From Cryptosporangium arvum DSM 44712 (lineage in GTDB: Bacteria > Actinomycetota > Actinomycetes > Mycobacteriales > Cryptosporangiaceae): a DNA stretch of 64,000 nucleotides. Of the stretch, positions 1-64,000 are shown one piece after another. Every line of letters begins with the position of its first letter. Position 1 is the first letter of the stretch. The position numbers and the translations under genes were made by a program. Where the stretch lies: NCBI RefSeq assembly GCF_000585375.1, contig NZ_KK073874.1, positions 3,286,001-3,350,000 on the forward strand, given 5' to 3'. The notes beneath the pieces were generated by a model. The model did not search any database. It was not told where the DNA came from and saw only the letters and a program-made list of their open reading frames with translations.

Positions 1-386
1 GGGGATCGGTTGTCCGCTAATGCGAACGTTTGGGCCCGGCGGCGCGGGCAGCCCGGTTACGTCGAGATCCGAGAATGCGGGCGGGAGCGGCCGGGTGGTC
101 ACGATCCTCCTCGGAAGATCGGCGCGCTGGGCCGGCCGGCGGAACCATGGGGGCGGAGTCTCGCTCGGTCCCCGGCAAGACTTGCATCCAATGAGGTGCC
201 GCACCCCGCCAGCCGCTCCACGCCAGAGTCCTGGGTGATCTGCCACCTGCGGTCGGCGCCGCCTCCTCACCTCGGCTATGTCTTAGACAGTTTTCCCCGT
301 CGCATGGTCGAGGGGGAAAGAGTCCCCCATGTGGAGGCGGCATGCCCCCCAAGTAGTGGACTGCATGCTCGGTCGCAATCGCTAGT
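1..386. other. No gene recognised
   Basis: No reading frame here has convincing coding character. The frames open on both strands overlap one another and look like chance frames of GC-rich DNA. This is the upstream region of the membrane-protein gene starting at 387, and it probably holds that gene's promoter, but I could not pick out a clear -35/-10 pair. Confidence 0.5.
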
Positions 387-818
387 GTGGCCCTCATGCA
401 GCCACGCGACGTGGAGGCGGTCCCTTCGCGTGGAATCGCGCTAACACCGCCGCCACCGGACCGCATCCGTGATCGACTGCGGCGTCGGCTGCTCGCGATG
501 CTCGGAACTCGAGTCGGACTGAATCACTGGCTTATGACCCGTGGCACCGTTCTGCTAGCGGGCTTCATTGCCTTGTATCTCCTCAATGGTCTCGTCATCG
601 GGTGGAAGACGGCCTACGACGTCACAATCGGCATCACGTCGCCAGGTGACCGGTCGATCTCGGTGCCTGCCCTCGCCTGGGCCCTTTCCGCTGCAGGATG
701 GCTCGCAGCCCCAGCCATATTCGGCGCGGTCGCCGGTGTCGTCATCGGTGCTGCCGTCAACCATCGGCGAACGCAGTCCATCGGCGACGTCTTGACCAAG
801 AGGGGTAGCGACCAATGA
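387..818 (+). CDS. Small membrane protein with two predicted transmembrane helices
   Basis: A 143-aa protein with an Arg-rich cytoplasmic-looking N-terminus (about residues 1-50), one hydrophobic helix at about 54-75 (TVLLAGFIALYLLNGLVIGW) and a second at about 97-128, rich in Ala, Gly and Trp, ending in a short basic tail. The layout recalls the actinobacterial DUF6313 family of small membrane proteins, but that is memory of a pattern, not a search. The start could be GTG at 387 or the in-frame ATG at 396. The stop overlaps the next gene by ATGA (815-818), so it is the first gene of a tight three-gene unit that ends with a response regulator. A role as membrane partner or sensor for that regulator is inference only. 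Confidence 0.7.
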   Translation: MALMQPRDVEAVPSRGIALTPPPPDRIRDRLRRRLLAMLGTRVGLNHWLMTRGTVLLAGFIALYLLNGLVIGWKTAYDVTIGITSPGDRSISVPALAWALSAAGWLAAPAIFGAVAGVVIGAAVNHRRTQSIGDVLTKRGSDQ

Positions 819-1195
819 GCAGCGGTTGGGCTGCCATACCTCGTAGGTTGACTGGTGCCCGACGGGACGCCCAGCTGAAAGCGACGGCTCGCATGACGCT
901 TCCGCCGCTCAAAGATCTGGTGTATCAGGACTGCGGGTACAACGTCCCGCCAGGATTTACCGAAGACTTTGTACGTCTGCACGAGGGCGGCTGGGACATC
1001 GCCGAGAGAGACTGGGAGCGGATCGTCGTCCTTGTCTTGGACACCGATGCAGTGCATCCCAAGTCAAACGGCATCCAGGCGATTCGTGAGGCAGTCGAGG
1101 CAGCTGCAGCGTTCCTACATGACGACTATGAGTGGCCATGGTGCCCGATCTGCCAGCGTGGTACAGACGTCGAGAGACGGGAGGAGCCCGCGTGA
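815..1195 (+). CDS. Uncharacterised small protein with a C-terminal CPIC motif
   Basis: A 126-aa soluble protein that I do not recognise. Visible features are a basic N-terminus, an acidic/aromatic middle (WDIAERDWERIVVLVLD) and a CPIC cysteine pair near the C-terminus (residues about 112-115), too few cysteines for an obvious zinc finger. It starts inside the stop codon of the preceding membrane-protein gene (ATGA) and its own stop overlaps the start of the response regulator (GTGA at 1192-1195), so the three are almost certainly co-transcribed and translationally coupled. Function unknown; a link to the signalling unit is inferred from this coupling. Confidence 0.65.
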   Translation: MSSGWAAIPRRLTGARRDAQLKATARMTLPPLKDLVYQDCGYNVPPGFTEDFVRLHEGGWDIAERDWERIVVLVLDTDAVHPKSNGIQAIREAVEAAAAFLHDDYEWPWCPICQRGTDVERREEPA

Positions 1196-2247
1196 ACGCC
1201 GCTAAGCCGGGCGCTGGGCCTCCTGGGAGCTTCCGAGCGCTTGCAGCCCGACTACTCGACGAGTCCTTCCCTGCTCGCAGCGCCAGATGGAAGAGCGCCT
1301 ACCTCGACCGTGTAGCGGATCGGATGGTCGCGTCGAGCGCGTCGCGACAATCGAGCGGTCCGGAGGACAGCGACGACATACGCCCTTCAGGCCAACAACC
1401 CCCCTCCCAAACGTCGGATCCGGGCGTCATCCGGGTCTTCGTCATCGACGATGACGAGATCCTTCTGCATGGCATCGATGCCTGGCTATGCCAAGGAAAT
1501 GCCGCCTTCGGCGGTCCGACCGATGGTTTGGAAATACGGGTCGTCGCAACCGCCAAGTCGGTGACCGAGCTCCTCTCCACCCACTGGCAGGGGCAGAACC
1601 CGGCGCCCCCGCCCAACCCGAACAGCGGCATCCCATTGGCGGGGTACAACGATGGCCACCACCGCAGCCACAACATCAGTCGCCCGGCCGTTCCACCCGT
1701 GCGTCGCGGCCCGTACGCCGAGGAGCCGCCGCGGCCGCGCCTTAGTCCGGTGGCGTTGATGGATCTGCGTCTACGGGACGGCCGGCGGGTAGCCGAGAAC
1801 GTGCGTGCGCTGATTGAAGCCGGTTATGCCGTCGTCACCTGCAGCACGATCGACGACGCCGGGCTGGTGCACGAGGTCGGCCGGGCGGGCGCGTTGAGTT
1901 ACGTCCGTAAGGCCCGGGAGGCCGGTGACATGCGTCAGGCTCTGGCGGCCGCCGCGCGCGGTGAGAGATACGTCTCGCAGAGCCACGCGGCGCTGATCCA
2001 GCGGGCCCGGTCCTACGGCGTGCCAGAACTGTCCGGCCAGGAACGGGAGGCACTGCGGCTCTACGCGTCCGGGCTGACGATGTCGAGCGTCGCCCGGCGG
2101 CTCAACGTCAAGCAGGGCACCGCGAAGAGTTATCTCGACAGGGTGCGGGACAAGTACGAGCAGGCCGGACGCGCTGCCCGAACAAGGCTGGAGTTGCGGG
2201 ATCGCGCCATCGAAGACGGTGTACTCAACTCGCCCACGATCGAATGA
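1192..2247 (+). CDS. Response regulator, receiver domain with long Pro-rich insertion plus LuxR-type HTH
   Basis: A 351-aa DNA-binding regulator. I prefer the GTG at 1192, which overlaps the previous stop (GTGA) and sits behind GGAGGAG at 1180-1186; an earlier in-frame ATG at 1132 lies inside the upstream gene. The N-terminal ~60 residues look disordered. The receiver follows: VFVIDDDE (acidic pocket), the phospho-acceptor Asp in MDLRLRDG, the Thr/Ser strand VVTCST and the conserved Lys in YVRKARE. Between strands 2 and 3 lies a ~50-residue insertion full of Pro, Asn and His that is unlike normal receivers. The C-terminal HTH runs from LSGQEREALRLYASGLTMSS to about residue 330, NarL/LuxR type. 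No histidine kinase is encoded next to it, so the input is unknown. Confidence 0.85.
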   Translation: MNAAKPGAGPPGSFRALAARLLDESFPARSARWKSAYLDRVADRMVASSASRQSSGPEDSDDIRPSGQQPPSQTSDPGVIRVFVIDDDEILLHGIDAWLCQGNAAFGGPTDGLEIRVVATAKSVTELLSTHWQGQNPAPPPNPNSGIPLAGYNDGHHRSHNISRPAVPPVRRGPYAEEPPRPRLSPVALMDLRLRDGRRVAENVRALIEAGYAVVTCSTIDDAGLVHEVGRAGALSYVRKAREAGDMRQALAAAARGERYVSQSHAALIQRARSYGVPELSGQEREALRLYASGLTMSSVARRLNVKQGTAKSYLDRVRDKYEQAGRAARTRLELRDRAIEDGVLNSPTIE

Positions 2248-2340
2248 TCAATGCATCCACTCAGAGTAGTAACCGCACGTTGGTGCGGAATGACGCGGCC
2301 CGGAACGCGGCGTGCGTTCCAGGCCCGGAGTTCGAGGACT

Positions 2341-2571
2341 TCAGCTGCAGTAGTTCTTGTAGTCCCAGCAGTCGTTGTAGCGCTTCTTGCGGTGGCGGCG
2401 CCTGCGCGGCCTGCACTCGTTGTAGTCCCAGTCGTTGCAGGGGACGTAGTCGTAGCAGCCGCTCAGGTCGTCCAGGCTCCGTGAAGTTTGTGGTCGGGCG
2501 TTTTCTCTGTGTGCCAATAGGTTCGCGCGGATCGGGCGACGGCTCGATCGGCGTGGCAACGGCAGGAACAT
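2341..2571 (-). CDS. Possible tiny Cys/Tyr/Asp-rich protein
   Basis: A 76-aa frame not matching any family I know. Its second half has five Cys alternating with Tyr, Asp, Asn and Trp around a strongly basic stretch (RPRRRRHRKKR), and two related segments, CNDWDYNEC and CWDYKNYC. In the last ~38 codons every third base is G or C, a strong coding signal for this genome. The first ~35 codons lack this bias, so the ATG at 2571 may not be the true start, or the gene may be damaged. No signal peptide is visible. A frame on the opposite strand is open but is Ser/Arg low complexity. Moderate to low confidence that it is expressed. Confidence 0.35.
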   Translation of the reverse strand: MFLPLPRRSSRRPIRANLLAHRENARPQTSRSLDDLSGCYDYVPCNDWDYNECRPRRRRHRKKRYNDCWDYKNYCS

Positions 2572-2644
2572 TCACGTCCGAACACTGGCTCATGCCGTCG
2601 TTAGAAGGTTCACGGGTCGGCCAGCTGGAACGGCTTGAAACGGT

Positions 2645-2675
2645 GGGCACCGGGAAGCCGTGCTTCCCGGTGCTC
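2645..2675. terminator. Strong hairpin between convergent genes
   Basis: CACCGGGAAG and CTTCCCGGTG form a perfect 10-bp stem around a 5-base loop (2648-2672), extendable by about three more pairs on each side. It lies between the + strand regulator gene ending at 2247 and the - strand gene ending at 2711, so a bidirectional terminator is the simplest reading. It is followed at 2682-2697 by a second stem-loop, CAGGG-TCGAAT-CCCTG, then TTT. The second element also resembles a tRNA T-arm, discussed in the findings. Confidence 0.5.
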
Positions 2676-2710
2676 CGTCTGCAGGGTCGAATCCCTGTTT
2701 CAGGTCACTT

Positions 2711-3166
2711 TCAGCTTTGGAACCACGGGCGTCCATCCAGGTATGCATCGAAGAGGTGCGCTGGAATATCCACCACATAGTCTGGATCAAAGCGACAGGC
2801 GCTGAACGCCGACTCTGTCACCCGGTGTTTTGACTCCCCGATGATGAGATAATTTACCGTCGTGCCTCGCACCCTTGCGAGGAAGGTGTTTCGGCTCAAA
2901 TCTGGACCCCATGCGATGCTGCCAGTATCGCCTCGCGGCTCGATGACTTCGGTGGTCTCGAACATGGTGTGAAATGTTCGGTCCGTCCGGAAGGCGCGGC
3001 GATACCCGTCCGGGTCGATCAGGTACCACTGTCGACTGCCCGGACTGTGAACGACATGACAAAACAAATCGGGGCGCGGTGATGATGCAACCGCGGCATT
3101 CGTTGGAACTATTGAACCGAAGATCGCGACTGCTGCAGTCAAGCATATTTCGCGGTAGGCTCGCAT
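2711..3166 (-). CDS. Predicted secreted protein of unknown function
   Basis: With the ATG at 3166 the protein is 151 aa and begins with a typical Sec signal peptide: MRAYRE, a hydrophobic run with AAVAIFGSIV, and an AVA-S type cleavage region near residue 27. The upstream in-frame ATG at 3253 would bury the signal, so I reject it. The mature part is hydrophilic with two Cys (FCHVV and SACRFD) that could form one disulphide, and ends near DAYLDGRPWFQS. The pattern YLIDPDGYRRAF looks like a small beta-rich repeat, seen again weakly as NYLIIGESKHRV. It stands alone, converging on the response-regulator unit. No function can be assigned. Confidence 0.7.
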   Translation of the reverse strand: MRAYREICLTAAVAIFGSIVPTNAAVASSPRPDLFCHVVHSPGSRQWYLIDPDGYRRAFRTDRTFHTMFETTEVIEPRGDTGSIAWGPDLSRNTFLARVRGTTVNYLIIGESKHRVTESAFSACRFDPDYVVDIPAHLFDAYLDGRPWFQS

Positions 3167-3727
3167 CTTGACCCATCTATAGTGGTGACGTTGTTCGCTG
3201 GGTCGAGACGGTACAACGTGGATTGTCAATTCCTGATGCCGCGACACGCGCAAACGCCATTAACGTTAGAGGTAATAGGTCGCTGACAAAGATCCCGCGA
3301 TACGGGACTCAGTTGGAGAACCGAACTAACGCTCATGCCGCCGAGCGAGTACTCGGCCGCGTTGTTGCAGTCCAAGCCGGCGGCGATCAGAGACGGGTGC
3401 CGTTCGCACTTCTCCGCCAGCGTGTTCAACGCGTCGCCCCAGGACGGCCATCTGCTCGGCGATCCTCAGCCGCTAGCGCTCCAGCAGCGCCATTCGCCGG
3501 CCGTGCTCGCCGCTCCTTCGGCGAGCACGCGTGAGAAGGCTCAGCAGTAGGCGGTACACGTAGGTTTTGGCAACGTCTATTAGCGCCTATGCGATGTACA
3601 TCGCGACGGACGGCCGATCCAGCACAAACGGTTGAAGCCGAGGTTCATCGCGGAACTCGGCTGCCGACGAACCCGACCGTTACCGTCCGGTGCTGAGCGG
3701 AGGTGCGGCCGCCCGAATTCTTCAAGA
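3167..3727. other. Intergenic stretch, no gene recognised
   Basis: About 560 bases between the start of the secreted-protein gene and the 3' end of the ATPase gene fragment. Open frames here (for example 3223-3534) have no coding bias. The stretch contains one clear palindrome (3591-3604), listed separately. Confidence 0.5.
3591..3604. promoter_or_regulatory. Perfect 14-bp palindrome, possible operator
   Basis: GCGATGTACATCGC reads identically on both strands. It lies in a gene-free stretch downstream of the ATPase fragment and over 400 bases upstream of the secreted-protein gene at 3166. A dimeric regulator site is possible, but its distance from any start makes the target unclear. Confidence 0.3.
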
Positions 3728-5682
3728 CTACTCCGGCGACCACACGAGGTCAGCCTGCGACATGGCTCGGCTTAGAGCGAGCAGCGTCTCGCCGCCGTCA
3801 ATGTCATAAAGCAGCCCGGCGCCCCCGGCGATACGCCGAGCCACCCCAACTAGGCTGACAAGTGTCTCATCGCGCAGAGCTGAGCGCCACGCATCGACGT
3901 CCCCGTCGCGTATCGCCGTCGCCGCGCGCACTTCGGATGCGACAAGCGGTGGGTACCCGCCGGGCGGCGGCAGTTCAGCGGCCTGCATAGCGATCTCAGC
4001 GGCGGTCTGGCGTGCGTGGTACGGACTGCCGAGCCGGGCTGCGCGCGCGAGCAGCGGATCCGCCTCGACGGTCTCTTCCGCGAGTTTTTGGAGAATGATG
4101 GCGGCAGCTGGTGGCCGGGTCGCGTAATAGTCGCCGGCGTCCAGCTGCGACAGAGCTTCGTGGGTCCAGTCGCTATCCCGACTGTCACCTAGCTCCCTAA
4201 GTATTGGCACCGCTAACGAGAAGAAGCCGGGTCGCATGCCCGCAGGGAGCGCGGGAATCAGCAGTTCGAATTCATCGATGAGGCGTCGTGCGCGGCCTCG
4301 GTCGTCCTTGATTAGGGCTTGAGCCGCGATCCGCAGTGCTGCTTCCGCCTGCTCCACCGGGTCGGTGATGCGGGAACGGAGGTTGTCCGCAATGGCACGC
4401 GCACCGATGGCCTCGTTCAGGATCGCTGTTGTCCGTAGGGCAAGCTGATGTCTGCTCAGGGTCACGTACTTCGTCATGGCGGCCGCCCAGTCTCGCATGA
4501 TCTGGTCAAGGCCTGCGATCCTGATCTGGAAGTTGAGCGTTGTGAGCACGTCGGCTGCCGCCACAATGCCCCCGAGCTCCAGCTGCTGGTGATTGGCGAT
4601 GAGCCGCTCGAAGCGGTCGGTGTCGCCCGAGATGAGCAGTGCCTCTGCAGCCGGACCAAGACAGGCGGTGAACGCCTGGATGAACGAGAAACTGACATTG
4701 ACCAGATCCTCTATCCGGTCGACTGCGGCGTCAACGGCGGCACGGTCGCCCGTTTCGGCGAGCAAAGGTAGGACGGGCGCATTGGTCTCGACCACCCGTT
4801 CCCACTCCATGCCCTGCGCTTGCATTTCGAGCCGCCTCTGCGGGTCAATTTCGGCGAGGTAGGGGCGTAGCCGCAGCGCGACTTCGACGTCATTCGATGT
4901 CGCCAAGGTCTCACCCTGTGCGAGGGCTGCCTGGCACAGCTCGGCGGCGTCAAGCGGGTGACGGGAAGCCAACTGCTGGGCGAAAGCTTTACGCCAGGCG
5001 ACGGCTGCCTCGACGTTCCTCGGCCTTTGCGCCTCGGTAAGCACCTCGGCGAGGATATCGAGTGCCTCTGTGGCTCGGGCTGCCTCGGCGAGGCTGAAGG
5101 CGATCTCGGTGTCGAGTGCCCAGGGTGCGGCGAAATGGGCGTGTAGTCGCCGTCCAGCTGTGCGCACCATGTCGAGGGGCAGCCGCGCGTCCGCGTGCGC
5201 TCGCGCGACCCCGGTGAGAGCGGTCAGCGCGAACGTATTGTCGGCGATGGCTGACGCGTCGCTGAGCGTCATCTCGATCCCGGTCAGGTCACCGGCGGAG
5301 GCAAACGCCTCTGCGAACGCGGCAATGAGCTTGCCGCTGGAGCCGTATCCGTCATCCGGTGCATGCCGGACGTCGTGGTAGGCCGCCCGGAGAATCGCCT
5401 GATCACCAGCTGTGCCCAGCACCGGAGCGGCCCTCACGTATTCGTCGGCAGGCCATCGTTCACTACGCGCCGACGCGCGTAACGCGGCCAGGGCTCGGCC
5501 GGCCATCGCCCGCCGCTCGCGAGGGTCCGCGAGCACGGCGAGACCAGCGAACCATGCATCGGCCTTCGTCTGGGCATCGGGCATCCGATCGGCGATCTCA
5601 GCCACCGACTCGCCTGCGGCCACGAGGGCTTTAGTCGCATGATGGGCGGCTGCTTTGGCATTGGCCGCCAGCATTCGGGCGG
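3728..5682 (-). pseudogene. C-terminal fragment of an IS-interrupted P-loop ATPase (helical-repeat region)
   Basis: This is the downstream part of one gene whose first half is at 6615-8841. An IS element (5687-6614) splits them. Joining the flanks through one CTAG copy gives ...DGAEL-AAR-MLAANAK... in frame, so the ATG that opens the remaining 648-codon frame (5674) is an internal Met, not a start. The fragment is Ala/Leu-rich with repeated helix-pair units (for example RAMAGRALAALRAS, AIADNTFALTALTGVARAHADA) and no catalytic motif, as expected for the C-terminal TPR-like solenoid of a STAND-type ATPase. It could still be translated from ATG 5674 as a stand-alone protein, but nothing in front of it looks like a ribosome-binding site. 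The intact protein would have been about 1,390 aa. Confidence 0.8.
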
Positions 5683-5686
5683 CTAG
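5683..5686. repeat. Target-site duplication CTAG (left copy)
   Basis: CTAG flanks the IS on the left and again on the right at 6615-6618. Removing the element and one copy restores the ATPase reading frame exactly. Confidence 0.85.
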
Positions 5687-5702
5687 GGCCTGTTTGAAAA
5701 GC
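5687..5702. repeat. IS terminal inverted repeat, left
   Basis: GGCCTGTTTGAAAAGC; pairs with 6599-6614 with a single mismatch at the fourth base. Confidence 0.85.
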
Positions 5703-5705
5703 TGG

Positions 5706-6158
5706 TCACCGTAGCCATTCGTTGATCGCGGCGATGTGCAGCGTCGTGAGAAAGCGGACGGCGAGTTTGTCGTAGCGAGTCGCGACCGCCCGGTAGCGCT
5801 TGAGGCGGTTGATCCCGCACTCGACCGCGTGGCGCTGCTTGTAGGTCTCGGCGTTGAACGTCGGTGGGCGGCCGCCGGCGCTGCCGCGACGTCGGCGGTG
5901 GGCCAACCGGTCGGCTGGTTCGGGGATGGTGGCGCGGATTCCGCGTCGGCGCAGGTAGACGCGGTTGGCGCGGGATCCGTAGGCCTTATCGGCTAGGACC
6001 CGCGCCGGCCGTGTCCTGGGCCTGCCGACTCGACCGGGGACACCGATCGCGTCGATCACCGGCTGGAACTGCGGCGCGTCTCCGGCCTGCCCGGCGGTGA
6101 CCAGCAGCGACAGCGGACGCTGTCCGCCCTCGGCCGCGAGATGGATCTTGGTGCTCAA
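5706..6158 (-). CDS. IS5-family transposase, second frame (C-terminal part)
   Basis: A 150-aa frame carrying the second and third catalytic residues of the DDE transposase: the Asp in VLADKAYGS and the Glu in [15 protein letters not shown], followed by [11 protein letters not shown], the usual IS5-type C-terminus. It is open upstream of its ATG, reading [14 protein letters not shown], the usual junction of this transposase type. Production as a fusion with the first frame by ribosomal frameshifting in the overlap is therefore likely. Family behaviour is established for IS427-type elements; that it happens here is inferred. Confidence 0.85.
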
Positions 6159-6577
6159 CCCGCCGCGTGACCGTCCCAGACCATGGTCGTTGGGCTCTGC
6201 GGTGCACCCTCCCGGCGGTTGTTTCTGATCGACCCCCTTTTACGGGCGCCCGCGGCGTGCTGGTGAGCCCGGACCACGGTGGAGTCGACGGACACGTCCC
6301 AGGTGATCAGCCCCCGGGCCTGGGCGCGGGACTGCAGATCGGACACGATGCGCGCCCAGGTCCCGTCCCGCTGCCAGTCCCGGAACAGCGCATACGCGGT
6401 CTCCCACGGCCCATACCGTTCGGGCAGGTCCCGCCACGGCGCCCCGGTCCTCACCCGCCACCGGATCCCATCAATGACCTGCCGCCGCGAACGCGGCGGC
6501 CGACCACCCGGCTTAGCCGACGGCAACACCGCCGACAAGACTTCCCACTCCGCATTCGTCAGATCACCACGAGCCAC
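6155..6577 (-). CDS. IS5-family transposase, first frame (N-terminal part)
   Basis: A 140-aa frame beginning [19 protein letters not shown], the DUF4096-type N-terminal domain found at the start of IS5-type transposases ([27 protein letters not shown]). It contains the first catalytic Asp in [16 protein letters not shown]. It ends four bases into the second frame. The start is the ATG at 6577, just inside the right terminal repeat. Function: cut-and-paste transposition of this element, as part of the frameshift product. Confidence 0.85.
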
Positions 6578-6598
6578 GCATCACCCAACGAACGAAGC

Positions 6599-6614
6599 GC
6601 TTTTCAAACACGCC
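6599..6614. repeat. IS terminal inverted repeat, right
   Basis: Reverse complement is GGCGTGTTTGAAAAGC; partner of 5687-5702. The right CTAG copy follows at 6615-6618. Confidence 0.85.
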
Positions 6615-8841
6615 CTAGTTCAGCGCCGTCGGCGATGCTGCCCTCCAGGACCATCTGTTCAGCCACCTCGGATCCGACGGCAACCCGAGCCGTGCTCCGC
6701 TCGGCTAGACGCATGGCTAGCTCGTGGTCGCCCACCTTGGCGAGAGCCCTACACACCGTCGTCAGGGCTGCCGTGTCGGAGAACATCAGCCGCGTGGCTC
6801 GATCTGAGCAGGTGACCGAATCGCCGAGAACGGCGTAGGCATCGATGACGTCGGCGAGGAGCCCTTGCTCAGGACTCGGCTGTACCGGGTCGGCCCGGTC
6901 GATGAATTCGACCACGAGGTCCACCCCGGCACGGTCGGCGGCTTGGGCGAACCCGCCGAGCATGCGGGATATCGCGGGTATCGGAAAGAAGCCAGCAGCA
7001 TCCATGACCGCCAGGCTGGTGCGTAACGCGCCGCACCCGATGGCATGCTCGCCGGCTCGTACGAGCTCCATGCCGGCGGCCAGAAAAGCCACTGCCCGAC
7101 CGGACGGGTCACGAACGGACTCCGCCAAGCCGATGGCCAGCCGCGAGGCCCCAGCGCGACCGGCGGCAGCGATCAGATCTTCCGGCACCGAAAGGGCCGC
7201 CGCGGCGAGGTTCGCCAGCAGCCAGCGGGCCCGAACCTCGGCCACCAGTGCACCTGTGCCCGAGATCCGCGACGCAGTGTCGACAGCGAGGCGGACGTCG
7301 ACAGCGAACGATTCCAGCGACCCGTATCGGCGCGACTTCTCAAGCATCAGTGGCCTGCTGATCAGGTCGTCCAACTCCCGGAGCGAAACAGCGCCGGCTG
7401 CCACAAGGGCACTAACATGCTGGGCGAGATAGCTCATTGCATACTCGTCGGCGTCGCTCCATTCCACATCGCTCCAGGTGGCTTGCCCAGCGCGGTACGA
7501 GGACGCGATCCGTCGGTGCCCGTCCGTCACATTCAGGCGTTCGTGCAGGTAGTCACGGAAGGTGTCGTGGTAGACGCTGTATCCTCCGTCGTGTTCACGC
7601 ACGAACTGCCGGATCACGCGAAGGCCCGAGACCAGTGGGCGATCGGGCAAGAACCGCTCGAGTTGGGAACGGGTCACCGGCGCGAAGGCGGCGGCCAGCA
7701 GCGTGAGCAGTGGCTCGACTGATCCTTCCCAGGCGGGCATTCGGTGCGCTGGCTGCGCGAGGTCGCCCGAGGGGAGTTCAACCCATTGGTCGCGCATCGC
7801 TCCGGCGACTTGGTCGACGAAGAATCGATAGAGACCGGTCAGGTCTTCGGGAAGTTCATCGAGACTGGCCTGCTCCGACGCCTGGATGCCCCGATACAGC
7901 GCGCTGAGGTACTGGAAATTCCCAGCGGCAAGGTCGACGGTTCGGGCGACGAACGCGTTCTCGTCAGCTCCGGCACGGGAGACTGCTCGGCGGATAATGG
8001 GGTTGGCGACCCGGCGGCGGGCGAATTGCAGAGCGTCCTGATTGACAACGCCCAGGTCAGCGCCTACGTGGTGCTCCTGAAGCCATTGTCGCTGACGGTC
8101 ACGGAAGACACCGAGCAGGCTGTCGTCTGGCCGTGAGGCCAACACAACGAGGATGTTCGCCGGGAGCTGTGGGGCGTTCTCCAGCCAGCTCAGTATTGTT
8201 GGACCCCCCAGGTGGTAGCGCAGCTCGTCGAGGCTATCCACGAAGATCACGATGCGGGCCGCAGGGTCTTCGGCCGCGAGCACGGCGGCCGGATCGAGCA
8301 GCGCCAAGTACTGTAGGCTCTCCGGGCTGAGGAGGCGGTCTTCGAGGACAGCACGGCCGGCCCGAACGCCAATGACCTCACCTGCTGCGATCCTCACGTC
8401 CTGCTCTACCTGAATGGCCGTCTGATAAAACGGCGACAGGACCAGTTCCTCCACGTCGATGCCCACCGCGCGTGCCCCGGCACGGAGGGCGTCGATCCGC
8501 TGTCGGACCGCGATGCGGAGCCTGTCGGGACGAAACAAGGAGGGCCGCCGGCTCGCTAGCTGGTGGCCCAGCGCCAGCAAAAACGACTGCGCGTCTCCCG
8601 CCGACAGCGGCTGCCGACTGTCGCGTCGTACAAAATACCGCAGCGACTGACGGTCGTGGTCGGCTAGCCACGCCAGCGCGGCCGTTTTGCCGGCACCGGG
8701 TTCTCCCACCAGGAGCAGATACCGGCAGTTGGGATCCTGCAATGCGGCCTCAAACCGGTCTGCGAACCATGGCCGCGGCACGAAGTCCGGATCGTCGCGC
8801 ACATACTGAGAAACGACGCCCTCGGCGAAGAGATCTGTCAT
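6604..8841 (-). pseudogene. N-terminal fragment of an IS-interrupted STAND-type P-loop ATPase
   Basis: The frame gives 745 aa; the last three residues (GRV) and the stop come from the IS end, so native coding stops at ...DGAEL. Residues 46-53 are a Walker A (GEPGAGKT) and 197-206 a Walker B (RIVIFVDSLDEL), typical of STAND/NACHT-like NTPases. A winged-helix-like region containing VYHDTFRDYLHERL follows, and then the start of an Ala/Leu helical-repeat region that continues at 3728-5682. The start overlaps the stop of the upstream gene by ATGA (8838-8841), so the two form a module. Such ATPases act as switches for sensing and triggering effectors. Here the solenoid is cut off, so normal function is probably lost unless the truncated ATPase is active by itself. 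Confidence 0.8.
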
Positions 8842-9393
8842 CCGATCCGGCGGATCCGGAGTCCGGTCACGGAGCCGTCCTCACGCACCTCGCCGGCCGC
8901 CTGGTCGACCGCGATGTCGACGGCTCGTCCGATCGATTCGGCGTCTACGCCGGTTATTTCGCCCGATGCCTGGCTAATGCGCTGTGTGACAGTGAGCCGG
9001 GATCCCGTCTCCGCTCTGTCCTCGCCACGGAAAGTGAGTCGCTGTCCGTAGGCACGCTCCAGAATGTCTCGTGTTCGGCTAACTGCGGTAGCGAGTGACG
9101 CATCGCCCGGATCAACGTCGGACAAGCCGACCGCATACGGGGCCAGGTCCTGGATGAGGCGGACCAAGGTGGCCTCCTCGAGCTGAATGGTCCCGGTGTC
9201 CAGCTCAACACCAACCGGCACGCCATCGAGGACATCGGTTTCAGCCACGGGAACCTCAAGGGCGTCGTCCGAGTTCCTCTGCCGTCGGTCACGCCAGGCT
9301 TTGAGTACCTCGGTCGCCTGTGCGAACAGAAACTTGATGCTCTCTGTCGCTGCAGTCCCGCCGAGCGTCGCCCAGGTCAACGGATCTGTCACA
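8838..9393 (-). CDS. Small partner protein of the broken STAND ATPase
   Basis: I prefer the GTG at 9393 (V-TDPLTWATLGGTAATES), giving 184 aa; upstream frame to 9512 lacks coding character. The N-terminal ~30 residues form an amphipathic or weakly hydrophobic helix. The middle is acidic, and the C-terminal ~70 residues end with SGEITGVDAESIGRAVDIAV and VTGLRIRRIG, a pattern of short beta strands with Asp, Gly and Ile. I associate this with small domains that accompany STAND ATPases in actinobacteria, but cannot name the family. Its stop overlaps the ATPase start (ATGA), so the two were made together. Likely role: sensor, adaptor or effector for the ATPase. Confidence 0.6.
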
Positions 9394-9784
9394 ACCCACC
9401 CCCTATGCCCAAAGGGTACAGTGACCGGCGATTTCCAGGGACCGTCCAACCAGGTGGAGTCAGCTTCGTTGTCCCGGCGACCCACGGCGGGAATCCCTCG
9501 GTCGAGCTCCAAGCCGGGGGGCGCAATACGCGAGTGACTGCCGCTGCGGACGATCTCGATTAACCGTCCTGCAGAAGCTCAGGAAGCTACCATGTCAGCG
9601 ATGCGGAGGCACGCCGTAAATGCTCCTGTCTCGGCGTCTGGCGTGGGGCGGTGGACGTCTACCGCGCTGAACACTCGTCTGTCGCGCCGAGGGCGAAGCG
9701 CTGCTCTGCCGCTGATGACGGGTGGCGGTGCCGACAGCAGCCGGCGGAACGTCCGTGCATGCCGCGCCGTACGTCACGGCAGCT

Positions 9785-10105
9785 TTATCGGTCGCGCCCC
9801 AGGCTCGGTAGACCACCGCTGACGGTGCGCACCGAGGTTCCCGTGGTCCTTGCACGGTCGCGAGCGTCGGAATCTTTCCGCCGTGCCAGCTCCTTCTGGC
9901 GCTTCCGCGGCGGACCCGCACGATCGCGGCAGGGTAAACAGGGCTGTTCGCCAGGTGGCTTCTCGGCCAGGGCAGGCTCGGCGAACTGATCGAACTTGTG
10001 GCCGCACAAGGCCCACTCGATTTCGGCACTAATGACGCGATGCAGCGTCCTTCGCCGCCTGATCCCTCTTTTCGAGTCAGGGAATCGTACTTGGACGCGC
10101 CACAT
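9785..10105 (-). CDS. Doubtful small basic protein with zinc-ribbon-like cysteines
   Basis: In the otherwise gene-poor stretch 9394-10369 this is the only frame with some sense. It is about 106 aa from an ATG at 10105, with EWALCGHKFD followed 22 residues later by CLPCRDRAG, a CxxH...CxxC spacing that could bind zinc, then a very basic tail (RKRQKELARRKDSD). Codon bias is mixed and no ribosome-binding site is obvious. The longer overlapping frame 9595-10278 looks like chance. It may be a remnant gene. Confidence 0.25.
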   Translation of the reverse strand: MWRVQVRFPDSKRGIRRRRTLHRVISAEIEWALCGHKFDQFAEPALAEKPPGEQPCLPCRDRAGPPRKRQKELARRKDSDARDRARTTGTSVRTVSGGLPSLGRDR

Positions 10106-10369
10106 CGGACTACGCCGACGCGGCGCAGCTTCGTCGCACGCCATGTGCCGATCGTGACAGCAATCTGCCAAAAGGTCAGCCGAATCTGTGGGATTCCTGT
10201 GGTGACCCAACGGAGCGAGTCGGCGCCGGCCGCCGAAGCGTGATCGATGCTGCATCCCGCAATCTGCGTCTCACTCAACTAGCCGCGCAGAGTCCGGTCC
10301 GCGCTACCGGATGGGACTGTCCGGGATCCGTGCCACTTACGGGCTGGGTCGCTTGTTCTGTCTGCGACT
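10106..10369. other. No gene recognised
   Basis: Downstream of the lipoprotein gene. No convincing frame, repeat or RNA seen. Confidence 0.4.
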
Positions 10370-10849
10370 TCATTCGTGGCGGTAGCAGGGTGTGGTGATT
10401 TGGAGGGCCAGGACGGTGGGCGGATTGCCGGAAAGAATACGGACGCCGTAGTCGTCGGGGTTGACGCCGGTGAGTTCCGCGCGGGTGTCGGCGAAGGGGC
10501 GGTAGGTGACGGTGGTCCATCCGGCGGTGGTCCAGTGGTCGCGGAGGCGCTGCAGGGCTGCGCGGTGTTCCGCGGTGGGCAGGGGCAGTTGGTAGCTGAC
10601 GAAGACGTTGAAGGGTCCGTCGTCCTCGTCGCCGCAGGCTTGCGCTCGGGGTTGTTCGTCGCTGAGCGGTTGGGTGGCGCCGAGGTCGGTGCGGAGGGTT
10701 TCCGCGAGGGCGGCGACGGCGTTCTCGACGGCGGCGGGGGATCGGGCCGACAGCGTCGATGTGGGGGTCGGTGCCGGTTTCGGGTCGGAGTTGGTGCAGG
10801 CCGCGGCGAGCAGCAGGACAAGGGCGGCGCCGGCCAGGCGGCGGATCAT
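10370..10849 (-). CDS. Predicted lipoprotein
   Basis: A 159-aa protein starting MIRRLAGAALVLLLAAAC, a signal peptide ending in a clear lipobox (LAAAC, Cys at 18), followed by a Pro/Thr/Ser linker of about 20 residues. The mature domain (about residues 40-159) is acidic with two further Cys (QACGDEDD and TTPCYRHE), perhaps a disulphide. The start overlaps the stop of the hydrolase gene (ATGA, 10846-10849), so it is the last gene of the WXG/hydrolase unit. Expected to sit on the outside of the cytoplasmic membrane. Function unknown. Confidence 0.75.
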   Translation of the reverse strand: MIRRLAGAALVLLLAAACTNSDPKPAPTPTSTLSARSPAAVENAVAALAETLRTDLGATQPLSDEQPRAQACGDEDDGPFNVFVSYQLPLPTAEHRAALQRLRDHWTTAGWTTVTYRPFADTRAELTGVNPDDYGVRILSGNPPTVLALQITTPCYRHE

Positions 10850-12477
10850 CGCTGCGGGGGAGGGCCGTAGGGCGCGGGTTCGCGTGGCGGTGCCGGCCGG
10901 GGTGGCCCGGCGGCGGCTTGGTCGGAGGTGTGGTCGAGCGCGCCGGGGTTGGCGTCGAAGTAGTCGTAGTCGCCGGTGATGATCGCGGCCTGGTTGGCCA
11001 GGCTCTGGCTGGGCAGACCGCTGGGATCCTTCTCCCAGTAGTTTCCGTGTCCGGAGGTGTCGACGTGGAATTGGTTGGCTTCGAAGCGCAGCGCGGTGGG
11101 GTCGTCGCCGTGGACGGTGCCGGGAAAGTAGTTGGCGACGTCGTCGTCGGGGGCGGCGCCGGCCCAGACGCGGCGGCGGTCGATGTGGAGGTCGGCGGCG
11201 TGGTCGACGGTGGTTCCGGGGGAGCCGGCGACGACGAGGTCGTCGACGGCGAGGCCGTCGCCGTGGGCGGCGGCCCAGCCGGTGGTGGTGGAGCCGTAGC
11301 TGTGGCCGACGACGCTGAGGTTGGCGTCGTCGGTGTAGCCCTCGGGGGCGTCGTAGTCCAGCCAGGCGATCACCGACACGTCACCGGCCTCGGGGGTGAG
11401 GTCGTCGGCGACGTCCTGAAGGTTTTCGGCGCGGTGGAGCATGAGACCGGGTACGTCCTCGAGTTCGGTGTTCAGGCCGGGGACCATCGTGGATACGTGG
11501 GCGGCGGTGTCGGGGTTGCCGACGGCGACGATGGCGCGTCCCTCGTGGTGTGGCCGAAGTCGGGGTTGAAGCCCAGCAGGTAGAGGTTGCGGTCCTCCAG
11601 CTTGCTGTGGAGCTTGCGTGCCGGTTCGTAGCTCTCGTCGTAGATCGGGCCGCCCGGGGTGCCGTAGAGGGCGTCGGCGTTGGCCTGCATCTGGGCAATG
11701 TACTGGTCGAGGCGGGTCCGGTTGGCGTGATCGCGGGCGATGGCCGGGATGCCGTTGAGAGCGCCGATCTCGCTCGGGTAGGCGGTCAGATAGGCCTGTC
11801 GCTGGTCGGCGGTGAGGCCCTCCCACCATTCGCGAACGACCCAGGCCGACTGCCCGCGCGGAATCTCTGCCCGGTCCGCGCCGAGTAGCGCGGCGTTGTC
11901 GCGCGCGTCGGCGGCGGCGTTGAGGACCTCCGAGGGGCTCATCACGCCGCTGGGTGGATGTTCGTAGCGGGCCAGCGCGGTGGCGTACTCGTCGTCGAGG
12001 CGGGTCGCTTCGTCGAGGATGTCGCTGATCTGATCGGCGAAGGACTGGGCGGCCGCGTTGTTGCGGCGGGCCGCGGTGAGCGCGGTGTGTTCGTCGGCCG
12101 ATTCGGCCGGGGTCAGGTAGGCGGGTTCGACCGTGCCGTCGGCGCGGACCCTGGCGCCGGCGTCGGTCGCGGCCTGCGTCAGGTCGGTCAGGCGTCGTTG
12201 GAGTGCGGTGAATCGGGGTGGCGGCGGCGTCCACCAGGGAGCCGACGGCCTGTGCCTGTTCGGACAGGAGGCTGAAGCCCTGGTCGACGCCGTCGAGGTG
12301 GCGGTAGGCGGCCGTCGCGGCGTCGCCGTCCCAGCGGCGCCGGTGGATCGGCGTGATCAGATCGGTTCGGGCCTTCTGTTCCAGGTCGGCGAACTTCGTC
12401 GCGTATCCCCGCCAGGCGGCGCCGAGGGTCTCGAGGTCGGTCAGCCGCGCGTCGCGCAGATCCTCCAGCGCCACCAC
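10846..12477 (-). pseudogene. DUF1023-type alpha/beta hydrolase gene with two frameshifts
   Basis: Three reading-frame segments add up to one protein. The first (from GTG 12477) runs MVALEDLRDARLTDL...SEQAQAVGSLVDAA. The frame is then left at the C-run 12215-12218 (one base too many). The middle continues as ALQRRLTDLTQAATDAG through VREWWEGLTADQRQAYL to LLGFNPDFGH. At about 11544-11552 two extra bases restore the first frame, GRAIVAVGNPDTAAHVS. The net change is three bases. The catalytic nucleophile is in VVGHSYGSTTTG, and the tail ends in a Pro-rich stretch. The N-terminal helical part resembles ESX-type proteins. The frame remains stop-free in the shifted segment, so a long scrambled product could still be made; the two shifts may also be sequencing errors. 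Confidence 0.75.
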
Positions 12478-12482
12478 GGGGA

Positions 12483-12785
12483 TCAGTACCGGTCCAGCGC
12501 GCGGAACTCCGCCGCGGTGTCGTCGTCGGAACGCCGGTAGCCGGTGGCGGCGTCGGCGAGCGCGGTTCCGAGTTCGTCGAGGTAGTCGCGGTGGCGGTTG
12601 AGGGCGTCCGACCAGCCGTAGGCGAGCCGTTCGAGAACGTGCCGGGTGCGGAAGCCCGGCACCGCGCCCCCGGTGCCGAGTGTGTCGGACTCGAGGGCGG
12701 TCTGGTGCGTACGGACGGTGCCGCCGAGCTCGTCCACCGCGCCGGACGCGGTGAGCAGCGCAGCCGGATCGACACGTGTGCTCAT
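12483..12785 (-). CDS. WXG100-like (ESX-type) helical protein
   Basis: With the ATG at 12785, preceded by GGGAGG at a good distance, the protein is 100 aa, the classic length for WXG100-type proteins. It is predicted to be two long helices with a turn around GYGWSDALNRHRDY-type residues (YGWSDAL), beginning MSTRVDPAALLTASG. The upstream ATG at 12881 is rejected because the extra codons lack bias. It lies 5 bases before the hydrolase gene, whose N-terminus is also helical. This is the usual arrangement of a type VII-type secretion substrate or partner with a DUF1023 hydrolase. No ESX machinery is in the window. Confidence 0.65.
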   Translation of the reverse strand: MSTRVDPAALLTASGAVDELGGTVRTHQTALESDTLGTGGAVPGFRTRHVLERLAYGWSDALNRHRDYLDELGTALADAATGYRRSDDDTAAEFRALDRY

Positions 12786-12981
12786 CGAAGCCTCCCCGTG
12801 GGAAGTGTCCCGCCCGGACGCATCCCGCTCGACGCTGATCGGCGGCAGCGCGTCACAGTGCGAGCGCGATGCGTCGATCAATCACCACAGAACGCACGTC
12901 CAAGAAGTGCACGGGGTTCACCGGTCGTGTGAGCCGAGGGTCGGCAATAACTCGGGACCTATGGCCCGCTGGACCTTCTTC

Positions 12982-13914
12982 TCAGCCTTTCAGCAGATGA
13001 AGCGGGTGCTCGTCCGGTAGCGGCGGCCCGGGCGTCAGCGGCCCGGGCTGACCGTGGTTGCTGGGCAATTCGGCAAGGGGCACGCGGTGGCGGCCGTTGC
13101 CGGCGAGCCGCCAGATCGGTCCGAAGGGTCCGACGACGTGGTAGCCGGATTCAGCGCAGGTGGATGCAATGACGAGAGTCGGTTCGGGTCGGTCGGCCAA
13201 CCGGCGGTGCAGATTCTGCTCTCGGGCCCGGCTGGGCAGGACGAAGAGCAGCGGATACCGCGGTCCGGCTTCGGCACGGAGCCGCCGGTGGGAAGCGAGC
13301 TTGTCGACGAGTCGGCCGAGAGGTTCGGTGCCACGGTCGAGCTCGAGGAAGAACCCGGTTTGCTGGGTTCCGTCGCTCCAGACGCCGTGGCCGTCCGGAT
13401 TAATGCGCCGACCGAACCGGGCAGCGGTCTGGCGCTCGGACCACCACCGAAGCAGACCACCTTCGGAGCGACGGCGGCCGTCGGCGAGCAGCGCAGTGAA
13501 GAACGCATTCGTCGCGAGCGTGTGGTCAAGAATTCGGCTGGAGTAGACGCGATCCTGTCGCTCCCGGAGCGTTTTCAGCGTGGGCGGGTTCTCGTCGCGG
13601 GTCAGCGCGACGTACCGCGACGAAAGCAGCCCCGGTAGCCAGCAGATCGGCTGGTTTGAGCCGGGATAGTTGCGGGTGAACCGATCGATGAACCCGATGC
13701 GGCGCAGCAGATGGAGCCGATGCCTGGCCGTGCTAGCGGCATCGAAGAGCACGGAGGTCAGCTGATCGGTGGTCAGCGTGGTGTGGTCCTCGAGAAGCAG
13801 CGCGATGGTGTGATCGCGGGGAGTCAGACGACGGTCGATCTCGAGGAGCGTCGTCTGACTCCCCGCAGGAAGCTCCCCTCCGGGGGAGTGTCGGGGCGGG
13901 CGGCGGGTGACCAT
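12982..13914 (-). CDS. Replication-relaxation family protein
   Basis: A 310-aa protein with an N-terminal winged-helix (RLTPRDHTIALLLEDHTTLTTDQLTSVLF, about residues 29-60; HRLHLLRRIGFIDRF) followed by a nuclease-fold-like part with HTLATNAFF, WWSERQTA and GFFLELDRGTEPLGRL. This is the pattern of the actinobacterial replication-relaxation family (Replic_Relax), regularly encoded beside TraG/VirD4 in integrative elements and plasmids. It lies about 90 bases downstream of the coupling-protein gene and ends the transfer operon. Likely role: DNA processing or replication of a mobile element; the biochemistry of the family is not settled. Start at ATG 13914. Confidence 0.8.
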   Translation of the reverse strand: MVTRRPPRHSPGGELPAGSQTTLLEIDRRLTPRDHTIALLLEDHTTLTTDQLTSVLFDAASTARHRLHLLRRIGFIDRFTRNYPGSNQPICWLPGLLSSRYVALTRDENPPTLKTLRERQDRVYSSRILDHTLATNAFFTALLADGRRRSEGGLLRWWSERQTAARFGRRINPDGHGVWSDGTQQTGFFLELDRGTEPLGRLVDKLASHRRLRAEAGPRYPLLFVLPSRAREQNLHRRLADRPEPTLVIASTCAESGYHVVGPFGPIWRLAGNGRHRVPLAELPSNHGQPGPLTPGPPLPDEHPLHLLKG

Positions 13915-14004
13915 GCAGCCTCCTAGCTGCGGTGTTGGCTGGGCAGGGTTAGCCGTGCCCCCGGCAGTTGGCCGACCAGGGGTAGGGCTGCCGGTTGGGA
14001 CGGG

Positions 14005-16329
14005 TCAAGGGCTGGGCACGGAGCCGGCGGAGACTCGACGTACTTCGTCCGCGTCGCCAACGACGGCCTTGGGTGGATTGGTGCGCAGGGTGAATGCGGC
14101 GGTCTCGCGGTTGCCGATGACGAGCCGGCAGGCGGCCTGGAACGCGTCGAGGTGCGACAGGTCGTGTTCCTCGAGCTCCGGCTGGGTGTGACGAGCGAGC
14201 TGCCGGGCGTCCTCGGGAGCGCAGTTGAAGAACACTTTCTGTCGTGCGTTTGCTGAGATCGCGAGCTGGGTTTCCCGGGGTAGCTGGGCGAGGTTCTGGT
14301 GGGAGAGGACCAGGCCGAGGTGGTAGCCGCGGGCCTCGGCGAGCATGTCGTCAACCGAGCCGGGCAGGTTGAGGAAGTTGTGTGCCTCGTCGATGTAGGC
14401 GAAGGCATCGCGCCGGTCGGTCTCCGGCAGGCGTGCGCGACCGGTGGCCGCTTGCCAGGCGGAGGCGACGACGAACGAGCCCATCAACCTCGCGGTGTCC
14501 TCGCCGACCTGCCCTTTGGGGAGACGGGCGAGCAGGATGCCGCCATCGAGGACGCGTCGCATGTCGAAGGAGCTGCGTGGGGATCCGAAGGTGGCTCGGG
14601 GGAAGGGACGGAGTAGGACGTTGCGCAGGCGGGAGAGCAGGGGAGCGATGACCTGGGATCGCAGCGGCAGGGGCGCGGTCTCGTACCAGTCCCAGAAGCC
14701 TTGCAGGCCTTCCGGGTCGTCGAGGTCTGCGGTGTAGGTGCGGCGGAACGGCCGGTCCTGCAGCAGTTGTGGGATGAGCGTCAGCCGGGCGTCGTTTTTG
14801 CGGAGCAGCGTCAGGCACGCGACCCGCAGGACGTCGTCCATCCGCGGTCCCCAGTGCTTGGCGAAGATGCGCCCGAAGATCGACACGACGTTGTCCACGG
14901 CGAGGTCGGGGTCCCCGCCGGAGAGCGGGTTGAGGGTGACGCCGGTCGGCTGGTCGGGGTCGATGAGTACGAGGCGTTTAGCGTGCTGCGGCGGGATCCG
15001 GTTGATCAGGTCGACTACGAGGTCGCCCTTGGGGTCGATGACGACGACGCCGCGGCGGGCGTGGATGTCGTCGAGAATCATGTTCAGCAGGAGCGTGCTT
15101 TTGCCGGAGCCGGTGGAGCCGAGGACGTGCACATGTTGGCGGGCATCGGCCACGGGCAGCGCGACGGCGTGGCCGCCGAGTTCGGCTCGGCCGAGGACCT
15201 TGGTGTCGCGTCCGCCGGTGGGTACTGCGGTCGGTACGGGCCGCGGGGTGGCTCGGGCGCGGTCGAGGCCGGGTACCGCGAGGTCTTGCGGCAATGTCGC
15301 CAGCGTCGCGAGTTCGGTGGTGGAGAGCAAGAACCCGGAGCGCAGCGAGCGGCCGGCCAGCACCGTGGCGGGGCGTCGTAGGCGCATGCGGCGCGGGTGG
15401 TTGCGGCTGGTCCAGAAGCTGAAGGCGGATGCGACGCCGTGCGCCAGCGTGGCCAGCCGCGGGCGGAGGTTATCGGGATCGACCCTGCGGGGGTTGGTGT
15501 GGGTGACGCCGTAGCGGAGCGCGACCTCCCACTGCGGCTCGGTGAGCTTGTCGAGAGCAGTGCGACGGTCGAGCTGCGGCCGACGCGGTGCGGGCGCGGC
15601 CTGACGCCTGGTCGGTCCGACGAGCTCGCCGACCACGTCCAAGACGATCAGAAGCCAAGCTGCCGGGTCGAACGCCCACCGGGGTGTCCGACCGGTCTGC
15701 AGGCCTTCCACTCCGGCGCGAAGCCGGCGGGTCTGCCGCGCGGTGGCCGGGCGCGCGAGAACCTGTACACAGATGGATTCGGCGGCATGCAGGCCGGACG
15801 CAGTCGCGAGCAGAACCCGCAGCGGGTCGTTGTCGTGGTCGGTCTTCAGCGCATACCAAGGCGGCAGCGCCGGAGTGAGCGCGCCGCCAGCGTCGATTGC
15901 GTCGAGGGGCAGGGGTGGGTCGGCGTCGGTGACGGTGCAGGTCGCTCCGGGCCAAGCGCCGCGGACGGCGGCTTGCACGGGGCCGGTCGGCACGGTGGCA
16001 GGCAGCCACAGGCAGAGGGACAGTTTGCGACCGGACCAGCGGTATTCCAGACCGATGTGGGCCCGGCCGTCGCGAAGCCGGCGGCGCAGCCTGGCGTACA
16101 GGATTCCGGTCATGGCGGCCCAGAACGCGGATGCCCCGGCGGGATCGACTTCGGGCGGCGGATTGATGTGGACGAGGTGAGCGTGGCGGGTCATCCGTCG
16201 GTGTAGTTGTCGGATGCGTAGCGTCCGGGCAGCCCAACCGACGACGACGAGCGCCACGATCCAGGGCCACAGGTGTTCGGCGACATCGAGCGCCCACTGC
16301 GAGGGCGCCGGGAGCGGCTCGGCGATCAT
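14005..16329 (-). CDS. VirD4/TraG-like type IV coupling ATPase
   Basis: A 774-aa protein with one N-terminal membrane helix (about residues 20-36, WPWIVALVVVGWAARTL), a long region of mixed fold, and a FtsK/TraG-type motor domain. Walker A is GSTGSGKST (404-412), followed by VVVIDPKGDL, and Walker B is AFAYIDEAHNFLNLP, with VLSHQNLAQLP just downstream. The family couples DNA substrates to a type IV secretion channel at the membrane. The start ATG overlaps the VirB4 stop (16326-16329). Length and architecture match the actinobacterial TraG-like proteins that accompany PrgI/VirB4 modules. Confidence 0.9.
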   Translation of the reverse strand: MIAEPLPAPSQWALDVAEHLWPWIVALVVVGWAARTLRIRQLHRRMTRHAHLVHINPPPEVDPAGASAFWAAMTGILYARLRRRLRDGRAHIGLEYRWSGRKLSLCLWLPATVPTGPVQAAVRGAWPGATCTVTDADPPLPLDAIDAGGALTPALPPWYALKTDHDNDPLRVLLATASGLHAAESICVQVLARPATARQTRRLRAGVEGLQTGRTPRWAFDPAAWLLIVLDVVGELVGPTRRQAAPAPRRPQLDRRTALDKLTEPQWEVALRYGVTHTNPRRVDPDNLRPRLATLAHGVASAFSFWTSRNHPRRMRLRRPATVLAGRSLRSGFLLSTTELATLATLPQDLAVPGLDRARATPRPVPTAVPTGGRDTKVLGRAELGGHAVALPVADARQHVHVLGSTGSGKSTLLLNMILDDIHARRGVVVIDPKGDLVVDLINRIPPQHAKRLVLIDPDQPTGVTLNPLSGGDPDLAVDNVVSIFGRIFAKHWGPRMDDVLRVACLTLLRKNDARLTLIPQLLQDRPFRRTYTADLDDPEGLQGFWDWYETAPLPLRSQVIAPLLSRLRNVLLRPFPRATFGSPRSSFDMRRVLDGGILLARLPKGQVGEDTARLMGSFVVASAWQAATGRARLPETDRRDAFAYIDEAHNFLNLPGSVDDMLAEARGYHLGLVLSHQNLAQLPRETQLAISANARQKVFFNCAPEDARQLARHTQPELEEHDLSHLDAFQAACRLVIGNRETAAFTLRTNPPKAVVGDADEVRRVSAGSVPSP

Positions 16330-18026
16330 GAGAGCTCCAGGTCACCGGTGCAGAGCTGGTGTTCGCGGGGAGAGGCGACGACGTCGAAGGCCACCCGGTG
16401 GGTTCCGGAGAGCAGCAGTCCCTGGCCGCGGCCGGCGCTGAGCAGTTGCCGGGCTTCTCCGCCGGTGAGGCCGAAGGCGTCGGCGACGAGCTCGATGGCC
16501 TGCGGGGCTTGGCGCAGCAGGATCTGGGTCGCCGCGTTGGCGATGACGATCTGACCGAGCTCGGAGCCCAGCAGGTCGCCGACGTCCTGGGTGATGACGG
16601 CGAGCCCGGCCCGGCGCTTGCGCGCGGACTTCGCCAGCCGGGCCAGGAACCGGGCGCCCTCGCCGTCGCGGAGCAGCGTCCAGGCCTCGTCGACCACGAC
16701 GAGCCTGCGCGGGGCGGCGGTGACGGGTGTGTCGACGTCCCGCCAAATCGCATCGAGCGCGAGCAGCATGCCGGGGGCGCGCAGCTCATCGGGCAGTTGA
16801 CGGGTCGACCAGCACACCAGCTGCCCGCTAGGCACGGTGGTGGTCGGGCCGTCGAAGAGGTGCCGGAACGAGCCGGTGGTCCAGGGCGCGAGTCGTGCGG
16901 CGAGCGTGGTTCCGGCCGCGGTGTCCTGCGCGGTGAGCGCGTCGGCGACATCGCGGAGCAGCGGTGCTGGGCGTCGCCACGTCGCCGGGTCGTTGGTGAT
17001 TCCGGCGTTGTTGTAGGCGGTGTTAATTGCGCCGTCGAGCGCGGCGCGTTCGGTGGGCGGCGGCTGGTGGCCGAGGAGCACGGCGATGAGGGTGTGCAGG
17101 AACAACGCGCGGTAGGTGCGCGCCTGCGGTCGGCGGTCTCCGGGTGGGATGTCGAGCGGGTTGAGGCGGACGCCTTCGGCGCCGAGGGCCAGGGTGACGC
17201 CGCCAACGGCGTCGACGAGGCGGAGGTATTCGTTGTCCGGGTCGATGATCGAGACGTGCACGCCATCGGCGAGTGACCGGAGGATCTCGAGCTTGACGAG
17301 GTAGCTCTTGCCGGCGCCGCTGCGGGCGAGCACGACGCTGTTGGCGTTGTGTTGGGTCCACCGGTCCCACCAGACGACGCCGTGGGAGGCGGGATTGAGG
17401 CCGTAGAGCACGCCGCCGGCGGCGGCTGGTTCTCCCGGTAGCGGTGCGGGCAGGTCCGGGCTCGCGAGGGGGAACATCGCGGCGAGTGCCTCGGTGTCCA
17501 TGACCCGTCGCATGTTCAGGCCGTCGGTGGCCAGGGGCAGGCAGGTGGTCCAGCCCTGGAGTTGCCGCCAGGTGGCTGGTTGGGTGTCCAACAGCATCGA
17601 CGCCGCGGTGGCGCGCACGTCTGCCACCGCGTCGTCAAGTTCGTCGACGGACTGGGCGTGGACGCTCAGGTAGAGGCCGACGCGGAACAGTTTGGATTCG
17701 CCGCGGGCGACTCGGTCGGCGAGCTCTGCGGCGTCTTCGGCGGCGGCGTCGGTCAGCGGATCGCCCAGCCGCCCGGTCGCCGCGTCGTCGCGGCGGGTGG
17801 ATTCCAGACGAGCACGTTGGCGCCGCAGTTGCGTCGCGGCGACCGGAGCGGGGAGCGGATCGAGGTGGACGACGACGTCGAGGCGCCCGGGCCAGGCCAA
17901 GAGCGGATCGAGCCAGGCCGGTCCGACTTCGGCGGGGTAGCCGGTCACGACCAGCGTCGCGGCGTACCCGTCGCCGACCTGGACGTATCGGGGCGTGTTT
18001 TCGATTGTCGGGGCTGGATTCTTCAT
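16326..18026 (-). CDS. VirB4-family conjugation ATPase
   Basis: With the ATG at 18026, which follows GGAAGGAGCG and overlaps the preceding stop, the protein is 566 aa. The N-terminal third (FRVGLYLSVHAQSVDELDD) is the CagE/VirB4 N-domain. The motor has Walker A RSGAGKS at about 235-241, VSIIDPDNEYLRL after it, and Walker B RRLVVVDEAWTLLRD, followed by AVITQDVGDLL. The established role of the family is to power assembly of the secretion channel or pilus. It is shorter than proteobacterial VirB4 (about 800 aa), as is common in Gram-positive elements. It is translationally coupled to both neighbours. Confidence 0.9.
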   Translation of the reverse strand: MKNPAPTIENTPRYVQVGDGYAATLVVTGYPAEVGPAWLDPLLAWPGRLDVVVHLDPLPAPVAATQLRRQRARLESTRRDDAATGRLGDPLTDAAAEDAAELADRVARGESKLFRVGLYLSVHAQSVDELDDAVADVRATAASMLLDTQPATWRQLQGWTTCLPLATDGLNMRRVMDTEALAAMFPLASPDLPAPLPGEPAAAGGVLYGLNPASHGVVWWDRWTQHNANSVVLARSGAGKSYLVKLEILRSLADGVHVSIIDPDNEYLRLVDAVGGVTLALGAEGVRLNPLDIPPGDRRPQARTYRALFLHTLIAVLLGHQPPPTERAALDGAINTAYNNAGITNDPATWRRPAPLLRDVADALTAQDTAAGTTLAARLAPWTTGSFRHLFDGPTTTVPSGQLVCWSTRQLPDELRAPGMLLALDAIWRDVDTPVTAAPRRLVVVDEAWTLLRDGEGARFLARLAKSARKRRAGLAVITQDVGDLLGSELGQIVIANAATQILLRQAPQAIELVADAFGLTGGEARQLLSAGRGQGLLLSGTHRVAFDVVASPREHQLCTGDLELS

Positions 18027-18928
18027 CGTGGGGCGCTCCTTCCGGTGAGTACCGTTCCGGGCCGGGCACGTGGCCAGGTCGTGTCGGATGGGGTGTAGGG
18101 ATCGGTGGCGGCCGTGAGGACGGCGGTCGCGCGGGTGCCGTCGAGAACCGCGGTGCGGGCGCCGAGCGTCGCCAAGGTGGAGGCGGTGTGGTCGGCGCGG
18201 CGCAGAACGTCGGATCCACTGCTGGTGACGGCGATGAGGACGGTTCGCTGGAGCGGATCCCGGCGGGCGGCGAGTTCGTCGAGGAAGGCGGCGTAGTCGT
18301 TGGCGACGCCGGCCAGGGCCCGGTTGGGCAGCATGCCGGCGGAGCGCGCGATGCGGTGCGCGTGGCCGGAAAGGTCGACCCTTTGGGTCGTGACGACGAT
18401 CTGGACGGGGGCGGTCAGGCTGTTGAGCCACTGTCCGTAGGCGCCGAGGAGCGCGGCTTGTTCGTGGGCGGTGCGCAGGTCGATGTTGACGGTCGTGCAC
18501 GCCACCAGTGCCATCGACTTGTTGATGACGCCGGATTCGGCGATCGCGTCGGCAGGCAGCCGCAGGTGCGGCACCGTTCGTGGTGGCCGCTCAGCGTGGG
18601 GTGCCCATGCGGGAGTCTGGGTCGGCGGCGCGAAGCGCTTCGGAGCGGGCAGATGGCGGAGCGCGGCGAGCAACCAGGTATCCATCGGGAGGCCATCGCG
18701 TTTGCCAAGCGCCAGGACGATCGCCGCGCCGGCCAGCGGAACGAGAACGGCGACAATGAAAGCTGGCGGTAGTAGTCCGTCGGTGACTCGGAACAGGCCA
18801 AGGCCGGCAGTGCCTGCGACGGCCAGGACAGCCAGTTGACGGGCGGTAAGGCCGAACGCGATGCGGTCGGGAATTTCGACGTCGGCGGGGATGCGGGCTC
18901 GGGGGCTGGTTTCGGGTTCGTGGTTCAT
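18023..18928 (-). CDS. PrgI-family membrane protein of the conjugation module
   Basis: The ATG at 18928 follows GAGGAG at the right distance and gives 301 aa. After IPADVEIPDRIAFGLTARQLA come two membrane helices (about residues 30-75: LAVLAVAGTAGLGLF, AFIVAVLVPLAGAAIVLAL), the hallmark of PrgI-type proteins. A ~200-residue soluble domain follows with no catalytic motif that I can see (NIDLRTAHEQAALLGAYGQWL, VVTTQRVDL). PrgI is an inner-membrane component of Gram-positive type IV systems, normally encoded just before VirB4, as here. Both ends overlap neighbouring genes (ATGA), so expression is coupled. Confidence 0.85.
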   Translation of the reverse strand: MNHEPETSPRARIPADVEIPDRIAFGLTARQLAVLAVAGTAGLGLFRVTDGLLPPAFIVAVLVPLAGAAIVLALGKRDGLPMDTWLLAALRHLPAPKRFAPPTQTPAWAPHAERPPRTVPHLRLPADAIAESGVINKSMALVACTTVNIDLRTAHEQAALLGAYGQWLNSLTAPVQIVVTTQRVDLSGHAHRIARSAGMLPNRALAGVANDYAAFLDELAARRDPLQRTVLIAVTSSGSDVLRRADHTASTLATLGARTAVLDGTRATAVLTAATDPYTPSDTTWPRARPGTVLTGRSAPR

Positions 18929-20052
18929 CGGTGGTCTCCTCGTCTCTTGAGCGCGCGGGTGTAGACGTCGACGCCCCCGGCGAGTTCTTCGCGGGTGTAG
19001 GGGCGGACCGGGCGGCCGGTGGGGTAGGCGACGCCGACCCTGCCGGGGCCGGCACCGGACGGGCGAGGCAACGGCCGCTGGGCACTGGGCCGAGTCAGCA
19101 GTAGCCAGGTGCCGTCGTGGTTCGACCGGTCGCGGGTCGGTGCCACGGCACGGCTGAGGACCCGCTGGGCGTTGCGCGTCAGCTGCTGGATTACTGCGAC
19201 CCGCACGATCGTCCCGATCGTCGAGGTGCGGGGTTGCGCCACGAAGCGGCGCATCAGCGCGGGGATGCGGATGATGCCCAACAGCAGGCACAGGATGACG
19301 AAGAGGTTTATGACTTCGCCCGTGTCGTCGCCGAGGCCGAGCATCGGCAGGTTGGCCTGGGGGTCGAGCAGAATCGACAGCGTCAGGTGCAGGGCAACGG
19401 CCTGCAGGACGATGACGGTCAGGGCGCCGAGGAGCGTCCGCCACCACGTCTTCGCCAGAGCGTCGGTTTGCGGTATTCCGTGCAGGGCCAGCGCGATCGG
19501 CGCGACACCGACGGCGACGATCAACAGGCCGAGCCGGACGATCCACTGCACGAGCAGCATCCCGGTGAGCACTGCGATGATCACGCCGATCGCGAGCAGC
19601 AGAAAGCCGCCGGGGCTGGTGACATCGTCTGAGGTCAGTGCCGCGACCGTCAGGTCCCTGAGTTGCTGCACGGCCCCGTTGCCGGCGATGGGCCGATCGG
19701 TGAGGGCAACGATCAACGCGTTGGATCCTTGGATGACTGCCGCGCAGATCTGGGTGGCGAAGTTCGCCGCGATCAGGCCGACGATCAACCGCGGGATGAG
19801 CTCGCCGGGGCCGACTGTGGACTGGATGGTGCCGCGACCGGCGACCAGGATCGCGACCCAGAGGAACGCCAGCACGTAGCAGCCGTTGACGATGTTCGTG
19901 CTCGTCCGGGCAAAGGCCGTCACTTGCGGCAGTACGGTGACGTCCGGGCTGACGAACACCGTGGTGGCCAGTAGGTCCCACAGGGTGTTGAGGATGCCGA
20001 CGACGGTCTGGGCGAACCAGGTCAGTAGCGAGTCCACGATCCAGCTGCCCAC
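18925..20052 (-). CDS. TrbL/VirB6-like polytopic membrane protein
   Basis: A 375-aa protein with about six to eight hydrophobic helices between residues 10 and 270 (TWFAQTVVGILNTLWDLL; GCYVLAFLWVAILVA; FLLLAIGVIIAVLTGMLLV; LGLLIVAVGVAPIALAL). A cytoplasmic Arg-rich tail of about 100 residues ends YTRALKRRGDHR. The position between a pilin-like gene and PrgI, plus the helix pattern, identify it as the VirB6/TrbL-type channel protein of the transfer system. The tail, with PTGRPVRPYTREELAGG, is longer than in many relatives. It overlaps the PrgI gene by ATGA. Confidence 0.85.
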   Translation of the reverse strand: MGSWIVDSLLTWFAQTVVGILNTLWDLLATTVFVSPDVTVLPQVTAFARTSTNIVNGCYVLAFLWVAILVAGRGTIQSTVGPGELIPRLIVGLIAANFATQICAAVIQGSNALIVALTDRPIAGNGAVQQLRDLTVAALTSDDVTSPGGFLLLAIGVIIAVLTGMLLVQWIVRLGLLIVAVGVAPIALALHGIPQTDALAKTWWRTLLGALTVIVLQAVALHLTLSILLDPQANLPMLGLGDDTGEVINLFVILCLLLGIIRIPALMRRFVAQPRTSTIGTIVRVAVIQQLTRNAQRVLSRAVAPTRDRSNHDGTWLLLTRPSAQRPLPRPSGAGPGRVGVAYPTGRPVRPYTREELAGGVDVYTRALKRRGDHR

Positions 20053-20054
20053 GG

Positions 20055-20300
20055 CTACACCCCGAGCCAGGACTTGACGATCCCCAGCAGGATCGGCGCG
20101 AGGACCGCCAGGGCGTAGCCGATCAGCGCCGATCGGATCGCACTCTTGCCCTTCTCGGCTTCGGTGGGGTCGCCGCCGGCGGCCATGATGCGTAGACCAC
20201 CGATGGTCAGGAACAGGGTGGCGACGCCGACGAGCAGACCGACGACCCAGACGGTGATGTTGGCGATGATCTCCGGTAGTGAGTTGACGGCGATGTACAC
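20055..20300 (-). CDS. VirB2/TrbC-like pilin-type small membrane protein
   Basis: I choose the GTG at 20300 because AAAGGAGGAACC stands directly upstream; the longer frame from 20405 lacks such a site and its extra part is Pro/Arg-rich. This gives 81 aa with two membrane helices, NITVWVVGLLVGVATLFLTI and ALIGYALAVLAPILLGIV, joined by a short charged loop GGDPTEAEKGKSAIRS. That is the architecture of VirB2-type pilins (two helices and a charged loop), although without a long leader. It is the first membrane gene of the transfer operon, 2 bases before the TrbL-like gene. Confidence 0.75.
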   Translation of the reverse strand: MYIAVNSLPEIIANITVWVVGLLVGVATLFLTIGGLRIMAAGGDPTEAEKGKSAIRSALIGYALAVLAPILLGIVKSWLGV

Positions 20301-20543
20301 GGTTCCTCCTTTGTGGGGTTGCGGGACGCGCCGCCGGGGACCGGGGCGGGGCCGTGGGAGCGCTGCTCCTTTCAGCCGTGGGTGATCGGGTGCGAACACG
20401 GCCACTCAGGCCGGCCGCGCCCCGATCCCCGGGGCGCTGACGCCGGCCCGGGGTCGGTCCGACGTCGTGCCCACCAAGGCGCGTGAACCAGCGCCAACCA
20501 CGAGGCCGTCGGGATTGTTCGGACCCAACGGTCGGTCAACAGG

Positions 20544-21284
20544 TCAGGTCGTCCGGGGGCGTAGGGGTACGAGCGACAACTCGCCGTCGCTGATAGCGGT
20601 CACGAGGCGCCGTTCGGCCCGACGTCGCCAGGCGGATGCGAGGCCGGCGCCGATTCCGATTCGCGCGCCGGCCTCCGCGAGCGTGAGGCGCTCAAGGCGG
20701 GTCGCAGCGATCAGGTTGGCCTCGTCGGCATCCAGGACACCGGCCGCGACCGACCGGGCGAGGACCAGGTCGGGGTGGTCCGATGGCGCGATTGGTCCTG
20801 CCGTATCAGTAGAGATGGCCCGAGCATTGGATTCGGCGTCGCGGGCCTTGCGCGCGGCGCGAACGCCTGCGTCGATGAGTCGGCCGCAGATCCGTGGTGC
20901 GTCGAGATTGATGGTTTTGAGGCGGGCGACGAAGCCTGTGAGGAGCTCGGCGTCGAGGTCGCTCGTGTCGCCGCGCCAACCGGCCGCGGTCGTGCCCGCA
21001 GCGCGGCGGAGACCGGGCATGGCGATGCCGACTGCGACGACGACCCAGGTGGGTCCGTCTCGGCGAGCGCGGAGGACGAGTTCACGCCAGACGGAGTCGC
21101 GGGTAAGGAGGGTGGTACCGGGCTTGAGTAGCAGGCGGCGAAGCTGATCGAGTGGCACCGGCCCCTGCGGAAGGTCGGTGACTTCACGGCCGTCGAACTC
21201 CAGTGGAGTGGGCGGATGGACCAGAAGAGCGAAAGCACGATCGGCGGCAGCCAGGGGAGACGACGGCCATGAATGCGCAGGCAT
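20544..21284 (-). CDS. Sigma-factor-like regulator at the head of the transfer operon
   Basis: A 246-aa protein whose C-terminal ~70 residues look like a sigma-70 region 4 helix-turn-helix: ERLTLAEAGARIGIGAGLASAWRRRAERRL. The middle contains a long helix-rich stretch with RKARDAESNARAIS and a region 2-like LVLARSVAAGVLDADEANLI. The N-terminal 100 residues (PPTPLEFDGREVTDL, WVVVAVGIAMPGL) do not resemble sigma factors and may be a signal or partner domain. Proteins of this kind are commonly encoded at the start of actinobacterial PrgI/VirB4 operons. A role in controlling transfer genes is an inference from position. The gap to the pilin-like gene is about 240 bases. Confidence 0.65.
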   Translation of the reverse strand: MPAHSWPSSPLAAADRAFALLVHPPTPLEFDGREVTDLPQGPVPLDQLRRLLLKPGTTLLTRDSVWRELVLRARRDGPTWVVVAVGIAMPGLRRAAGTTAAGWRGDTSDLDAELLTGFVARLKTINLDAPRICGRLIDAGVRAARKARDAESNARAISTDTAGPIAPSDHPDLVLARSVAAGVLDADEANLIAATRLERLTLAEAGARIGIGAGLASAWRRRAERRLVTAISDGELSLVPLRPRTT

Positions 21285-21545
21285 GAGCGACCTCGTGGGG
21301 GACCGGCGCCGCTGCTTCCGACGGCGCGAGGACCCCTATCCGCGCATGCACGCCGAACACGACGGCGGCATCGATGAAGCTGTTATGCCTCCTCAAGCCT
21401 GCTAGAGCCAACAGATCGTCGGTTGCGGACGGTACCGAGCTCACAGCAGCGAGCGCTAACGAAGCAGGTCCGCGACCCGTTGATCGCTGTTGCCCGAACT
21501 GCTCACCGCGCGGCGCTCGGGTCCCAACAAGAACGAGGGGGTGAG

Positions 21546-23945
21546 CTACTCGGGCGCCAGCATTGCCAGCGATCGACTGATGGATTCTCGGAGTTGGTCG
21601 GTGGCGGGGTCGGCGAGGTCATCGACAAGCGCGAGCGCCTCTTGCCAGTGGGATTCGGCGTCGCTGCGGCGGCCGGTCTTGACGAGCGCGGCGGCGAGGT
21701 CGTTGAGGGCGGTGGCGAGGTTCCAGGCCGCGGTGACGGTGCGGAGGATGAGTACGGCGCCGCGGTGGAAGTTGATGGCTTCGTCGACACGGTCCAACCG
21801 TTGGTAGATGTGGCCGGTGCCGTTGAGTGCGAGGGCTTCGCGGACTCGGTCGCCGAGCCGGCGTTGGATGCTGGCGGAGCGTTGGTAGCTGATCAGGGCG
21901 TCGGCAGTGTTGCCGGTGGCGAGTTGCGCGGCGCCGAGGTCGAGTAGCCAGAAGCCTTCCCACATACGGTTCTCTGCCTCAACTGCGATGTCGACGGCGG
22001 CGCGGGCGTAGCGCAGCGCATCCGAAAAGGTGTTTTCGCGGAGGCTGATGCGGCTGAGCAGGCGGAGCGCGTTGCCTTCGCCTTCGGCGCTGTTCTCAGC
22101 GCGGAATTGAGCCCTCGCCTGCTCGAGCAGTTCGACAGCTTGGGTGAGCTCGCCGAGCTCGACCAGGGTTCCGGCGAGGTTCAGCTGGGCGAACGCCTGC
22201 CAGGAGGCGTCGCCGAGTTGGTCGAAGAGTGCGGCGCTCTGGGCGAAGTGGTTGGCCGCGTTGGTGAGGTGGCGGGCGCGGAGTTTGGTGAGGCCGAGGG
22301 CATTGAGCGAGACGGCTTCGCTGAGCTGGTCACCGAGATCCCGTCGGATGTCCAGGGCTGCGGTGTGATGGCGGATCGCGTTGTCGAGTTGCTGGGTCGC
22401 GACGTAGGCCATGCCGAGGCTGTCGTGCATTTCGGCCAAGCCGTGCTGGTCGTGGATGGCTCGGGCGGCGTCCAGGCCGATGTGAGCGCTGGCGAACCAG
22501 GCGTCGAAGAGATTGTGGCGCATGTAGTAGCGGCGGGTCAGTGCGGCGAGCCGCCACGCGAGTTCTTGGAGTTCGGGCTCGCGTGCGGCGGCTCGGATCG
22601 ACGCCAGAAGGTTGTCGTTCTCGGTGTCCATCCAGAGGGCAGCCGAGCGTTCAGCGTCAAAGTCCGGTGGAGGTGTCCTTGGGGCCTGCGCGGGAAGCGG
22701 GATGGCGAGGTCGAGGATTCCGATACGTGATTCGGCGGCGTTCGCTGTGTGGGCGTACCAGGTGATGACCCGGCGGAGGGCCGCGATCCGGCCGGGCCCA
22801 GCGTCGTCGCGGCCTTGGTCGATGGCGAAGGCGCGCAGCAGGTCGTGGAACTGGAACCGGTCGGGGGCGATCTGGTCGATCAGGTGCGCTCCGGCGAGCA
22901 CGTCCAGGAGGTGCCGTGCTGTGCCGAGGGTGTCTCCGATCAGGGCTGCGGCGGCGGGCGCGCTGAATTGTGGTCCGGGGTGCAGGCCCAGGAGCCGGAA
23001 GAGCTGTGCGGCGGGTTCGGGGAGCGCGCGGTAGGACCAGGCGAACACGGTGCGGACGGCGTCGGATTCGTCGTCGTCTTCGGCGGACAGGGCGTCCCAG
23101 AGTGCGTATTCGTCGCGGAGGTCGCGGATGAGGTCGATAGGCATCAGTGGTCGGCTGGCGGCGCGTTCCGCGGCGACGCGGAGGGCGAGCGGCAGCCGTG
23201 CGCACAACCGGGCCAGCTCCGTGATCTGTTCCCGGTCCTCGTGGGGGCGGTAGGCGTTGGTCAGGTTGTCCAGGAGAGTGACGGCGTCGGTTTCGGGGAG
23301 GACGTCGAGGGTGATGCGTTGGGCGCCGTCGCGGACGGCCGGCGCGGACAGCCGGCTGCGGCTGGTGACAATGACGAGGCAGTGCGCGGTGCCGGGTAGG
23401 AGCGGGCGGACTTGGCGGACGGTGGCGACATTGTCCAGGAGGATGAGGACGCGTCGTTCGGCCAGGCGCGATCGGTAGAGGGCTGCGCGGTCTTCCACGT
23501 CGGTGGGGATCGCGGTCGGTGTGACGTCCAGCGCGCGGAGGAACCGGTCGAGTGCGTCGGCGGCGGTGAGGGGTGCGCCGGGGTCGTAGCCGCGCATGTT
23601 CAGGCAGAGTTGGCCGTCGGGGAAGCGAGGGGCGACGCGGTGGGCCAAGTGGATCGCCAGTGCGGTCTTCCCGACTCCCGCGGTGCCGGCGAGGACATAG
23701 ACCCCGGTCCGGGGAAGCTCGTCCGGGTCGCTGGCCCACAGGGCGTCGATGATGCCCAGTTCGTGGTGTCGGTTGACGAATCCGCGGACGTCGGCGGGAA
23801 GCTGGCGCGGTGTCCCGGCGGGTGGGGCGGTCGGTGTGTGGAAGTGGACTCCGCCGTGGACGTCGCGGGCTTGGACGACGTCCCCGGCTGACCCGGACAG
23901 GTCGGAGCTGGTGGAGTCGTCGTGGGGTCGATCTCGTCCCGGCAT
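21546..23945 (-). CDS. NB-ARC/TPR (NLR-like) protein with N-terminal amyloid-type motif
   Basis: A 799-aa STAND protein. Residues about 16-36 carry SGSAGDVVQARDVHGGVHFH, matching the Gly-Val-Gln-rich motifs described as bacterial amyloid signalling sequences in NLR-like proteins. The NB-ARC ATPase follows: Walker A GTAGVGKT (87-94), Walker B LILLDN (167-172), the arginine sensor region VIVTSRSRL and the GxP segment RLPLALRVAAERA. A winged-helix (FQFHDLLRAFA) leads into about ten TPR units to the end. This is the SARP-less relative of AfsR-type regulators. The presence of a matching motif in the small membrane protein at 24914 suggests signal transfer by templated assembly rather than transcriptional control. 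Confidence 0.85.
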   Translation of the reverse strand: MPGRDRPHDDSTSSDLSGSAGDVVQARDVHGGVHFHTPTAPPAGTPRQLPADVRGFVNRHHELGIIDALWASDPDELPRTGVYVLAGTAGVGKTALAIHLAHRVAPRFPDGQLCLNMRGYDPGAPLTAADALDRFLRALDVTPTAIPTDVEDRAALYRSRLAERRVLILLDNVATVRQVRPLLPGTAHCLVIVTSRSRLSAPAVRDGAQRITLDVLPETDAVTLLDNLTNAYRPHEDREQITELARLCARLPLALRVAAERAASRPLMPIDLIRDLRDEYALWDALSAEDDDESDAVRTVFAWSYRALPEPAAQLFRLLGLHPGPQFSAPAAAALIGDTLGTARHLLDVLAGAHLIDQIAPDRFQFHDLLRAFAIDQGRDDAGPGRIAALRRVITWYAHTANAAESRIGILDLAIPLPAQAPRTPPPDFDAERSAALWMDTENDNLLASIRAAAREPELQELAWRLAALTRRYYMRHNLFDAWFASAHIGLDAARAIHDQHGLAEMHDSLGMAYVATQQLDNAIRHHTAALDIRRDLGDQLSEAVSLNALGLTKLRARHLTNAANHFAQSAALFDQLGDASWQAFAQLNLAGTLVELGELTQAVELLEQARAQFRAENSAEGEGNALRLLSRISLRENTFSDALRYARAAVDIAVEAENRMWEGFWLLDLGAAQLATGNTADALISYQRSASIQRRLGDRVREALALNGTGHIYQRLDRVDEAINFHRGAVLILRTVTAAWNLATALNDLAAALVKTGRRSDAESHWQEALALVDDLADPATDQLRESISRSLAMLAPE

Positions 23946-23960
23946 GAGATCTCGACCGCG

Positions 23961-24560
23961 CTATCCGACCGGCGGGGGTAGTGGTGCGACCTCGCGTTCG
24001 AAGAACGTCTGGATGTCTTCGCCGGTGGCGAACATCTGGCGAAGTGACTGACGGCAGGCTGCGGTCAGCTCCCGGTCGATGTAGCGGGCCGCGCCCGCGG
24101 CGATGCCCTCGTCGTCGTAGAGGACTTCGTAGGTGACGTCCGCGCCGAGCAGCACCAGTTCTGGGAGTGGTTCGAAGGGCTGGGCGGTCTCGGGTCCGAT
24201 GACGCGGACCTGGTCGGCGGTCTCGGCCACCAGCCGCAGGAGATGCAGTTCCCAGGCCAGGTACGGCGTCAGCGGGAGTTCGACGACCCGGACCCGGAAC
24301 GCGTCGATGTTCTCCTCGGCCAGGCGACGGCCCTCGGCCTCCAGGTCGGGGCGTTGTTCCTCGATCAGCCGCAGCGCGGTCGGCCAGTCGCCTGTGTTGA
24401 AGGCGCGCCAGCTTTCGTCGCGGGGTTCCTGGAAGGTTTGGCGGCGTTCGATTTTCCAGAAGCCGTCGGGGCCGGCGTTCCAGAATCGGTCGCCGAAGTC
24501 CGCGCGGTACTCGGCGCTGGTCAACTGCGTGCCGTGGGCGTGGTTGAGCAAGTCACGCAT
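23961..24560 (-). CDS. DUF6879 family protein
   Basis: A 199-aa soluble protein with FWKIERRQTFQEP, SWRAFNTGDWPTALRLIEEQRP and VRVVELPLTPYLAWELHLLRL, then a Glu-rich region (AAGAARYIDRELTAACRQSL). These segments match the actinobacterial DUF6879 family as I remember it. The family's biochemical role is unknown; it is often encoded next to XRE-type regulators and small acidic proteins. It ends 16 bases before the NLR-like gene and overlaps the small upstream frame by 8 bases, so the three could be one transcript. Start ATG 24560. Confidence 0.75.
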   Translation of the reverse strand: MRDLLNHAHGTQLTSAEYRADFGDRFWNAGPDGFWKIERRQTFQEPRDESWRAFNTGDWPTALRLIEEQRPDLEAEGRRLAEENIDAFRVRVVELPLTPYLAWELHLLRLVAETADQVRVIGPETAQPFEPLPELVLLGADVTYEVLYDDEGIAAGAARYIDRELTAACRQSLRQMFATGEDIQTFFEREVAPLPPPVG

Positions 24561-24840
24561 CCGGCATGACCGCCTTGGCCGCCAGGATCGTGGAGCGGGG
24601 GATCACCACGAGACGCTCGATGGCGGCGATCCGCAGGCCTGGTGGGAGGCGGTCGCGGTAGGACTGCGTCAGGTCGTGGCCGACGACCGCGACGTCACCG
24701 TTGTCGAGTTCCCAGATGTCCGGGCACTCGGTTCGGCCGCCGGTGGTCCCCAGTTCCTCGGGGGACTCCCGAGGCGGCGGAGGAGCGCGGCAGACTCGTC
24801 CGGCTTCCAGGCGTGGGTCACGACGATTCCTCGACGGCAG
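24553..24840 (-). CDS. Probable small DUF6879-associated protein, start not found
   Basis: The frame ending at the TGA 24553-24555 reads ECPDIWELDNGDVAVVGHDL, then TQSYRDRLPPGLRIAAIERL and VVIPRSTILAAKAVMPDA. That is sensible protein with good third-position bias, and it overlaps the DUF6879 start by 8 bases. Upstream the frame stays open (RNRRDPRLEAGRVCRAPPPP), but I see no ATG, GTG or TTG in a plausible place. Either the 5' end has decayed or a single frameshift separates it from a start such as the GTG inside GTCGTGACC near 24823. The boundaries given are therefore approximate. Small proteins of this type commonly precede DUF6879 genes. Confidence 0.4.
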   Translation of the reverse strand: MPSRNRRDPRLEAGRVCRAPPPPRESPEELGTTGGRTECPDIWELDNGDVAVVGHDLTQSYRDRLPPGLRIAAIERLVVIPRSTILAAKAVMPDA

Positions 24841-24913
24841 GGCTGCGTGCTCAGGGTAATCGGATCGTATCGAGTTGTGACGGGAGTCGGCTGGTGAAGG
24901 GCATCATGGGCAG

Positions 24914-25216
24914 ATGAGTGCTCGGCGGGTGGCGTTGCTCGGCACCGGCGTGGCCGTCGTCGTGGTGGCTGTGCCATTTGTCTTTCTCGGGTCGGCGCGG
25001 GCCGTGGTGATCGGGGCGCTGGTTTCGGCAACGGCGGGGGTCGCAGCGGTGGGTGTCGCGGTGTGGGCGGCGCTGCGGCAACCGACGGTGGACGACGCAA
25101 TCGCGATCCAACCGGAACCGGGTGCGGTGTCGAACGAGATCTCGGGGACCGTGCACGGCGGCGTGGTGCAGGCTCGGGACATCGACGGGGACATCCGCTT
25201 CAACCGCCCGGGCTGA
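24914..25216 (+). CDS. Small two-helix membrane protein with C-terminal amyloid-type motif
   Basis: A 100-aa protein. Residues 6-26 (VALLGTGVAVVVVAVPFVFL) and 29-53 are hydrophobic and probably form a membrane hairpin. A short acidic linker follows, and the C-terminus carries ISGTVHGGVVQARDIDGDIR (residues about 76-95). This matches the N-terminal motif of the NLR-like protein at 21546-23945: SG-[ST]...G-[DG]-VVQARD-[VI]-x-G-[DG]-[VI]-x-F. In bacteria and fungi such matched motifs link an NLR sensor to a small cell-death effector, often membrane-active. A pore-forming or membrane-disrupting effector is thus a reasonable inference. Unusually, it is on the opposite strand, about 970 bases from the NLR gene start. 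Confidence 0.75.
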   Translation: MSARRVALLGTGVAVVVVAVPFVFLGSARAVVIGALVSATAGVAAVGVAVWAALRQPTVDDAIAIQPEPGAVSNEISGTVHGGVVQARDIDGDIRFNRPG

Positions 25217-25277
25217 ATGGCCGACACTACAAACGCGCTGGCCCGGTGCGGTTCTGGTGACGGAGTTCGGGCACCCG

Positions 25278-26111
25278 TCATGGCGCGCTGGCTCCGAGAT
25301 CGTTGAGGGCCGCGATCGTTACGTCCCAGCAGATCTGGACGGTGTCGCCGTCCGGCCAGTCGTTGTTGGCCCATTGCTGTCTGGCGTGAACGTAGTTGCG
25401 GAAGCCGCGTAGGCGTCCGGAGAACTCCTGCGCGTCTTTCTGTAACCAGCCCTTCCGGTGGGCGTGGCTGATGAGCTGCGCGAGGCTCGGCTCGCCTGGT
25501 GTTCCGTCGCGCCGTCGGGGACACAGGCGGTCTAGTCCGTCTGGGTCGCGGGCCGCGATCACCTCGTACAGAAGCCCCTCCAGGACGCTGCCGAGCATGA
25601 CGATCGCGGCGATCGGGCTGCCGTACTCCCGGCAGGTCGCTGCCTCGCTCAGCCGGTCGTTGAGCACCCGTCGCTTGATCGGGTCGTCAACCAGCAGGTC
25701 GAGCTCGGCGGTGAGCACGACGGGAGCGGTCTCGGCCGCTGCGACCAGCCGCGGGGTGATTTCGAAGACACGAGGTCGCCCGCCCTCGTAGCCGACTTTC
25801 AGTCCATCGAGCGCGAGGCACTTGTTCAACGCGTCGCGAATGGTTCCCGCGGCGTCGGGGTCGCCTGGGTACTCCCGCGGATCGCAGAGTCGGCAGAGAG
25901 CTCGGTCGATCGCGGCGGGGTCGTCGGCCCGACCCTCCAGACACCCGACGACCCAGGACACCTTGGGCGACCCGTCGTAGTCGGGCGGCTGTTCCCAGTT
26001 GGCGTGCCGGAAGAACCGGGCCAGCTGCCAGCCGGCCCGTTCATAGGGGCCCTCGATGTCGCAGATGATCTCAGCGACCGCGCGCACGGTATTTGGGTCG
26101 AGTCGGCTCAC
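25278..26111 (-). CDS. HEPN-like protein coupled to the DUF4011 helicase
   Basis: The GTG at 26111 overlaps the helicase stop (GTGA) and gives 277 aa starting V-SRLDPNTVRAVAEIICDIEG; the longer frame to 26459 is a shadow of the helicase. The N-terminal half (FFRHANWEQPPDYDG, DAAGTIRDALNKCL) is reminiscent of proteins found beside abortive-infection genes. The C-terminal half, IAAIVMLGSVLEGLLYEVIA...LRGFRNYVHARQQW, looks like a HEPN four-helix domain; RGFRNYVH could supply the Arg/His pair of HEPN RNases, though the spacing is not canonical. Its tight coupling suggests it acts with the helicase, perhaps as an RNase effector. Family assignment is tentative. Confidence 0.6.
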   Translation of the reverse strand: MSRLDPNTVRAVAEIICDIEGPYERAGWQLARFFRHANWEQPPDYDGSPKVSWVVGCLEGRADDPAAIDRALCRLCDPREYPGDPDAAGTIRDALNKCLALDGLKVGYEGGRPRVFEITPRLVAAAETAPVVLTAELDLLVDDPIKRRVLNDRLSEAATCREYGSPIAAIVMLGSVLEGLLYEVIAARDPDGLDRLCPRRRDGTPGEPSLAQLISHAHRKGWLQKDAQEFSGRLRGFRNYVHARQQWANNDWPDGDTVQICWDVTIAALNDLGASAP

Positions 26112-29100
26112 CGTGTCTCCCTGGCAGCCTGGATGGCGGTGCCGATCGCGCTCTTGATGCGGGGACCTTGCCGCTTGAAGCCCAACTCGGCCATCACCGC
26201 ACGCAGAAGTTCCTCGTTGTCCCGCAATACGCCGTCGCTCTTGACCCATTTGACGATGCGCAGCAGGTCGCGCGGGGGGTACTCGGAGATGGGTTGCCCA
26301 GGCTGGAACTTCGGCCGTGGCAGGGTCCGCCGACGTTCGGCCGGCGCAGCCGCGGTGGGGATCGTCACCGGGGTCTCCGCTGGTGCGTCGGCCGTCAGGA
26401 CGGCGGCTTTCCACGCTTCCTGGACACGTCCGACCTCGCCTTCCGGGTCGCGGAACCACTGCGTCGACCAGATCCGGTGGAAACGCCAGCCGAGCCGCTC
26501 CAGGTGCTCCTGGCGGAGTCGATCGCGATCGCGGGCAGATCCGGACGAGTGGTAGGTCGCGCCGTCAGCCTCGACCGCGAGCACCATTCGCCCCGGCTGA
26601 TCGGGGTGGGGCAGCGCGAAGTCGATCGTTGCTCCGGACACCCCGTACTGGGGTCGAGGATCGAGGCCAGCGGCCGACAGGCGATCTAAGACATCCTGTT
26701 CGAATCCGTTCAGGACGCGGGGCTCAGTGGCGCCATCGCGGAGCACCGCCTCGCCGTGCTCGGCGTAGTGCAGAAATCGGCGAAACAGTCGAGCGCCGGG
26801 TTTGCTCAGCCGAGATTCGTCCAGGTCGGCGGACGAGAACGTCGCGACGACTGTCATGCGCCTCCGGGCTCGGCTGATGGCGACGTTCAACCGTCGTTCG
26901 CCACCGTCCTTGTTGAGCGGACCGAAGTTGTGGTTGACCGTGCCGGTCGCGCCTCGAACGCCGTAGCCGACCGCGAACAGGATCACGTCTCGTTCGTCGC
27001 CTTGGACCCGTTCCACCGGCTTGACGAAGTACGGTTGCCAGTTCCCACCGGGCTCGGCCGGACGGCCGAAGAAGCCCTGTAGGCCTGGGCGATCCTGCAG
27101 CACTTTCCGCAGCTTGGACTCGATCCGGTCGGCATGCTTCTCACCGAGGGTGATGATGCCCAGCGTCTGCGTCGGTGTGGTCAGCGCATGATCGACGGCC
27201 AGTTCCACCACAGCGTCGACTTCCTCGGTGGCGCCACCTTGTCCAGCGACGGCCGAACCATCGACCTGGTGGAACGAGATGGGGCGCTGCGCGCTGATTC
27301 CGGGGAAGGTGGTCAGCGCCCGGTCGTAGATGTGCTCGTTGGAGAAGGCGATCAGCCGCTCGTCGGTGCTGCGGTAGTGCCAGGTCAAGCCGTGCTGGTC
27401 GAGCAAGCCGGTGTCGAGTACCTCAAGGATCGACTGGAAGTCGGTCAGCGTTACGCCGTCGTCGTCGATTTCCTCGTTCGGACCACCGGTGGCGAGGGCC
27501 AATTCGAAGAAGTTCGTCGGCGGTAGCTGTCGCTCGTCCCCGGCGACCACGAGCCGATCACCGCGCATGATGGAGGTGATCGCATCAGCTGGGCGTACCT
27601 GGCTGGCTTCATCGAAGATGACCACGTCGAATAGCCGTTGAGGCGGTAGGACCTGGCTCACGACCAGCGGTGACATCGCCCAGCACGGGCGGGCCGCGAG
27701 CATGAGGTTCGGTGCGCCGTCGAGCATCTTGCGCAGTGGCGGGTGGTTGCGCACCTTCCGTGATTCCTTTTGGACCAGCGCCTTCTCAGCCGGATAGTCG
27801 TTTCGTGCGTTGTTGAGGTGTTCGGCCACCCGGTACCGCACCCGGGCGGCGGCCTCTCGGAGGTGGTCCCGGTCTGCGGTGCGGAAGCGCTCGCTGGCCG
27901 CGTCGTGAACCGGTGCCTTGAACGTCCGGTAGGCAGCCACTCCCGCCCGCATCTCGGCGAGGATGCCGGTGAGCCACGCGGCGCGCAGACGGGTGACGCC
28001 TTCGTCCACGCTGACCCCGAGTGGTTGCAGCGCGGCGAGCACCGGACCGAGTCCGGCGGCCTCGAGCCGGCGCCGTGCCTCGTTGAGCTGCGGCAGGTTG
28101 ACCAGCGTTTGCTGGTCCTCGTGGAGTCGGCGGACGGTCTGCTCGGCGTCGGCATCGCCGAGATCGTCGAATCGGGTGGTCACCAGGACCGCGCCTACCA
28201 GAGTCAGCTCCCGCTGCGCGGCGTTGAAGTGGTCGAGCACCTCCTCCAGCCCCGCAACCGAAACCGGCCCGGCTCCGGTGGGGGAGAGTGTCTGCCAATC
28301 CTCCCGTTCGGAGATCGCCAGGAGCAGATCACGGTGCAGCACCGCGCGTTTGCGCTGTCCGTCACGACGCCGGTCACGGAGTTCCCGGACGAGTCGGCGC
28401 CGTGTGCGCCAGCCGGGTTGATCGGATCGGCCGCGGCGCCACCGCCGGGAACCGGAGGCGTCGGCGAGCTGCTCCAGTGGCAGTCCGAAGACCTCCGGCC
28501 CGAACACCTGAACGGTTCGTTGTACCCGTTCGAGTAGGTCAAGAGTCACCCGCCACGCGGAGAGGCTGGCCGGCCGGGGCAGCCCCGTCTGGTCGAGCGC
28601 GTTCTGGAGTGACCGCCGCGCGTCGGGGAGGGTGGAACCCACCAGATCGTCGAGAACTTGACGTAACTGCTCGACCTCGGCCGCGGTGTTGACACTGGCA
28701 TCCGCCCAGGGAGTGGTGTCCGGGGTGATTCGCAGGCCGTCGAGTTCGAGATAGCGCCGGAGGTCTTCGCTGACCGCGTCGAAGGCCGAGCCACCGAGGT
28801 TGCGCACTGCCCGGAGCGGCATCGTCACTCCGGTCCGCAGCGCGGACGGGATGCCTAGGAGCTCGCTCTGCGCGTCGAACGGGCTGAGCCCCCATGGCAT
28901 CACCGGCTCGTGCATCGTCCGCCGATAGGCAAGGAGGTCACTGCGATCACGGCTCAGCCGCGTGTGCAGTTCGCCCACCTGCCGTTGTTCGGCCTGCCCG
29001 ATCCTCTCCATGCTCTCGCGGACCTGGGCGATGACCGACTTCCGGTCACCGGCACCGGAGTGCAGGTCGAAGACCAGATCAGCCAGGCCGACTTTGTTTA

Positions 29101-30106
29101 GCCGGTCGACCACCGCGTCGATCGCGGCTCGTTTCTCGGCGACGAACAAGACTGTCTTCCGCTCCGCGGCGAGGGCGGCGATGAGGTTGGCGATCGTCTG
29201 GCTCTTGCCGGTGCCCGGCGGACCCTTGATGATCACGTGCCGGCCGCCCAGAACGGCGTCGATCGCCCGGGATTGCGACGCGTCGGCATCCAAGACCAGG
29301 TGTTCCGCGCTGGGCGTGATGGCGTCCGGCCCTGGACGTGCGGTTCCGGTAGGGGCGGCCGCCAGCGCTTCTCTCGCCCCAGGAAGGCCAGCGATCGCCG
29401 CGATCACCGGGTGACCGGCCAGCACTGACGCCGAGGCCCGCAGGTCGCGGACGATCGGGAGCTTCTCGTAGCTGAAGAAACCCAGCACCAGAGCATCGTC
29501 CACCCGGAAGTCAGTCAGCCGACCCGCAGCGGTTTCCAACGTGGCCTGTACCTCGGCCAGCTTCCCGTAGGCATCAGTTCCGTCCGGCCCCAGCAGAGTT
29601 GACTCGTCGAGTTCCACACCGTGCTGGCGGCGAAGGAAGTAGGCCAGCACGAGATTCGGTTCGATCGGTCCGCGGAGTTCCAGATCGAAGTCCTCCTGCG
29701 TCGGCGAGCGCGGAGTGATACGGAGTGGGCAGAGCAGCACCGGCGCGTGCGGCTGTTTGGTGACACCGAGAGAGTCGGCAAAGCGCCAGCTGGCCATCCC
29801 CAGGGCGATATACCCCGCATTGATGCCCTGTTCCTCGTCGATCGTCCGGATCTTCTTGGCGAGACTTCGGACACGCGTCCGGACCTCGGATCGAGTGTCG
29901 AGGTCCGGGTAGAGAGTGGAGAGCCGAACGACCTGACCAGCTAATAGCCGCTCGATGGCCGCTGCTGACGCTTCCGCGAGGTTGAGCGTGCTCGTCCCGT
30001 TCTGTCGAAAATAGAGGAGGTTGTTCTTGTACGACAGGTCGATGAGCTGCTGTTCCCATTCGCCGATCTTCTGCTCGATCGCGCGTTCGAGCACGCCATC
30101 GTCCAT
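26108..30106 (-). CDS. DUF4011/COG1112-type SF1 helicase with C-terminal nuclease-like domain
   Basis: I choose ATG 30106 (MDDGVLERAIEQK), which sits 7 bases behind GGAGAGAG; the GTG at 30124 would place that site inside the gene. The protein is about 1332 aa. Residues ~1-250 are DUF4011 (WEQQLIDLSYKNNLLYF). The SF1 (Upf1/Dna2-type) motor follows, with Walker A KGPPGTGKSQT near 290, Walker B VVIFDEASQ near 825 and motif VI NVAISRARRRM. Near 1175-1220 a Vsr/PD-(D/E)XK-like domain reads VLAVEADGATYHSSGSARDRD...GWRFHRIWSTQWF. DUF3320 lies at the end (PRDLLRIVKWVKSDGVLRDNEELL). Such proteins are common in defence islands (for example as the helicase of Mokosh). It is divergent from the kinase at 30435. 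Confidence 0.85.
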   Translation of the reverse strand: MDDGVLERAIEQKIGEWEQQLIDLSYKNNLLYFRQNGTSTLNLAEASAAAIERLLAGQVVRLSTLYPDLDTRSEVRTRVRSLAKKIRTIDEEQGINAGYIALGMASWRFADSLGVTKQPHAPVLLCPLRITPRSPTQEDFDLELRGPIEPNLVLAYFLRRQHGVELDESTLLGPDGTDAYGKLAEVQATLETAAGRLTDFRVDDALVLGFFSYEKLPIVRDLRASASVLAGHPVIAAIAGLPGAREALAAAPTGTARPGPDAITPSAEHLVLDADASQSRAIDAVLGGRHVIIKGPPGTGKSQTIANLIAALAAERKTVLFVAEKRAAIDAVVDRLNKVGLADLVFDLHSGAGDRKSVIAQVRESMERIGQAEQRQVGELHTRLSRDRSDLLAYRRTMHEPVMPWGLSPFDAQSELLGIPSALRTGVTMPLRAVRNLGGSAFDAVSEDLRRYLELDGLRITPDTTPWADASVNTAAEVEQLRQVLDDLVGSTLPDARRSLQNALDQTGLPRPASLSAWRVTLDLLERVQRTVQVFGPEVFGLPLEQLADASGSRRWRRGRSDQPGWRTRRRLVRELRDRRRDGQRKRAVLHRDLLLAISEREDWQTLSPTGAGPVSVAGLEEVLDHFNAAQRELTLVGAVLVTTRFDDLGDADAEQTVRRLHEDQQTLVNLPQLNEARRRLEAAGLGPVLAALQPLGVSVDEGVTRLRAAWLTGILAEMRAGVAAYRTFKAPVHDAASERFRTADRDHLREAAARVRYRVAEHLNNARNDYPAEKALVQKESRKVRNHPPLRKMLDGAPNLMLAARPCWAMSPLVVSQVLPPQRLFDVVIFDEASQVRPADAITSIMRGDRLVVAGDERQLPPTNFFELALATGGPNEEIDDDGVTLTDFQSILEVLDTGLLDQHGLTWHYRSTDERLIAFSNEHIYDRALTTFPGISAQRPISFHQVDGSAVAGQGGATEEVDAVVELAVDHALTTPTQTLGIITLGEKHADRIESKLRKVLQDRPGLQGFFGRPAEPGGNWQPYFVKPVERVQGDERDVILFAVGYGVRGATGTVNHNFGPLNKDGGERRLNVAISRARRRMTVVATFSSADLDESRLSKPGARLFRRFLHYAEHGEAVLRDGATEPRVLNGFEQDVLDRLSAAGLDPRPQYGVSGATIDFALPHPDQPGRMVLAVEADGATYHSSGSARDRDRLRQEHLERLGWRFHRIWSTQWFRDPEGEVGRVQEAWKAAVLTADAPAETPVTIPTAAAPAERRRTLPRPKFQPGQPISEYPPRDLLRIVKWVKSDGVLRDNEELLRAVMAELGFKRQGPRIKSAIGTAIQAARETR

Positions 30107-30434
30107 CAAACTCTCTCCGCCCACCGAAAATGATCACCGGAGCCACAATGCTCAGGATTGAACGCTTCAGAATCAAGAAGAACAGCTGCAACGTCAAGGC
30201 GAATTCGCCGATTTACGGCCGACGCGCGGGCTACCCGTTTGGGCGGCAGGAGTCGGTACTTTCGGGTTGATCGGCTTCTGGTTCGTCACTTCAGCCCCAA
30301 CTGTCCCATGTAGAACCCACTGTTTGTTGCTGCGCAGAGGTTCGTTATCTTCGGCCTGTGTTCGTGTTGTTACTAAGCTGGCGCCACGGTTCACGCAGAT
30401 AGGCGTTCGAAGACACGAGGAGTGACCGGCGGTC
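30107..30434. promoter_or_regulatory. Divergent intergenic region between helicase and kinase units
   Basis: About 330 bases of visibly lower GC than its surroundings, between the - strand helicase (start 30106) and the + strand kinase (start 30435). It must hold promoters for both units. On the - strand there is a TTGACG -35-like hexamer near 30190-30200, but its -10 partner is poor. On the + strand TTATCT near 30345 is a possible -10. The 91-codon frame 30194-30469 is a chance frame. Shared, divergent control would fit joint function of the two units. Confidence 0.4.
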
Positions 30435-31550
30435 ATGGGTGAGGCCTTCGATCGGGTGGGTCGATACACGATCGCTCAGGCGCTCGGCTCCGGTGGGATG
30501 GGCGAGGTCTACCTGGGCTATTCGCCGGCCGGCGATCCGGTCGCGGTCAAGCTGATCCGCGAGGACTGCCTCAACACGCTGGTGCGTGCCCGGTTCGAGA
30601 AGGAAGCATTGATCGCGCGGACCGTAGTGGGTACCAACCGCGTCGCGCGATTCCTGGACGCGGAGCCGCTGGCCGACCGTCCCTGGTTGGCGATGGAGTA
30701 CATCCCTGGCGCGACGCTCCAGGCCTGGGTGGACGCCAACGGGCCGTTACCGGACGTATTGGTCGCCAGCCTCGGGGCCTTACTGGCCGAAGGCCTCGCC
30801 GCCGTACACGCTGCCGAACTGCTGCATCGGGACTTGAAGCCGCAGAACATCATCCTGGGTGACTACGGTCCGGTCATCATCGACTTCGGCTTGGCGGCGT
30901 TCACCGACGCCGGGCTGGGGTCACTGTCTCGCCGCGGCATGATTGTCGGCACGGTCCGTTGCATGCCGCCCGAGCAGGCCGAAGGTAACCCGCAGGTGAC
31001 GACCGCCGCCGACGTCTATGCGCTGGGCACCGTCCTGCTGTACGCGGCCACGGGGCACTACCCGTATGACGGGCCGACCTGGCAGTCGATCGTCCTCCAA
31101 GTCGCCAACCCTGCCCTCGAGCCCGATCTCACCGGCCTCCCCGGCGCGCTCCGGCCGCTGATCACCGCGATGTTCGCGCACGAGGCGACCGACCGCCCGA
31201 CCCTGGACACGGTGACCAGCACCTGCGCCGACCTGCTGCGGCTGGCCGACGTGCATCCGGTCGTAGCACGACGCGCGCTGATCGACCGGACGACGGCCCC
31301 TTCCTCCCCCCGGGTGGTGAGCACCCTGACCCTGTCGATCGAGGATGCGCTCTCCGATCTGGCCGGCGGCTCTGCCGACGAGGGATTCCGGCTCGACCAG
31401 GAGGAGACACCGGCCTCCTCGACGGCCAGCGACGCAGCCGAGAGCCCTAAGCAGGCGTCGGATCACGAGAGACCGGCGCCGAGGTCGTCGCCCCAGGCGA
31501 GGATCGCCGCGCAACTGCGTGACGCCTACGCCGTCGGCGCCCCGTTCTGA
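30435..31550 (+). CDS. Soluble Ser/Thr protein kinase
   Basis: A 371-aa kinase with a full Hanks motif set: Gly-rich loop GSGGMGEVY (about 18-26), catalytic Lys39 in VAVK, HRDLKPQN (131-138), DFG (150-152), an activation segment ending GTVRCMPPEQAEG, and DVYALGTVL. The kinase ends near residue 265. The remaining ~105 residues are low-complexity Ser/Ala/Glu (ETPASSTASDAAESPKQAS) and end with ARIAAQLRDAYAVGAPF. There is no membrane helix and no PASTA or WD repeat, unlike most actinobacterial kinases, so it is cytoplasmic. It is the first gene of the helicase/methylase operon, 35 bases before the SNF2 gene. Likely role: sensing or switching of the system, by analogy with the kinases in Pgl and Mokosh. 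Confidence 0.9.
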   Translation: MGEAFDRVGRYTIAQALGSGGMGEVYLGYSPAGDPVAVKLIREDCLNTLVRARFEKEALIARTVVGTNRVARFLDAEPLADRPWLAMEYIPGATLQAWVDANGPLPDVLVASLGALLAEGLAAVHAAELLHRDLKPQNIILGDYGPVIIDFGLAAFTDAGLGSLSRRGMIVGTVRCMPPEQAEGNPQVTTAADVYALGTVLLYAATGHYPYDGPTWQSIVLQVANPALEPDLTGLPGALRPLITAMFAHEATDRPTLDTVTSTCADLLRLADVHPVVARRALIDRTTAPSSPRVVSTLTLSIEDALSDLAGGSADEGFRLDQEETPASSTASDAAESPKQASDHERPAPRSSPQARIAAQLRDAYAVGAPF

Positions 31551-31585
31551 TCCGAACCACCGCCGAGCCAGCCACAGGAGCGCGT

Positions 31586-34489
31586 GTGACAGCCCCGACC
31601 GACGCCGAACCGTCGTCGTTCCCCCCGGGCGCCCAGGTCGAGATCCGAGACGAGATCTGGCTGGTCCGCAAGGTGACCGTGACCGAGCACGACGGTGCGA
31701 TGCTCGAGGTCACCGGTGTCTCTCCCTTCGTGCGGGATGTCGACGCCGTCTTCTACGCCTCCCTGGACACCATCACTCCGCTCGACCCCCGGAAGACCAT
31801 CCTGGTCCCGGACGACTCGCCCTATCACCGCCGCGCCCGTCTGTATCTGGAGGCGGTGATCCGGAAGTCGTTCCTCCCGCAAACCGAGACCGGACTGGCG
31901 CTGGCCGGGGCATTCCTCGCCGACTACCAGGTACACCAGGTCCGGCCGGCGCAACTGGCGCTCTCGATGCGTAATCCGCAACCCCGGCTGTTGATCGCCG
32001 ACGTCGTCGGGTTGGGCAAGACGCTGGAGATCGGGATCCTGCTCGCCGAGCTGATCCGGCGCGGCCGGGGTGAGCGCATCCTGGTTGTGACCCCCGCGCC
32101 GGTGCTCGAACAGTTCCAGCGCGAGTTGTGGACCCGGTTCGGTATCCCGCTGGTACGGCTGGACTCCACCGGCATCCAGCGGGTCCAGCAAGAGATCCCG
32201 TTGGGCCGTAATCCGTTCGCCTACTTCAAGCGCGTGATCGTCTCGGTCGACACGCTGAAGAACAGCAAGCTCTACGGCCACCACCTGGAGCACACCGACT
32301 GGGATGCCGTCGTGATCGACGAGTCCCACAACCTGATCAACCGCGGCTCGCACCGCAACGAGCTGGCCCAGACGCTCGCGCCCCGCACCGACGCGCTGAT
32401 CCTCGCCTCGGCCACCCCGCACAACGGCGACGGCCGGTCCTTCGCCGAGCTGATCCGTCTGCTCGACCCGGCCGCGATCGCCGATCCCGCCAAGTACGAC
32501 GTCAGCGACCTCGAACACCTCTACCTACGCCGCTCGAAGAACACACCCGAGGTGCGAGACGCGCTGCGGGGTGCTTGGGCCGACCGGGGGCCGTCGTTGC
32601 CGGTCCGGGCAGCCGCGACACCGGCCGAGGAGGCGGTGTTCGACGCGCTGGCCGCCGAGTGGCTACCCGCCGATGGAAAGCCCTCGGTCAGCGCTGCGCG
32701 GCTCTTCCCGTACACCCTGTTCAAGGCATTCCTCTCGTCCCACAAGGCGCTGTTGGAGACGGTCGGCCAGCGGGAACAGACGCTGAAAGACCGAACGGAC
32801 GCCGAGGCCGAGCGCACCGCTCTGGCCGAGCTCCGCCAGGTCGCGACGAAGATCGGCGACGGTGACTCCGCCAAGCTGGCCGCGCTCGTCGCCGAGCTGC
32901 GTGATCTCGGGGTGCGGCCCGGTTCGGACACCCGCGTCGTGGTGTTCTCCGAGCGCACCGCGACACTCAACTGGCTGGCCGACGTCGTGCCGCTCGCGCT
33001 CGGCTTCCCGGCCGACAGTGCCGAGGACGAGAAGCGCCCATGGCTGAAATACCGCGGTGTGGTCGAGGTGATGCACGGCGACGTCACGAACGACCAGGAA
33101 CAGATGAAGGTCGTCGAGCGGTTCGGCTTGCGCGACGCGCCCGTGCGGCTCCTGTTCACCGGCGACGTCGCCTCCGAGGGCGTCAACCTGCACCAGCAGT
33201 GCCACTTGCTCGTCCACTACGACCTGCCGTGGTCGTTGATTCGGATCGAGCAGCGCAACGGCCGGATCGACCGGTACGGGCAGAAGTACCCGCCGCAGTT
33301 CCGGGCCATGATCCTCACCAGCACTGTGCAATGGCGCCCCCGCGCGGCCCCGATGCTGGACCAGCCCGAACCCGGGTACCGGCCGTTCGATGACCGGCTG
33401 GTCGGAGAGATCCTGCTGGCCCGGGAGGCCGAGGCGCATCGGATCGAAGGATCGGCCGACGCCGTCTCCGGTCTGTACCGGCCCCAGGACGAGGAGGACC
33501 GGCTGACCCGCGACCTGATCGCCGGGCAGACCGTTCCGGAGTCGCTGGCCGCCTCCGCCCAGACCGCCGGAGGCTTCCTCGCCGGCTTGCTCGGCCGCCA
33601 GGCCGGCGCCACGCCGCCCAATAGCGAGGTGCCGCGCGCCGTGGTCCCCGCGCTGTTCAACCACACCGAGGACTACGTCCACACCGCGCTGCGCCAGGTC
33701 TTCCACGACGCGCCCGAAGGCGCCCTGTCGCTCCGCTACGACGAAGACGGCGCGATTTCCCTCACCCCACCGCCCGATCTCGTCTACCGGCTACGCGCAC
33801 TGCCGGCCAGTTACCTCTCCGAACAGCGGATCCTCGGCACCGCAGACGAACCGGGCCGGATGAGCGTGACGTTCTCCCGGAAGCTCGCCGGGCATCGGCT
33901 GGACGCCGCCCGTGAATCGTCGGACACGATGTGGCCCTCGGTGGTCTACCTGACCGACATCCATCCCGTGCTCGACTGGCTCACCGACAAGGTCCTGATC
34001 GAGTTCGGCCGCCACCAAGCGCCGGTGCTCGGGGCCGCCGTGAGCACCCCGACCTTCCTGGTCCAGGGCATCTACTCCAATGCGCTGGGCCGACCCACCG
34101 TGGTGGAGTGGATGGCCGTTGACGGGCTGCCCGGAACGCCGCGGGTGACATCGATGACCGAGGCGCTGGCCGCCGCCGGCGTTGGCGCCGACATGCCCGG
34201 CCGGCGCACGCCGCACGACCTGCCGGGCCTCCAGTCGCTGGTGCCATCCGCGATCGACGCCGCCACCGCGCACCTGACCGCTCGACGGGCCGCTTACGAC
34301 GCCGAGATCGACACCGCTCTCGCGCCGTACCGGCGGCGGCTGGACGCCTGGCGGCAGACCGCGCCGCCAGGAACCACCAAGTCCCGACACGCCGAGGCGG
34401 TCAACCGCCGCGGCGACCTGGTCCGTGGGCTCGAGACCGTTGGCGCCCCGATGCTGCGGCTGCTGGCCGTCCTGGAAGGCGACGCATGA
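31586..34489 (+). CDS. SNF2-type helicase, DrmD-like
   Basis: A 967-aa SF2 ATPase from a GTG at 31586 behind AGGAG. The N-terminal ~100 residues form a small beta-rich domain (PGAQVEIRDEIWLVRKVTV). The motor has Walker A VVGLGKTLE (about 140-149), DESH (245-248), SATPHNG, then the C-lobe with FTGDVASEGVNL and QRNGRIDRYGQ. After the motor, about 300 residues include a glycine-poor C-terminal domain not seen in chromatin-type SNF2 proteins. This gross layout resembles DrmD of class 1 DISARM and its relatives that precede adenine methylases. It overlaps the methylase gene by ATGA (34486-34489). Likely role: translocation on DNA to find or process unmodified invading DNA. Confidence 0.85.
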   Translation: MTAPTDAEPSSFPPGAQVEIRDEIWLVRKVTVTEHDGAMLEVTGVSPFVRDVDAVFYASLDTITPLDPRKTILVPDDSPYHRRARLYLEAVIRKSFLPQTETGLALAGAFLADYQVHQVRPAQLALSMRNPQPRLLIADVVGLGKTLEIGILLAELIRRGRGERILVVTPAPVLEQFQRELWTRFGIPLVRLDSTGIQRVQQEIPLGRNPFAYFKRVIVSVDTLKNSKLYGHHLEHTDWDAVVIDESHNLINRGSHRNELAQTLAPRTDALILASATPHNGDGRSFAELIRLLDPAAIADPAKYDVSDLEHLYLRRSKNTPEVRDALRGAWADRGPSLPVRAAATPAEEAVFDALAAEWLPADGKPSVSAARLFPYTLFKAFLSSHKALLETVGQREQTLKDRTDAEAERTALAELRQVATKIGDGDSAKLAALVAELRDLGVRPGSDTRVVVFSERTATLNWLADVVPLALGFPADSAEDEKRPWLKYRGVVEVMHGDVTNDQEQMKVVERFGLRDAPVRLLFTGDVASEGVNLHQQCHLLVHYDLPWSLIRIEQRNGRIDRYGQKYPPQFRAMILTSTVQWRPRAAPMLDQPEPGYRPFDDRLVGEILLAREAEAHRIEGSADAVSGLYRPQDEEDRLTRDLIAGQTVPESLAASAQTAGGFLAGLLGRQAGATPPNSEVPRAVVPALFNHTEDYVHTALRQVFHDAPEGALSLRYDEDGAISLTPPPDLVYRLRALPASYLSEQRILGTADEPGRMSVTFSRKLAGHRLDAARESSDTMWPSVVYLTDIHPVLDWLTDKVLIEFGRHQAPVLGAAVSTPTFLVQGIYSNALGRPTVVEWMAVDGLPGTPRVTSMTEALAAAGVGADMPGRRTPHDLPGLQSLVPSAIDAATAHLTARRAAYDAEIDTALAPYRRRLDAWRQTAPPGTTKSRHAEAVNRRGDLVRGLETVGAPMLRLLAVLEGDA

Positions 34490-37400
34490 GCACGTTCGAC
34501 GCCATCGGCAACCGCGGCGAGTACTTCGCCGCGCATTACTACGCCGAACGGCTTCCGCTCGACCTCCGCAAAGGGATCTTCGGCCGGTGGACCGACCGGG
34601 AGACCGACGAACTGGAGCAGCGGCCGACTACCCGCGAGCAGGTTCGCGCACTACGTGGCGAGTACTTCACCGACCCCGTTCGGGGCTTTTTCGTCGAGCA
34701 CGCCCGGCTGGCCGCAGAGAGTCTTCCCGCCCCGGACGGCGTTGAAGGCAGGCCCGTCGCTGACCAGGAGTGGGCCAAGCGTTTGACCGCCTGGCATCAC
34801 ACCGTCCTGCGCCACTTCGGCTATCCCGTCGACCGCCCCGATCAGGTGACCGTCCATCGAGCCGGACGCGAGCACACCCTGCGGGTCGCCTTCGCCGGCG
34901 ACGGGATCCTCGCGGTCGACTGCGGCTGGGCGGTCGACGCCGACGCGGCCCTGGACGCCCACGGCCCGGACCAGCTGCTCGGCCCGGTCCGGATCTCGGC
35001 AGGCGAGTCGTACGCCACCGGCTCGGCGCTGGCCACCTGGTTGTTCAACAGCCAGATTGTCTGGCCGAACCAAACCGAACCGGGCTCGCCACCCCGCTTC
35101 GTGCTGCTGCTCGTCGGTGGTGTCCTGGTGTTGGCCGATCGTCACTGCTGGGGAGAGGGCCGTTTCCTCACCGCCAACCTCGACGGTGCGCTCCAACGCT
35201 ACGACCGCCGCCAGAACGGTGAGCTCGCCACGATCGCCGCGCTGTTCAGCTACGAGATGCTCCGCACCGGGGCCAACGGCGAAGACCCGGCGATCGACGC
35301 GCTGCTGAAGACGTCCACCGAGAACGCAGTGGGCGTCGACGGCGACCTGCGTCAGGGCCTGCAGCGGTCGGTGGAACTGATCGCGAACGAGATCCTCGAC
35401 CGGCTCATCGAGGCCGGCGTCGAACCCGCGCAGGTGGCCCGGCCGGACAAGCCGCTCGGTCGGGAACTCCGCGACGAGGCACTGCGCTACCTCTACCGAA
35501 TCCTGTTCCTGCTCTTCGCCGAGGCCCGTCCGGAGCTGGGCATCCTCCCCTCTGACGACGGTAGTTACGAGGCCGGCTACTCACTGGCCCGGCTACGGGA
35601 GTTGGTCGCTCGCGACGAAGAGCTCATCGAGGGGAACACCGCGCGCGGCTTCCACCTCTACGAGTCGCTGAACGTGCTGTTCTGTAAGGTCAATAAGGGC
35701 CACCGCGCCTACGGCACCGAAGCGGGCGACTACCAGCCCGGCGACGACGAGGCCACACGCAAGGCCAAGAAGGAACGCCGGAGCGAGGACCGCGGCCTCC
35801 GGTTCGAACCGCTGCGGTCAGCACTGTTCGAGCCGACCGCGACCCGCTTGATCGGTTGTGAGGTCCCCGACCCACGGTCCGACGACATACCTGCTCCCCG
35901 GTTGGACCTGCGACTGCGCAACGGCACCCTGCACCGAGTGCTGCGGCTGCTGACCATGAAGCGGCCCCGCGGCAAGGAGCGCGGCGGTTTCATCTCCTAC
36001 CGCAACCTCGGCATCAACCAGCTCGGCGCGGTCTACGAAGGCCTGATGTCCTACACCGGCTTCCTCGCCACCGAGGAGCTCTACGAGGTCGCCAAGGGTG
36101 GCAACCCGAAAGACGGTTCCTGGATGGTGCCGTCATCCCAGATCGGCCAGTTCACCGACGACAGCGTGTTCGTCCGCTACGACCAGGCCGACGAACGGCG
36201 CGGTCTGCGCGGCTGGAAGCGGCACCCGCGCGGCTCGTTCGTCTACCGCCTGGCCGGCCGGGAACGCCAGGTCTCCGCCTCCTACTACACCCCGGAATCG
36301 CTGACCAAACTCACCGTCGAGCTCGCCCTCAAGCACCGACTCGACCAGGACCGCGACGCCAACGGCGCGACGGTCGAGACTCGCGCCGCCGAACTGTTGC
36401 AGTACCGGATCTGTGAGCCCGCGCTCGGCTCCGGTGCGTTCCTCAACGAGGCGATCAACCAGCTGGCCAGTGAGTACCTACGGCGACGGCAGAACGAGAC
36501 CGGCAAGACCGTGCCCACCGCCGACGCACTCACCGAGTTGCAGCGAGTCAAGGCCTACATCGCGCTGCACAACTCCTACGGCGTCGACCTCAACGCCACC
36601 GCCGTCGAGCTGGCCGAGGTATCGCTGTGGCTCAACACCATGCACCCCGGGATGCGCGCCCCCTGGTTCGGCCTGCACCTGCGGCGCGGCAATTCCCTGA
36701 TCGGCGCCCGGCGGGCGGTCTACACCGGCAGCGATGCGGCCGGCCGCAACTGGCTCGCGTCCAAGAACCCGCTGCCCCCGACCGAACTGCCCTTCCGCGC
36801 CGCCGTTGAGAACACCGACGCCGACGCGATCCAGCCGTTGCCGGTGGGCGCGATCCACCAGTTCCTCTTGCCGGCTACCGGCTGGGGCACCGTTGCCGGA
36901 GAGTCCGAGGCCAAGGCGCTGGCGCCGGAGGCCGCAGCGCGGCTGGGCCGTTGGCGCAAGGGCATCCTCAAGCCGCCGAAGACTACGGGCGGTCAGCGGT
37001 CGGAGCTCGCCCGGTTGCAGGGGACCGCCCGACGGGTGGAGTTCCTCTGGGACCTGGTGGTCGAACGGATGCGGATCTCGGAACGCGAGATCGCCCGCCG
37101 GATCGACGTCTGGGGCGCGAACCCCGACGACCACGAGTACGTCTTCATACAGCGTCCGGAGCACCCGGTCCCGAAGGAGAAGGTCTATAAAGATCTGTTC
37201 GAGAAGGTCGGCACGCCGTACTGGCGGCTCAAGACCCTGATGGACGCCTGGTGCGCGCTCTGGTTCTGGCCGGTGGACCAGGCCGCTCTGTTGGACGGTG
37301 ACGATCCGGCCTATGAGCAGACGCCGGTGACCCCGGCGCAGTTGAGCGAGCTGCTGGGGGTCGGCCGAGGGGAGCAGGTGGCACTGTTCTCCCGCGATGT

Positions 37401-39855
37401 CGAGCAGATGCAGCTGTTGGAGCCGGTGGTCGAGGAGACGAAGCCGGACGGCAAGAAGAAGCGCAAGGAGAAGCCGAAGATCCTTCGTGACGCCCGCATC
37501 GCGATGAAGGAGCTGGCCAACTGGATCGACTTCGCCGAAGCGCTGGTCGGTACCGAGGACATGCCCGAGGACTCATTGGCCTCTGGCTTCAAGACGTTGA
37601 AAGACCTGGACTACTACGAGAAACTGATACCGGGGCTGACCGGCATGGACGAGGAACTCCAGCTACAGGCACGGTTCCCCTGGCTGGACAAGGTCGAGTC
37701 GATTGCCGAGGAGCGAGGGTTCTTCCACTGGGAGCTGCACTTCGCGCTGGTGTTCGCCGAGCGAGGTGGCTTCGACCTCCAAATCGGCAACCCACCGTGG
37801 GTGCGCCCGGACTGGGATGAACCGGCTGTGCTCGCCGAGTTCGATCCGTGGTTCAAGCTGGCTGAGAAGGCTGACGCTAAGGAGAAGGAAGCTCGACGAG
37901 CCGATGTCATCGCGCGGCAGGAGTGTAGGGAGTACGTGCTGGCCGAGCTGACAGGGACGTCGGCCTCTGTGGCTTGGTTACGTTCGCCGCACGTGTATCC
38001 ACTAGCTGCTGGCACTAGGCCTGATCTTTATCGAGCCTTCATGTGTCAGACATGGGCTCATACCGCCGTTGCCGGGACGGTCGGCCTGCTCCATCCAGAT
38101 TCTCATCTGGCCGGCGTCGGTATGGAACACATCCGGGCAGAGGCCTATCGCAGGCTGCGCGTGCACGGCGACTTCGTAAATGCAGGGAACAGGTTTTTTC
38201 CGCCACCAGTTGGCCGTTCCAGTCACTTCGGTTTGCACGTCTATGGAACGCCCGGAGAAACATCGTTCGATCACCTATCCTGGCTCTTCTCTGTTGATGC
38301 TCTAAGGCACTCTTACAGGCAAGGTGTCCCGGATGAGGGGATACTGCCAGGAATCCGATTTGACGGCGATTGGGATACCCGTCCGCACCCTAGTAGGGTG
38401 ATTCATGTAAATGCTGAATTGCTTGCTGTTTGGCAGGGCCTTACGGGCGATGAGAGCGGTCCCGCCGAATACGTGCGTCTACTTTCTCCAGTAAGTATCG
38501 CGGAGAATCGTGGTATCGAGTCTCTTGCGGGATTCCCGGTCCGCCTGGCGACCCTCTTGCCGCAGATCTCAGGTGGGTACAACGAGGCGACGGCAAAGTC
38601 TAAGGGGCTCATCCGGTATGAGGTTTCAGAACCCAGCGACTGGAAGGAGGTAGTGCTCAAGGGTCCGCAGATCGGAGTGGCTACGCCGCTGTTCAAGCAG
38701 CCTACGCAGGGGAGCGGCGAGGTCCTGGGGCTCGACTTGACGACGCTCCCGGCTGATGCCTTGCCGGCGACCGAGTACCGCAACGCCACCGATCGCGCCC
38801 GATTCGAGGCGGCGCAGGATCGGTGGATCGACCATCCGCTGCTGGAACGGCTGCTCGCTGACCCGGAGGAGCTGTCCGCAGCCCGGGTAGTCCTCAGCGA
38901 AGCCGCCGGTATCGCCCTCGACGCCGTCCCCGATGGAGATCTCCAGCTATATCTGACCGAGAAAGCGCGTCGCCGCTGTACGGAGTTCTACCGCGTCGCC
39001 TGGCGCAAGATGATCGCGCCCGATACAGAGAGAAGCTTGTACGTTGCATTGCTGCCGCCAGGCCCTAGCCATATCGATGGGATCAGGAGTGCGGTCGCCA
39101 GAGATAACAGATCCACGACCCTTTTAGGTGGCTTTTGGTCAGCGCTTCCTGTCGACTACTTTTTACGCACCACTGGCATAGGCGATTTGCATGTGGCTTC
39201 GGCCATTCGATTGCCGGCGCCGATTCCGGATCATCCGCTGGCCAGAGCGCTGCTGATTCGTACATCTCGGCTCAACTGCTTGACGGCCGCTTACGCCGAC
39301 CTTTGGCCGGAGTTGCACGACCGGGCCTGGCGTGACGAATCGTGGGCAAATGGCTGGGACGGGCTACCGCCGCTCGGTGACGTCAAGCCGGAGTGGGACT
39401 GGAACACGCCGCTGCGGACTGACCGGGCTCGCCGTGCGGCCCTCGTCGAGATCGATGCGCTCGTTGCGGTCTGGCTCGGCGTCGACGCCGCCGCCCTGGA
39501 GGCCATGTACCGAGCCCGCTTCCCGATCATGGCTGACTTCGACGAGGTGACCTGGTTCGACGCGACCGGTCGTCGGCTCGCCGGAAACCGGTACGCCTAC
39601 GGCCACGGCCAGACCAAGGAGCACTTCGAGCAGCTCCAGGCATACCTAGCCGACCAACGTCGGCCGCCGGAGAGCCGCCAGAACACCCCAGCGCCCGACG
39701 GCTACACCCCGCCTTTCTACAAGGCCGACCGGGTGAACGAGATGAAGGCCGCACACGCGGTCTTCCAGGCCCGGCTCGACGAGGCGATCGCGGCAGGGGA
39801 GTGGGATCCCGTAACCCATTCCCGCCCTGGCGTCCAGAACAGAGCAGGCGCGTGA
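34486..39855 (+). CDS. Very large adenine-specific DNA methylase (Eco57I/PglX-like)
   Basis: 1789 aa. Motif I is EPALGSGAF (about residue 643), followed by SYGVDLNATAVELAEVSLWL. Motif IV is NPPW (about residue 1101), the gamma-class N6-adenine signature. The ~600-residue N-terminal part (EYFAAHYYAERLPLDL; LYRILFLLFAEARPELG) is like the helical region of PglX/DrmMI-type methylases. The last ~650 residues should contain the target-recognition domain. It is longer than typical PglX (about 1200 aa). From about 37,850 to 38,750 and again near 39,000-39,280 base composition drops: 31 of 60 bases are G/C at 38221-38280, against about 65-70% nearby. This suggests replacement of the recognition segment. 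It is coupled to both neighbours. Likely marks host DNA for the system. Confidence 0.85.
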   Translation: MSTFDAIGNRGEYFAAHYYAERLPLDLRKGIFGRWTDRETDELEQRPTTREQVRALRGEYFTDPVRGFFVEHARLAAESLPAPDGVEGRPVADQEWAKRLTAWHHTVLRHFGYPVDRPDQVTVHRAGREHTLRVAFAGDGILAVDCGWAVDADAALDAHGPDQLLGPVRISAGESYATGSALATWLFNSQIVWPNQTEPGSPPRFVLLLVGGVLVLADRHCWGEGRFLTANLDGALQRYDRRQNGELATIAALFSYEMLRTGANGEDPAIDALLKTSTENAVGVDGDLRQGLQRSVELIANEILDRLIEAGVEPAQVARPDKPLGRELRDEALRYLYRILFLLFAEARPELGILPSDDGSYEAGYSLARLRELVARDEELIEGNTARGFHLYESLNVLFCKVNKGHRAYGTEAGDYQPGDDEATRKAKKERRSEDRGLRFEPLRSALFEPTATRLIGCEVPDPRSDDIPAPRLDLRLRNGTLHRVLRLLTMKRPRGKERGGFISYRNLGINQLGAVYEGLMSYTGFLATEELYEVAKGGNPKDGSWMVPSSQIGQFTDDSVFVRYDQADERRGLRGWKRHPRGSFVYRLAGRERQVSASYYTPESLTKLTVELALKHRLDQDRDANGATVETRAAELLQYRICEPALGSGAFLNEAINQLASEYLRRRQNETGKTVPTADALTELQRVKAYIALHNSYGVDLNATAVELAEVSLWLNTMHPGMRAPWFGLHLRRGNSLIGARRAVYTGSDAAGRNWLASKNPLPPTELPFRAAVENTDADAIQPLPVGAIHQFLLPATGWGTVAGESEAKALAPEAAARLGRWRKGILKPPKTTGGQRSELARLQGTARRVEFLWDLVVERMRISEREIARRIDVWGANPDDHEYVFIQRPEHPVPKEKVYKDLFEKVGTPYWRLKTLMDAWCALWFWPVDQAALLDGDDPAYEQTPVTPAQLSELLGVGRGEQVALFSRDVEQMQLLEPVVEETKPDGKKKRKEKPKILRDARIAMKELANWIDFAEALVGTEDMPEDSLASGFKTLKDLDYYEKLIPGLTGMDEELQLQARFPWLDKVESIAEERGFFHWELHFALVFAERGGFDLQIGNPPWVRPDWDEPAVLAEFDPWFKLAEKADAKEKEARRADVIARQECREYVLAELTGTSASVAWLRSPHVYPLAAGTRPDLYRAFMCQTWAHTAVAGTVGLLHPDSHLAGVGMEHIRAEAYRRLRVHGDFVNAGNRFFPPPVGRSSHFGLHVYGTPGETSFDHLSWLFSVDALRHSYRQGVPDEGILPGIRFDGDWDTRPHPSRVIHVNAELLAVWQGLTGDESGPAEYVRLLSPVSIAENRGIESLAGFPVRLATLLPQISGGYNEATAKSKGLIRYEVSEPSDWKEVVLKGPQIGVATPLFKQPTQGSGEVLGLDLTTLPADALPATEYRNATDRARFEAAQDRWIDHPLLERLLADPEELSAARVVLSEAAGIALDAVPDGDLQLYLTEKARRRCTEFYRVAWRKMIAPDTERSLYVALLPPGPSHIDGIRSAVARDNRSTTLLGGFWSALPVDYFLRTTGIGDLHVASAIRLPAPIPDHPLARALLIRTSRLNCLTAAYADLWPELHDRAWRDESWANGWDGLPPLGDVKPEWDWNTPLRTDRARRAALVEIDALVAVWLGVDAAALEAMYRARFPIMADFDEVTWFDATGRRLAGNRYAYGHGQTKEHFEQLQAYLADQRRPPESRQNTPAPDGYTPPFYKADRVNEMKAAHAVFQARLDEAIAAGEWDPVTHSRPGVQNRAGA

Positions 39856-42800
39856 GGCCGACCTTGGAGGCCAACGGCCTCACCGCGAATCTGTTGCAGT
39901 ACCTCTCCACGACCTACGCGCTCTCCGACGAGGGGGCCCGCCGGGCACTGGAGGCATTCCTCGGCGACACCGACGCCGGCATGTTCCGTGGCCCGTTCCT
40001 GCGGATCCGCACGCCGTTCCAACCAGCGCCCGACAACTGGCGCGACGGGCTGGACTGGCCCGACCGGGGCTTCCTGCCGCCCGGGTTCACCCCGTACGCG
40101 CACCAGGCGGCGGCGTTCCACCGGCTCTCGTCCCGCCACCACCCGCCGCTGCCGACGCTCGTGACCACCGGCACCGGCTCGGGTAAGACAGAGGCGTTCC
40201 TGCTGCCGATCCTGGACCACTGCCGCCGCGAGCGGGCCCTCGGCCGCGCGGGCGTCAAGGCCGTGCTGCTGTACCCGATGAACGCGCTGGCCAGTGACCA
40301 GGCCGACCGACTCAACCACTACCTCCAACAGGACGCGTTCTCGCAGGTCACCGCGGGCCTGTTCATCGGCGACACACCGGACACCCCCTACCCGCGGGTG
40401 ATGACCCGTCGGTCGGAGATCCGGAACAACCCACCGGATCTGCTGGTCACCAACTTCAAAATGCTCGATCTGCTGCTGCATCGGGCCGACGACGCACCGT
40501 TGTGGGCCGATGCGGATCTGCGGTACGTGGTGGTCGACGAGTTCCACGCCTACGACGGGGCCCAGGGCACCGACGTGGCCATGTTGCTGCGCCGGCTGGC
40601 GGCCCGGGTGGGGGCGGCCACGGCGGAGATGCCGCTCGGCGGGATCTGCCCCGTCGCGACGTCCGCGACCCTGGCGTCGCCCACAGAGGCGGATACGCCC
40701 GGGGACGCGCCCGACCTGCTGGCGGTCGCCGGGCAGATCTTCGGCACGCGGTTCACCGCGGACGCCGTCATCAGCGAGAACCGCCGATCGGTCGAGGAGT
40801 TCATCCCGCAGCACTCGCTGGCCGCCGAGCTGCCGTTGCCGGATCCGGAGACGCTGGCCGCGCTGCCGGATCCCGGCCGCAACGACGAAGCCATGGCCAG
40901 GCTGTCCGAGGTCGTCACTGGTCAGCCGGAACTCACCCCCGAGCAGCTCGGCGCGGTGCTGCGAACCCATGTGCTGACCCGTGCCTTGCTGACCGCGCTC
41001 GCGGACGGCGTCCGTGACCCGGCGCAGATCTTGGACGTGCTCTGGCGGCACAACGCCTACTCGTGGGGCCGCGCGGTCACCGAGCGCCCCCAGCAGGCGG
41101 CCCTCGCGTTGGCCCGGTTCGTCGCGCTCTTGTCGGTAGCCCGCGATCCGGACGCCGACCCGGCGCACCCACGTCCGTTGGTCCACGTCGAGGTACATCA
41201 GTGGGCCCGGTCCGTGACCCGGCTTCTGCGTGGCATTCTGCCGTGGCCGGAGGCGGAGTTCCGCTGGGACGCCGCTGACCCGGCCGGAGCCACGGCTGTC
41301 GACGGTGACCGGGCCGCGCCGGTCACCACTGCCACCGGTGGGCAGCGGGCGAACGTGTTCCTGCCCGCCGTCTACTGCCGCGAATGTGGCCGGTCGGGGT
41401 GGGCGGCGTTCTCCCCGGAGAGCGACGACGCGGCGCTACGTCTGGATCCGGTGCTCATCCGCCGCGCGTCCACCAGTAGGGACAAGATGCGGGTCCGCGC
41501 GCTGATCGCGGCGACCGACGCCGAAGCGCGTGAAGGTGCCGGATCGGGCCCGATGGCCGTGAGTAATCGAGCCTGGGGCGGCACCGGGCGACCGGCGGCC
41601 GCCGGTCTCGGCGGCGTCCTCATGGTGCTTGACGGAGCAGGCGGACGCTTGCGTCCGCCACAGCCGAGCACCGATTACCACCCGGAGACCGGTGAGCCGA
41701 CGTTGACCGCCCGGGACTCGGCATTCGTCCTGGTCATTCTCGGGCAGACGGCGAACACGGCAGCGACCGGCGACTGGTGTCCGGCGTGCGGGGAGCGCAA
41801 CGCGATCCGCTACCTGGGTACTCGGACGGCAGCGCTGGCCGCGGCGGCGCTGACGCAGCTGTTCACCGGCGGCGAGCTGGACGACAAGCAGAACGAACGC
41901 AAGACGTTGATGTTCAGCGACTCGGTGCAGGACGCCGCCCACCGGGCCGGTTTCGTCGCCAACCGGTCGTACGTGTTCTCGCTCCGGGCGCTGCTGGTGG
42001 CGCACCTGTCGGAGAGCCGAGACACCGCGCTCAACGACCTGATCGCCGACGTGGTGGCCGCGACGACCGACCTACAGACGTTGGCCGCCGTCGTCCCACC
42101 CGACCTGCACGACCGCCCCGGGGTGGACGCTCTTTTGGCAGGCGAGAACGGCGGTACCGCCGGGGTGTGGCAGACGATCGGCGAGCGATTGGCCTTCGCC
42201 GCGCTGATGGAGTTCGGGTTCCGGTCCCGGCAGGGCCGCACGTTGGAACTCACCCGCACCGCCGCAGCGCAGGTGTCGATCCCGAACAAGGATGCGGCAA
42301 TCGCGCTGGTCCGGCAGGCGTACCTCGCGGGTACCGAGTTACCGGCTGACGCCCCGGAAGACGCCCGCTACCTGGGCTTTCTCCGAATCTTCCTGGAACG
42401 GATGCGGTGGCGGGGCGCGGTGCGCCACCGGTGGCTGACCCGGTATGCCCTCGACGCGGGGGTCAGCCGGTATTTCGTCTGGGGCAGGCGCCCGGCCGGG
42501 ATGCCGGCATTCCCCGCCTTCGTGGCAGCGCCGGTGTTCCTGCTCGACCGCCCCCGGCCGCGGAGCGAGTTCGACTTCGCCACCGGCCGGCTGTCGTGGC
42601 ACGAACGATGGGCGCAACGCAGCTTCGGCCTCACCAGGGACGCCGCGGCGAAATTCTGGGAGCGGTTGCTCCCGGCCCTGGCCTCCGACGGTCTGCTCGC
42701 CACCCGGGTCACGCGGGACGGACAGACCCGGCTCTACGGACTGCAACCCGGGGCGATCCTGGTTCGCGGCTTGACCGACGACGAGGTCAACGTCGCCGCG

Positions 42801-45800
42801 GTGCGTTGCCCGGTGTGCGCGTGGGAGCAAACGGTTCACCCCGCGCTGCTCGACCAGTGGCGGGGTCAGCCCTGCCCGTCCTACCGGTGTGCACGGGGTC
42901 GGCTGGAGGCCGCGAATCGGCCCGCCGCGAACGGAAGTGACCCGCACCGGCGCGACCGGGACTATCGCGACGACTACTACCGGCGGTTGTATCGGGGAGC
43001 AGGCACCTACCAGATCGTCACCGCCGAACACACCGGGATGCTCACCCGGCCACAGCGGGAACGGGTGGAGAAGGCGTTCAAGGCCGGTGGGCGGTTCACC
43101 GATCCGAACGTCTTGTCGTGCACCCCGACGCTGGAGCTGGGGATCGACATCGGTGACTTGTCCGCTATCGTGCTGGCCTCGTTGCCGCCGAGCCCGGCTC
43201 ACTACGCCCAGCGCGTCGGCCGGGCCGGGCGGCGGACCGGCAACGCCTACGTCCTCACCGTCCTCGGTCACCGTCAGCGCGATCTGTACTTCCTCGACCG
43301 CCCGGTCGACATGATCGCCGGTCGGATCATTCCGCCTGGCTGTTACCTCTCCGCAGTGGAGATCCTGCGCCGTCAGTACCTGGCGCACCTGCTCGACCTG
43401 GCCGCTGCTGGTCGGCTGCCTGCAGCCGACGGTGGTACGGAGCCACTGCGTCCGTTGCCACGGACCGCGCCGGCGCTGTTCGGCGATTCCGGCTACCTGG
43501 TGGACCTCGTTGCCACAGCGCTGGCCCACGCCGAGGAGTTGCTCGGTGGGTTCCTCGCGCTGTTCCCGGGGGACACGATCGAGCCGCGTGCCGTCGATGA
43601 GCTGCGGGCGTTCGCCACCGCGGGGCTGCGCAGCGCGGTGGATCGGGCCGTTCGGGAGTGGCGGGAGCGGCTAGCCATCCTCGCGGAACGGCTCTCGGCG
43701 ATCACGGCCACCTCTGCGGCGCTCAACCCCGACGACCCGGAGCAGGCGCAGCAACGCGCGGAGCTGGACGGGGAACGCCGGGGAATTGGCGCTCTGCTGG
43801 CCCGGGCCGGTGAGAAGGATGCTCCCGGAGCGCTGGTGGAGTTGGGTCTGCTGCCGAACTACGCGTTGGTAGACACCCGGACGGTGCTCGAGGCGACGCT
43901 CTACGCAGAACGGAGGGCCGAGTCCGACGAAACCGAGCGTTCCAGCGCCGAGGTCCGGTATCGCACCGAGCTGCGTGAGTACGACCGGCCCCGCCGGCTC
44001 GCATTGACCGAGCTGGCCCCGGGGAACACCTTCTACGTCAACGGTTACCGGCACGAGGTCACCGGCCTGGAGATCGGCACCCGTGACCGGCCCGGCTGGC
44101 AGGTGTGGCGGTGCTGTCCGGAGTGCGGCTACGTCCGGACCACCGAGGCCGAGAGCGACCGGACGCCGTGCCCGCGCTGCCGCAGCGGACGCATCGCCGA
44201 TGACGGTTCCTGTCTGCACCGAGTGGTGGAGCCGAGCCGAGTCACCGCCCGAGATCGGCGGGAAGACGCGCGGATCCGCGACGACCGAGACGACCGAGAC
44301 CCTCGGTTCTACGAGACGGTCACCGCGGTGGACATCCCGCAGGATACCGTCGAGCTGTCCTGGCGCCACGAGCGGCGTGTCTTCGGCATCGACTTCACCC
44401 GTGATGCCACGATCCGGACGCTCAACCTCGGTCCGGCCCGGTTCGACGTGCCCGCCCGCGACCTGTTCGCCGGTCAGCTGACCCGGGTCAACCCGTTCAC
44501 GGTCTGCACCGGCTGCGGCGCGGCCGGCGCGGACGGGGCACCGGTGTTCGACCAGGACTCCGATGCGCTGCTCACCTCCGGCCCGGACGATCCGCGGCTG
44601 CGCCACCACCGGCCGTGGTGTCCGCTCCGCCAGGGACGCCGGGACGATACCGTTCAGCTTCCGGTGCTGCTGGCCCACCAGCTCAAAACCGAGGCTCTGC
44701 GGATCCTGCTGCCAGCGGCGACGGTGCTGGTCGAGGAGCGAGTGCACTCGTTCCGGGCGGCGTTGCGTCTCGGCGTCGACCGGCACTTCGGCGGCGACCC
44801 GGACCATCTGGACACAGCAATCGCCACCATGCCGGACCAGAACAGCGGCGAGCGTCGCTCGTACCTGGTGCTCTACGACACGCTCCCCGGTGGCACCGGC
44901 TACCTCCATCGGCTGACCGATCCGGTGGCGTTCAAGGCCACCCTGGCGGCCGCCCGGGCCGTGCTCGCCGCGTGCCCGTGCGCGGCCGAAGGGCGCCGGG
45001 CCTGCCATCGCTGCCTGCACCGCTACACGCCCGACAACCTTCAGCAGCACGCCTCCCGGCGGACCGCGCTGGAACTTATCGACGGGCTGCTCACCGGCCC
45101 GGACGGCAGCGACGGCTGGGACATCTCGGACGTCGGCGGCACCGACGACATCGGACTCGATCAGCAAGTCGAGTCCGACTTGGAAGCACGGTTCCTGGCC
45201 CTGCTGCGGACCTGGTCCACCGTGACCACCGACACGGTCCTGGAGGAGAACAGCGCGACCAGCGGACACCTGCGATTCACCGGCGGCGCGGACGTCGTCC
45301 ACTGGCGGCTCACCGCCCAGCAGCCGCTGGACAACACGCGGCCGGACTTCAGTTTCCACCGCGTCGACGGACCGCCCTGCGCGATCCAGGTCTACCTGGA
45401 CGGCCGGCGCTTCCACGCCTCGACCGACAACAACCGCCTGGCCCGCGACGCGGTCCGCCGGACGCGGCTGCGCTCGACGGGCAACCTGGTTTTCCAGCTC
45501 ACCTGGGACGACCTGGACCTGTTCGAGGAACGCGCCGACCGCGCCCAACCGGTGTGGCCGCCGTATCTGACCGGTGCGCAGGACGCGGCGAAGGCGGCCT
45601 ATGCCGCCTACGAAGGTGATCGGTCCGACTTCGCCGACACCGTCCTCACCAATCCGGTCGAAACTCTGCTGGCCTTTCTCCGCGATCCTGACCTCACGCG
45701 GTGGACCAGACGGGCCCGCGCCCTTGTCGCCGGGGCGGCCGCCATGCCCGGTACGGTGCACGTCGGGACCGCCGGCGGCTCCCAGGAAGTCTCGGGCCTG

Positions 45801-46622
45801 CTTCGCCAGGCGCTGTGGGAGTGCATCCCGCCAAGCGACCGACCGGATGACCGTCCGACGACGGACGTCGCGCAAGTCGGCGGCTCCGTACACCTGTTTC
45901 GCGCCACCGACACCGCGGAGCTTCCGCTGGTGCTGGTGGTCGACGAGAGGTCGCCGGAGGCGTGGACCGCGTTAGCCGTCGTCAACGATCTGAACGCCGA
46001 CTTGGACAGCATCACCGCGAAGCACACCTGGCGCGCGTGGTTGTACTGGTCGAACCTGATCCAGTTCCTGTCGTTGCAGGGACGGGCCGACGGGGTGCAG
46101 CTGACCGCGAGCCAGACGCTGGAGTATCCGGTGGAGCAACTGGCGATCGCCGGTGGTGTCGGCGAGCTCAGTTCGATGAAGGGCAGCGCCTTGGTGCCCT
46201 ACGTGCCGGCGCCCGCGGAACCAGTGAACGACGTGCCCGCCGGACCGACGTCGGGCTCCGCGCGCGACCCCGGCTGGGACGTCGAGATCCTGCCCTACCT
46301 CGACGAGCAGGACAGCGCCCTGGCCAGACTGGCCAGGACCCTTGCCGAACGAGGCAAGCGCGTCCCGGTGTTCGGCTACGAACTGGGTCAGAGCGGCTGG
46401 CCGGCTGACTTCGCGTGGTCCGATTCGGGTGTACGGATCGCGGTGGTGACCGCCCCGCACGATGCGGACGACGACGAAGCGCGCCGTCGTGACGCTGCCT
46501 ATGCCGAAGCGGGATGGACCGTGCGGACCGCCGCTGACTGGAACCTCCACCTGGAATCACTGCTGGCCGTGTTGCCGGATGCGGCCGAACCCACGGAAGC
46601 CGTTGAGGAGACACACGCATGA
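39852..46622 (+). CDS. Giant DEAD/DEAH helicase with DUF1998 and C-terminal nuclease-like region
   Basis: I prefer GTG 39852, which overlaps the methylase stop (GTGA), over the ATG at 39801 that lies inside it; this gives about 2256 aa. Walker A TTGTGSGKT (105-113), DEFH in VVDEFHAYDG (about 228-231) and CPVATSATLAS form the first motor lobe. A long Cys-bearing insert (CRECGRSGW, CPACGERN, CPVCAWEQ) leads to the second lobe with RVGRAGRRTG. The DUF1998 region follows, with CCPECGY, CPRCRSG, LPGGTGYLHRL and CPCAAEGRRACHRC. The last ~480 residues start with a nuclease-like segment (PDFSFHRVDG, AIQVYLDGRRFH, STGNLVFQLTWDDL) and end in a domain found again alone at 57001-58206. It resembles a DrmA plus DrmB fusion or DruE. 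Confidence 0.85.
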   Translation: MRPTLEANGLTANLLQYLSTTYALSDEGARRALEAFLGDTDAGMFRGPFLRIRTPFQPAPDNWRDGLDWPDRGFLPPGFTPYAHQAAAFHRLSSRHHPPLPTLVTTGTGSGKTEAFLLPILDHCRRERALGRAGVKAVLLYPMNALASDQADRLNHYLQQDAFSQVTAGLFIGDTPDTPYPRVMTRRSEIRNNPPDLLVTNFKMLDLLLHRADDAPLWADADLRYVVVDEFHAYDGAQGTDVAMLLRRLAARVGAATAEMPLGGICPVATSATLASPTEADTPGDAPDLLAVAGQIFGTRFTADAVISENRRSVEEFIPQHSLAAELPLPDPETLAALPDPGRNDEAMARLSEVVTGQPELTPEQLGAVLRTHVLTRALLTALADGVRDPAQILDVLWRHNAYSWGRAVTERPQQAALALARFVALLSVARDPDADPAHPRPLVHVEVHQWARSVTRLLRGILPWPEAEFRWDAADPAGATAVDGDRAAPVTTATGGQRANVFLPAVYCRECGRSGWAAFSPESDDAALRLDPVLIRRASTSRDKMRVRALIAATDAEAREGAGSGPMAVSNRAWGGTGRPAAAGLGGVLMVLDGAGGRLRPPQPSTDYHPETGEPTLTARDSAFVLVILGQTANTAATGDWCPACGERNAIRYLGTRTAALAAAALTQLFTGGELDDKQNERKTLMFSDSVQDAAHRAGFVANRSYVFSLRALLVAHLSESRDTALNDLIADVVAATTDLQTLAAVVPPDLHDRPGVDALLAGENGGTAGVWQTIGERLAFAALMEFGFRSRQGRTLELTRTAAAQVSIPNKDAAIALVRQAYLAGTELPADAPEDARYLGFLRIFLERMRWRGAVRHRWLTRYALDAGVSRYFVWGRRPAGMPAFPAFVAAPVFLLDRPRPRSEFDFATGRLSWHERWAQRSFGLTRDAAAKFWERLLPALASDGLLATRVTRDGQTRLYGLQPGAILVRGLTDDEVNVAAVRCPVCAWEQTVHPALLDQWRGQPCPSYRCARGRLEAANRPAANGSDPHRRDRDYRDDYYRRLYRGAGTYQIVTAEHTGMLTRPQRERVEKAFKAGGRFTDPNVLSCTPTLELGIDIGDLSAIVLASLPPSPAHYAQRVGRAGRRTGNAYVLTVLGHRQRDLYFLDRPVDMIAGRIIPPGCYLSAVEILRRQYLAHLLDLAAAGRLPAADGGTEPLRPLPRTAPALFGDSGYLVDLVATALAHAEELLGGFLALFPGDTIEPRAVDELRAFATAGLRSAVDRAVREWRERLAILAERLSAITATSAALNPDDPEQAQQRAELDGERRGIGALLARAGEKDAPGALVELGLLPNYALVDTRTVLEATLYAERRAESDETERSSAEVRYRTELREYDRPRRLALTELAPGNTFYVNGYRHEVTGLEIGTRDRPGWQVWRCCPECGYVRTTEAESDRTPCPRCRSGRIADDGSCLHRVVEPSRVTARDRREDARIRDDRDDRDPRFYETVTAVDIPQDTVELSWRHERRVFGIDFTRDATIRTLNLGPARFDVPARDLFAGQLTRVNPFTVCTGCGAAGADGAPVFDQDSDALLTSGPDDPRLRHHRPWCPLRQGRRDDTVQLPVLLAHQLKTEALRILLPAATVLVEERVHSFRAALRLGVDRHFGGDPDHLDTAIATMPDQNSGERRSYLVLYDTLPGGTGYLHRLTDPVAFKATLAAARAVLAACPCAAEGRRACHRCLHRYTPDNLQQHASRRTALELIDGLLTGPDGSDGWDISDVGGTDDIGLDQQVESDLEARFLALLRTWSTVTTDTVLEENSATSGHLRFTGGADVVHWRLTAQQPLDNTRPDFSFHRVDGPPCAIQVYLDGRRFHASTDNNRLARDAVRRTRLRSTGNLVFQLTWDDLDLFEERADRAQPVWPPYLTGAQDAAKAAYAAYEGDRSDFADTVLTNPVETLLAFLRDPDLTRWTRRARALVAGAAAMPGTVHVGTAGGSQEVSGLLRQALWECIPPSDRPDDRPTTDVAQVGGSVHLFRATDTAELPLVLVVDERSPEAWTALAVVNDLNADLDSITAKHTWRAWLYWSNLIQFLSLQGRADGVQLTASQTLEYPVEQLAIAGGVGELSSMKGSALVPYVPAPAEPVNDVPAGPTSGSARDPGWDVEILPYLDEQDSALARLARTLAERGKRVPVFGYELGQSGWPADFAWSDSGVRIAVVTAPHDADDDEARRRDAAYAEAGWTVRTAADWNLHLESLLAVLPDAAEPTEAVEETHA

Positions 46623-48814
46623 GCGCCCGGTTGAGCCTGTACCAGAAGGCCGAAGAGGAGCTCTACAAGCTCGACTCGTCGGTCAAGGCGAAGTTCTACA
46701 ACTTCTCCCACCAGTTTCGCCAGGATCCGTGGAAGGGATTGAGTCTCAAGGCGCTCAAGGGCGCGCCCAACATCTATTCGGCGCGAATCGGCGCTGACTA
46801 CCGGGCGCTGCTGACCCGAACCGGGATCGATGACAACGGGACGGAAAGCTGGCTGCTCATCGCTGTCCGGCACCGTAGCGCCGTCTATGAACAGCTGTCG
46901 GTGACGGTCAACCGGATCAGCGGTGAGATCGAGTTCGTCGACCTCTCGGTTGTCGGACAGAGCGCGCTGAACCGGGCAGGCATCATGCTGACGCCGGCCA
47001 CGATCGACGACGACGAGGCGTCGGCACCCACGGAGGTACGCCCCCCCGAGGTGGTGGAGCCGGCTGCGGCCCTGCTGGCGGATTGTGACTTCAAGACACT
47101 GCACGACCTCGGCGTGGCCGATTCGCTGATCTCGCTGGCACTGTCGGTCACGAGCAGCGACGAACTCGATGATCTGGTCAAGGACGCGCCTCTGCTCTCG
47201 AAAGACGTCCTGTACGGACTCGCGGCAGGCATGTCGGTCGATGAGGTCAGGGCGGAGATCACCGGCAAGGTCGCGGCGGAAGGTCCCATCGACCCGGACG
47301 ACTTCACCGCTGCACTGGCCCGCACCACCGTCACCTCCGTCGACGACAACGTGCGGAACGTCCTGGAGGAAGGCGACTTCCGCGCGTGGAAGGTCTTCCT
47401 TCATCCCACCCAGCGAGCGCTCGTCGACCGCAAGTACTCCGGGCCGGCACGGGTCAGCGGCGGGCCCGGGACGGGCAAGACCATCGTCGCGCTACACCGG
47501 GTCCGCCATCTCGCCGAGCAATTGCCGGACGGAAGCGACCGGCCGATCCTGCTGACCACGTTCACCAAGAACCTCGCCGCCGACCTGCGAGCCCGGTTGG
47601 CGTCGCTGCTCGACCCCGATGCCCTGGCACGCGTCGACGTGCTCCACATCGACCAGCTCGCGGCCCGGGTGGTGGGAGAGAACGCTGCCCCCGGTCAGGG
47701 CAAGAATCGGGTCGCCGATAGTTTGGTCGTCGACCGGATGCGGGCCCTCCTGGAGGCGTCGGGCGAGCAGCGCTGGGAAGCGGAGTTCCTGGTCGAAGAG
47801 TGGGAGCAGGTCGTCCTCGGCCAGTCGCTCGCCACCCGGTCGGACTACTTTCGGGCTCGGCGTGCCGGGCGGGGACGTCCCCTCAACCGGGCCGAGCGCG
47901 GCGACGTCTGGAAGCTGATCGAGCAGCTCACCGCAACGCTGGACACCGAAGGCGTGGAAACCTGGGGGCAAGCAGCCGATCGGGCGGCCCGGTTCGAGAT
48001 CGAACGAGCCGCAGCCGGCAAGTACCGGTACGACCATGTCGTTGTGGATGAAGCGCAGGATCTGCGCCCCGCGCACTGGAAAATGCTGCGCGCGATGGTC
48101 CCGGCTGGTCCCGACGACCTGTTCCTCACGGGCGACACCCACCAGCGGATCTATGACAATCAGGTCGCGCTGGGCACGGTCGGTGTCCAGATCCGTGGGC
48201 GATCGTCCCGCCTGACGCTCAGTTACCGGACCACCAGGGAGATCCTCACGACGGCGCTGGAGATCATGTCCGGTGAGACGGTCGACGACTTGGACGACGG
48301 AACCGACACCCTGGAGGGATACCGGTCAGTGCTCCACGGCCCCGCGCCAGACCTGCGGGGCTACGCCAGCTGGAACGACGAGCTGCACGGTCTGGTCGAG
48401 ACCGTCCGGTGGTGGCACACGGAGTTCGAGGCTTCGGGTCGTGATCCGCGAGGGCTGGTGGCAGTCTGTGTCCCCGATCATCGGCGGGTGGGTGCGGTAA
48501 TCACCACGCTGACCGGTGATGGTGGGTTCACGTGCGCGGAGCTCACCAAGGACGGCCCGCGTGGTGACGGGGACATCCACGTGGGAACGATGCACCGGTT
48601 CAAGGGGCTGGAGTACCAGCGGCTGGCGATCGTGGGGGTTTCGGACGGGGTCGTGCCACGGGCCGCGATTATTCGGCTACAGGATGAGGATCCGGCGCGG
48701 TATCTGAGGGAGCGGCGGCGTGACCGTGCGCTGTTGTTCATGGCGGCGACGCGGGCGCGCGACGCGTTGGCGGTGAGCTGGCACGACAAGCCGAGCCAGT
48801 TCCTCCCGCACTGA
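46619..48814 (+). CDS. RelE/ParE-like domain fused to UvrD/Rep-type helicase
   Basis: 731 aa, ATGA-coupled to the giant helicase. Residues ~1-110 have the RelE/ParE toxin fold pattern: LYQKAEEELYKLDSSVKAKF, LSLKALKGAPNIYSARI and GADYRALLTRT, ending in an AVRHRSAVYEQLS strand. A ~150-residue linker follows. The SF1A helicase has Walker A GGPGTGKT (about 280), VDEAQD (about 475), TGDTHQRIYDN, LSYRTTREI and the C-terminal GTMHRFKGLEYQRLAI and AATRARDAL. Fusions of a RelE-like domain to UvrD helicases occur in other actinobacteria. Here the domain probably serves in RNA or ribosome binding, or as a regulated nuclease. It is the last gene of the operon, ending at a terminator hairpin. Confidence 0.85.
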   Translation: MSARLSLYQKAEEELYKLDSSVKAKFYNFSHQFRQDPWKGLSLKALKGAPNIYSARIGADYRALLTRTGIDDNGTESWLLIAVRHRSAVYEQLSVTVNRISGEIEFVDLSVVGQSALNRAGIMLTPATIDDDEASAPTEVRPPEVVEPAAALLADCDFKTLHDLGVADSLISLALSVTSSDELDDLVKDAPLLSKDVLYGLAAGMSVDEVRAEITGKVAAEGPIDPDDFTAALARTTVTSVDDNVRNVLEEGDFRAWKVFLHPTQRALVDRKYSGPARVSGGPGTGKTIVALHRVRHLAEQLPDGSDRPILLTTFTKNLAADLRARLASLLDPDALARVDVLHIDQLAARVVGENAAPGQGKNRVADSLVVDRMRALLEASGEQRWEAEFLVEEWEQVVLGQSLATRSDYFRARRAGRGRPLNRAERGDVWKLIEQLTATLDTEGVETWGQAADRAARFEIERAAAGKYRYDHVVVDEAQDLRPAHWKMLRAMVPAGPDDLFLTGDTHQRIYDNQVALGTVGVQIRGRSSRLTLSYRTTREILTTALEIMSGETVDDLDDGTDTLEGYRSVLHGPAPDLRGYASWNDELHGLVETVRWWHTEFEASGRDPRGLVAVCVPDHRRVGAVITTLTGDGGFTCAELTKDGPRGDGDIHVGTMHRFKGLEYQRLAIVGVSDGVVPRAAIIRLQDEDPARYLRERRRDRALLFMAATRARDALAVSWHDKPSQFLPH

Positions 48815-48822
48815 GTGGTGGT

Positions 48823-48854
48823 CGGCGGGCCGGCATGGGGTTGCTGGCCCGCCG
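48823..48854. terminator. Bidirectional terminator hairpin
   Basis: GGCGGGCCGG (48824-48833) pairs with CTGGCCCGCC (48844-48853) with one G-T wobble, extended by a C-G pair outside, around a 10-base loop. It occupies the 46-base gap between the + operon ending at 48814 and the - strand helicase ending at 48861, so it can stop transcription from both sides. Confidence 0.7.
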
Positions 48855-48860
48855 CCTCTC

Positions 48861-51800
48861 TCAGCCGACCGTGACCAGCGGTTCGAGCACGGATAGCGCG
48901 CCCCGACGGGAGAGTTCGTCGTGGTAGCGCCGGTTGCGGTATGACCGGAGGCAGGCGTAGCACGAGGTCTCCGCGCCGCACTCGCACTCGGCGACCCGGT
49001 TGCGCGCGATGCGAAGGACCTGGCCGATGTGCTCGCCGATGCGCAGGACGTTGCCGGCGCCTCCGGGCACGGTGTCGAACAGCCCGATGTCGGGACGCCC
49101 GTCACTGCGCGGATCGAGAGAGCCGTCGACGTCGTCTCGTGCGATCCGCAGTAGCTCGGAGGCGCCCTCCAGGATCGCGTACAGCGCAGACCTCCATGCG
49201 GAGACCGGAAGCTGACCGGAGCCCGGCAGGTCGAGGGTGAGCAGGTCTGTCTGGAACCGGTGCGCGAGGGAGCGGAGCTCCAGCGTCCCGTCGCACTGGT
49301 CGGATCGACGGAGGTCGGGATGGGAACGCGGCAGTTTGCCGATGCCCTGCGGGGTGCCCCAGCCGCATCGACGACAGAGTAGCCAGCCGGCGCCCCGGAC
49401 GCCGTCGGCCACCACGACCAGCGTCCCTCGCGGGCCGGAGAACACTGTGGCCTTGTCTCCCGACGGGAGGTCGACGATACGTTCCGTGCTCTCAGGCGAT
49501 TGATCGACGATGTACGTGGCGCCGTGCCAGCTCCGCCGTGGTGGGCTGTCGGACGTCGAGGTGGTCGCTCGGTCCGCGATGAACCCGAACTCGGGCACCA
49601 GGTACTGGCGGGGCTTGCCCCGTCGATGCGTACCGCACAGATCGCAGACCGGGTCCAGCGGGGCCAGCGACTCGCGGTACGCCCCGCACACGGTGCACTC
49701 GTCGTAGTACTTGGACGGAAGTTCCCTGCCGGGAAGACGGTAGATTCCGGCCGACCGCAGCAGTTTGCCGCCGGCGACGATCTCCGCGCCGGGCGCGTAT
49801 TCGTAGATCGCGCTGCTCAGGTCGCGGCTGAGCTCCAACTGGCTGCGCAGCTTCTGGTCTTGTAAGTACTGCGTCCGTAGCTCGACGCTGTCGACCGGGA
49901 AACCGTACTTCGGCAGAACGTTGCGGGTGGCGAGCATGCCGAGCAGGTTCCGGCCGGCCAGTGTCTTCACCACCTCCTGGCAGCGCCTGGCCAGGGTGTA
50001 GTTCCGCTCGGCGCCGGCCACACGCTCGAGATCGGTGAAGAATTCGACGTCGGTGGCCACCTCGACTCGCACGGCGTCCAGCAGGTCGAGGAGCCGTTCG
50101 ATCCATTCGCCGGTGCCGACGCCGATTTCTCGTGCGACGTCGGCCGGCAGAATCCGGCCCAGGGCGTCCACGACCGGCTGGGGCGGGGGGGCGAGGTACC
50201 GGGCCACCAGATCGATAGCGCGTTTCCCGTCCGGTCCGGCGAGCACGAAGTCACCGATAGTCGACCACTCCAGCCCGTGCTGCTCCTTCGCCCAGCGGAA
50301 GAACGCCGCGAGGACCACCGAATGAGCGTGGCGACGATCGATCCGTTCGTTGGCCAGCGGGATGTACGGGGCGCGCACCTGGCCGGCGATCATCTGCTCC
50401 GGCCGGGCGAACTGTGAAAGATCGTGCGACTGGCGCTGCGCGTAGGTGACTACCAACGCGGCCGAGCTGGTCCGCCGACCGGCACGCCCGGCCCGCTGAA
50501 CGTAGTTGGCCGTGGTCGGGGGCATGTTTCGAAGCATGACCGCTTGGAGATCACCGACGTCGACGCCGAGTTCGAAGGTCGTCGAGCATGACAGGACGTT
50601 CACCTCGCCCTGGATGAATTTGTGCTGGATCTCGGCGGCGACCGTGGAACGCCACTGCGCGGTGTGCTCCATCGCGTGGAGTGGTACGGGGTCCATCGAG
50701 CGGTAGAGAGTCCGATAGTGGTCATCGTCCTCATCGTCGGGTGACCACGCCTGGAGCGCGCCGCTGCACCCGAGCGCGGGACACACTTGCCGAACAGACG
50801 TTGGGGCAAGGCGGGCGCAACGGTCACAGCGGAACAACTCGGCCGCCGCCGAGATACGCAGCGCCGAGTGATCGACTTGGTGGACGACTCCGAGAGAGCG
50901 ATCGGACATGGAACTCAGGGCACCGTCGCGCTGCGCCGCGAGCCACCGGAAGATCCCTGCGAGCAATTCGGCGGGGTCGGAGTCGGCGCCGGTGGCGGCC
51001 GCGATCTTGGTGAGGTAGTCGATACGGCGGTTGGTACTGCTAGCCGGTGACCAGGCCAGCACCTTGCGCTTCGCGTCTGGTCCCTTGCTGCGGACGTAGA
51101 TCGGGCCAAGCCTCGGAGCGAAGATCTCGTCTCGCGGATCGACGTTCTCCGGCATCGTCAGCACACCCTGGCGTACCAGCCCGCGCAGCAGCTCCGCCAC
51201 GACGTCCCGGGCTTCGGAGTCGGTCAGCCCCAATCCGGTCATGAGCGGCGCCGGCAGCGCGCCGCGACCCAGATCCAGGGCGAGCCGCATCATCCCGGTG
51301 CCTTCCAGCGACTGCCGGTCGTCGGTCGACACGAGCTCGGCCATCAACCATCGCAGCGCCTCCCGCGCCTTGCCCTGGCCAGTCATCCTCCGGGAGAAGA
51401 ACCCGAAGCGGTCGGCTTCCTTGGCGAGGTGAAATGCCAGGTCGTCCACGCTGACCGGTTCGTCGTCGAACGACCGGGCGCGCCGGAGGCCGAGAACGAT
51501 CAGGCGCCTCCACTGCAGCCGCTGGTAGGTGCGGTCGAGGTACGGGGCGAAGAATGCCGCCGCTTGCCTGCTGTCGTTGAACAACAGCAGCTTGCGGCCC
51601 TCCCCCGGGTAGTCGGCGTCGTCTCCCTCGGCGGGCGGAAGGCTCTGGTAGACCGCCGTCGTCAGGACGGCGGTGGCGGCGTCGGAGCCGGTCTCGAACA
51701 GACGGATGCTGTGCTCCCCGCGCGCACCGCACGTGACGCACCCACCAAGAGTGCCTGACCTCCTGGTGGCGAGCCGACGTGTCGCGGTGACGACGCCGGA

Positions 51801-53483
51801 ACACCCGCTCCGACCGCAGCGGGTTCGAGGAGCGGAGTGCAGGGCGCCGCAGCGCAGGCACAGTCCGGACTCCTCGTCGGACAGTGCGGTACCTGAGCCG
51901 TCGTCGAGCGTCGCGTCGTCCTCGTCCTCTCCGGATCGCCCGGCGGCGAGGGCGAGCCAGACCGTGTTCGGATCGGTCGCCCGTCGAGGCCTGAGCCGCC
52001 CGTCGTCCTCCGTTCCGGCGAGATACACCTCCCCGCAGCGCCGGCACGAACCGAACTCGAACATCGCGTTCTCGCACTGGTCGCACACCGTGTGGCGGGC
52101 CAGCGAGACGTGGGGTGCCTCGGTGCCGAGACACAGGAACGCTCCCTCGGTGGCACGGGCAAAAAGGTGGTAACGGGCGGAGAGCACAGCCGATCCGTCC
52201 GGATGACGCATCGCCGCGGCGAGCCGCACCATGGCGTCCAAAACGTGTGAGGCATCGGCGACGTCAGCGAGGAGCTCCGCGAGGACGCTTCCGACGTCCT
52301 GTGGCCCACGGGCCAGGAGCTGCTGGAGCGACGCGAAGCGTTTCTCGTGCGCGAGCGCCGTCGCGGCATCCGGGGCGGCGAAGCCGGCCGACGCCGCGTA
52401 CGCCACCAGCCGTGCGTCGGCGTCCGACGCGTCGAGCAGCTCCGCATAGGCGGCTGTCGGAAGCGGACCCCAGAACGAGCCCGCCGGCGCAGGCAGACGG
52501 GACGGCCGGATCAGGTCCTGCGCCGACTCGACACCGGGCACCCAATGAAACGGCGTACCGAACAGATCCGTAGCGAACCGGACGGCGGCTGCTGCGTCGT
52601 CGCCGACCGTGGCGGACGTGGCGATGTACTGCAGTTCTCGCTCCGGAGCGACCCGGTCGCGCAGCCGCCGTAGCAACATCGCCAGCTCCGCGCCACGGGC
52701 ACCGTCGTAGACGTGAGCCTCGTCGACCACGACGAATCGCCACGTATCAGCGAAGGGGCCGGCGAACAGCTCGACGTCGGCCGGCCGGAGCAACAGGTAC
52801 TCCAGCATCGCGTAGTTCGTGAGGAGGAGGTGCGGCGGACTCGCCCGCATCTCCTCCCGGCTCAGGAGTTCGTTGGGGAGCGGCTCCGCACCCGGGAAGC
52901 GGGCAAGGAACTCTTCCTGCGCGTCGGCCCGGCGCTGCCGCGTCTCGCCGATGTACCGGCCGAAAGTCACCTCCGGCGCGCCGGACAGCAGAGCGCGCAG
53001 GCGTTTCATCTGGTCGTTGGCGAGCGCGTTCATCGGGTACAGAAGGATTGCCCGTACTCCGGGCGTCAGTGGGCCCCTGGCTGCCTCGGAGGCGAGGGCG
53101 TTCAGGATCGGCAGGAGGAACGACTCGGTCTTTCCGGAACCGGTTCCGGTCGCGACCACGAGGTTGCGGCCCCAGGCCGCTTTGCGGACGGCCTGCTCCT
53201 GGTGGGCGTAGAGCGGCCTGTCCGGAGGCAGATGGGGGCCGGTGAAGGCACGAATTCCGGGCGCCAGCACGCCAGACGCGACCAGCTCGTCTATCGATGC
53301 GGCCTGCACGTAGGGCGGAGTGGCCTCCAGGAACGGGCCCTTGAGGAGATGCCCGCCGGCGATCTGCTGAGCGAGTGCCGACCGGATCGCGGGATCCCGT
53401 ACCGGCTGCATGGAGGACAGATAGCGCCGGTAGGCGGCGCCCACGTGGTGGGCGGTCTCCAGCGGGTCGATCGTGGCGGTCAC
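48861..53483 (-). CDS. MrfA-like DEAD/DEAH helicase with DUF1998 domain
   Basis: 1540 aa from a GTG at 53483 that overlaps the upstream stop (GTGA). Walker A is ATGTGSGKT (111-119), DEAH in VVVDEAHVYDGARG (254-257) and IATSATVGDD follow; a zinc-ribbon insert includes CDQCENAMFEFGSCRRCGE and CLRCGALHSAPRTRCGRSGC. The second lobe has RAGRAGRRTS. The C-terminus is a DUF1998/MrfA zinc-binding region: CTVCGAYRES...CDLCGTH, CRRCGWG, and VPGGAGNVLRIGEH...CECGAETSCYACLRSYRNRRYHD. MrfA is a bacterial DNA-repair helicase; DUF1998 helicases also drive DISARM (DrmA/B), Druantia (DruE) and Dpd. Pairing with a ~1150-aa unknown protein favours a defence role, most like a type III Druantia arrangement, but this is not proven. 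Confidence 0.85.
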   Translation of the reverse strand: MTATIDPLETAHHVGAAYRRYLSSMQPVRDPAIRSALAQQIAGGHLLKGPFLEATPPYVQAASIDELVASGVLAPGIRAFTGPHLPPDRPLYAHQEQAVRKAAWGRNLVVATGTGSGKTESFLLPILNALASEAARGPLTPGVRAILLYPMNALANDQMKRLRALLSGAPEVTFGRYIGETRQRRADAQEEFLARFPGAEPLPNELLSREEMRASPPHLLLTNYAMLEYLLLRPADVELFAGPFADTWRFVVVDEAHVYDGARGAELAMLLRRLRDRVAPERELQYIATSATVGDDAAAAVRFATDLFGTPFHWVPGVESAQDLIRPSRLPAPAGSFWGPLPTAAYAELLDASDADARLVAYAASAGFAAPDAATALAHEKRFASLQQLLARGPQDVGSVLAELLADVADASHVLDAMVRLAAAMRHPDGSAVLSARYHLFARATEGAFLCLGTEAPHVSLARHTVCDQCENAMFEFGSCRRCGEVYLAGTEDDGRLRPRRATDPNTVWLALAAGRSGEDEDDATLDDGSGTALSDEESGLCLRCGALHSAPRTRCGRSGCSGVVTATRRLATRRSGTLGGCVTCGARGEHSIRLFETGSDAATAVLTTAVYQSLPPAEGDDADYPGEGRKLLLFNDSRQAAAFFAPYLDRTYQRLQWRRLIVLGLRRARSFDDEPVSVDDLAFHLAKEADRFGFFSRRMTGQGKAREALRWLMAELVSTDDRQSLEGTGMMRLALDLGRGALPAPLMTGLGLTDSEARDVVAELLRGLVRQGVLTMPENVDPRDEIFAPRLGPIYVRSKGPDAKRKVLAWSPASSTNRRIDYLTKIAAATGADSDPAELLAGIFRWLAAQRDGALSSMSDRSLGVVHQVDHSALRISAAAELFRCDRCARLAPTSVRQVCPALGCSGALQAWSPDDEDDDHYRTLYRSMDPVPLHAMEHTAQWRSTVAAEIQHKFIQGEVNVLSCSTTFELGVDVGDLQAVMLRNMPPTTANYVQRAGRAGRRTSSAALVVTYAQRQSHDLSQFARPEQMIAGQVRAPYIPLANERIDRRHAHSVVLAAFFRWAKEQHGLEWSTIGDFVLAGPDGKRAIDLVARYLAPPPQPVVDALGRILPADVAREIGVGTGEWIERLLDLLDAVRVEVATDVEFFTDLERVAGAERNYTLARRCQEVVKTLAGRNLLGMLATRNVLPKYGFPVDSVELRTQYLQDQKLRSQLELSRDLSSAIYEYAPGAEIVAGGKLLRSAGIYRLPGRELPSKYYDECTVCGAYRESLAPLDPVCDLCGTHRRGKPRQYLVPEFGFIADRATTSTSDSPPRRSWHGATYIVDQSPESTERIVDLPSGDKATVFSGPRGTLVVVADGVRGAGWLLCRRCGWGTPQGIGKLPRSHPDLRRSDQCDGTLELRSLAHRFQTDLLTLDLPGSGQLPVSAWRSALYAILEGASELLRIARDDVDGSLDPRSDGRPDIGLFDTVPGGAGNVLRIGEHIGQVLRIARNRVAECECGAETSCYACLRSYRNRRYHDELSRRGALSVLEPLVTVG

Positions 53484-56400
53484 TGCGGGTCTCCAGACCG
53501 TGGGGAGGGAACGGCGCGAGGAGCGCGCCAGCTACCGGGAGGGCGGGGCACGGGTCGAGCGGAGAGTTCGGACCTCTTCCGGACGCGGAGGGCCTCGGCC
53601 AGAACGAGATCGAGGGCGACCAGGTCAGGCGCTACTTGCGCGAGCGCTACCCACAGCGGCCGATGCCGCTCGGCGAGGCGACCGGCGTCTCGGTCGCCAC
53701 TCCCGGCCGCTCGTGCGGTCAGCGCCGCTCCCAGTGAGAAGGCGGGCAGCCCCCGCCATCCGTCCATCCGCTCGGCCGGGAGCCGCGCACGGAGCGCCTC
53801 GAGCGGAGCCGGGTCGCCGGTGCGGGTCGAGAAGAAAGCCTTGATCTCGCGGACGAGCCGCGTCACGCCATGCAGGTGGGAGGCCAGTGGCGCGGCGCCC
53901 CGCGCGTCGAACAGGGCCAGAGCCGCTTCGGCCCGGGTGTCGGTATCGAGTAGACCACGGGGGACCAGTGCGACCGCGCGACGCAGCTGTCGGAGCTGCT
54001 CGGGGCTGAAATGGGCCATCTGTTCCTCGGACGCACCGGGCCTGCCGGTCGCGGCGGAAGGATCTCCCGCGCCACTCAGGACCGATTCGAGCCCTGCGCC
54101 GCACCGTTCCCGAGCGGCATGCCGCAACTCGAGCACTTCGCCGCCCTCCACGCCGGCCGATCCCACCAGCCGGCGGCCGGACAGCAGAGCCGCAGCCGGC
54201 GGCAGTGACGTCCACGCGGCGGCGACTGCGAGAAGGTCGTCGGTCTCCACGGCCGCCGACGGCAGACCAGAGCGGATCAACGCGACGATCTTCGCTTCCC
54301 GCTCGAACTCGGCGCTCACCAGCGCAAGGAGACTCGAGCCGGGGCGCGCGGAGAGCACGACGCCGATCTGCTCGGCCGCGGCGGCCAGCCGGTGCCGCGG
54401 AACGAGATCGGGCAGTAACACGAGAGCCGTCCAGAACAATTCCGGGCGCGTGGTGGCCGAGGGCAACTCGGACGCTCCGCCCAGGAAGGCCGCCAGGGTC
54501 CGCTCGTCGTCGTCACCCTCGGGGTGCCCAACACCGGCGAGCGTGAAGGTGTCGTCGCCCGGGCGCGGCCAGGACGGCCATCCGTCTGGTGCCCAAGGAT
54601 CGTCGATCCGGACCACGACCCGGAGCGGCCCGCAGGTCGCCAGCCGCGGCGGCAAATCGACTTGCCCGTCGCGGACAGGTAGCGGCGTCACACCCCACCA
54701 GGGAGCGAGTGGGGCATAGACACCGGCTGTCAGCCCGACGCCCGCAGCGAACCGTCCGAAACGCAAGACCCCTCCCTCGCGGGTGAGGTCGTCAGCCAGT
54801 CGGCGGGGCCGAACGAGTGCGCAGAGGCTGACGGTGGTGGGCTCCGTGAGCCCGTCGGGACTGAACTCGAGTCGCAGATGCCCGTGGCGTCCCACCGTGT
54901 CGCCGAGCTCGGCGAGCGCGAACCGGGCGGTGCCTCCGCGTAGCGGGCCTTTCGGCGCGAGCGTCTGGAGGATCTCGCCGCTCACGGCCCGGGCGAGCAG
55001 CACGGGACCGGTGGCGTCGGGGCCGACCGTGACCAGCAGGCTTCCCGGCTGTCCGGTCATGTCCTCGGCGACCAGGTCGAGTGGGCTCGTGCGCCAGCGA
55101 ACCGTCAGCCGACCGTGATCGTGTGCGACGGCCATGTGTGCCGGAGTGATCGACAGAGTCGCCGAGGCTCCGGGCGCGTGCGCGGAGACCTGGGCGCTGG
55201 TCTCGTCGGCGGGCAGCCTGAGTCTGGCCGGGCTGACCGTCAGGCCCCGAGCACCCTCGACGCGGACGTCGACAGGAACCAGGCCGCTCCTGGTCATCAG
55301 TCGCCGCGACGGCGATGCCGTCATCGAGAGGTCCTCGGCGATGGTGACGACCCGGCGTGCGCTCCGTCCGAGCGGTCCCCGGACGTGGATGACGAACGTG
55401 CCGAGCACCGGGCGAGGCAGCCGATGCCAGATCACGTTGGGATCGTCGCCACCCGATGTCGTCACATGAGCGAGGGGCACGTCCCCGTCGTCGCTCCTGA
55501 CCTCGATCTCCCAGATCAGCGACTCGGCGCCGGGCGGTAGCACGATCGTGGGAAGGGAACGGTGGACCGGCCCCCCGGAAGCCGACCGAACCCCTCGGAC
55601 AGAAGGTCCCACCTGGATCTGGGCTGCCGCGGTCGTCGCTACCGACCAGCGACGAGCACGATCACGCAGCCCGAGCGCCTGGACGTCGGTCAGGTCGAGG
55701 TACCGCAACCGCCAGCCGAACCAGCCGTACGGCAGCGGCGCTTCGGCGATCGAACGAGCGTCGCCCTCGACGAGCAGAACGTCCGTCTGGCCCTCCTCCG
55801 GGTGGAGGATCCACACGTCTGAGCGGGGTAGCGGAACCGTCGCGGAGAGCCGTCGGCCGTCCGAGTCGAACGCCAGCATCGGCCACGACCGATCAACTAT
55901 CGGCAACTGGTAACTGAGCGACGAGTCGCCGAGCGTGATCATCAAGTCGCTCACCGGCCTGGACAGCGAATAGTCCGTGGGTGCCGCGACCGCTCCACCT
56001 TCTGTTGACCGAACGGTCTCGTTCGTGTCCTCGGTGGTCAGATGCCACAGCGCCGCACGGCCCAGGTCGTTCAGCGGAGGCAGGCGCAGAACCACCCCTT
56101 CGCCATACGGATCGAGAATGACGCGCGGGCGCCGTCCGGCATCCGAGCGAGAGGGGCGCCGGTCGCCGGATTCTGGGCGGTCCGCCGTCTCCCACCACTG
56201 CCGGGCCTGGACGCCGAACCGGGCAGGCAACAGCGTGGTCGAATCGTCCAGTCCGTCCACTAGCCGGTCGAGCAGGTCGTACACGCGGTCGACGAGGTCA
56301 ACCGCGTAGCTCCCGCCGAAACGAAGGAAGCGTCCGACAGGAACGTCCACGTCGGCGAGTCGATCGATGGCAGCGCGTTGGGCAGCCCAGTCGACGAACT

Positions 56401-56938
56401 CCTCCGGGGACACGTGCGCGATCCGGCGGCGTTCGGCCACGAGACCGAAGAAGTCGGGAAGGCAGTAGTCGGGGATCCCGGTATGCATCAAGATCCGCGT
56501 CAAATAGGGGAATGCGCCCTGCTCGACCAACTCGTCGAAGGTCGGCAGCCCGAGACGGCGAAGCGCCTCGATGAACGCCAGGCTCCAGCAGGCCCGGTCC
56601 TCGGTGTCACCGCGATAGCCAACAGCCTCCCAAAACGCCGGCCAGAACGTCCCCCGGCGGTATCCGGTGATCGCGAAGCCGGCCGTGCCGACGACGAGCG
56701 CGTGTCGATACCGCAGCAGGTACTCGGTCGGGTCGATGCCCTTGACCCGCCGATTGCGGTAGAGCTTGCCCAGGGCACGAAGGATCTCGGTGCACTGAGC
56801 GGGATCCGGTTCGGCCTCACAGACCAGGGAGACCGCGCTCAACCGCGGGGACCACTGCGCGTCCCGGATCTCCAACAGCTCCTGCGCGCCGACTCGTCGC
56901 GGCGTCGCGCCGATCGAACTGGTGCCCCCACCATCCAT
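53480..56938 (-). CDS. Large protein of unknown function paired with the MrfA-like helicase
   Basis: ATG 56938 follows GGAGGGGAAG and gives 1152 aa; a start at 56962 is less likely. The N-terminal ~250 residues are conserved-looking: LGKLYRNRRVKGIDP, ALVVGTAGFAITGYRRGTFW, ILMHTGIPDYCLPDFFGL. A central region of repeated beta-rich units follows (SLSYQLPIVDRSWPMLAFDSDG, IRVEGARGLTVSPARL), perhaps Ig-like. The C-terminal 300 residues are helical. I see no nuclease, ATPase or methylase motif. It overlaps the helicase gene by GTGA, so they act together. By size and partner it could be a distant DruH-type protein of Druantia, or the counterpart of another helicase-associated subunit; I cannot decide from sequence alone. 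Confidence 0.7.
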   Translation of the reverse strand: MDGGGTSSIGATPRRVGAQELLEIRDAQWSPRLSAVSLVCEAEPDPAQCTEILRALGKLYRNRRVKGIDPTEYLLRYRHALVVGTAGFAITGYRRGTFWPAFWEAVGYRGDTEDRACWSLAFIEALRRLGLPTFDELVEQGAFPYLTRILMHTGIPDYCLPDFFGLVAERRRIAHVSPEEFVDWAAQRAAIDRLADVDVPVGRFLRFGGSYAVDLVDRVYDLLDRLVDGLDDSTTLLPARFGVQARQWWETADRPESGDRRPSRSDAGRRPRVILDPYGEGVVLRLPPLNDLGRAALWHLTTEDTNETVRSTEGGAVAAPTDYSLSRPVSDLMITLGDSSLSYQLPIVDRSWPMLAFDSDGRRLSATVPLPRSDVWILHPEEGQTDVLLVEGDARSIAEAPLPYGWFGWRLRYLDLTDVQALGLRDRARRWSVATTAAAQIQVGPSVRGVRSASGGPVHRSLPTIVLPPGAESLIWEIEVRSDDGDVPLAHVTTSGGDDPNVIWHRLPRPVLGTFVIHVRGPLGRSARRVVTIAEDLSMTASPSRRLMTRSGLVPVDVRVEGARGLTVSPARLRLPADETSAQVSAHAPGASATLSITPAHMAVAHDHGRLTVRWRTSPLDLVAEDMTGQPGSLLVTVGPDATGPVLLARAVSGEILQTLAPKGPLRGGTARFALAELGDTVGRHGHLRLEFSPDGLTEPTTVSLCALVRPRRLADDLTREGGVLRFGRFAAGVGLTAGVYAPLAPWWGVTPLPVRDGQVDLPPRLATCGPLRVVVRIDDPWAPDGWPSWPRPGDDTFTLAGVGHPEGDDDERTLAAFLGGASELPSATTRPELFWTALVLLPDLVPRHRLAAAAEQIGVVLSARPGSSLLALVSAEFEREAKIVALIRSGLPSAAVETDDLLAVAAAWTSLPPAAALLSGRRLVGSAGVEGGEVLELRHAARERCGAGLESVLSGAGDPSAATGRPGASEEQMAHFSPEQLRQLRRAVALVPRGLLDTDTRAEAALALFDARGAAPLASHLHGVTRLVREIKAFFSTRTGDPAPLEALRARLPAERMDGWRGLPAFSLGAALTARAAGSGDRDAGRLAERHRPLWVALAQVAPDLVALDLVLAEALRVRKRSELSARPVPRPPGSWRAPRAVPSPRSGDPQ

Positions 56939-56957
56939 CGAACTTCCCCTCCGAAGG

Positions 56958-56977
56958 CGCACGTCACGAAGGTGCGC
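56958..56977. promoter_or_regulatory. Inverted repeat in the divergent promoter region
   Basis: GCGCAC (56958-56963) and GTGCGC (56972-56977) form a perfect 6-bp inverted repeat with an 8-base spacer. It lies between the two divergent starts at 56938 (-) and 57001 (+), just ahead of a TAGAAT -10-like hexamer (56992-56997) for the + gene. A shared operator is likely. The -10 lies so close to the GTG at 57001 that the transcript would be leaderless or would start translation at the ATG at 57055. Confidence 0.45.
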
Positions 56978-57000
56978 TCAGCAGAACGCTCTAGAATGGA

Positions 57001-58206
57001 GTGAACTGGTGCCAGCGTCAAGAGTTGTTCTTGCGGGTCGGGGGCGCAGGTGTGATGATCTCGAGCAGCTTTCTGGCACGGCTCGCGCGGAGGCCCGGGA
57101 TCCTGCTTCGCGCGGAGCGGCTCGTGTGTTCGCGAGGTCCGGACTCCGTCCAGTGGCAGGTCACCACGTCGCCGGAACTCACCCTCTCCCGTCTTGACGG
57201 TCCGCCGATCAAGGTGGTCATCCTGCAGCACCCCGAATACGGACCGTGCCCGCCGGGAGTCGTGACCTTCCACGTGGGTAGCGAGGACTCCGACTCGGTG
57301 TGGCCGCCGTACTCCAAGCGTGCACAGCAGCAGGCGGCGGAGGCCTATGCGGCATACGGCGGTGATCCTGCTGAGCTCGTGACCACCGTCTTCGCCGATC
57401 CGCTCACGTTGGTGTCGGAGTTCTTGCGCGACCCGGATCTGACCCGCTGGAGACGGAGAGCCCGGGCGCTGGTCGCAGGGGCAGCTACCGTTCCGCTCGC
57501 CACTGCTGGCACACGAGGTACCGCGGCCGACTCCGTGCGGGGCGCTTTGGCCGATCGATGGTCTGCCGAGTCGTACCCGCACGGACCCGGAGGCGATCGG
57601 CGGCCACTGCGCGGGGTCGTCCACGTGTTCCGAACAGTCGATGCGTCCGGCGTTGCACTCGTGCTGATCGTTGACGACGCGGAGCCAGAGGAGTGGACCG
57701 CGATCGCTGTTCTCGGCAGGGAAGCCGGTCGTGCTGCCCGAAACGCCTGGCTCCACTGGTCGGACCTGCTTCAGTTCCTCACCACGCCGGGTCGCGCGGA
57801 GGGCGTCTCGCTGAACGCCGAGGACCTCGACCCATTCGAGGTCGAGCGGCTCGCTGTTCTCGGAGGCGGCCAGAAGCGGACGTCGGCCTGGGATCGCGAG
57901 ATAACGCCGTATCTAGACGAAAGCGACACAGCCTTGGTGCGGCTGGCCGGGTTTCTCGCACGCCACGGTGCGCAGACTCCGGTCTTTGGCTACGAGCTGG
58001 GGGAGAGCGGTTGGCCAGCGGACTTCGCCTGGCCGGCGGAAGACATCCGCATCGCCGTCCTTCCGGAGCCGGACGGAGACGATGACGAGGAGACCCGTCG
58101 GGGCGGCGAGGCGTATGTCGCCGCTGGCTGGCGGGCGCAGACCGCCAGTGAGTGGTGCGAGCAGATTGACGCGCTGCTGGCAGCGGTACCACGGGCTTCT
58201 GCCTGA
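57001..58206 (+). CDS. Free-standing copy of the giant helicase C-terminal domain
   Basis: About 401 aa from GTG 57001, or 383 aa from ATG 57055 (preceded by GGGGGCGCAGG). From about residue 95 to the end it parallels the last ~350 residues of the helicase at 39852-46622: VWPPYSKRAQQQAAEAYAAY against VWPPYLTGAQDAAKAAYAAY; FLRDPDLTRWRRRARALVAG against FLRDPDLTRWTRRARALVAG; VFGYELGESGWPADFAW against VFGYELGQSGWPADFAW. The end, GWRAQTASEWCEQIDALLAAV, also corresponds. Before this, SVQWQVTTSPEL and RLDGPPIKVVI recall the helicase VHWRLTAQQPL and RVDGPPCAIQVYL, but the nuclease-like core between is missing. The match implies a shared partner-binding or DNA-handling domain; it may substitute for, inhibit or titrate the helicase tail. 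Confidence 0.8.
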   Translation: MNWCQRQELFLRVGGAGVMISSSFLARLARRPGILLRAERLVCSRGPDSVQWQVTTSPELTLSRLDGPPIKVVILQHPEYGPCPPGVVTFHVGSEDSDSVWPPYSKRAQQQAAEAYAAYGGDPAELVTTVFADPLTLVSEFLRDPDLTRWRRRARALVAGAATVPLATAGTRGTAADSVRGALADRWSAESYPHGPGGDRRPLRGVVHVFRTVDASGVALVLIVDDAEPEEWTAIAVLGREAGRAARNAWLHWSDLLQFLTTPGRAEGVSLNAEDLDPFEVERLAVLGGGQKRTSAWDREITPYLDESDTALVRLAGFLARHGAQTPVFGYELGESGWPADFAWPAEDIRIAVLPEPDGDDDEETRRGGEAYVAAGWRAQTASEWCEQIDALLAAVPRASA

Positions 58207-58211
58207 ACCAG

Positions 58212-58251
58212 GCCCGGCCTGCTCAAGTTTGCCTGTGCACGGTTGCCGGGC
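58212..58251 (+). terminator. Weak terminator candidate
   Basis: GCCCGGC (58212-58218) can pair with GCCGGGC (58245-58251) across a 26-base loop, five bases after the stop at 58206. There is no T-run. The long loop makes this a guess. Confidence 0.25.
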
Positions 58252-58611
58252 TCAAGCCGCTGAGTTGCATCTTTCGCCCAGGTCGTCATGTGCGGAGGCC
58301 GTCAGCTAACCAGTTGGTGAAGACGCGTCGGCGATGGTGCTGGCTGACCTACGTGGGTGAAGAGAGCCTGGCCGAGACCGGTGGTGCCCTGGGTGGGCGC
58401 GGCTGCTCGGTCGTGTACTGGATGGCGGTGTTGACCCAGCTCACGTCAAGAGTGTCGGATGTGGATGCCTGTCCTGCCTCTTGCTCCGCAATTGATACCA
58501 AGAGCGCGGTTCGGGAGCTGCCGCTGATTTCTCGCGGTGGACTCAAATTGGGTGGCGCGATCTCCGCGACCCACAAGCACCGGGGAGCCGCATCGAGCGT
58601 CGATCGGCATC

Positions 58612-58623
58612 ACGCTTAAGCGT
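58612..58623. promoter_or_regulatory. Perfect 12-bp palindrome upstream of the DUF262 gene
   Basis: ACGCTTAAGCGT, symmetrical throughout, lies about 62 bases before the GTG start at 58686. Position and symmetry fit an operator for a dimeric repressor acting on the DUF262 gene. No regulator gene lies adjacent. Confidence 0.4.
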
Positions 58624-58685
58624 CGACTCGCGTAACCTTCGGTGATCGTCCGACTGCTTGGAAGATCGCTCGAGGGGGAAGCCTG

Positions 58686-60527
58686 GTGGGATTCTTGACG
58701 CCGATGTACGAGCTGGGCGAGTACCTCGCCTGGACACGGTCGGGCGAGATTCAGTTGCCGGACTTCCAGCGCGGCTACAAGTGGGAAGACGAGCGCATTC
58801 GTCAGCTCCTGATCACGGTGCTGCGCGGACACCCGCTGGGCGCGGTGATGCTCCTGAAGACCGGTAACTCGCAGGTGCGTTTCAAACCTCGGCGGTTGGA
58901 AGGTGTCGAGCTTCCGGCCGGAACCGAGGCGAAGTTCCTTCTCCTGGACGGCCAGCAGCGTCTGACGTCGCTGACGCAGGCGTTGAGCGGTGACGGGCTC
59001 GTCGCGACGAAGGACAGCCGGGGCAAGTTGTTCAACCGCCGCTATCTCGTGCACATGCCAACGGCGCTGGCCGATCCCAACCGGGTCGATGAGGCCGTCA
59101 TCTCGGTCCCGGCGGATGGCGTTGTTCGCACGAATTTCGGCAAGGACGTCGTTCTAGACCTCGGCGATCACGACAAGCAGCGCGCGCAGGGATACTTCCC
59201 GCTGCACCTGCTGTACGGCGACTACATGAGCTGGATTCTTGAGCTGGACGATCGAGCGCTGGGGAAAACCTTCCACGAGCAGTTCATCAAACCGGCCGCG
59301 ACGTATGACATTCCGGCCATCGTGCTCGACGAGAAGACCGACAAGGCTGCCGTCGCGACTGTGTTCGAGAAGGTCAACATCGGCGGACTCCCACTCAACG
59401 TGTTCGAACTACTCACGGCGGTCTTCGCCGGCGACGCCGACCACTACGCGCGGACGAAGGAGGACTTTCGGCTCAACGACGACTGGCGCGACACCCAGCT
59501 GAAGTGGTCGTCCTCGCCAGTGCTCGGCGTCGTGGAGAACACCGACTTTCTGCAGGCTGTCACGATGTTGACCACCCGCAAACGCAACCTCGCGGACGCC
59601 TCGGATCGTCCGCCGGCGATCTCGGCGAAGCGTGAGGACGTTCTGAAGCTCACGCTGGCGGACTATCTCGAGTGGCGGGACCCGCTGCGCGAGGCGTTCG
59701 TCTGGGCCGCGACGTTTCTCGCCGACCGGCACATCTTCGTGCCTCGGGACGTCCCCTACGCCAAGCAGCTGGTACCGCTCGCCGCGATCAAGGTGGTGCT
59801 GGGCAAGGACGCAGACCTGATCGGCGTCAGCGAGCGCTTGACCCGCTGGTACTGGTGCGGCGTGATGGGTGAGCTCTACGGATCGGCGATCGAGACGCGC
59901 TTCGCCCGGGACATCGAGATGGTGCCGGCCTGGGCGCTGGACGGGTCGGCCGTGCTGCCGCGGACGGTTGCGGATGCCAGTTTCACCGAGTCTCGGCTGC
60001 ATTCTCTGCGGACCCGCAACGCGGCTGCCTACAAGGGAATCGCCGCAATGATCCTGGCCGTTGGGGCGCGGGACTGGATGGAAGACAAGGCTCTCGACAA
60101 AATGCAATACGTCGACCTGGCGGTCGATATCCATCACGTCTTCCCGCAGAAGTGGTGCTACGACCACGGAGTCGACGATGAGCACCGCGAGAGCATCGTC
60201 AACAAGACGACGATCAGCGCGCGGACCAACCGGGCCATCGGTGGCACCGCCCCCTCGATCTACCTGCAAACCATCCAGACTCGCGCCCAGATCGATCGCG
60301 CGAAGCTCGACGAGTTGCTGCGGACGCATCTCGTCCCGGCGGATCTGCTCGGAGCCGACGATTTCGACGGCTACTTCGCGGCGCGACGAGAGTCGCTGTG
60401 CCGACTGGTGGAGGCTGCGATCGGCAAGACGGTCCAACGGGATGTCGGGGAAGGTGAGGCGGGGGAGGACTCCGCCCACTTCGAGCCTGAGGAGCTGCGC
60501 AGTGAACTGATCGACGAGACCGACTGA
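58686..60527 (+). CDS. DUF262/HNH single-chain nuclease (GmrSD-like)
   Basis: 613 aa from a GTG at 58686 behind GGGGGAAG. The N-terminal DUF262 domain, related to ParB/Srx folds, shows FQRGYKWEDERIRQL (about 27-41) and the nucleotide-binding signature LLLDGQQRLTSL (85-96). A long helical middle follows. The C-terminal part has DIHHVFPQKWCYD (about 482-494) and IVNKTTISARTNRAIGG, the DUF1524-type HNH motif with its His-His and Asn. In GmrSD and BrxU, these two domains make a type IV restriction enzyme that cuts modified phage DNA. Here both are on one chain. An enzyme against modified DNA beside an adenine-methylase system would cover phages that evade the first layer. The acidic tail (VGEGEAGEDSAHFEPEE) is unusual. 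Confidence 0.85.
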   Translation: MGFLTPMYELGEYLAWTRSGEIQLPDFQRGYKWEDERIRQLLITVLRGHPLGAVMLLKTGNSQVRFKPRRLEGVELPAGTEAKFLLLDGQQRLTSLTQALSGDGLVATKDSRGKLFNRRYLVHMPTALADPNRVDEAVISVPADGVVRTNFGKDVVLDLGDHDKQRAQGYFPLHLLYGDYMSWILELDDRALGKTFHEQFIKPAATYDIPAIVLDEKTDKAAVATVFEKVNIGGLPLNVFELLTAVFAGDADHYARTKEDFRLNDDWRDTQLKWSSSPVLGVVENTDFLQAVTMLTTRKRNLADASDRPPAISAKREDVLKLTLADYLEWRDPLREAFVWAATFLADRHIFVPRDVPYAKQLVPLAAIKVVLGKDADLIGVSERLTRWYWCGVMGELYGSAIETRFARDIEMVPAWALDGSAVLPRTVADASFTESRLHSLRTRNAAAYKGIAAMILAVGARDWMEDKALDKMQYVDLAVDIHHVFPQKWCYDHGVDDEHRESIVNKTTISARTNRAIGGTAPSIYLQTIQTRAQIDRAKLDELLRTHLVPADLLGADDFDGYFAARRESLCRLVEAAIGKTVQRDVGEGEAGEDSAHFEPEELRSELIDETD

Positions 60528-60785
60528 CGCGACCACCCGCTGCTGTACGACGTGGATGGCGCGCCCTGATGCCGACCCCAGAGCACGGTCGCTGACGGCT
60601 CGTGGTCAAGTTCGCTGCCTGCTGGGGACGATGAAAAATCCAGGTCTGAATGAATCTGGGGGCGTTGGCTGCTGGCTTATTCAGCGCGGGCGAGGTGCGG
60701 CGGCGAGGATTGGCTGAGTCCGACCACACGTATCCGACGCTGGTCAAGCGTCAGGCTGTCACCTATACGGGGAACGCTGGAGGCG

Positions 60786-61397
60786 GTGCGGCGGTTGTAC
60801 GAGCAGCCGGCGGGTCTCGTCGCTGCCCGGCTCCTGTTGACGCAGTTGGTAGCGAGCGGCACCTTTCCCCACCGGGAGAGTTATGAGCCGGAAGAGGTCG
60901 CCGCGGCGTGGGCGGTCTCCGAGCTCAGCAGTCGCGGAGCACGCGCAGCAGCGGGCCGTGGGTTCGACCGTCCGTACCGGGGCAAGCCGGCCGACGCGGT
61001 GTACCCGGAACTCATCCCGGCAGGCGGGGCAGCCCGCGCCGCGGCGGTCGCCGAGCACGACGCACTATGTCGCCAGCTCCGTGATCATCTCGCTGCTGGC
61101 GGCATCGCGTCCGGCGAGTTGTTCGACGTGGCGGTGGATCTCACCTGGTGCGATCGGGCGGGTGGCAAGGTGATCGCCGAGATCAAGAGTTGCCTGGCCG
61201 GGATGAACGCCGATCGGCTACTGCTGGGCCTGGGGTAAGTCCTCGACTACCGGCAGCGCCTCGCCACACGGGAGGTGACGGCGAAAGCGGTGCTGCTGGT
61301 GTCGCGGATCCAGGACCCGATGTGGTTCGACATCTGCGCCAGCGTCGACGTGACATTGCTCGCCGGGGACGACGAGAAGGCCTGGCAGTTGACCTGA
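60786..61397 (+). pseudogene. PD-(D/E)XK nuclease-like gene broken by an in-frame stop
   Basis: The frame starts at a GTG (60786), reads 150 codons to TAA at 61236-61238 and then continues without frame change as VLDYRQRLATREVTAKAVLLVSRIQD...AWQLT to the TGA at 61395-61397, 203 codons in all. The core VDLTWCDRAGGKVIAEIKSC has the Asp...Glu-x-Lys triad of PD-(D/E)XK nucleases. The stop falls in LLLGLG-*-VLDYRQ, exactly where relatives have a conserved Gln (Q...Y). A CAA glutamine codon would need one C-to-T change to give this TAA. The interrupted product keeps the acidic triad but loses the last two strands. The start is uncertain; the upstream frame is open but poor. Confidence 0.7.
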
Positions 61398-62117
61398 ACC
61401 ACGTGCCCGTCAGCCCGGCCCTTCTTTGTCAGCGCCGCGAGGGTACTTACGGACTCTGGGGTGGGCGACCCGTGGTCTCCGAAACAGGTGAAGCGTCCGG
61501 GGATGATTCCCTCGCAGTCGGGGTAGCGAGGTTCGCGGCGGCGAGGTGCGATCGTCGGGTCGTCACCGTTGAGTCATTCCCGTGGCGCTGCCGACGGCGC
61601 GGCTACCCGCGTCGATACCGGTCGCGGGCCGCAGAGAGTTCGATGTTGCACGCCAACGGCACCACGAGGCCGAGCGGCAGCAGGGGAGCGGCGGCTATCG
61701 ACTTGTCGGGCGGAATCCGTTGGCTGGATGCGTCGGCCTTGACGGAATGGCCATCGCTCGTAGGATCGAGCGCATGCATACACACATTTGGTGTGTATGC
61801 CGTGCGTGGGGGTTCAACTCCCCCCTCTGAGTTGGAGCCCCACAAGTTCTCGTGAGAGTTCGCGGGTGAACTCTCGGGACGGACTGCGGCCCGCGACCGT
61901 GGCCGAGTGTTGGTGCTGCGGCGCGGCTCCGGAGCAGCCGTCCCCGCACCGATAGAAAGCGTTGACGGGTGGGGCGTCCTGCCCGCCTGCTCCGGAGCCG
62001 ATGTCAAGGGTACGGAGCCGCGGGTTCGCCGGGCGATGGGAACGTGCGGCGAGCTGATCGAGTTGTACCCGGCGCTGCCGCACCGTCTCCGTCGTCGGGC
62101 GAGTCTGCTGGTTGGGT
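61398..62117. other. Gene-free stretch
   Basis: About 720 bases between the broken nuclease gene and the zinc-ribbon endonuclease gene. The long frame 61603-62619 on the - strand is a shadow of the neighbouring gene continued over structured DNA. The only structure seen is the hairpin chain at 61735-61824. Confidence 0.5.
61735..61824 (+). other. Chain of four stem-loops resembling tRNA arms
   Basis: In order: GGCC...GGCC with a 10-base loop (61735-61752); CGCTCG-TAGGAT-CGAGCG (61755-61772); GCATACACAC-ATTTG-GTGTGTATGC (61776-61800); and GGGGG-TTCAACT-CCCCC (61808-61824). The last matches a tRNA T-arm with its TTCAANY loop, and the third looks like a long variable arm. However, the bases that should form the acceptor stem (61726-61732 and 61825-61831) do not pair, and the second loop has 6 bases rather than 7, so this is not a working tRNA. 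It may be a tRNA relic left by element integration, a small structured RNA, or a terminator array. Confidence 0.35.
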
Positions 62118-63710
62118 TTACGCCCGAGTCACGCGGCAGTGGCCGGCGGTCTGGACGAGACTGACAGTGGCGGACTCCCCGGGCGCTTCGCTGACGGCTC
62201 TCGGCATCTGCACTGGCGTGTGGCTGAGCTCGAGCCGAGCGAGATGATCGAGCAGGAGTGTTGCGACGCGTCGTCCTGCGGTTTCTCGGTCGGAGGTGTT
62301 GGTGATTCGGTCGGGTACGACCATGTCGTCGCGGTGTAGGAGACCGAGTGGTTCTTCCCGGAGTCGGATCAGCCTGTAGCCGCGCGTTGCTAGCTGTTCG
62401 TACCGTGCCCGATCTCGGGCGACCGTGTCTTGATGCCAGTACCAGCCGTCGTACTCGATGACGATGTTGAGGTCGGGAAGGACTATGTCGGCCCGAACTG
62501 GTCGGGCGGTGCCCTCGATCGGTATCGCTACCTGCGTTTGCACAGTCAGTGTTTCCGCGAGTGAGGCTGCGAGTGCCTGTTCGATGCGTGAGATGTTGCC
62601 GATTGAGCAGGTTGGGCATCCGGCGCCGCGGGATCGGTGCGCTATGCGCGCTGACCAGACGTGGCCGGCAGTGCAGCGCCAGACAGCGTGAATGTCGGAG
62701 AAGGCCGTGACGGTGTGTGGGGTGCGGTCACCGTTGAGTTCGGGGTGCCATTCGGCGGTGAGTGCGGGCATCAGGGTGGCGAGGCAGTTGTCGGCGCCTG
62801 CGCGTTTTCCGGCGCACTCGGGACACCCGGTGCCGTCGTTTGCGCGGTCTCGGACTGTCGCGGACCATCGGTGGCCCCGGCGGCAGCGCCAGGCGGCTCG
62901 GCGGCCTGAGCCGGCGCTGACCTTGTCGAGGAAGAACTCTTCGTTGATGTCGTTGTCGAATTCCGTGACGAGATGGGGGTGGGTCACGATCACGGTGTCG
63001 GTCGGGGTAGGTCGTCGACCGGAGCAATAGGGACAGCCTGATCCGGGCGGATTGACGCGGGTGCGGTTCGCCACCGTCGCCGCATAGGAGTGCCCGATCG
63101 GGCACAGCCACCAGCGCTCCTGGCCGGATCGAGGAGCCACCTCAGTGGGGTGGTCGAAGTTTTTCTCGGGGTGCCATTCGACGGCGATGTCGGGTCGCTG
63201 GCCGGCGAGAGAGCGGCAGGTCGGGCAGCCGAGCCGCCGCGCGGGAGTCATCCGGTCGGGGCGTGTGTGTCGTCGGACGCGGGCGCCGATCGTCGCGGAG
63301 TAGGTGTGCCCCTCCGGGCAAGTCCACCAGGCCAGGAACTCTGACGTTGGCGCCCGGTCGAACGGGGTGAGGTTTCCGTTGAAGTCGGGGTGCCACTCCG
63401 CCGCGAGATCAGGATGGTGGACGGCGAGCGACCGCTCGGGCGTTGCCCGTCGACGAGAACACCACGGGCATCCGAGTAAACGGTTGCCTTGCCAGCGAGC
63501 GTTGGGTTGCGCGCGCCATTCGTGCGTTGGGTCTGCTTGGCACTGCCACCAGCACTCGTAAGTCGATCCGAAGGACACATCGGTCGGGCCCACGGTGCCG
63601 TTGCGCGTGGGATGCCATTCGGCGGCCATCGCCGGATGCGTGTCGGTGATGCTGTGGCCGGGCCGAGGTGCCCTCGGACGAGGAGGGACGCGATTGCGGC
63701 CGTCGGTCAT
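62118..63710 (-). CDS. Five-zinc-ribbon protein with Vsr-like endonuclease domain
   Basis: ATG 63710 follows GAAGG and gives 530 aa; the TTG at 63728 is less likely. Five tandem zinc ribbons of the DUF4379 kind each follow a xxHPxLAAEWHPxxNG linker: for example CPEGHTYSATIGAR...GCPTC, CPIGHSYAATVANR...GCPYC, CRRGHRWSATVRD...GCPEC, CTAGHVWSARIAHR...GCPTC. The fourth linker is degenerate (LVTEFDNDIN). The C-terminal ~130 residues are a Vsr/PD-(D/E)XK-like nuclease: VRADIVLPDLNIVIEYDGWY, WHQDTVARDRARYEQLATRG, YRLIRLREEPLG. The zinc ribbons probably read DNA, placing the nuclease. Similar proteins occur as stray endonucleases in accessory DNA; whether it is a homing, repair or defence enzyme is open. 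Confidence 0.85.
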   Translation of the reverse strand: MTDGRNRVPPRPRAPRPGHSITDTHPAMAAEWHPTRNGTVGPTDVSFGSTYECWWQCQADPTHEWRAQPNARWQGNRLLGCPWCSRRRATPERSLAVHHPDLAAEWHPDFNGNLTPFDRAPTSEFLAWWTCPEGHTYSATIGARVRRHTRPDRMTPARRLGCPTCRSLAGQRPDIAVEWHPEKNFDHPTEVAPRSGQERWWLCPIGHSYAATVANRTRVNPPGSGCPYCSGRRPTPTDTVIVTHPHLVTEFDNDINEEFFLDKVSAGSGRRAAWRCRRGHRWSATVRDRANDGTGCPECAGKRAGADNCLATLMPALTAEWHPELNGDRTPHTVTAFSDIHAVWRCTAGHVWSARIAHRSRGAGCPTCSIGNISRIEQALAASLAETLTVQTQVAIPIEGTARPVRADIVLPDLNIVIEYDGWYWHQDTVARDRARYEQLATRGYRLIRLREEPLGLLHRDDMVVPDRITNTSDRETAGRRVATLLLDHLARLELSHTPVQMPRAVSEAPGESATVSLVQTAGHCRVTRA

Positions 63711-63755
63711 ATTTGAACCTTCGTTCAAGCGGCTGTAAAAGGCGACGTCGCCCGG

Positions 63756-64000
63756 TCACTTCGGGTGGTTGAGGACCATCGTCCACAGAGGCCGCATGAT
63801 CTCGCGGGTGGTGTCTGATGCGGGTTCGCGAGTGAAGGTGGTGTCGCGGTTCCAATACAGGCAGTCGATGCCGTAGCAGTGCAGCAGCTGGATGTCGGCT
63901 GACAAGGGCGAGGCCGGGAAGAGCGCGGTAAGCCGGTGGACGGGCTGGTCGGTGTTGACGGCGTAGTCCAGGAGTTGCCCGAGGGCTTGGCGGACGTAGC
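63756..64000 (-). CDS. 3' end of an unidentified gene, leaving the window
   Basis: The last ~81 codons of a gene whose start lies beyond 64000. They read VRQALGQLLDYAVNTDQPVH, later LLHCYGIDCLYWNRDTTF and MRPLWTMVLNHPK before the TGA at 63756-63758. The QALGQLLDYA segment resembles the Gln-containing helix of PD-(D/E)XK nucleases. It runs the same way as the zinc-ribbon gene, about 45 bases before it, so they may share a transcript. Too little is visible for a function. Confidence 0.6.
   Translation of the reverse strand, partial: YVRQALGQLLDYAVNTDQPVHRLTALFPASPLSADIQLLHCYGIDCLYWNRDTTFTREPASDTTREIMRPLWTMVLNHPK

Follow-up and report, generated by a model that had tools for sequence, protein, structure and literature searches.

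The window analysed in this study is a 64,000-nt stretch of DNA from Cryptosporangium arvum DSM 44712. A program-made ORF list places five ORFs, all on the + strand, at positions 30435-48814 of this window. These genes and their features of interest are as follows:

30435..31550, + strand: ArmK (label coined here), 371 aa, soluble Ser/Thr protein kinase (Pkinase, E 9.6e-32)
31506..31547, + strand: ArmK tail motif A-x-x-LR-x-x-YA-x4-F, residues 358-371
31586..34489, + strand: ArmA, 967 aa, SNF2/RapA-type ATPase (E. coli ArmA homology, Pfam SNF2-rel_dom)
34486..39855, + strand: ArmB, 1789 aa, PglX-like N6-adenine methylase (E. coli ArmB homology)
36412..36441, + strand: ArmB motif I region CEPALGSGAF, residues 643-652, columns invariant or nearly so
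37789..37800, + strand: ArmB catalytic NPPW, residues 1102-1105, invariant columns
39852..46622 (alternative GTG 39801), + strand: ArmC, 2256 aa (or 2273), YprA-family helicase with MZB domain and nuclease-like tail
45168..45695, + strand: putative ArmC nuclease-like domain (Vsr / PD-(D/E)xK-like), weak match of a structure model
46619..48814, + strand: ArmD, 731 aa, RelE-like domain fused to UvrD helicase

The kinase and SNF2 genes are spaced by 35 bp, and the following genes overlap by ATGA (ArmA/ArmB, 34486-34489), GTGA (ArmB/ArmC, 39852-39855) and ATGA (ArmC/ArmD, 46619-46622); coordinates and junctions agree with the original prediction of five + strand genes, the last four with such overlaps. 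The length of about 2256 aa that it gave for the helicase is probably right, since this form, starting at GTG 39852, has the N-terminus VRPTLEANGL, and VRPTL is where several ArmC homologues begin (L128, L185, L202). Pfam also recovered the domain families that had been named: Pkinase, SNF2-rel with Helicase_C, an Eco57I-type methylase, DEAD with Helicase_C and MZB (the DUF1998 region), and UvrD. The RelE-like part of ArmD was borne out in part: its N-terminus matches Pfam ParE_like below the cut-off (E 0.019, 15.4 bits against 24.4), and it falls within the alignment to E. coli ArmD. Given that the gene order is conserved in other genomes, an operon arrangement by chance is excluded.

ARMADA was described in 2025 in a preprint (PMC12458937), whose main text gives the type II layout as SNF2, methylase, YprA/DUF1998 helicase and RelE/UvrD, and reports that type II also occurs in actinobacteria. 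Judging from homology, genes 2-5 almost certainly constitute ARMADA type II, with ArmA, ArmB, ArmC and ArmD in the same strict order as in the E. coli locus. ArmA aligns with E. coli ArmA at 33% over residues 11-923 of 967, and RapA structures were found as relatives by sequence. ArmB aligns with its counterpart at 37% (200-933) and 30% (1064-1696), and ArmD at 32% over 17-729 of 731, with UvrD-helicase found by Pfam and GajB models also matching. ArmC aligns at 29% over 50-1905 with 495 bits, compared with 85 bits to E. coli DruE; its assignment to the ARMADA II clade is by bit scores, with no rebuilding of the published YprA tree. According to the same main text (PMC12458937), the E. coli locus is a tested anti-phage locus that functions without a kinase, and deletion of armB abolishes its protection; the methylase is therefore required for defence, beyond any protective role.

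With regard to ArmB, the conservation of the two motifs was read from a 10-row alignment including the E. coli protein. Conservation dips at residues 951-1000 (0.33) and 1451-1500 (0.31); these dips are compatible with what a target-recognition region would show, short of proof. No match to ArmB was found among 50,697 phage records at E <= 1e-20, nor did its profile match the PDB. Residues of the nuclease-like domain of ArmC are invariant between the window protein and that of E. coli. In VIA-align, the model of this tail matched BsoBI (Z 6.2), ngo0050 (Z 6.1) and I-Bth0305I (Z 5.9), all below the tool's safe level; the maximum Z was 6.4, the top row was a mitoribosomal protein and many rows were ubiquitin-conjugating enzymes. 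We take I-Bth0305I and ngo0050 to be of the Vsr-like kind. Foldseek returned no match for the tail at E <= 0.001.

The first gene is the new part of this locus, the other four having already been published. ArmK comprises a kinase domain at about residues 11-260, a flexible linker and a C-terminal helix at 353-366, which in the AlphaFold2 model (mean pLDDT 86) is preceded by a low-confidence stretch corresponding to the linker. None of 91 ArmK copies has a hydrophobic segment after residue 260. The catalytic residues, among them lysine K39 and aspartate D133 in the window kinase, are conserved, with few substitutions, across the 90 readable copies (L160, an overlong ORF, stands outside this count); the lysine after HRD is replaced by T in one copy, and DLG stands for DFG in three. 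Of the 91 copies, 90 carry the tail motif in a loose version and 72 in the strict LR..YA form, compared with an average of 0.085 for shuffled tails, and the motif is also present in a plasmid copy that played no part in its definition. Among 13,729 mechanical ORFs, which include own-genome paralogue ends where the fetched stretch reached them, A-x-x-LR-x-x-YA lies close to the C-terminus in 81, all of them ArmK; this form requires the A three places before LR and captures 80 of the 91 copies. As far as these ORFs extend, the motif is private to ArmK. The window kinase scores a median of 228 bits against other ArmK proteins and at most 146 bits against 24 paralogues of its own genome, drawn from the 44 Pkinase matches there; the most distant ArmK, at 127 bits, falls below the best paralogue. 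The local support of the ArmK group is 92, under 95 (FastTree).

All 74 loci that could be judged have the kinase upstream of ArmA. These derive from the best 80 of 546 ArmB relatives, chosen by similarity to the window ArmB, so the set describes this branch rather than ARMADA II as a whole. Six loci were left out, four in which no ArmA is shown (L136, L174, L193, L194) and two with a short upstream region (L150, L187); in L136 and L193, which belong to this branch, the 10 kb ahead of ArmB holds neither ArmA nor a kinase. Rare joint occurrence of the genes, which would have spoken against the original prediction, is contradicted. The first locus set gave the same picture, with the kinase upstream of ArmA in 17/17 loci of the branch. 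It is absent from 19 ARMADA II loci outside the branch. The Microvirga locus, having only 437 bases upstream, was not counted, and the second locus of G223 (G223b) has no ArmA within the fetched stretch. On the ArmA tree, the presence of the kinase changes once, separating 91 rows with it (one a duplicate, L201 and G215 being identical) from 19 without; the latter include G232, where kinase-like ORFs of 1400 aa (upstream, opposite strand) and 518 aa (downstream) occur in the vicinity. The first copy of G249, an interrupted ORF, is off this tree, and its kinase is still counted.

The kinase tree follows the operon closely. Six ArmA clades require five changes on it, which is the minimum, while 200 shuffles averaged 51, and the two kinases of Streptomyces scabiei each group with the clade of their own operon; for the kinase of G249b, the closest rows by path belong to another ArmA clade. 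All trees were built by FastTree and carry only local support values, and the program gave a warning that long branches meet. A search of 296 genomes matched 31; the fragments G241, G270, G346 and G370 were left out, and G008, G097 and G075 came from another search. With up to six kinase candidates scored per genome, the top 17 kinase matches all adjoin ARMADA genes and none stands alone. On the tree, the link between ArmK and the operon appears as a single origin followed by inheritance with the operon, a co-inheritance that could partly reflect host descent. We conclude with high confidence that ArmK is a standing fifth part of one large actinobacterial ARMADA II branch. The main text of the ARMADA preprint does not contain the word 'kinase' (PMC12458937), and no description of a kinase as an ARMADA part was found in searchable texts, supplements apart, including PMC12458937, PMC13316683, PMC12839542, PMC11090510 and PMC13192584.

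Given that the kinase is a standing part of a large branch, the data suggest that defence is controlled by phosphorylation there. We consider it fairly probable, from the sequences, that this locus represents an ARMADA II subtype that carries a kinase, ArmK, as regulator of the machine. ArmB, with ArmA, would mark host DNA and help to recognise incoming DNA, which ArmC may unwind and cut, and ArmD would process exposed strands or RNA. The original proposal, with self DNA marked by the methylase and the motors acting on unmarked DNA, is plausible. The conserved C-terminal helix on its flexible linker would keep ArmK close to the machine; that ArmK is such a tail-tethered regulator seems to us an evenly balanced proposition. 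On a cue from infection or host state, ArmK would phosphorylate ArmA-D or itself and thereby switch the machine, either licensing attack or restraining it. The fullest version, in which ArmK senses infection or stress, docks on ARMADA via its private helix and gates it by phosphorylation, being obligate, gained once and branch-defining, is tentative. No clear branch-specific insertions or phosphosites were found in ArmA-D; the search yielded three short inserts of poor conservation and 11 scattered positions.

ArmK might instead act in parallel, as a back-up that upon infection phosphorylates host or phage proteins, such as factors of translation or replication, and exerts no control over ArmA-D. 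Its best PADLOC matches, to the PD-T4-6 set of defence kinases that stand alone and to MADS Mad6, agree with such a role, as does the activity of E. coli ARMADA II without a kinase (PMC12458937, main text). We nevertheless regard it as unlikely, since a part of the machine fits the tight co-inheritance better than an independent effector does, and each of the 17 best matches in the 296 genomes has ARMADA genes as neighbours. It is rather improbable that ArmK is a guard gene restraining self-damage by keeping the methylase or helicase-nuclease inactive in uninfected cells: E. coli carries ARMADA II without a kinase (PMC12458937, main text), even if the ArmK gene stands first, ahead of ArmA, and the Streptomyces Pgl system, with a kinase and a methylase, is called a toxin/antitoxin system in the title of PMC4365076. 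A chance neighbour, conceivable in kinase-rich actinomycete genomes such as this one with its 44 Pkinase matches, is rejected as very improbable in view of the 74/74 loci among the best 80 of 546 relatives, the single origin on the ArmA tree, the private tail motif and the bit scores. That all five genes form an undescribed system, a reading favoured by the lack of a single PADLOC-DB 2.0.0 (2023) system for the set, is exceedingly improbable and is rejected, as four of the five correspond to E. coli ARMADA II both in gene content and in gene order. The predicted single defence system is supported; the predicted novelty fails for genes 2-5, whose layout is already published under a named subtype, ARMADA type II, and holds for the kinase, which is undescribed for ARMADA in searchable texts.

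The regulatory reading of ArmK bears on the question of how a system of three motors and one methylase is activated without harm to the host. With its catalytic residues intact and a private C-terminal helix, a kinase present throughout the branch would offer a direct handle on ARMADA control. ArmK can also serve as a marker in annotating this subtype, which PADLOC-DB 2.0.0 splits into PD-T4-6, DISARM, type IIG, Druantia and Gabija pieces, the models matched here being PD-T4-6, DrmD, type IIG, DruE and GajB/NERD-UvrD.

The locus resembles several known systems. It shares with DISARM class 1 a DrmD-like SNF2 ATPase, a DrmMI-like methylase and the DUF1998 helicase family. However, DISARM has a separate DrmA helicase and DrmB (DUF1998), whereas DEAD, Helicase_C and MZB are combined here in a single protein; RelE-UvrD and the kinase are additional, and Pfam found no PLD family, as in the DrmC-type nuclease, in the five proteins. 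Membership of DISARM was rejected on these grounds. The best PADLOC matches of ArmC are DruE models, but it scores with E. coli ArmC, the SNF2, methylase, UvrD and kinase genes are additional, and no PADLOC model of DruA-D, F-H or M matched the five proteins; Druantia was rejected, and a neighbouring 1160-aa protein did not match E. coli DruH by BLASTP or hhalign. As in BREX type 2 / Pgl, a Ser/Thr kinase adjoins a PglX-like methylase. PglW, however, is described as a protein of 1400-1600 aa that combines a nuclease module with tandem kinase modules, compared with 371 aa for ArmK, which reaches 41 bits against the PglW cut-off of 990; PglZ and BrxC were not matched by PADLOC models or Pfam, and BREX type 2 was rejected. 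MADS also has a kinase within a methylation-linked locus, and its Mad6 profile matches the ArmK kinase domain with 118 bits, where the cut-off is 460; no other Mad model was among the matches listed for the five proteins, the partner genes are ARMADA genes, and MADS was likewise rejected. Figure legends on CoCoNuT super-operons name a Ser/Thr kinase and YprA helicases as associated genes, while the set here is ArmABCD and no McrB-like GTPase was matched by PADLOC models or Pfam. ARMADA type II itself shares with this locus the four core proteins, their order, the tight coupling and the actinobacterial occurrence, and differs in the upstream kinase with its private C-terminal helix, which is present here and has no counterpart in the tested E. 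coli locus.

This analysis revealed that four of the five genes in the operon are, judged by sequence, ARMADA type II. The five plus-strand ORFs (30435-48814) were confirmed, as were the predicted overlaps among the last four genes, with the junctions ATGA, GTGA and ATGA; the kinase and SNF2 genes are separated by a gap of 35 bp. Pfam also returned the anticipated domain families: protein kinase, SNF2 ATPase, Eco57I-type methylase, DEAD helicase with MZB (DUF1998), and UvrD helicase. The proteins were compared by BLASTP with those of E. coli ATCC 8739, the locus tested in a 2025 preprint (PMC12458937). The SNF2 protein matched ArmA at 33% over 11-923, the methylase matched ArmB in two blocks at 37% and 30%, and the UvrD protein matched ArmD at 32% over 17-729. 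The helicase matched ArmC at 29% over 50-1905 with 495 bits, against 85 bits to DruE. The order of the core genes is that of the E. coli locus, and the phage defence that ARMADA type II gives E. coli needs all four genes, according to the preprint. The original prediction of an undescribed system thus fails for the four core genes, which match a known system in order and sequence, and stands for the kinase-bearing subtype, of which no description was found in the literature searched. As far as literature searches reach, this subtype is the novelty, the ARMADA core being already known.

With regard to the kinase, which we refer to as ArmK, we read 31 loci from the genome sample and 80 named loci, the best 80 of 546 relatives by ArmB alignment, all titled as Actinomycetes. 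Kinase and SNF2 genes do occur together in other actinobacterial genomes: a same-strand kinase lies upstream of ArmA in 74 of 74 judgeable loci among these best 80 (ArmA in view and at least 1.5 kb upstream; six were not judgeable) and in 17/17 branch loci of the first set, the window included. No such upstream kinase was found in the 14 loci of the second actinobacterial branch, in E. coli, in the Tsukamurella, Aulosira and Cylindrospermopsis plasmid loci, or in G641, which shares the phylum and falls outside the class sample. On the ArmA tree (FastTree), the kinase state changes once, with 91 loci having it and 19 lacking it (local support 99). Judged by genomic distribution, one ARMADA II branch carries the kinase as a regular component. 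The Streptomyces cellulosae plasmid NZ_CP109251.1 (locus L285), typed as mobilizable, carries kinase-bearing ARMADA II; ArmA was matched at 60% or more by 3 of 72,556 plasmid records, all Streptomyces, one of which was looked at. A second, different kinase directly follows ArmD in G097, G249b (overlapping ArmD by 4 bp), L151 and L165; the ArmK tail motif is absent from its readable tails (G097, G249b, L165).

Kinase and operon share their history. The 91 ArmK cluster together on the tree and separate from 24 kinases taken from the window's genome (support 92). Placed on the kinase tree, the six ArmA clades require 5 changes, the fewest possible, whereas 200 shuffles gave 51 on average, and patristic distances correlate at 0.82 (89 loci). 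In Streptomyces scabiei, which carries two of the operons, both kinases fall in the clades of their respective operons. In a search of 296 genomes, the 17 top kinase matches (at least 203.6 bits, 16 genomes) were all found no more than a few kb from ArmB matches; the 18th (199.8 bits) is in a genome without an ArmB match in this search. Even where ArmB is broken over contigs (G346, G370), the kinase lies beside it.

ArmK retains the VAIK lysine in 91/91 copies; the 90 copies readable further on all have HRD, the asparagine of the catalytic loop and the aspartate of DFG. No strongly hydrophobic segment was found C-terminal of the kinase domain in the ArmK copies. A variable linker leads to a C-terminal motif, A-x-x-LR-x-x-YA-x4-[LF], whose strict LR..YA form occurs in 72/91 copies and whose loose form occurs in 90/91 (shuffled tails average 0.085); in 68 of those 90, the protein ends five residues past the motif. 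The fetched loci contain 13,729 mechanical ORFs of 80 aa or longer, and the 81 that finish with the motif are exclusively ArmK, namely 80 of the 91 copies plus the Streptomyces cellulosae plasmid copy, which played no part in defining it. AlphaFold2 placed a helix at 353-366 after a low-confidence linker, and we read the tail as a putative docking peptide. ArmK may be tethered to the ARMADA machine, which it would switch by phosphorylation. Two less likely but live alternatives are a parallel kinase effector and, with slightly lower probability, a role in restraining self-damage.

In ArmB, both NPPW and the block CEPALGSGAF are kept in ten homologues, E. coli among them. By sequence search, ArmC comes closest to the solved structure 9tu7, E. 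coli DruE, and the PDB copy searched contained no closer ArmC chain. A structure model of ArmC's tail (534 aa, mean pLDDT 84) gave no match with Foldseek alone; it could be aligned to BsoBI with Z 6.2, to ngo0050 with Z 6.1 and to I-Bth0305I, a homing endonuclease, with Z 5.9, scores that the tool's note calls weak. A 401-aa plus-strand ORF at 57001-58206 shares 39% identity with the window's ArmC tail (1829-2262), as a detached copy without the stretch holding the nuclease motif; nearly all its other matches in 296 genomes are tails of long ArmC ORFs, and G183 has a short ArmC-tail ORF near an ArmD remnant. An antisense tRNA-Leu call by ARAGORN within armC (43945-44042, minus strand) is probably a false positive.

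The armB-armC spacing exceeds 600 bp in 29 of the 72 kinase-bearing loci where both genes are visible, and in 1/14 of the other set, that one with a broken ArmB ORF. This intra-operon hot spot is seen across L124-L203 and in G215, G224, G347 and G377. Its cargo includes regulators and other defence genes: an XRE/DUF5753 regulator family in 38 of 53 flagged loci, and DUF397, HATPase_c_2, GmrSD_N, AAA_21 ATPases, Beta protein and a caspase-helicase fusion.

The operon is in a defence island, with these neighbours:

14005-18500 and 21546-23945, minus strand: TrwB-, TraG- and TraC-like type IV secretion/conjugation-like ATPases and an NB-ARC-TPR protein
26108-30124, minus strand: DUF4011 - AAA_11/12 - MTES_1575 helicase-nuclease (Pfam), upstream of the operon
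48861-56962, minus strand: Druantia III-like pair, convergent, downstream of the operon
58686-60527, plus strand: GmrSD_N (DUF262-type) protein

The conjugation-like genes and the NB-ARC-TPR gene may belong to an integrated conjugative element that borders the island. The helicase-nuclease best matches anti-phage ProA, with 862 bits against a cut-off of 1500, together with PDC-S37 and Hhe, and is likely another defence gene. GmrSD_N-like genes also lie near several other ARMADA loci, e.g. L126, L136, L146 and L285. The downstream pair consists of a DruE-like helicase (1540 aa), in which no extra nuclease was called, preceded by a 1160-aa protein with no Pfam, PADLOC or NCBIfam match, in which no similarity to E. 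coli DruH was detected. Relatives of this 1160-aa protein adjoin a roughly 50%-identical DruE in 7/7 loci (L277-L283, fetched out of 12 other genomes matched), in one case at a distance of about 4.7 kb. In L282 (G133 contig 35, another actinobacterial genome), ArmC-ArmD of the kinase-less branch is followed directly, on the same strand, by the DruH-like/DruE pair, an arrangement that resembles the known ARMADA-Druantia array of E. coli.

The Tsukamurella tyrosinosolvens plasmid NZ_LR134452.1 (L286) carries kinase-less ARMADA II with ArmC split over two ORFs and a UvrD - helicase - DUF1998 gene trio directly upstream. On the Cylindrospermopsis curvispora plasmid NZ_CP060823.1 (L289), the ARMADA II genes run ArmC-ArmD-ArmA-ArmB and so depart from the "strict order" that PMC12458937 gives. 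Kinases likewise occur in other defence loci, namely PglW in BREX type 2/Pgl, Mad6 in MADS, and those of the CoCoNuT super-operons.
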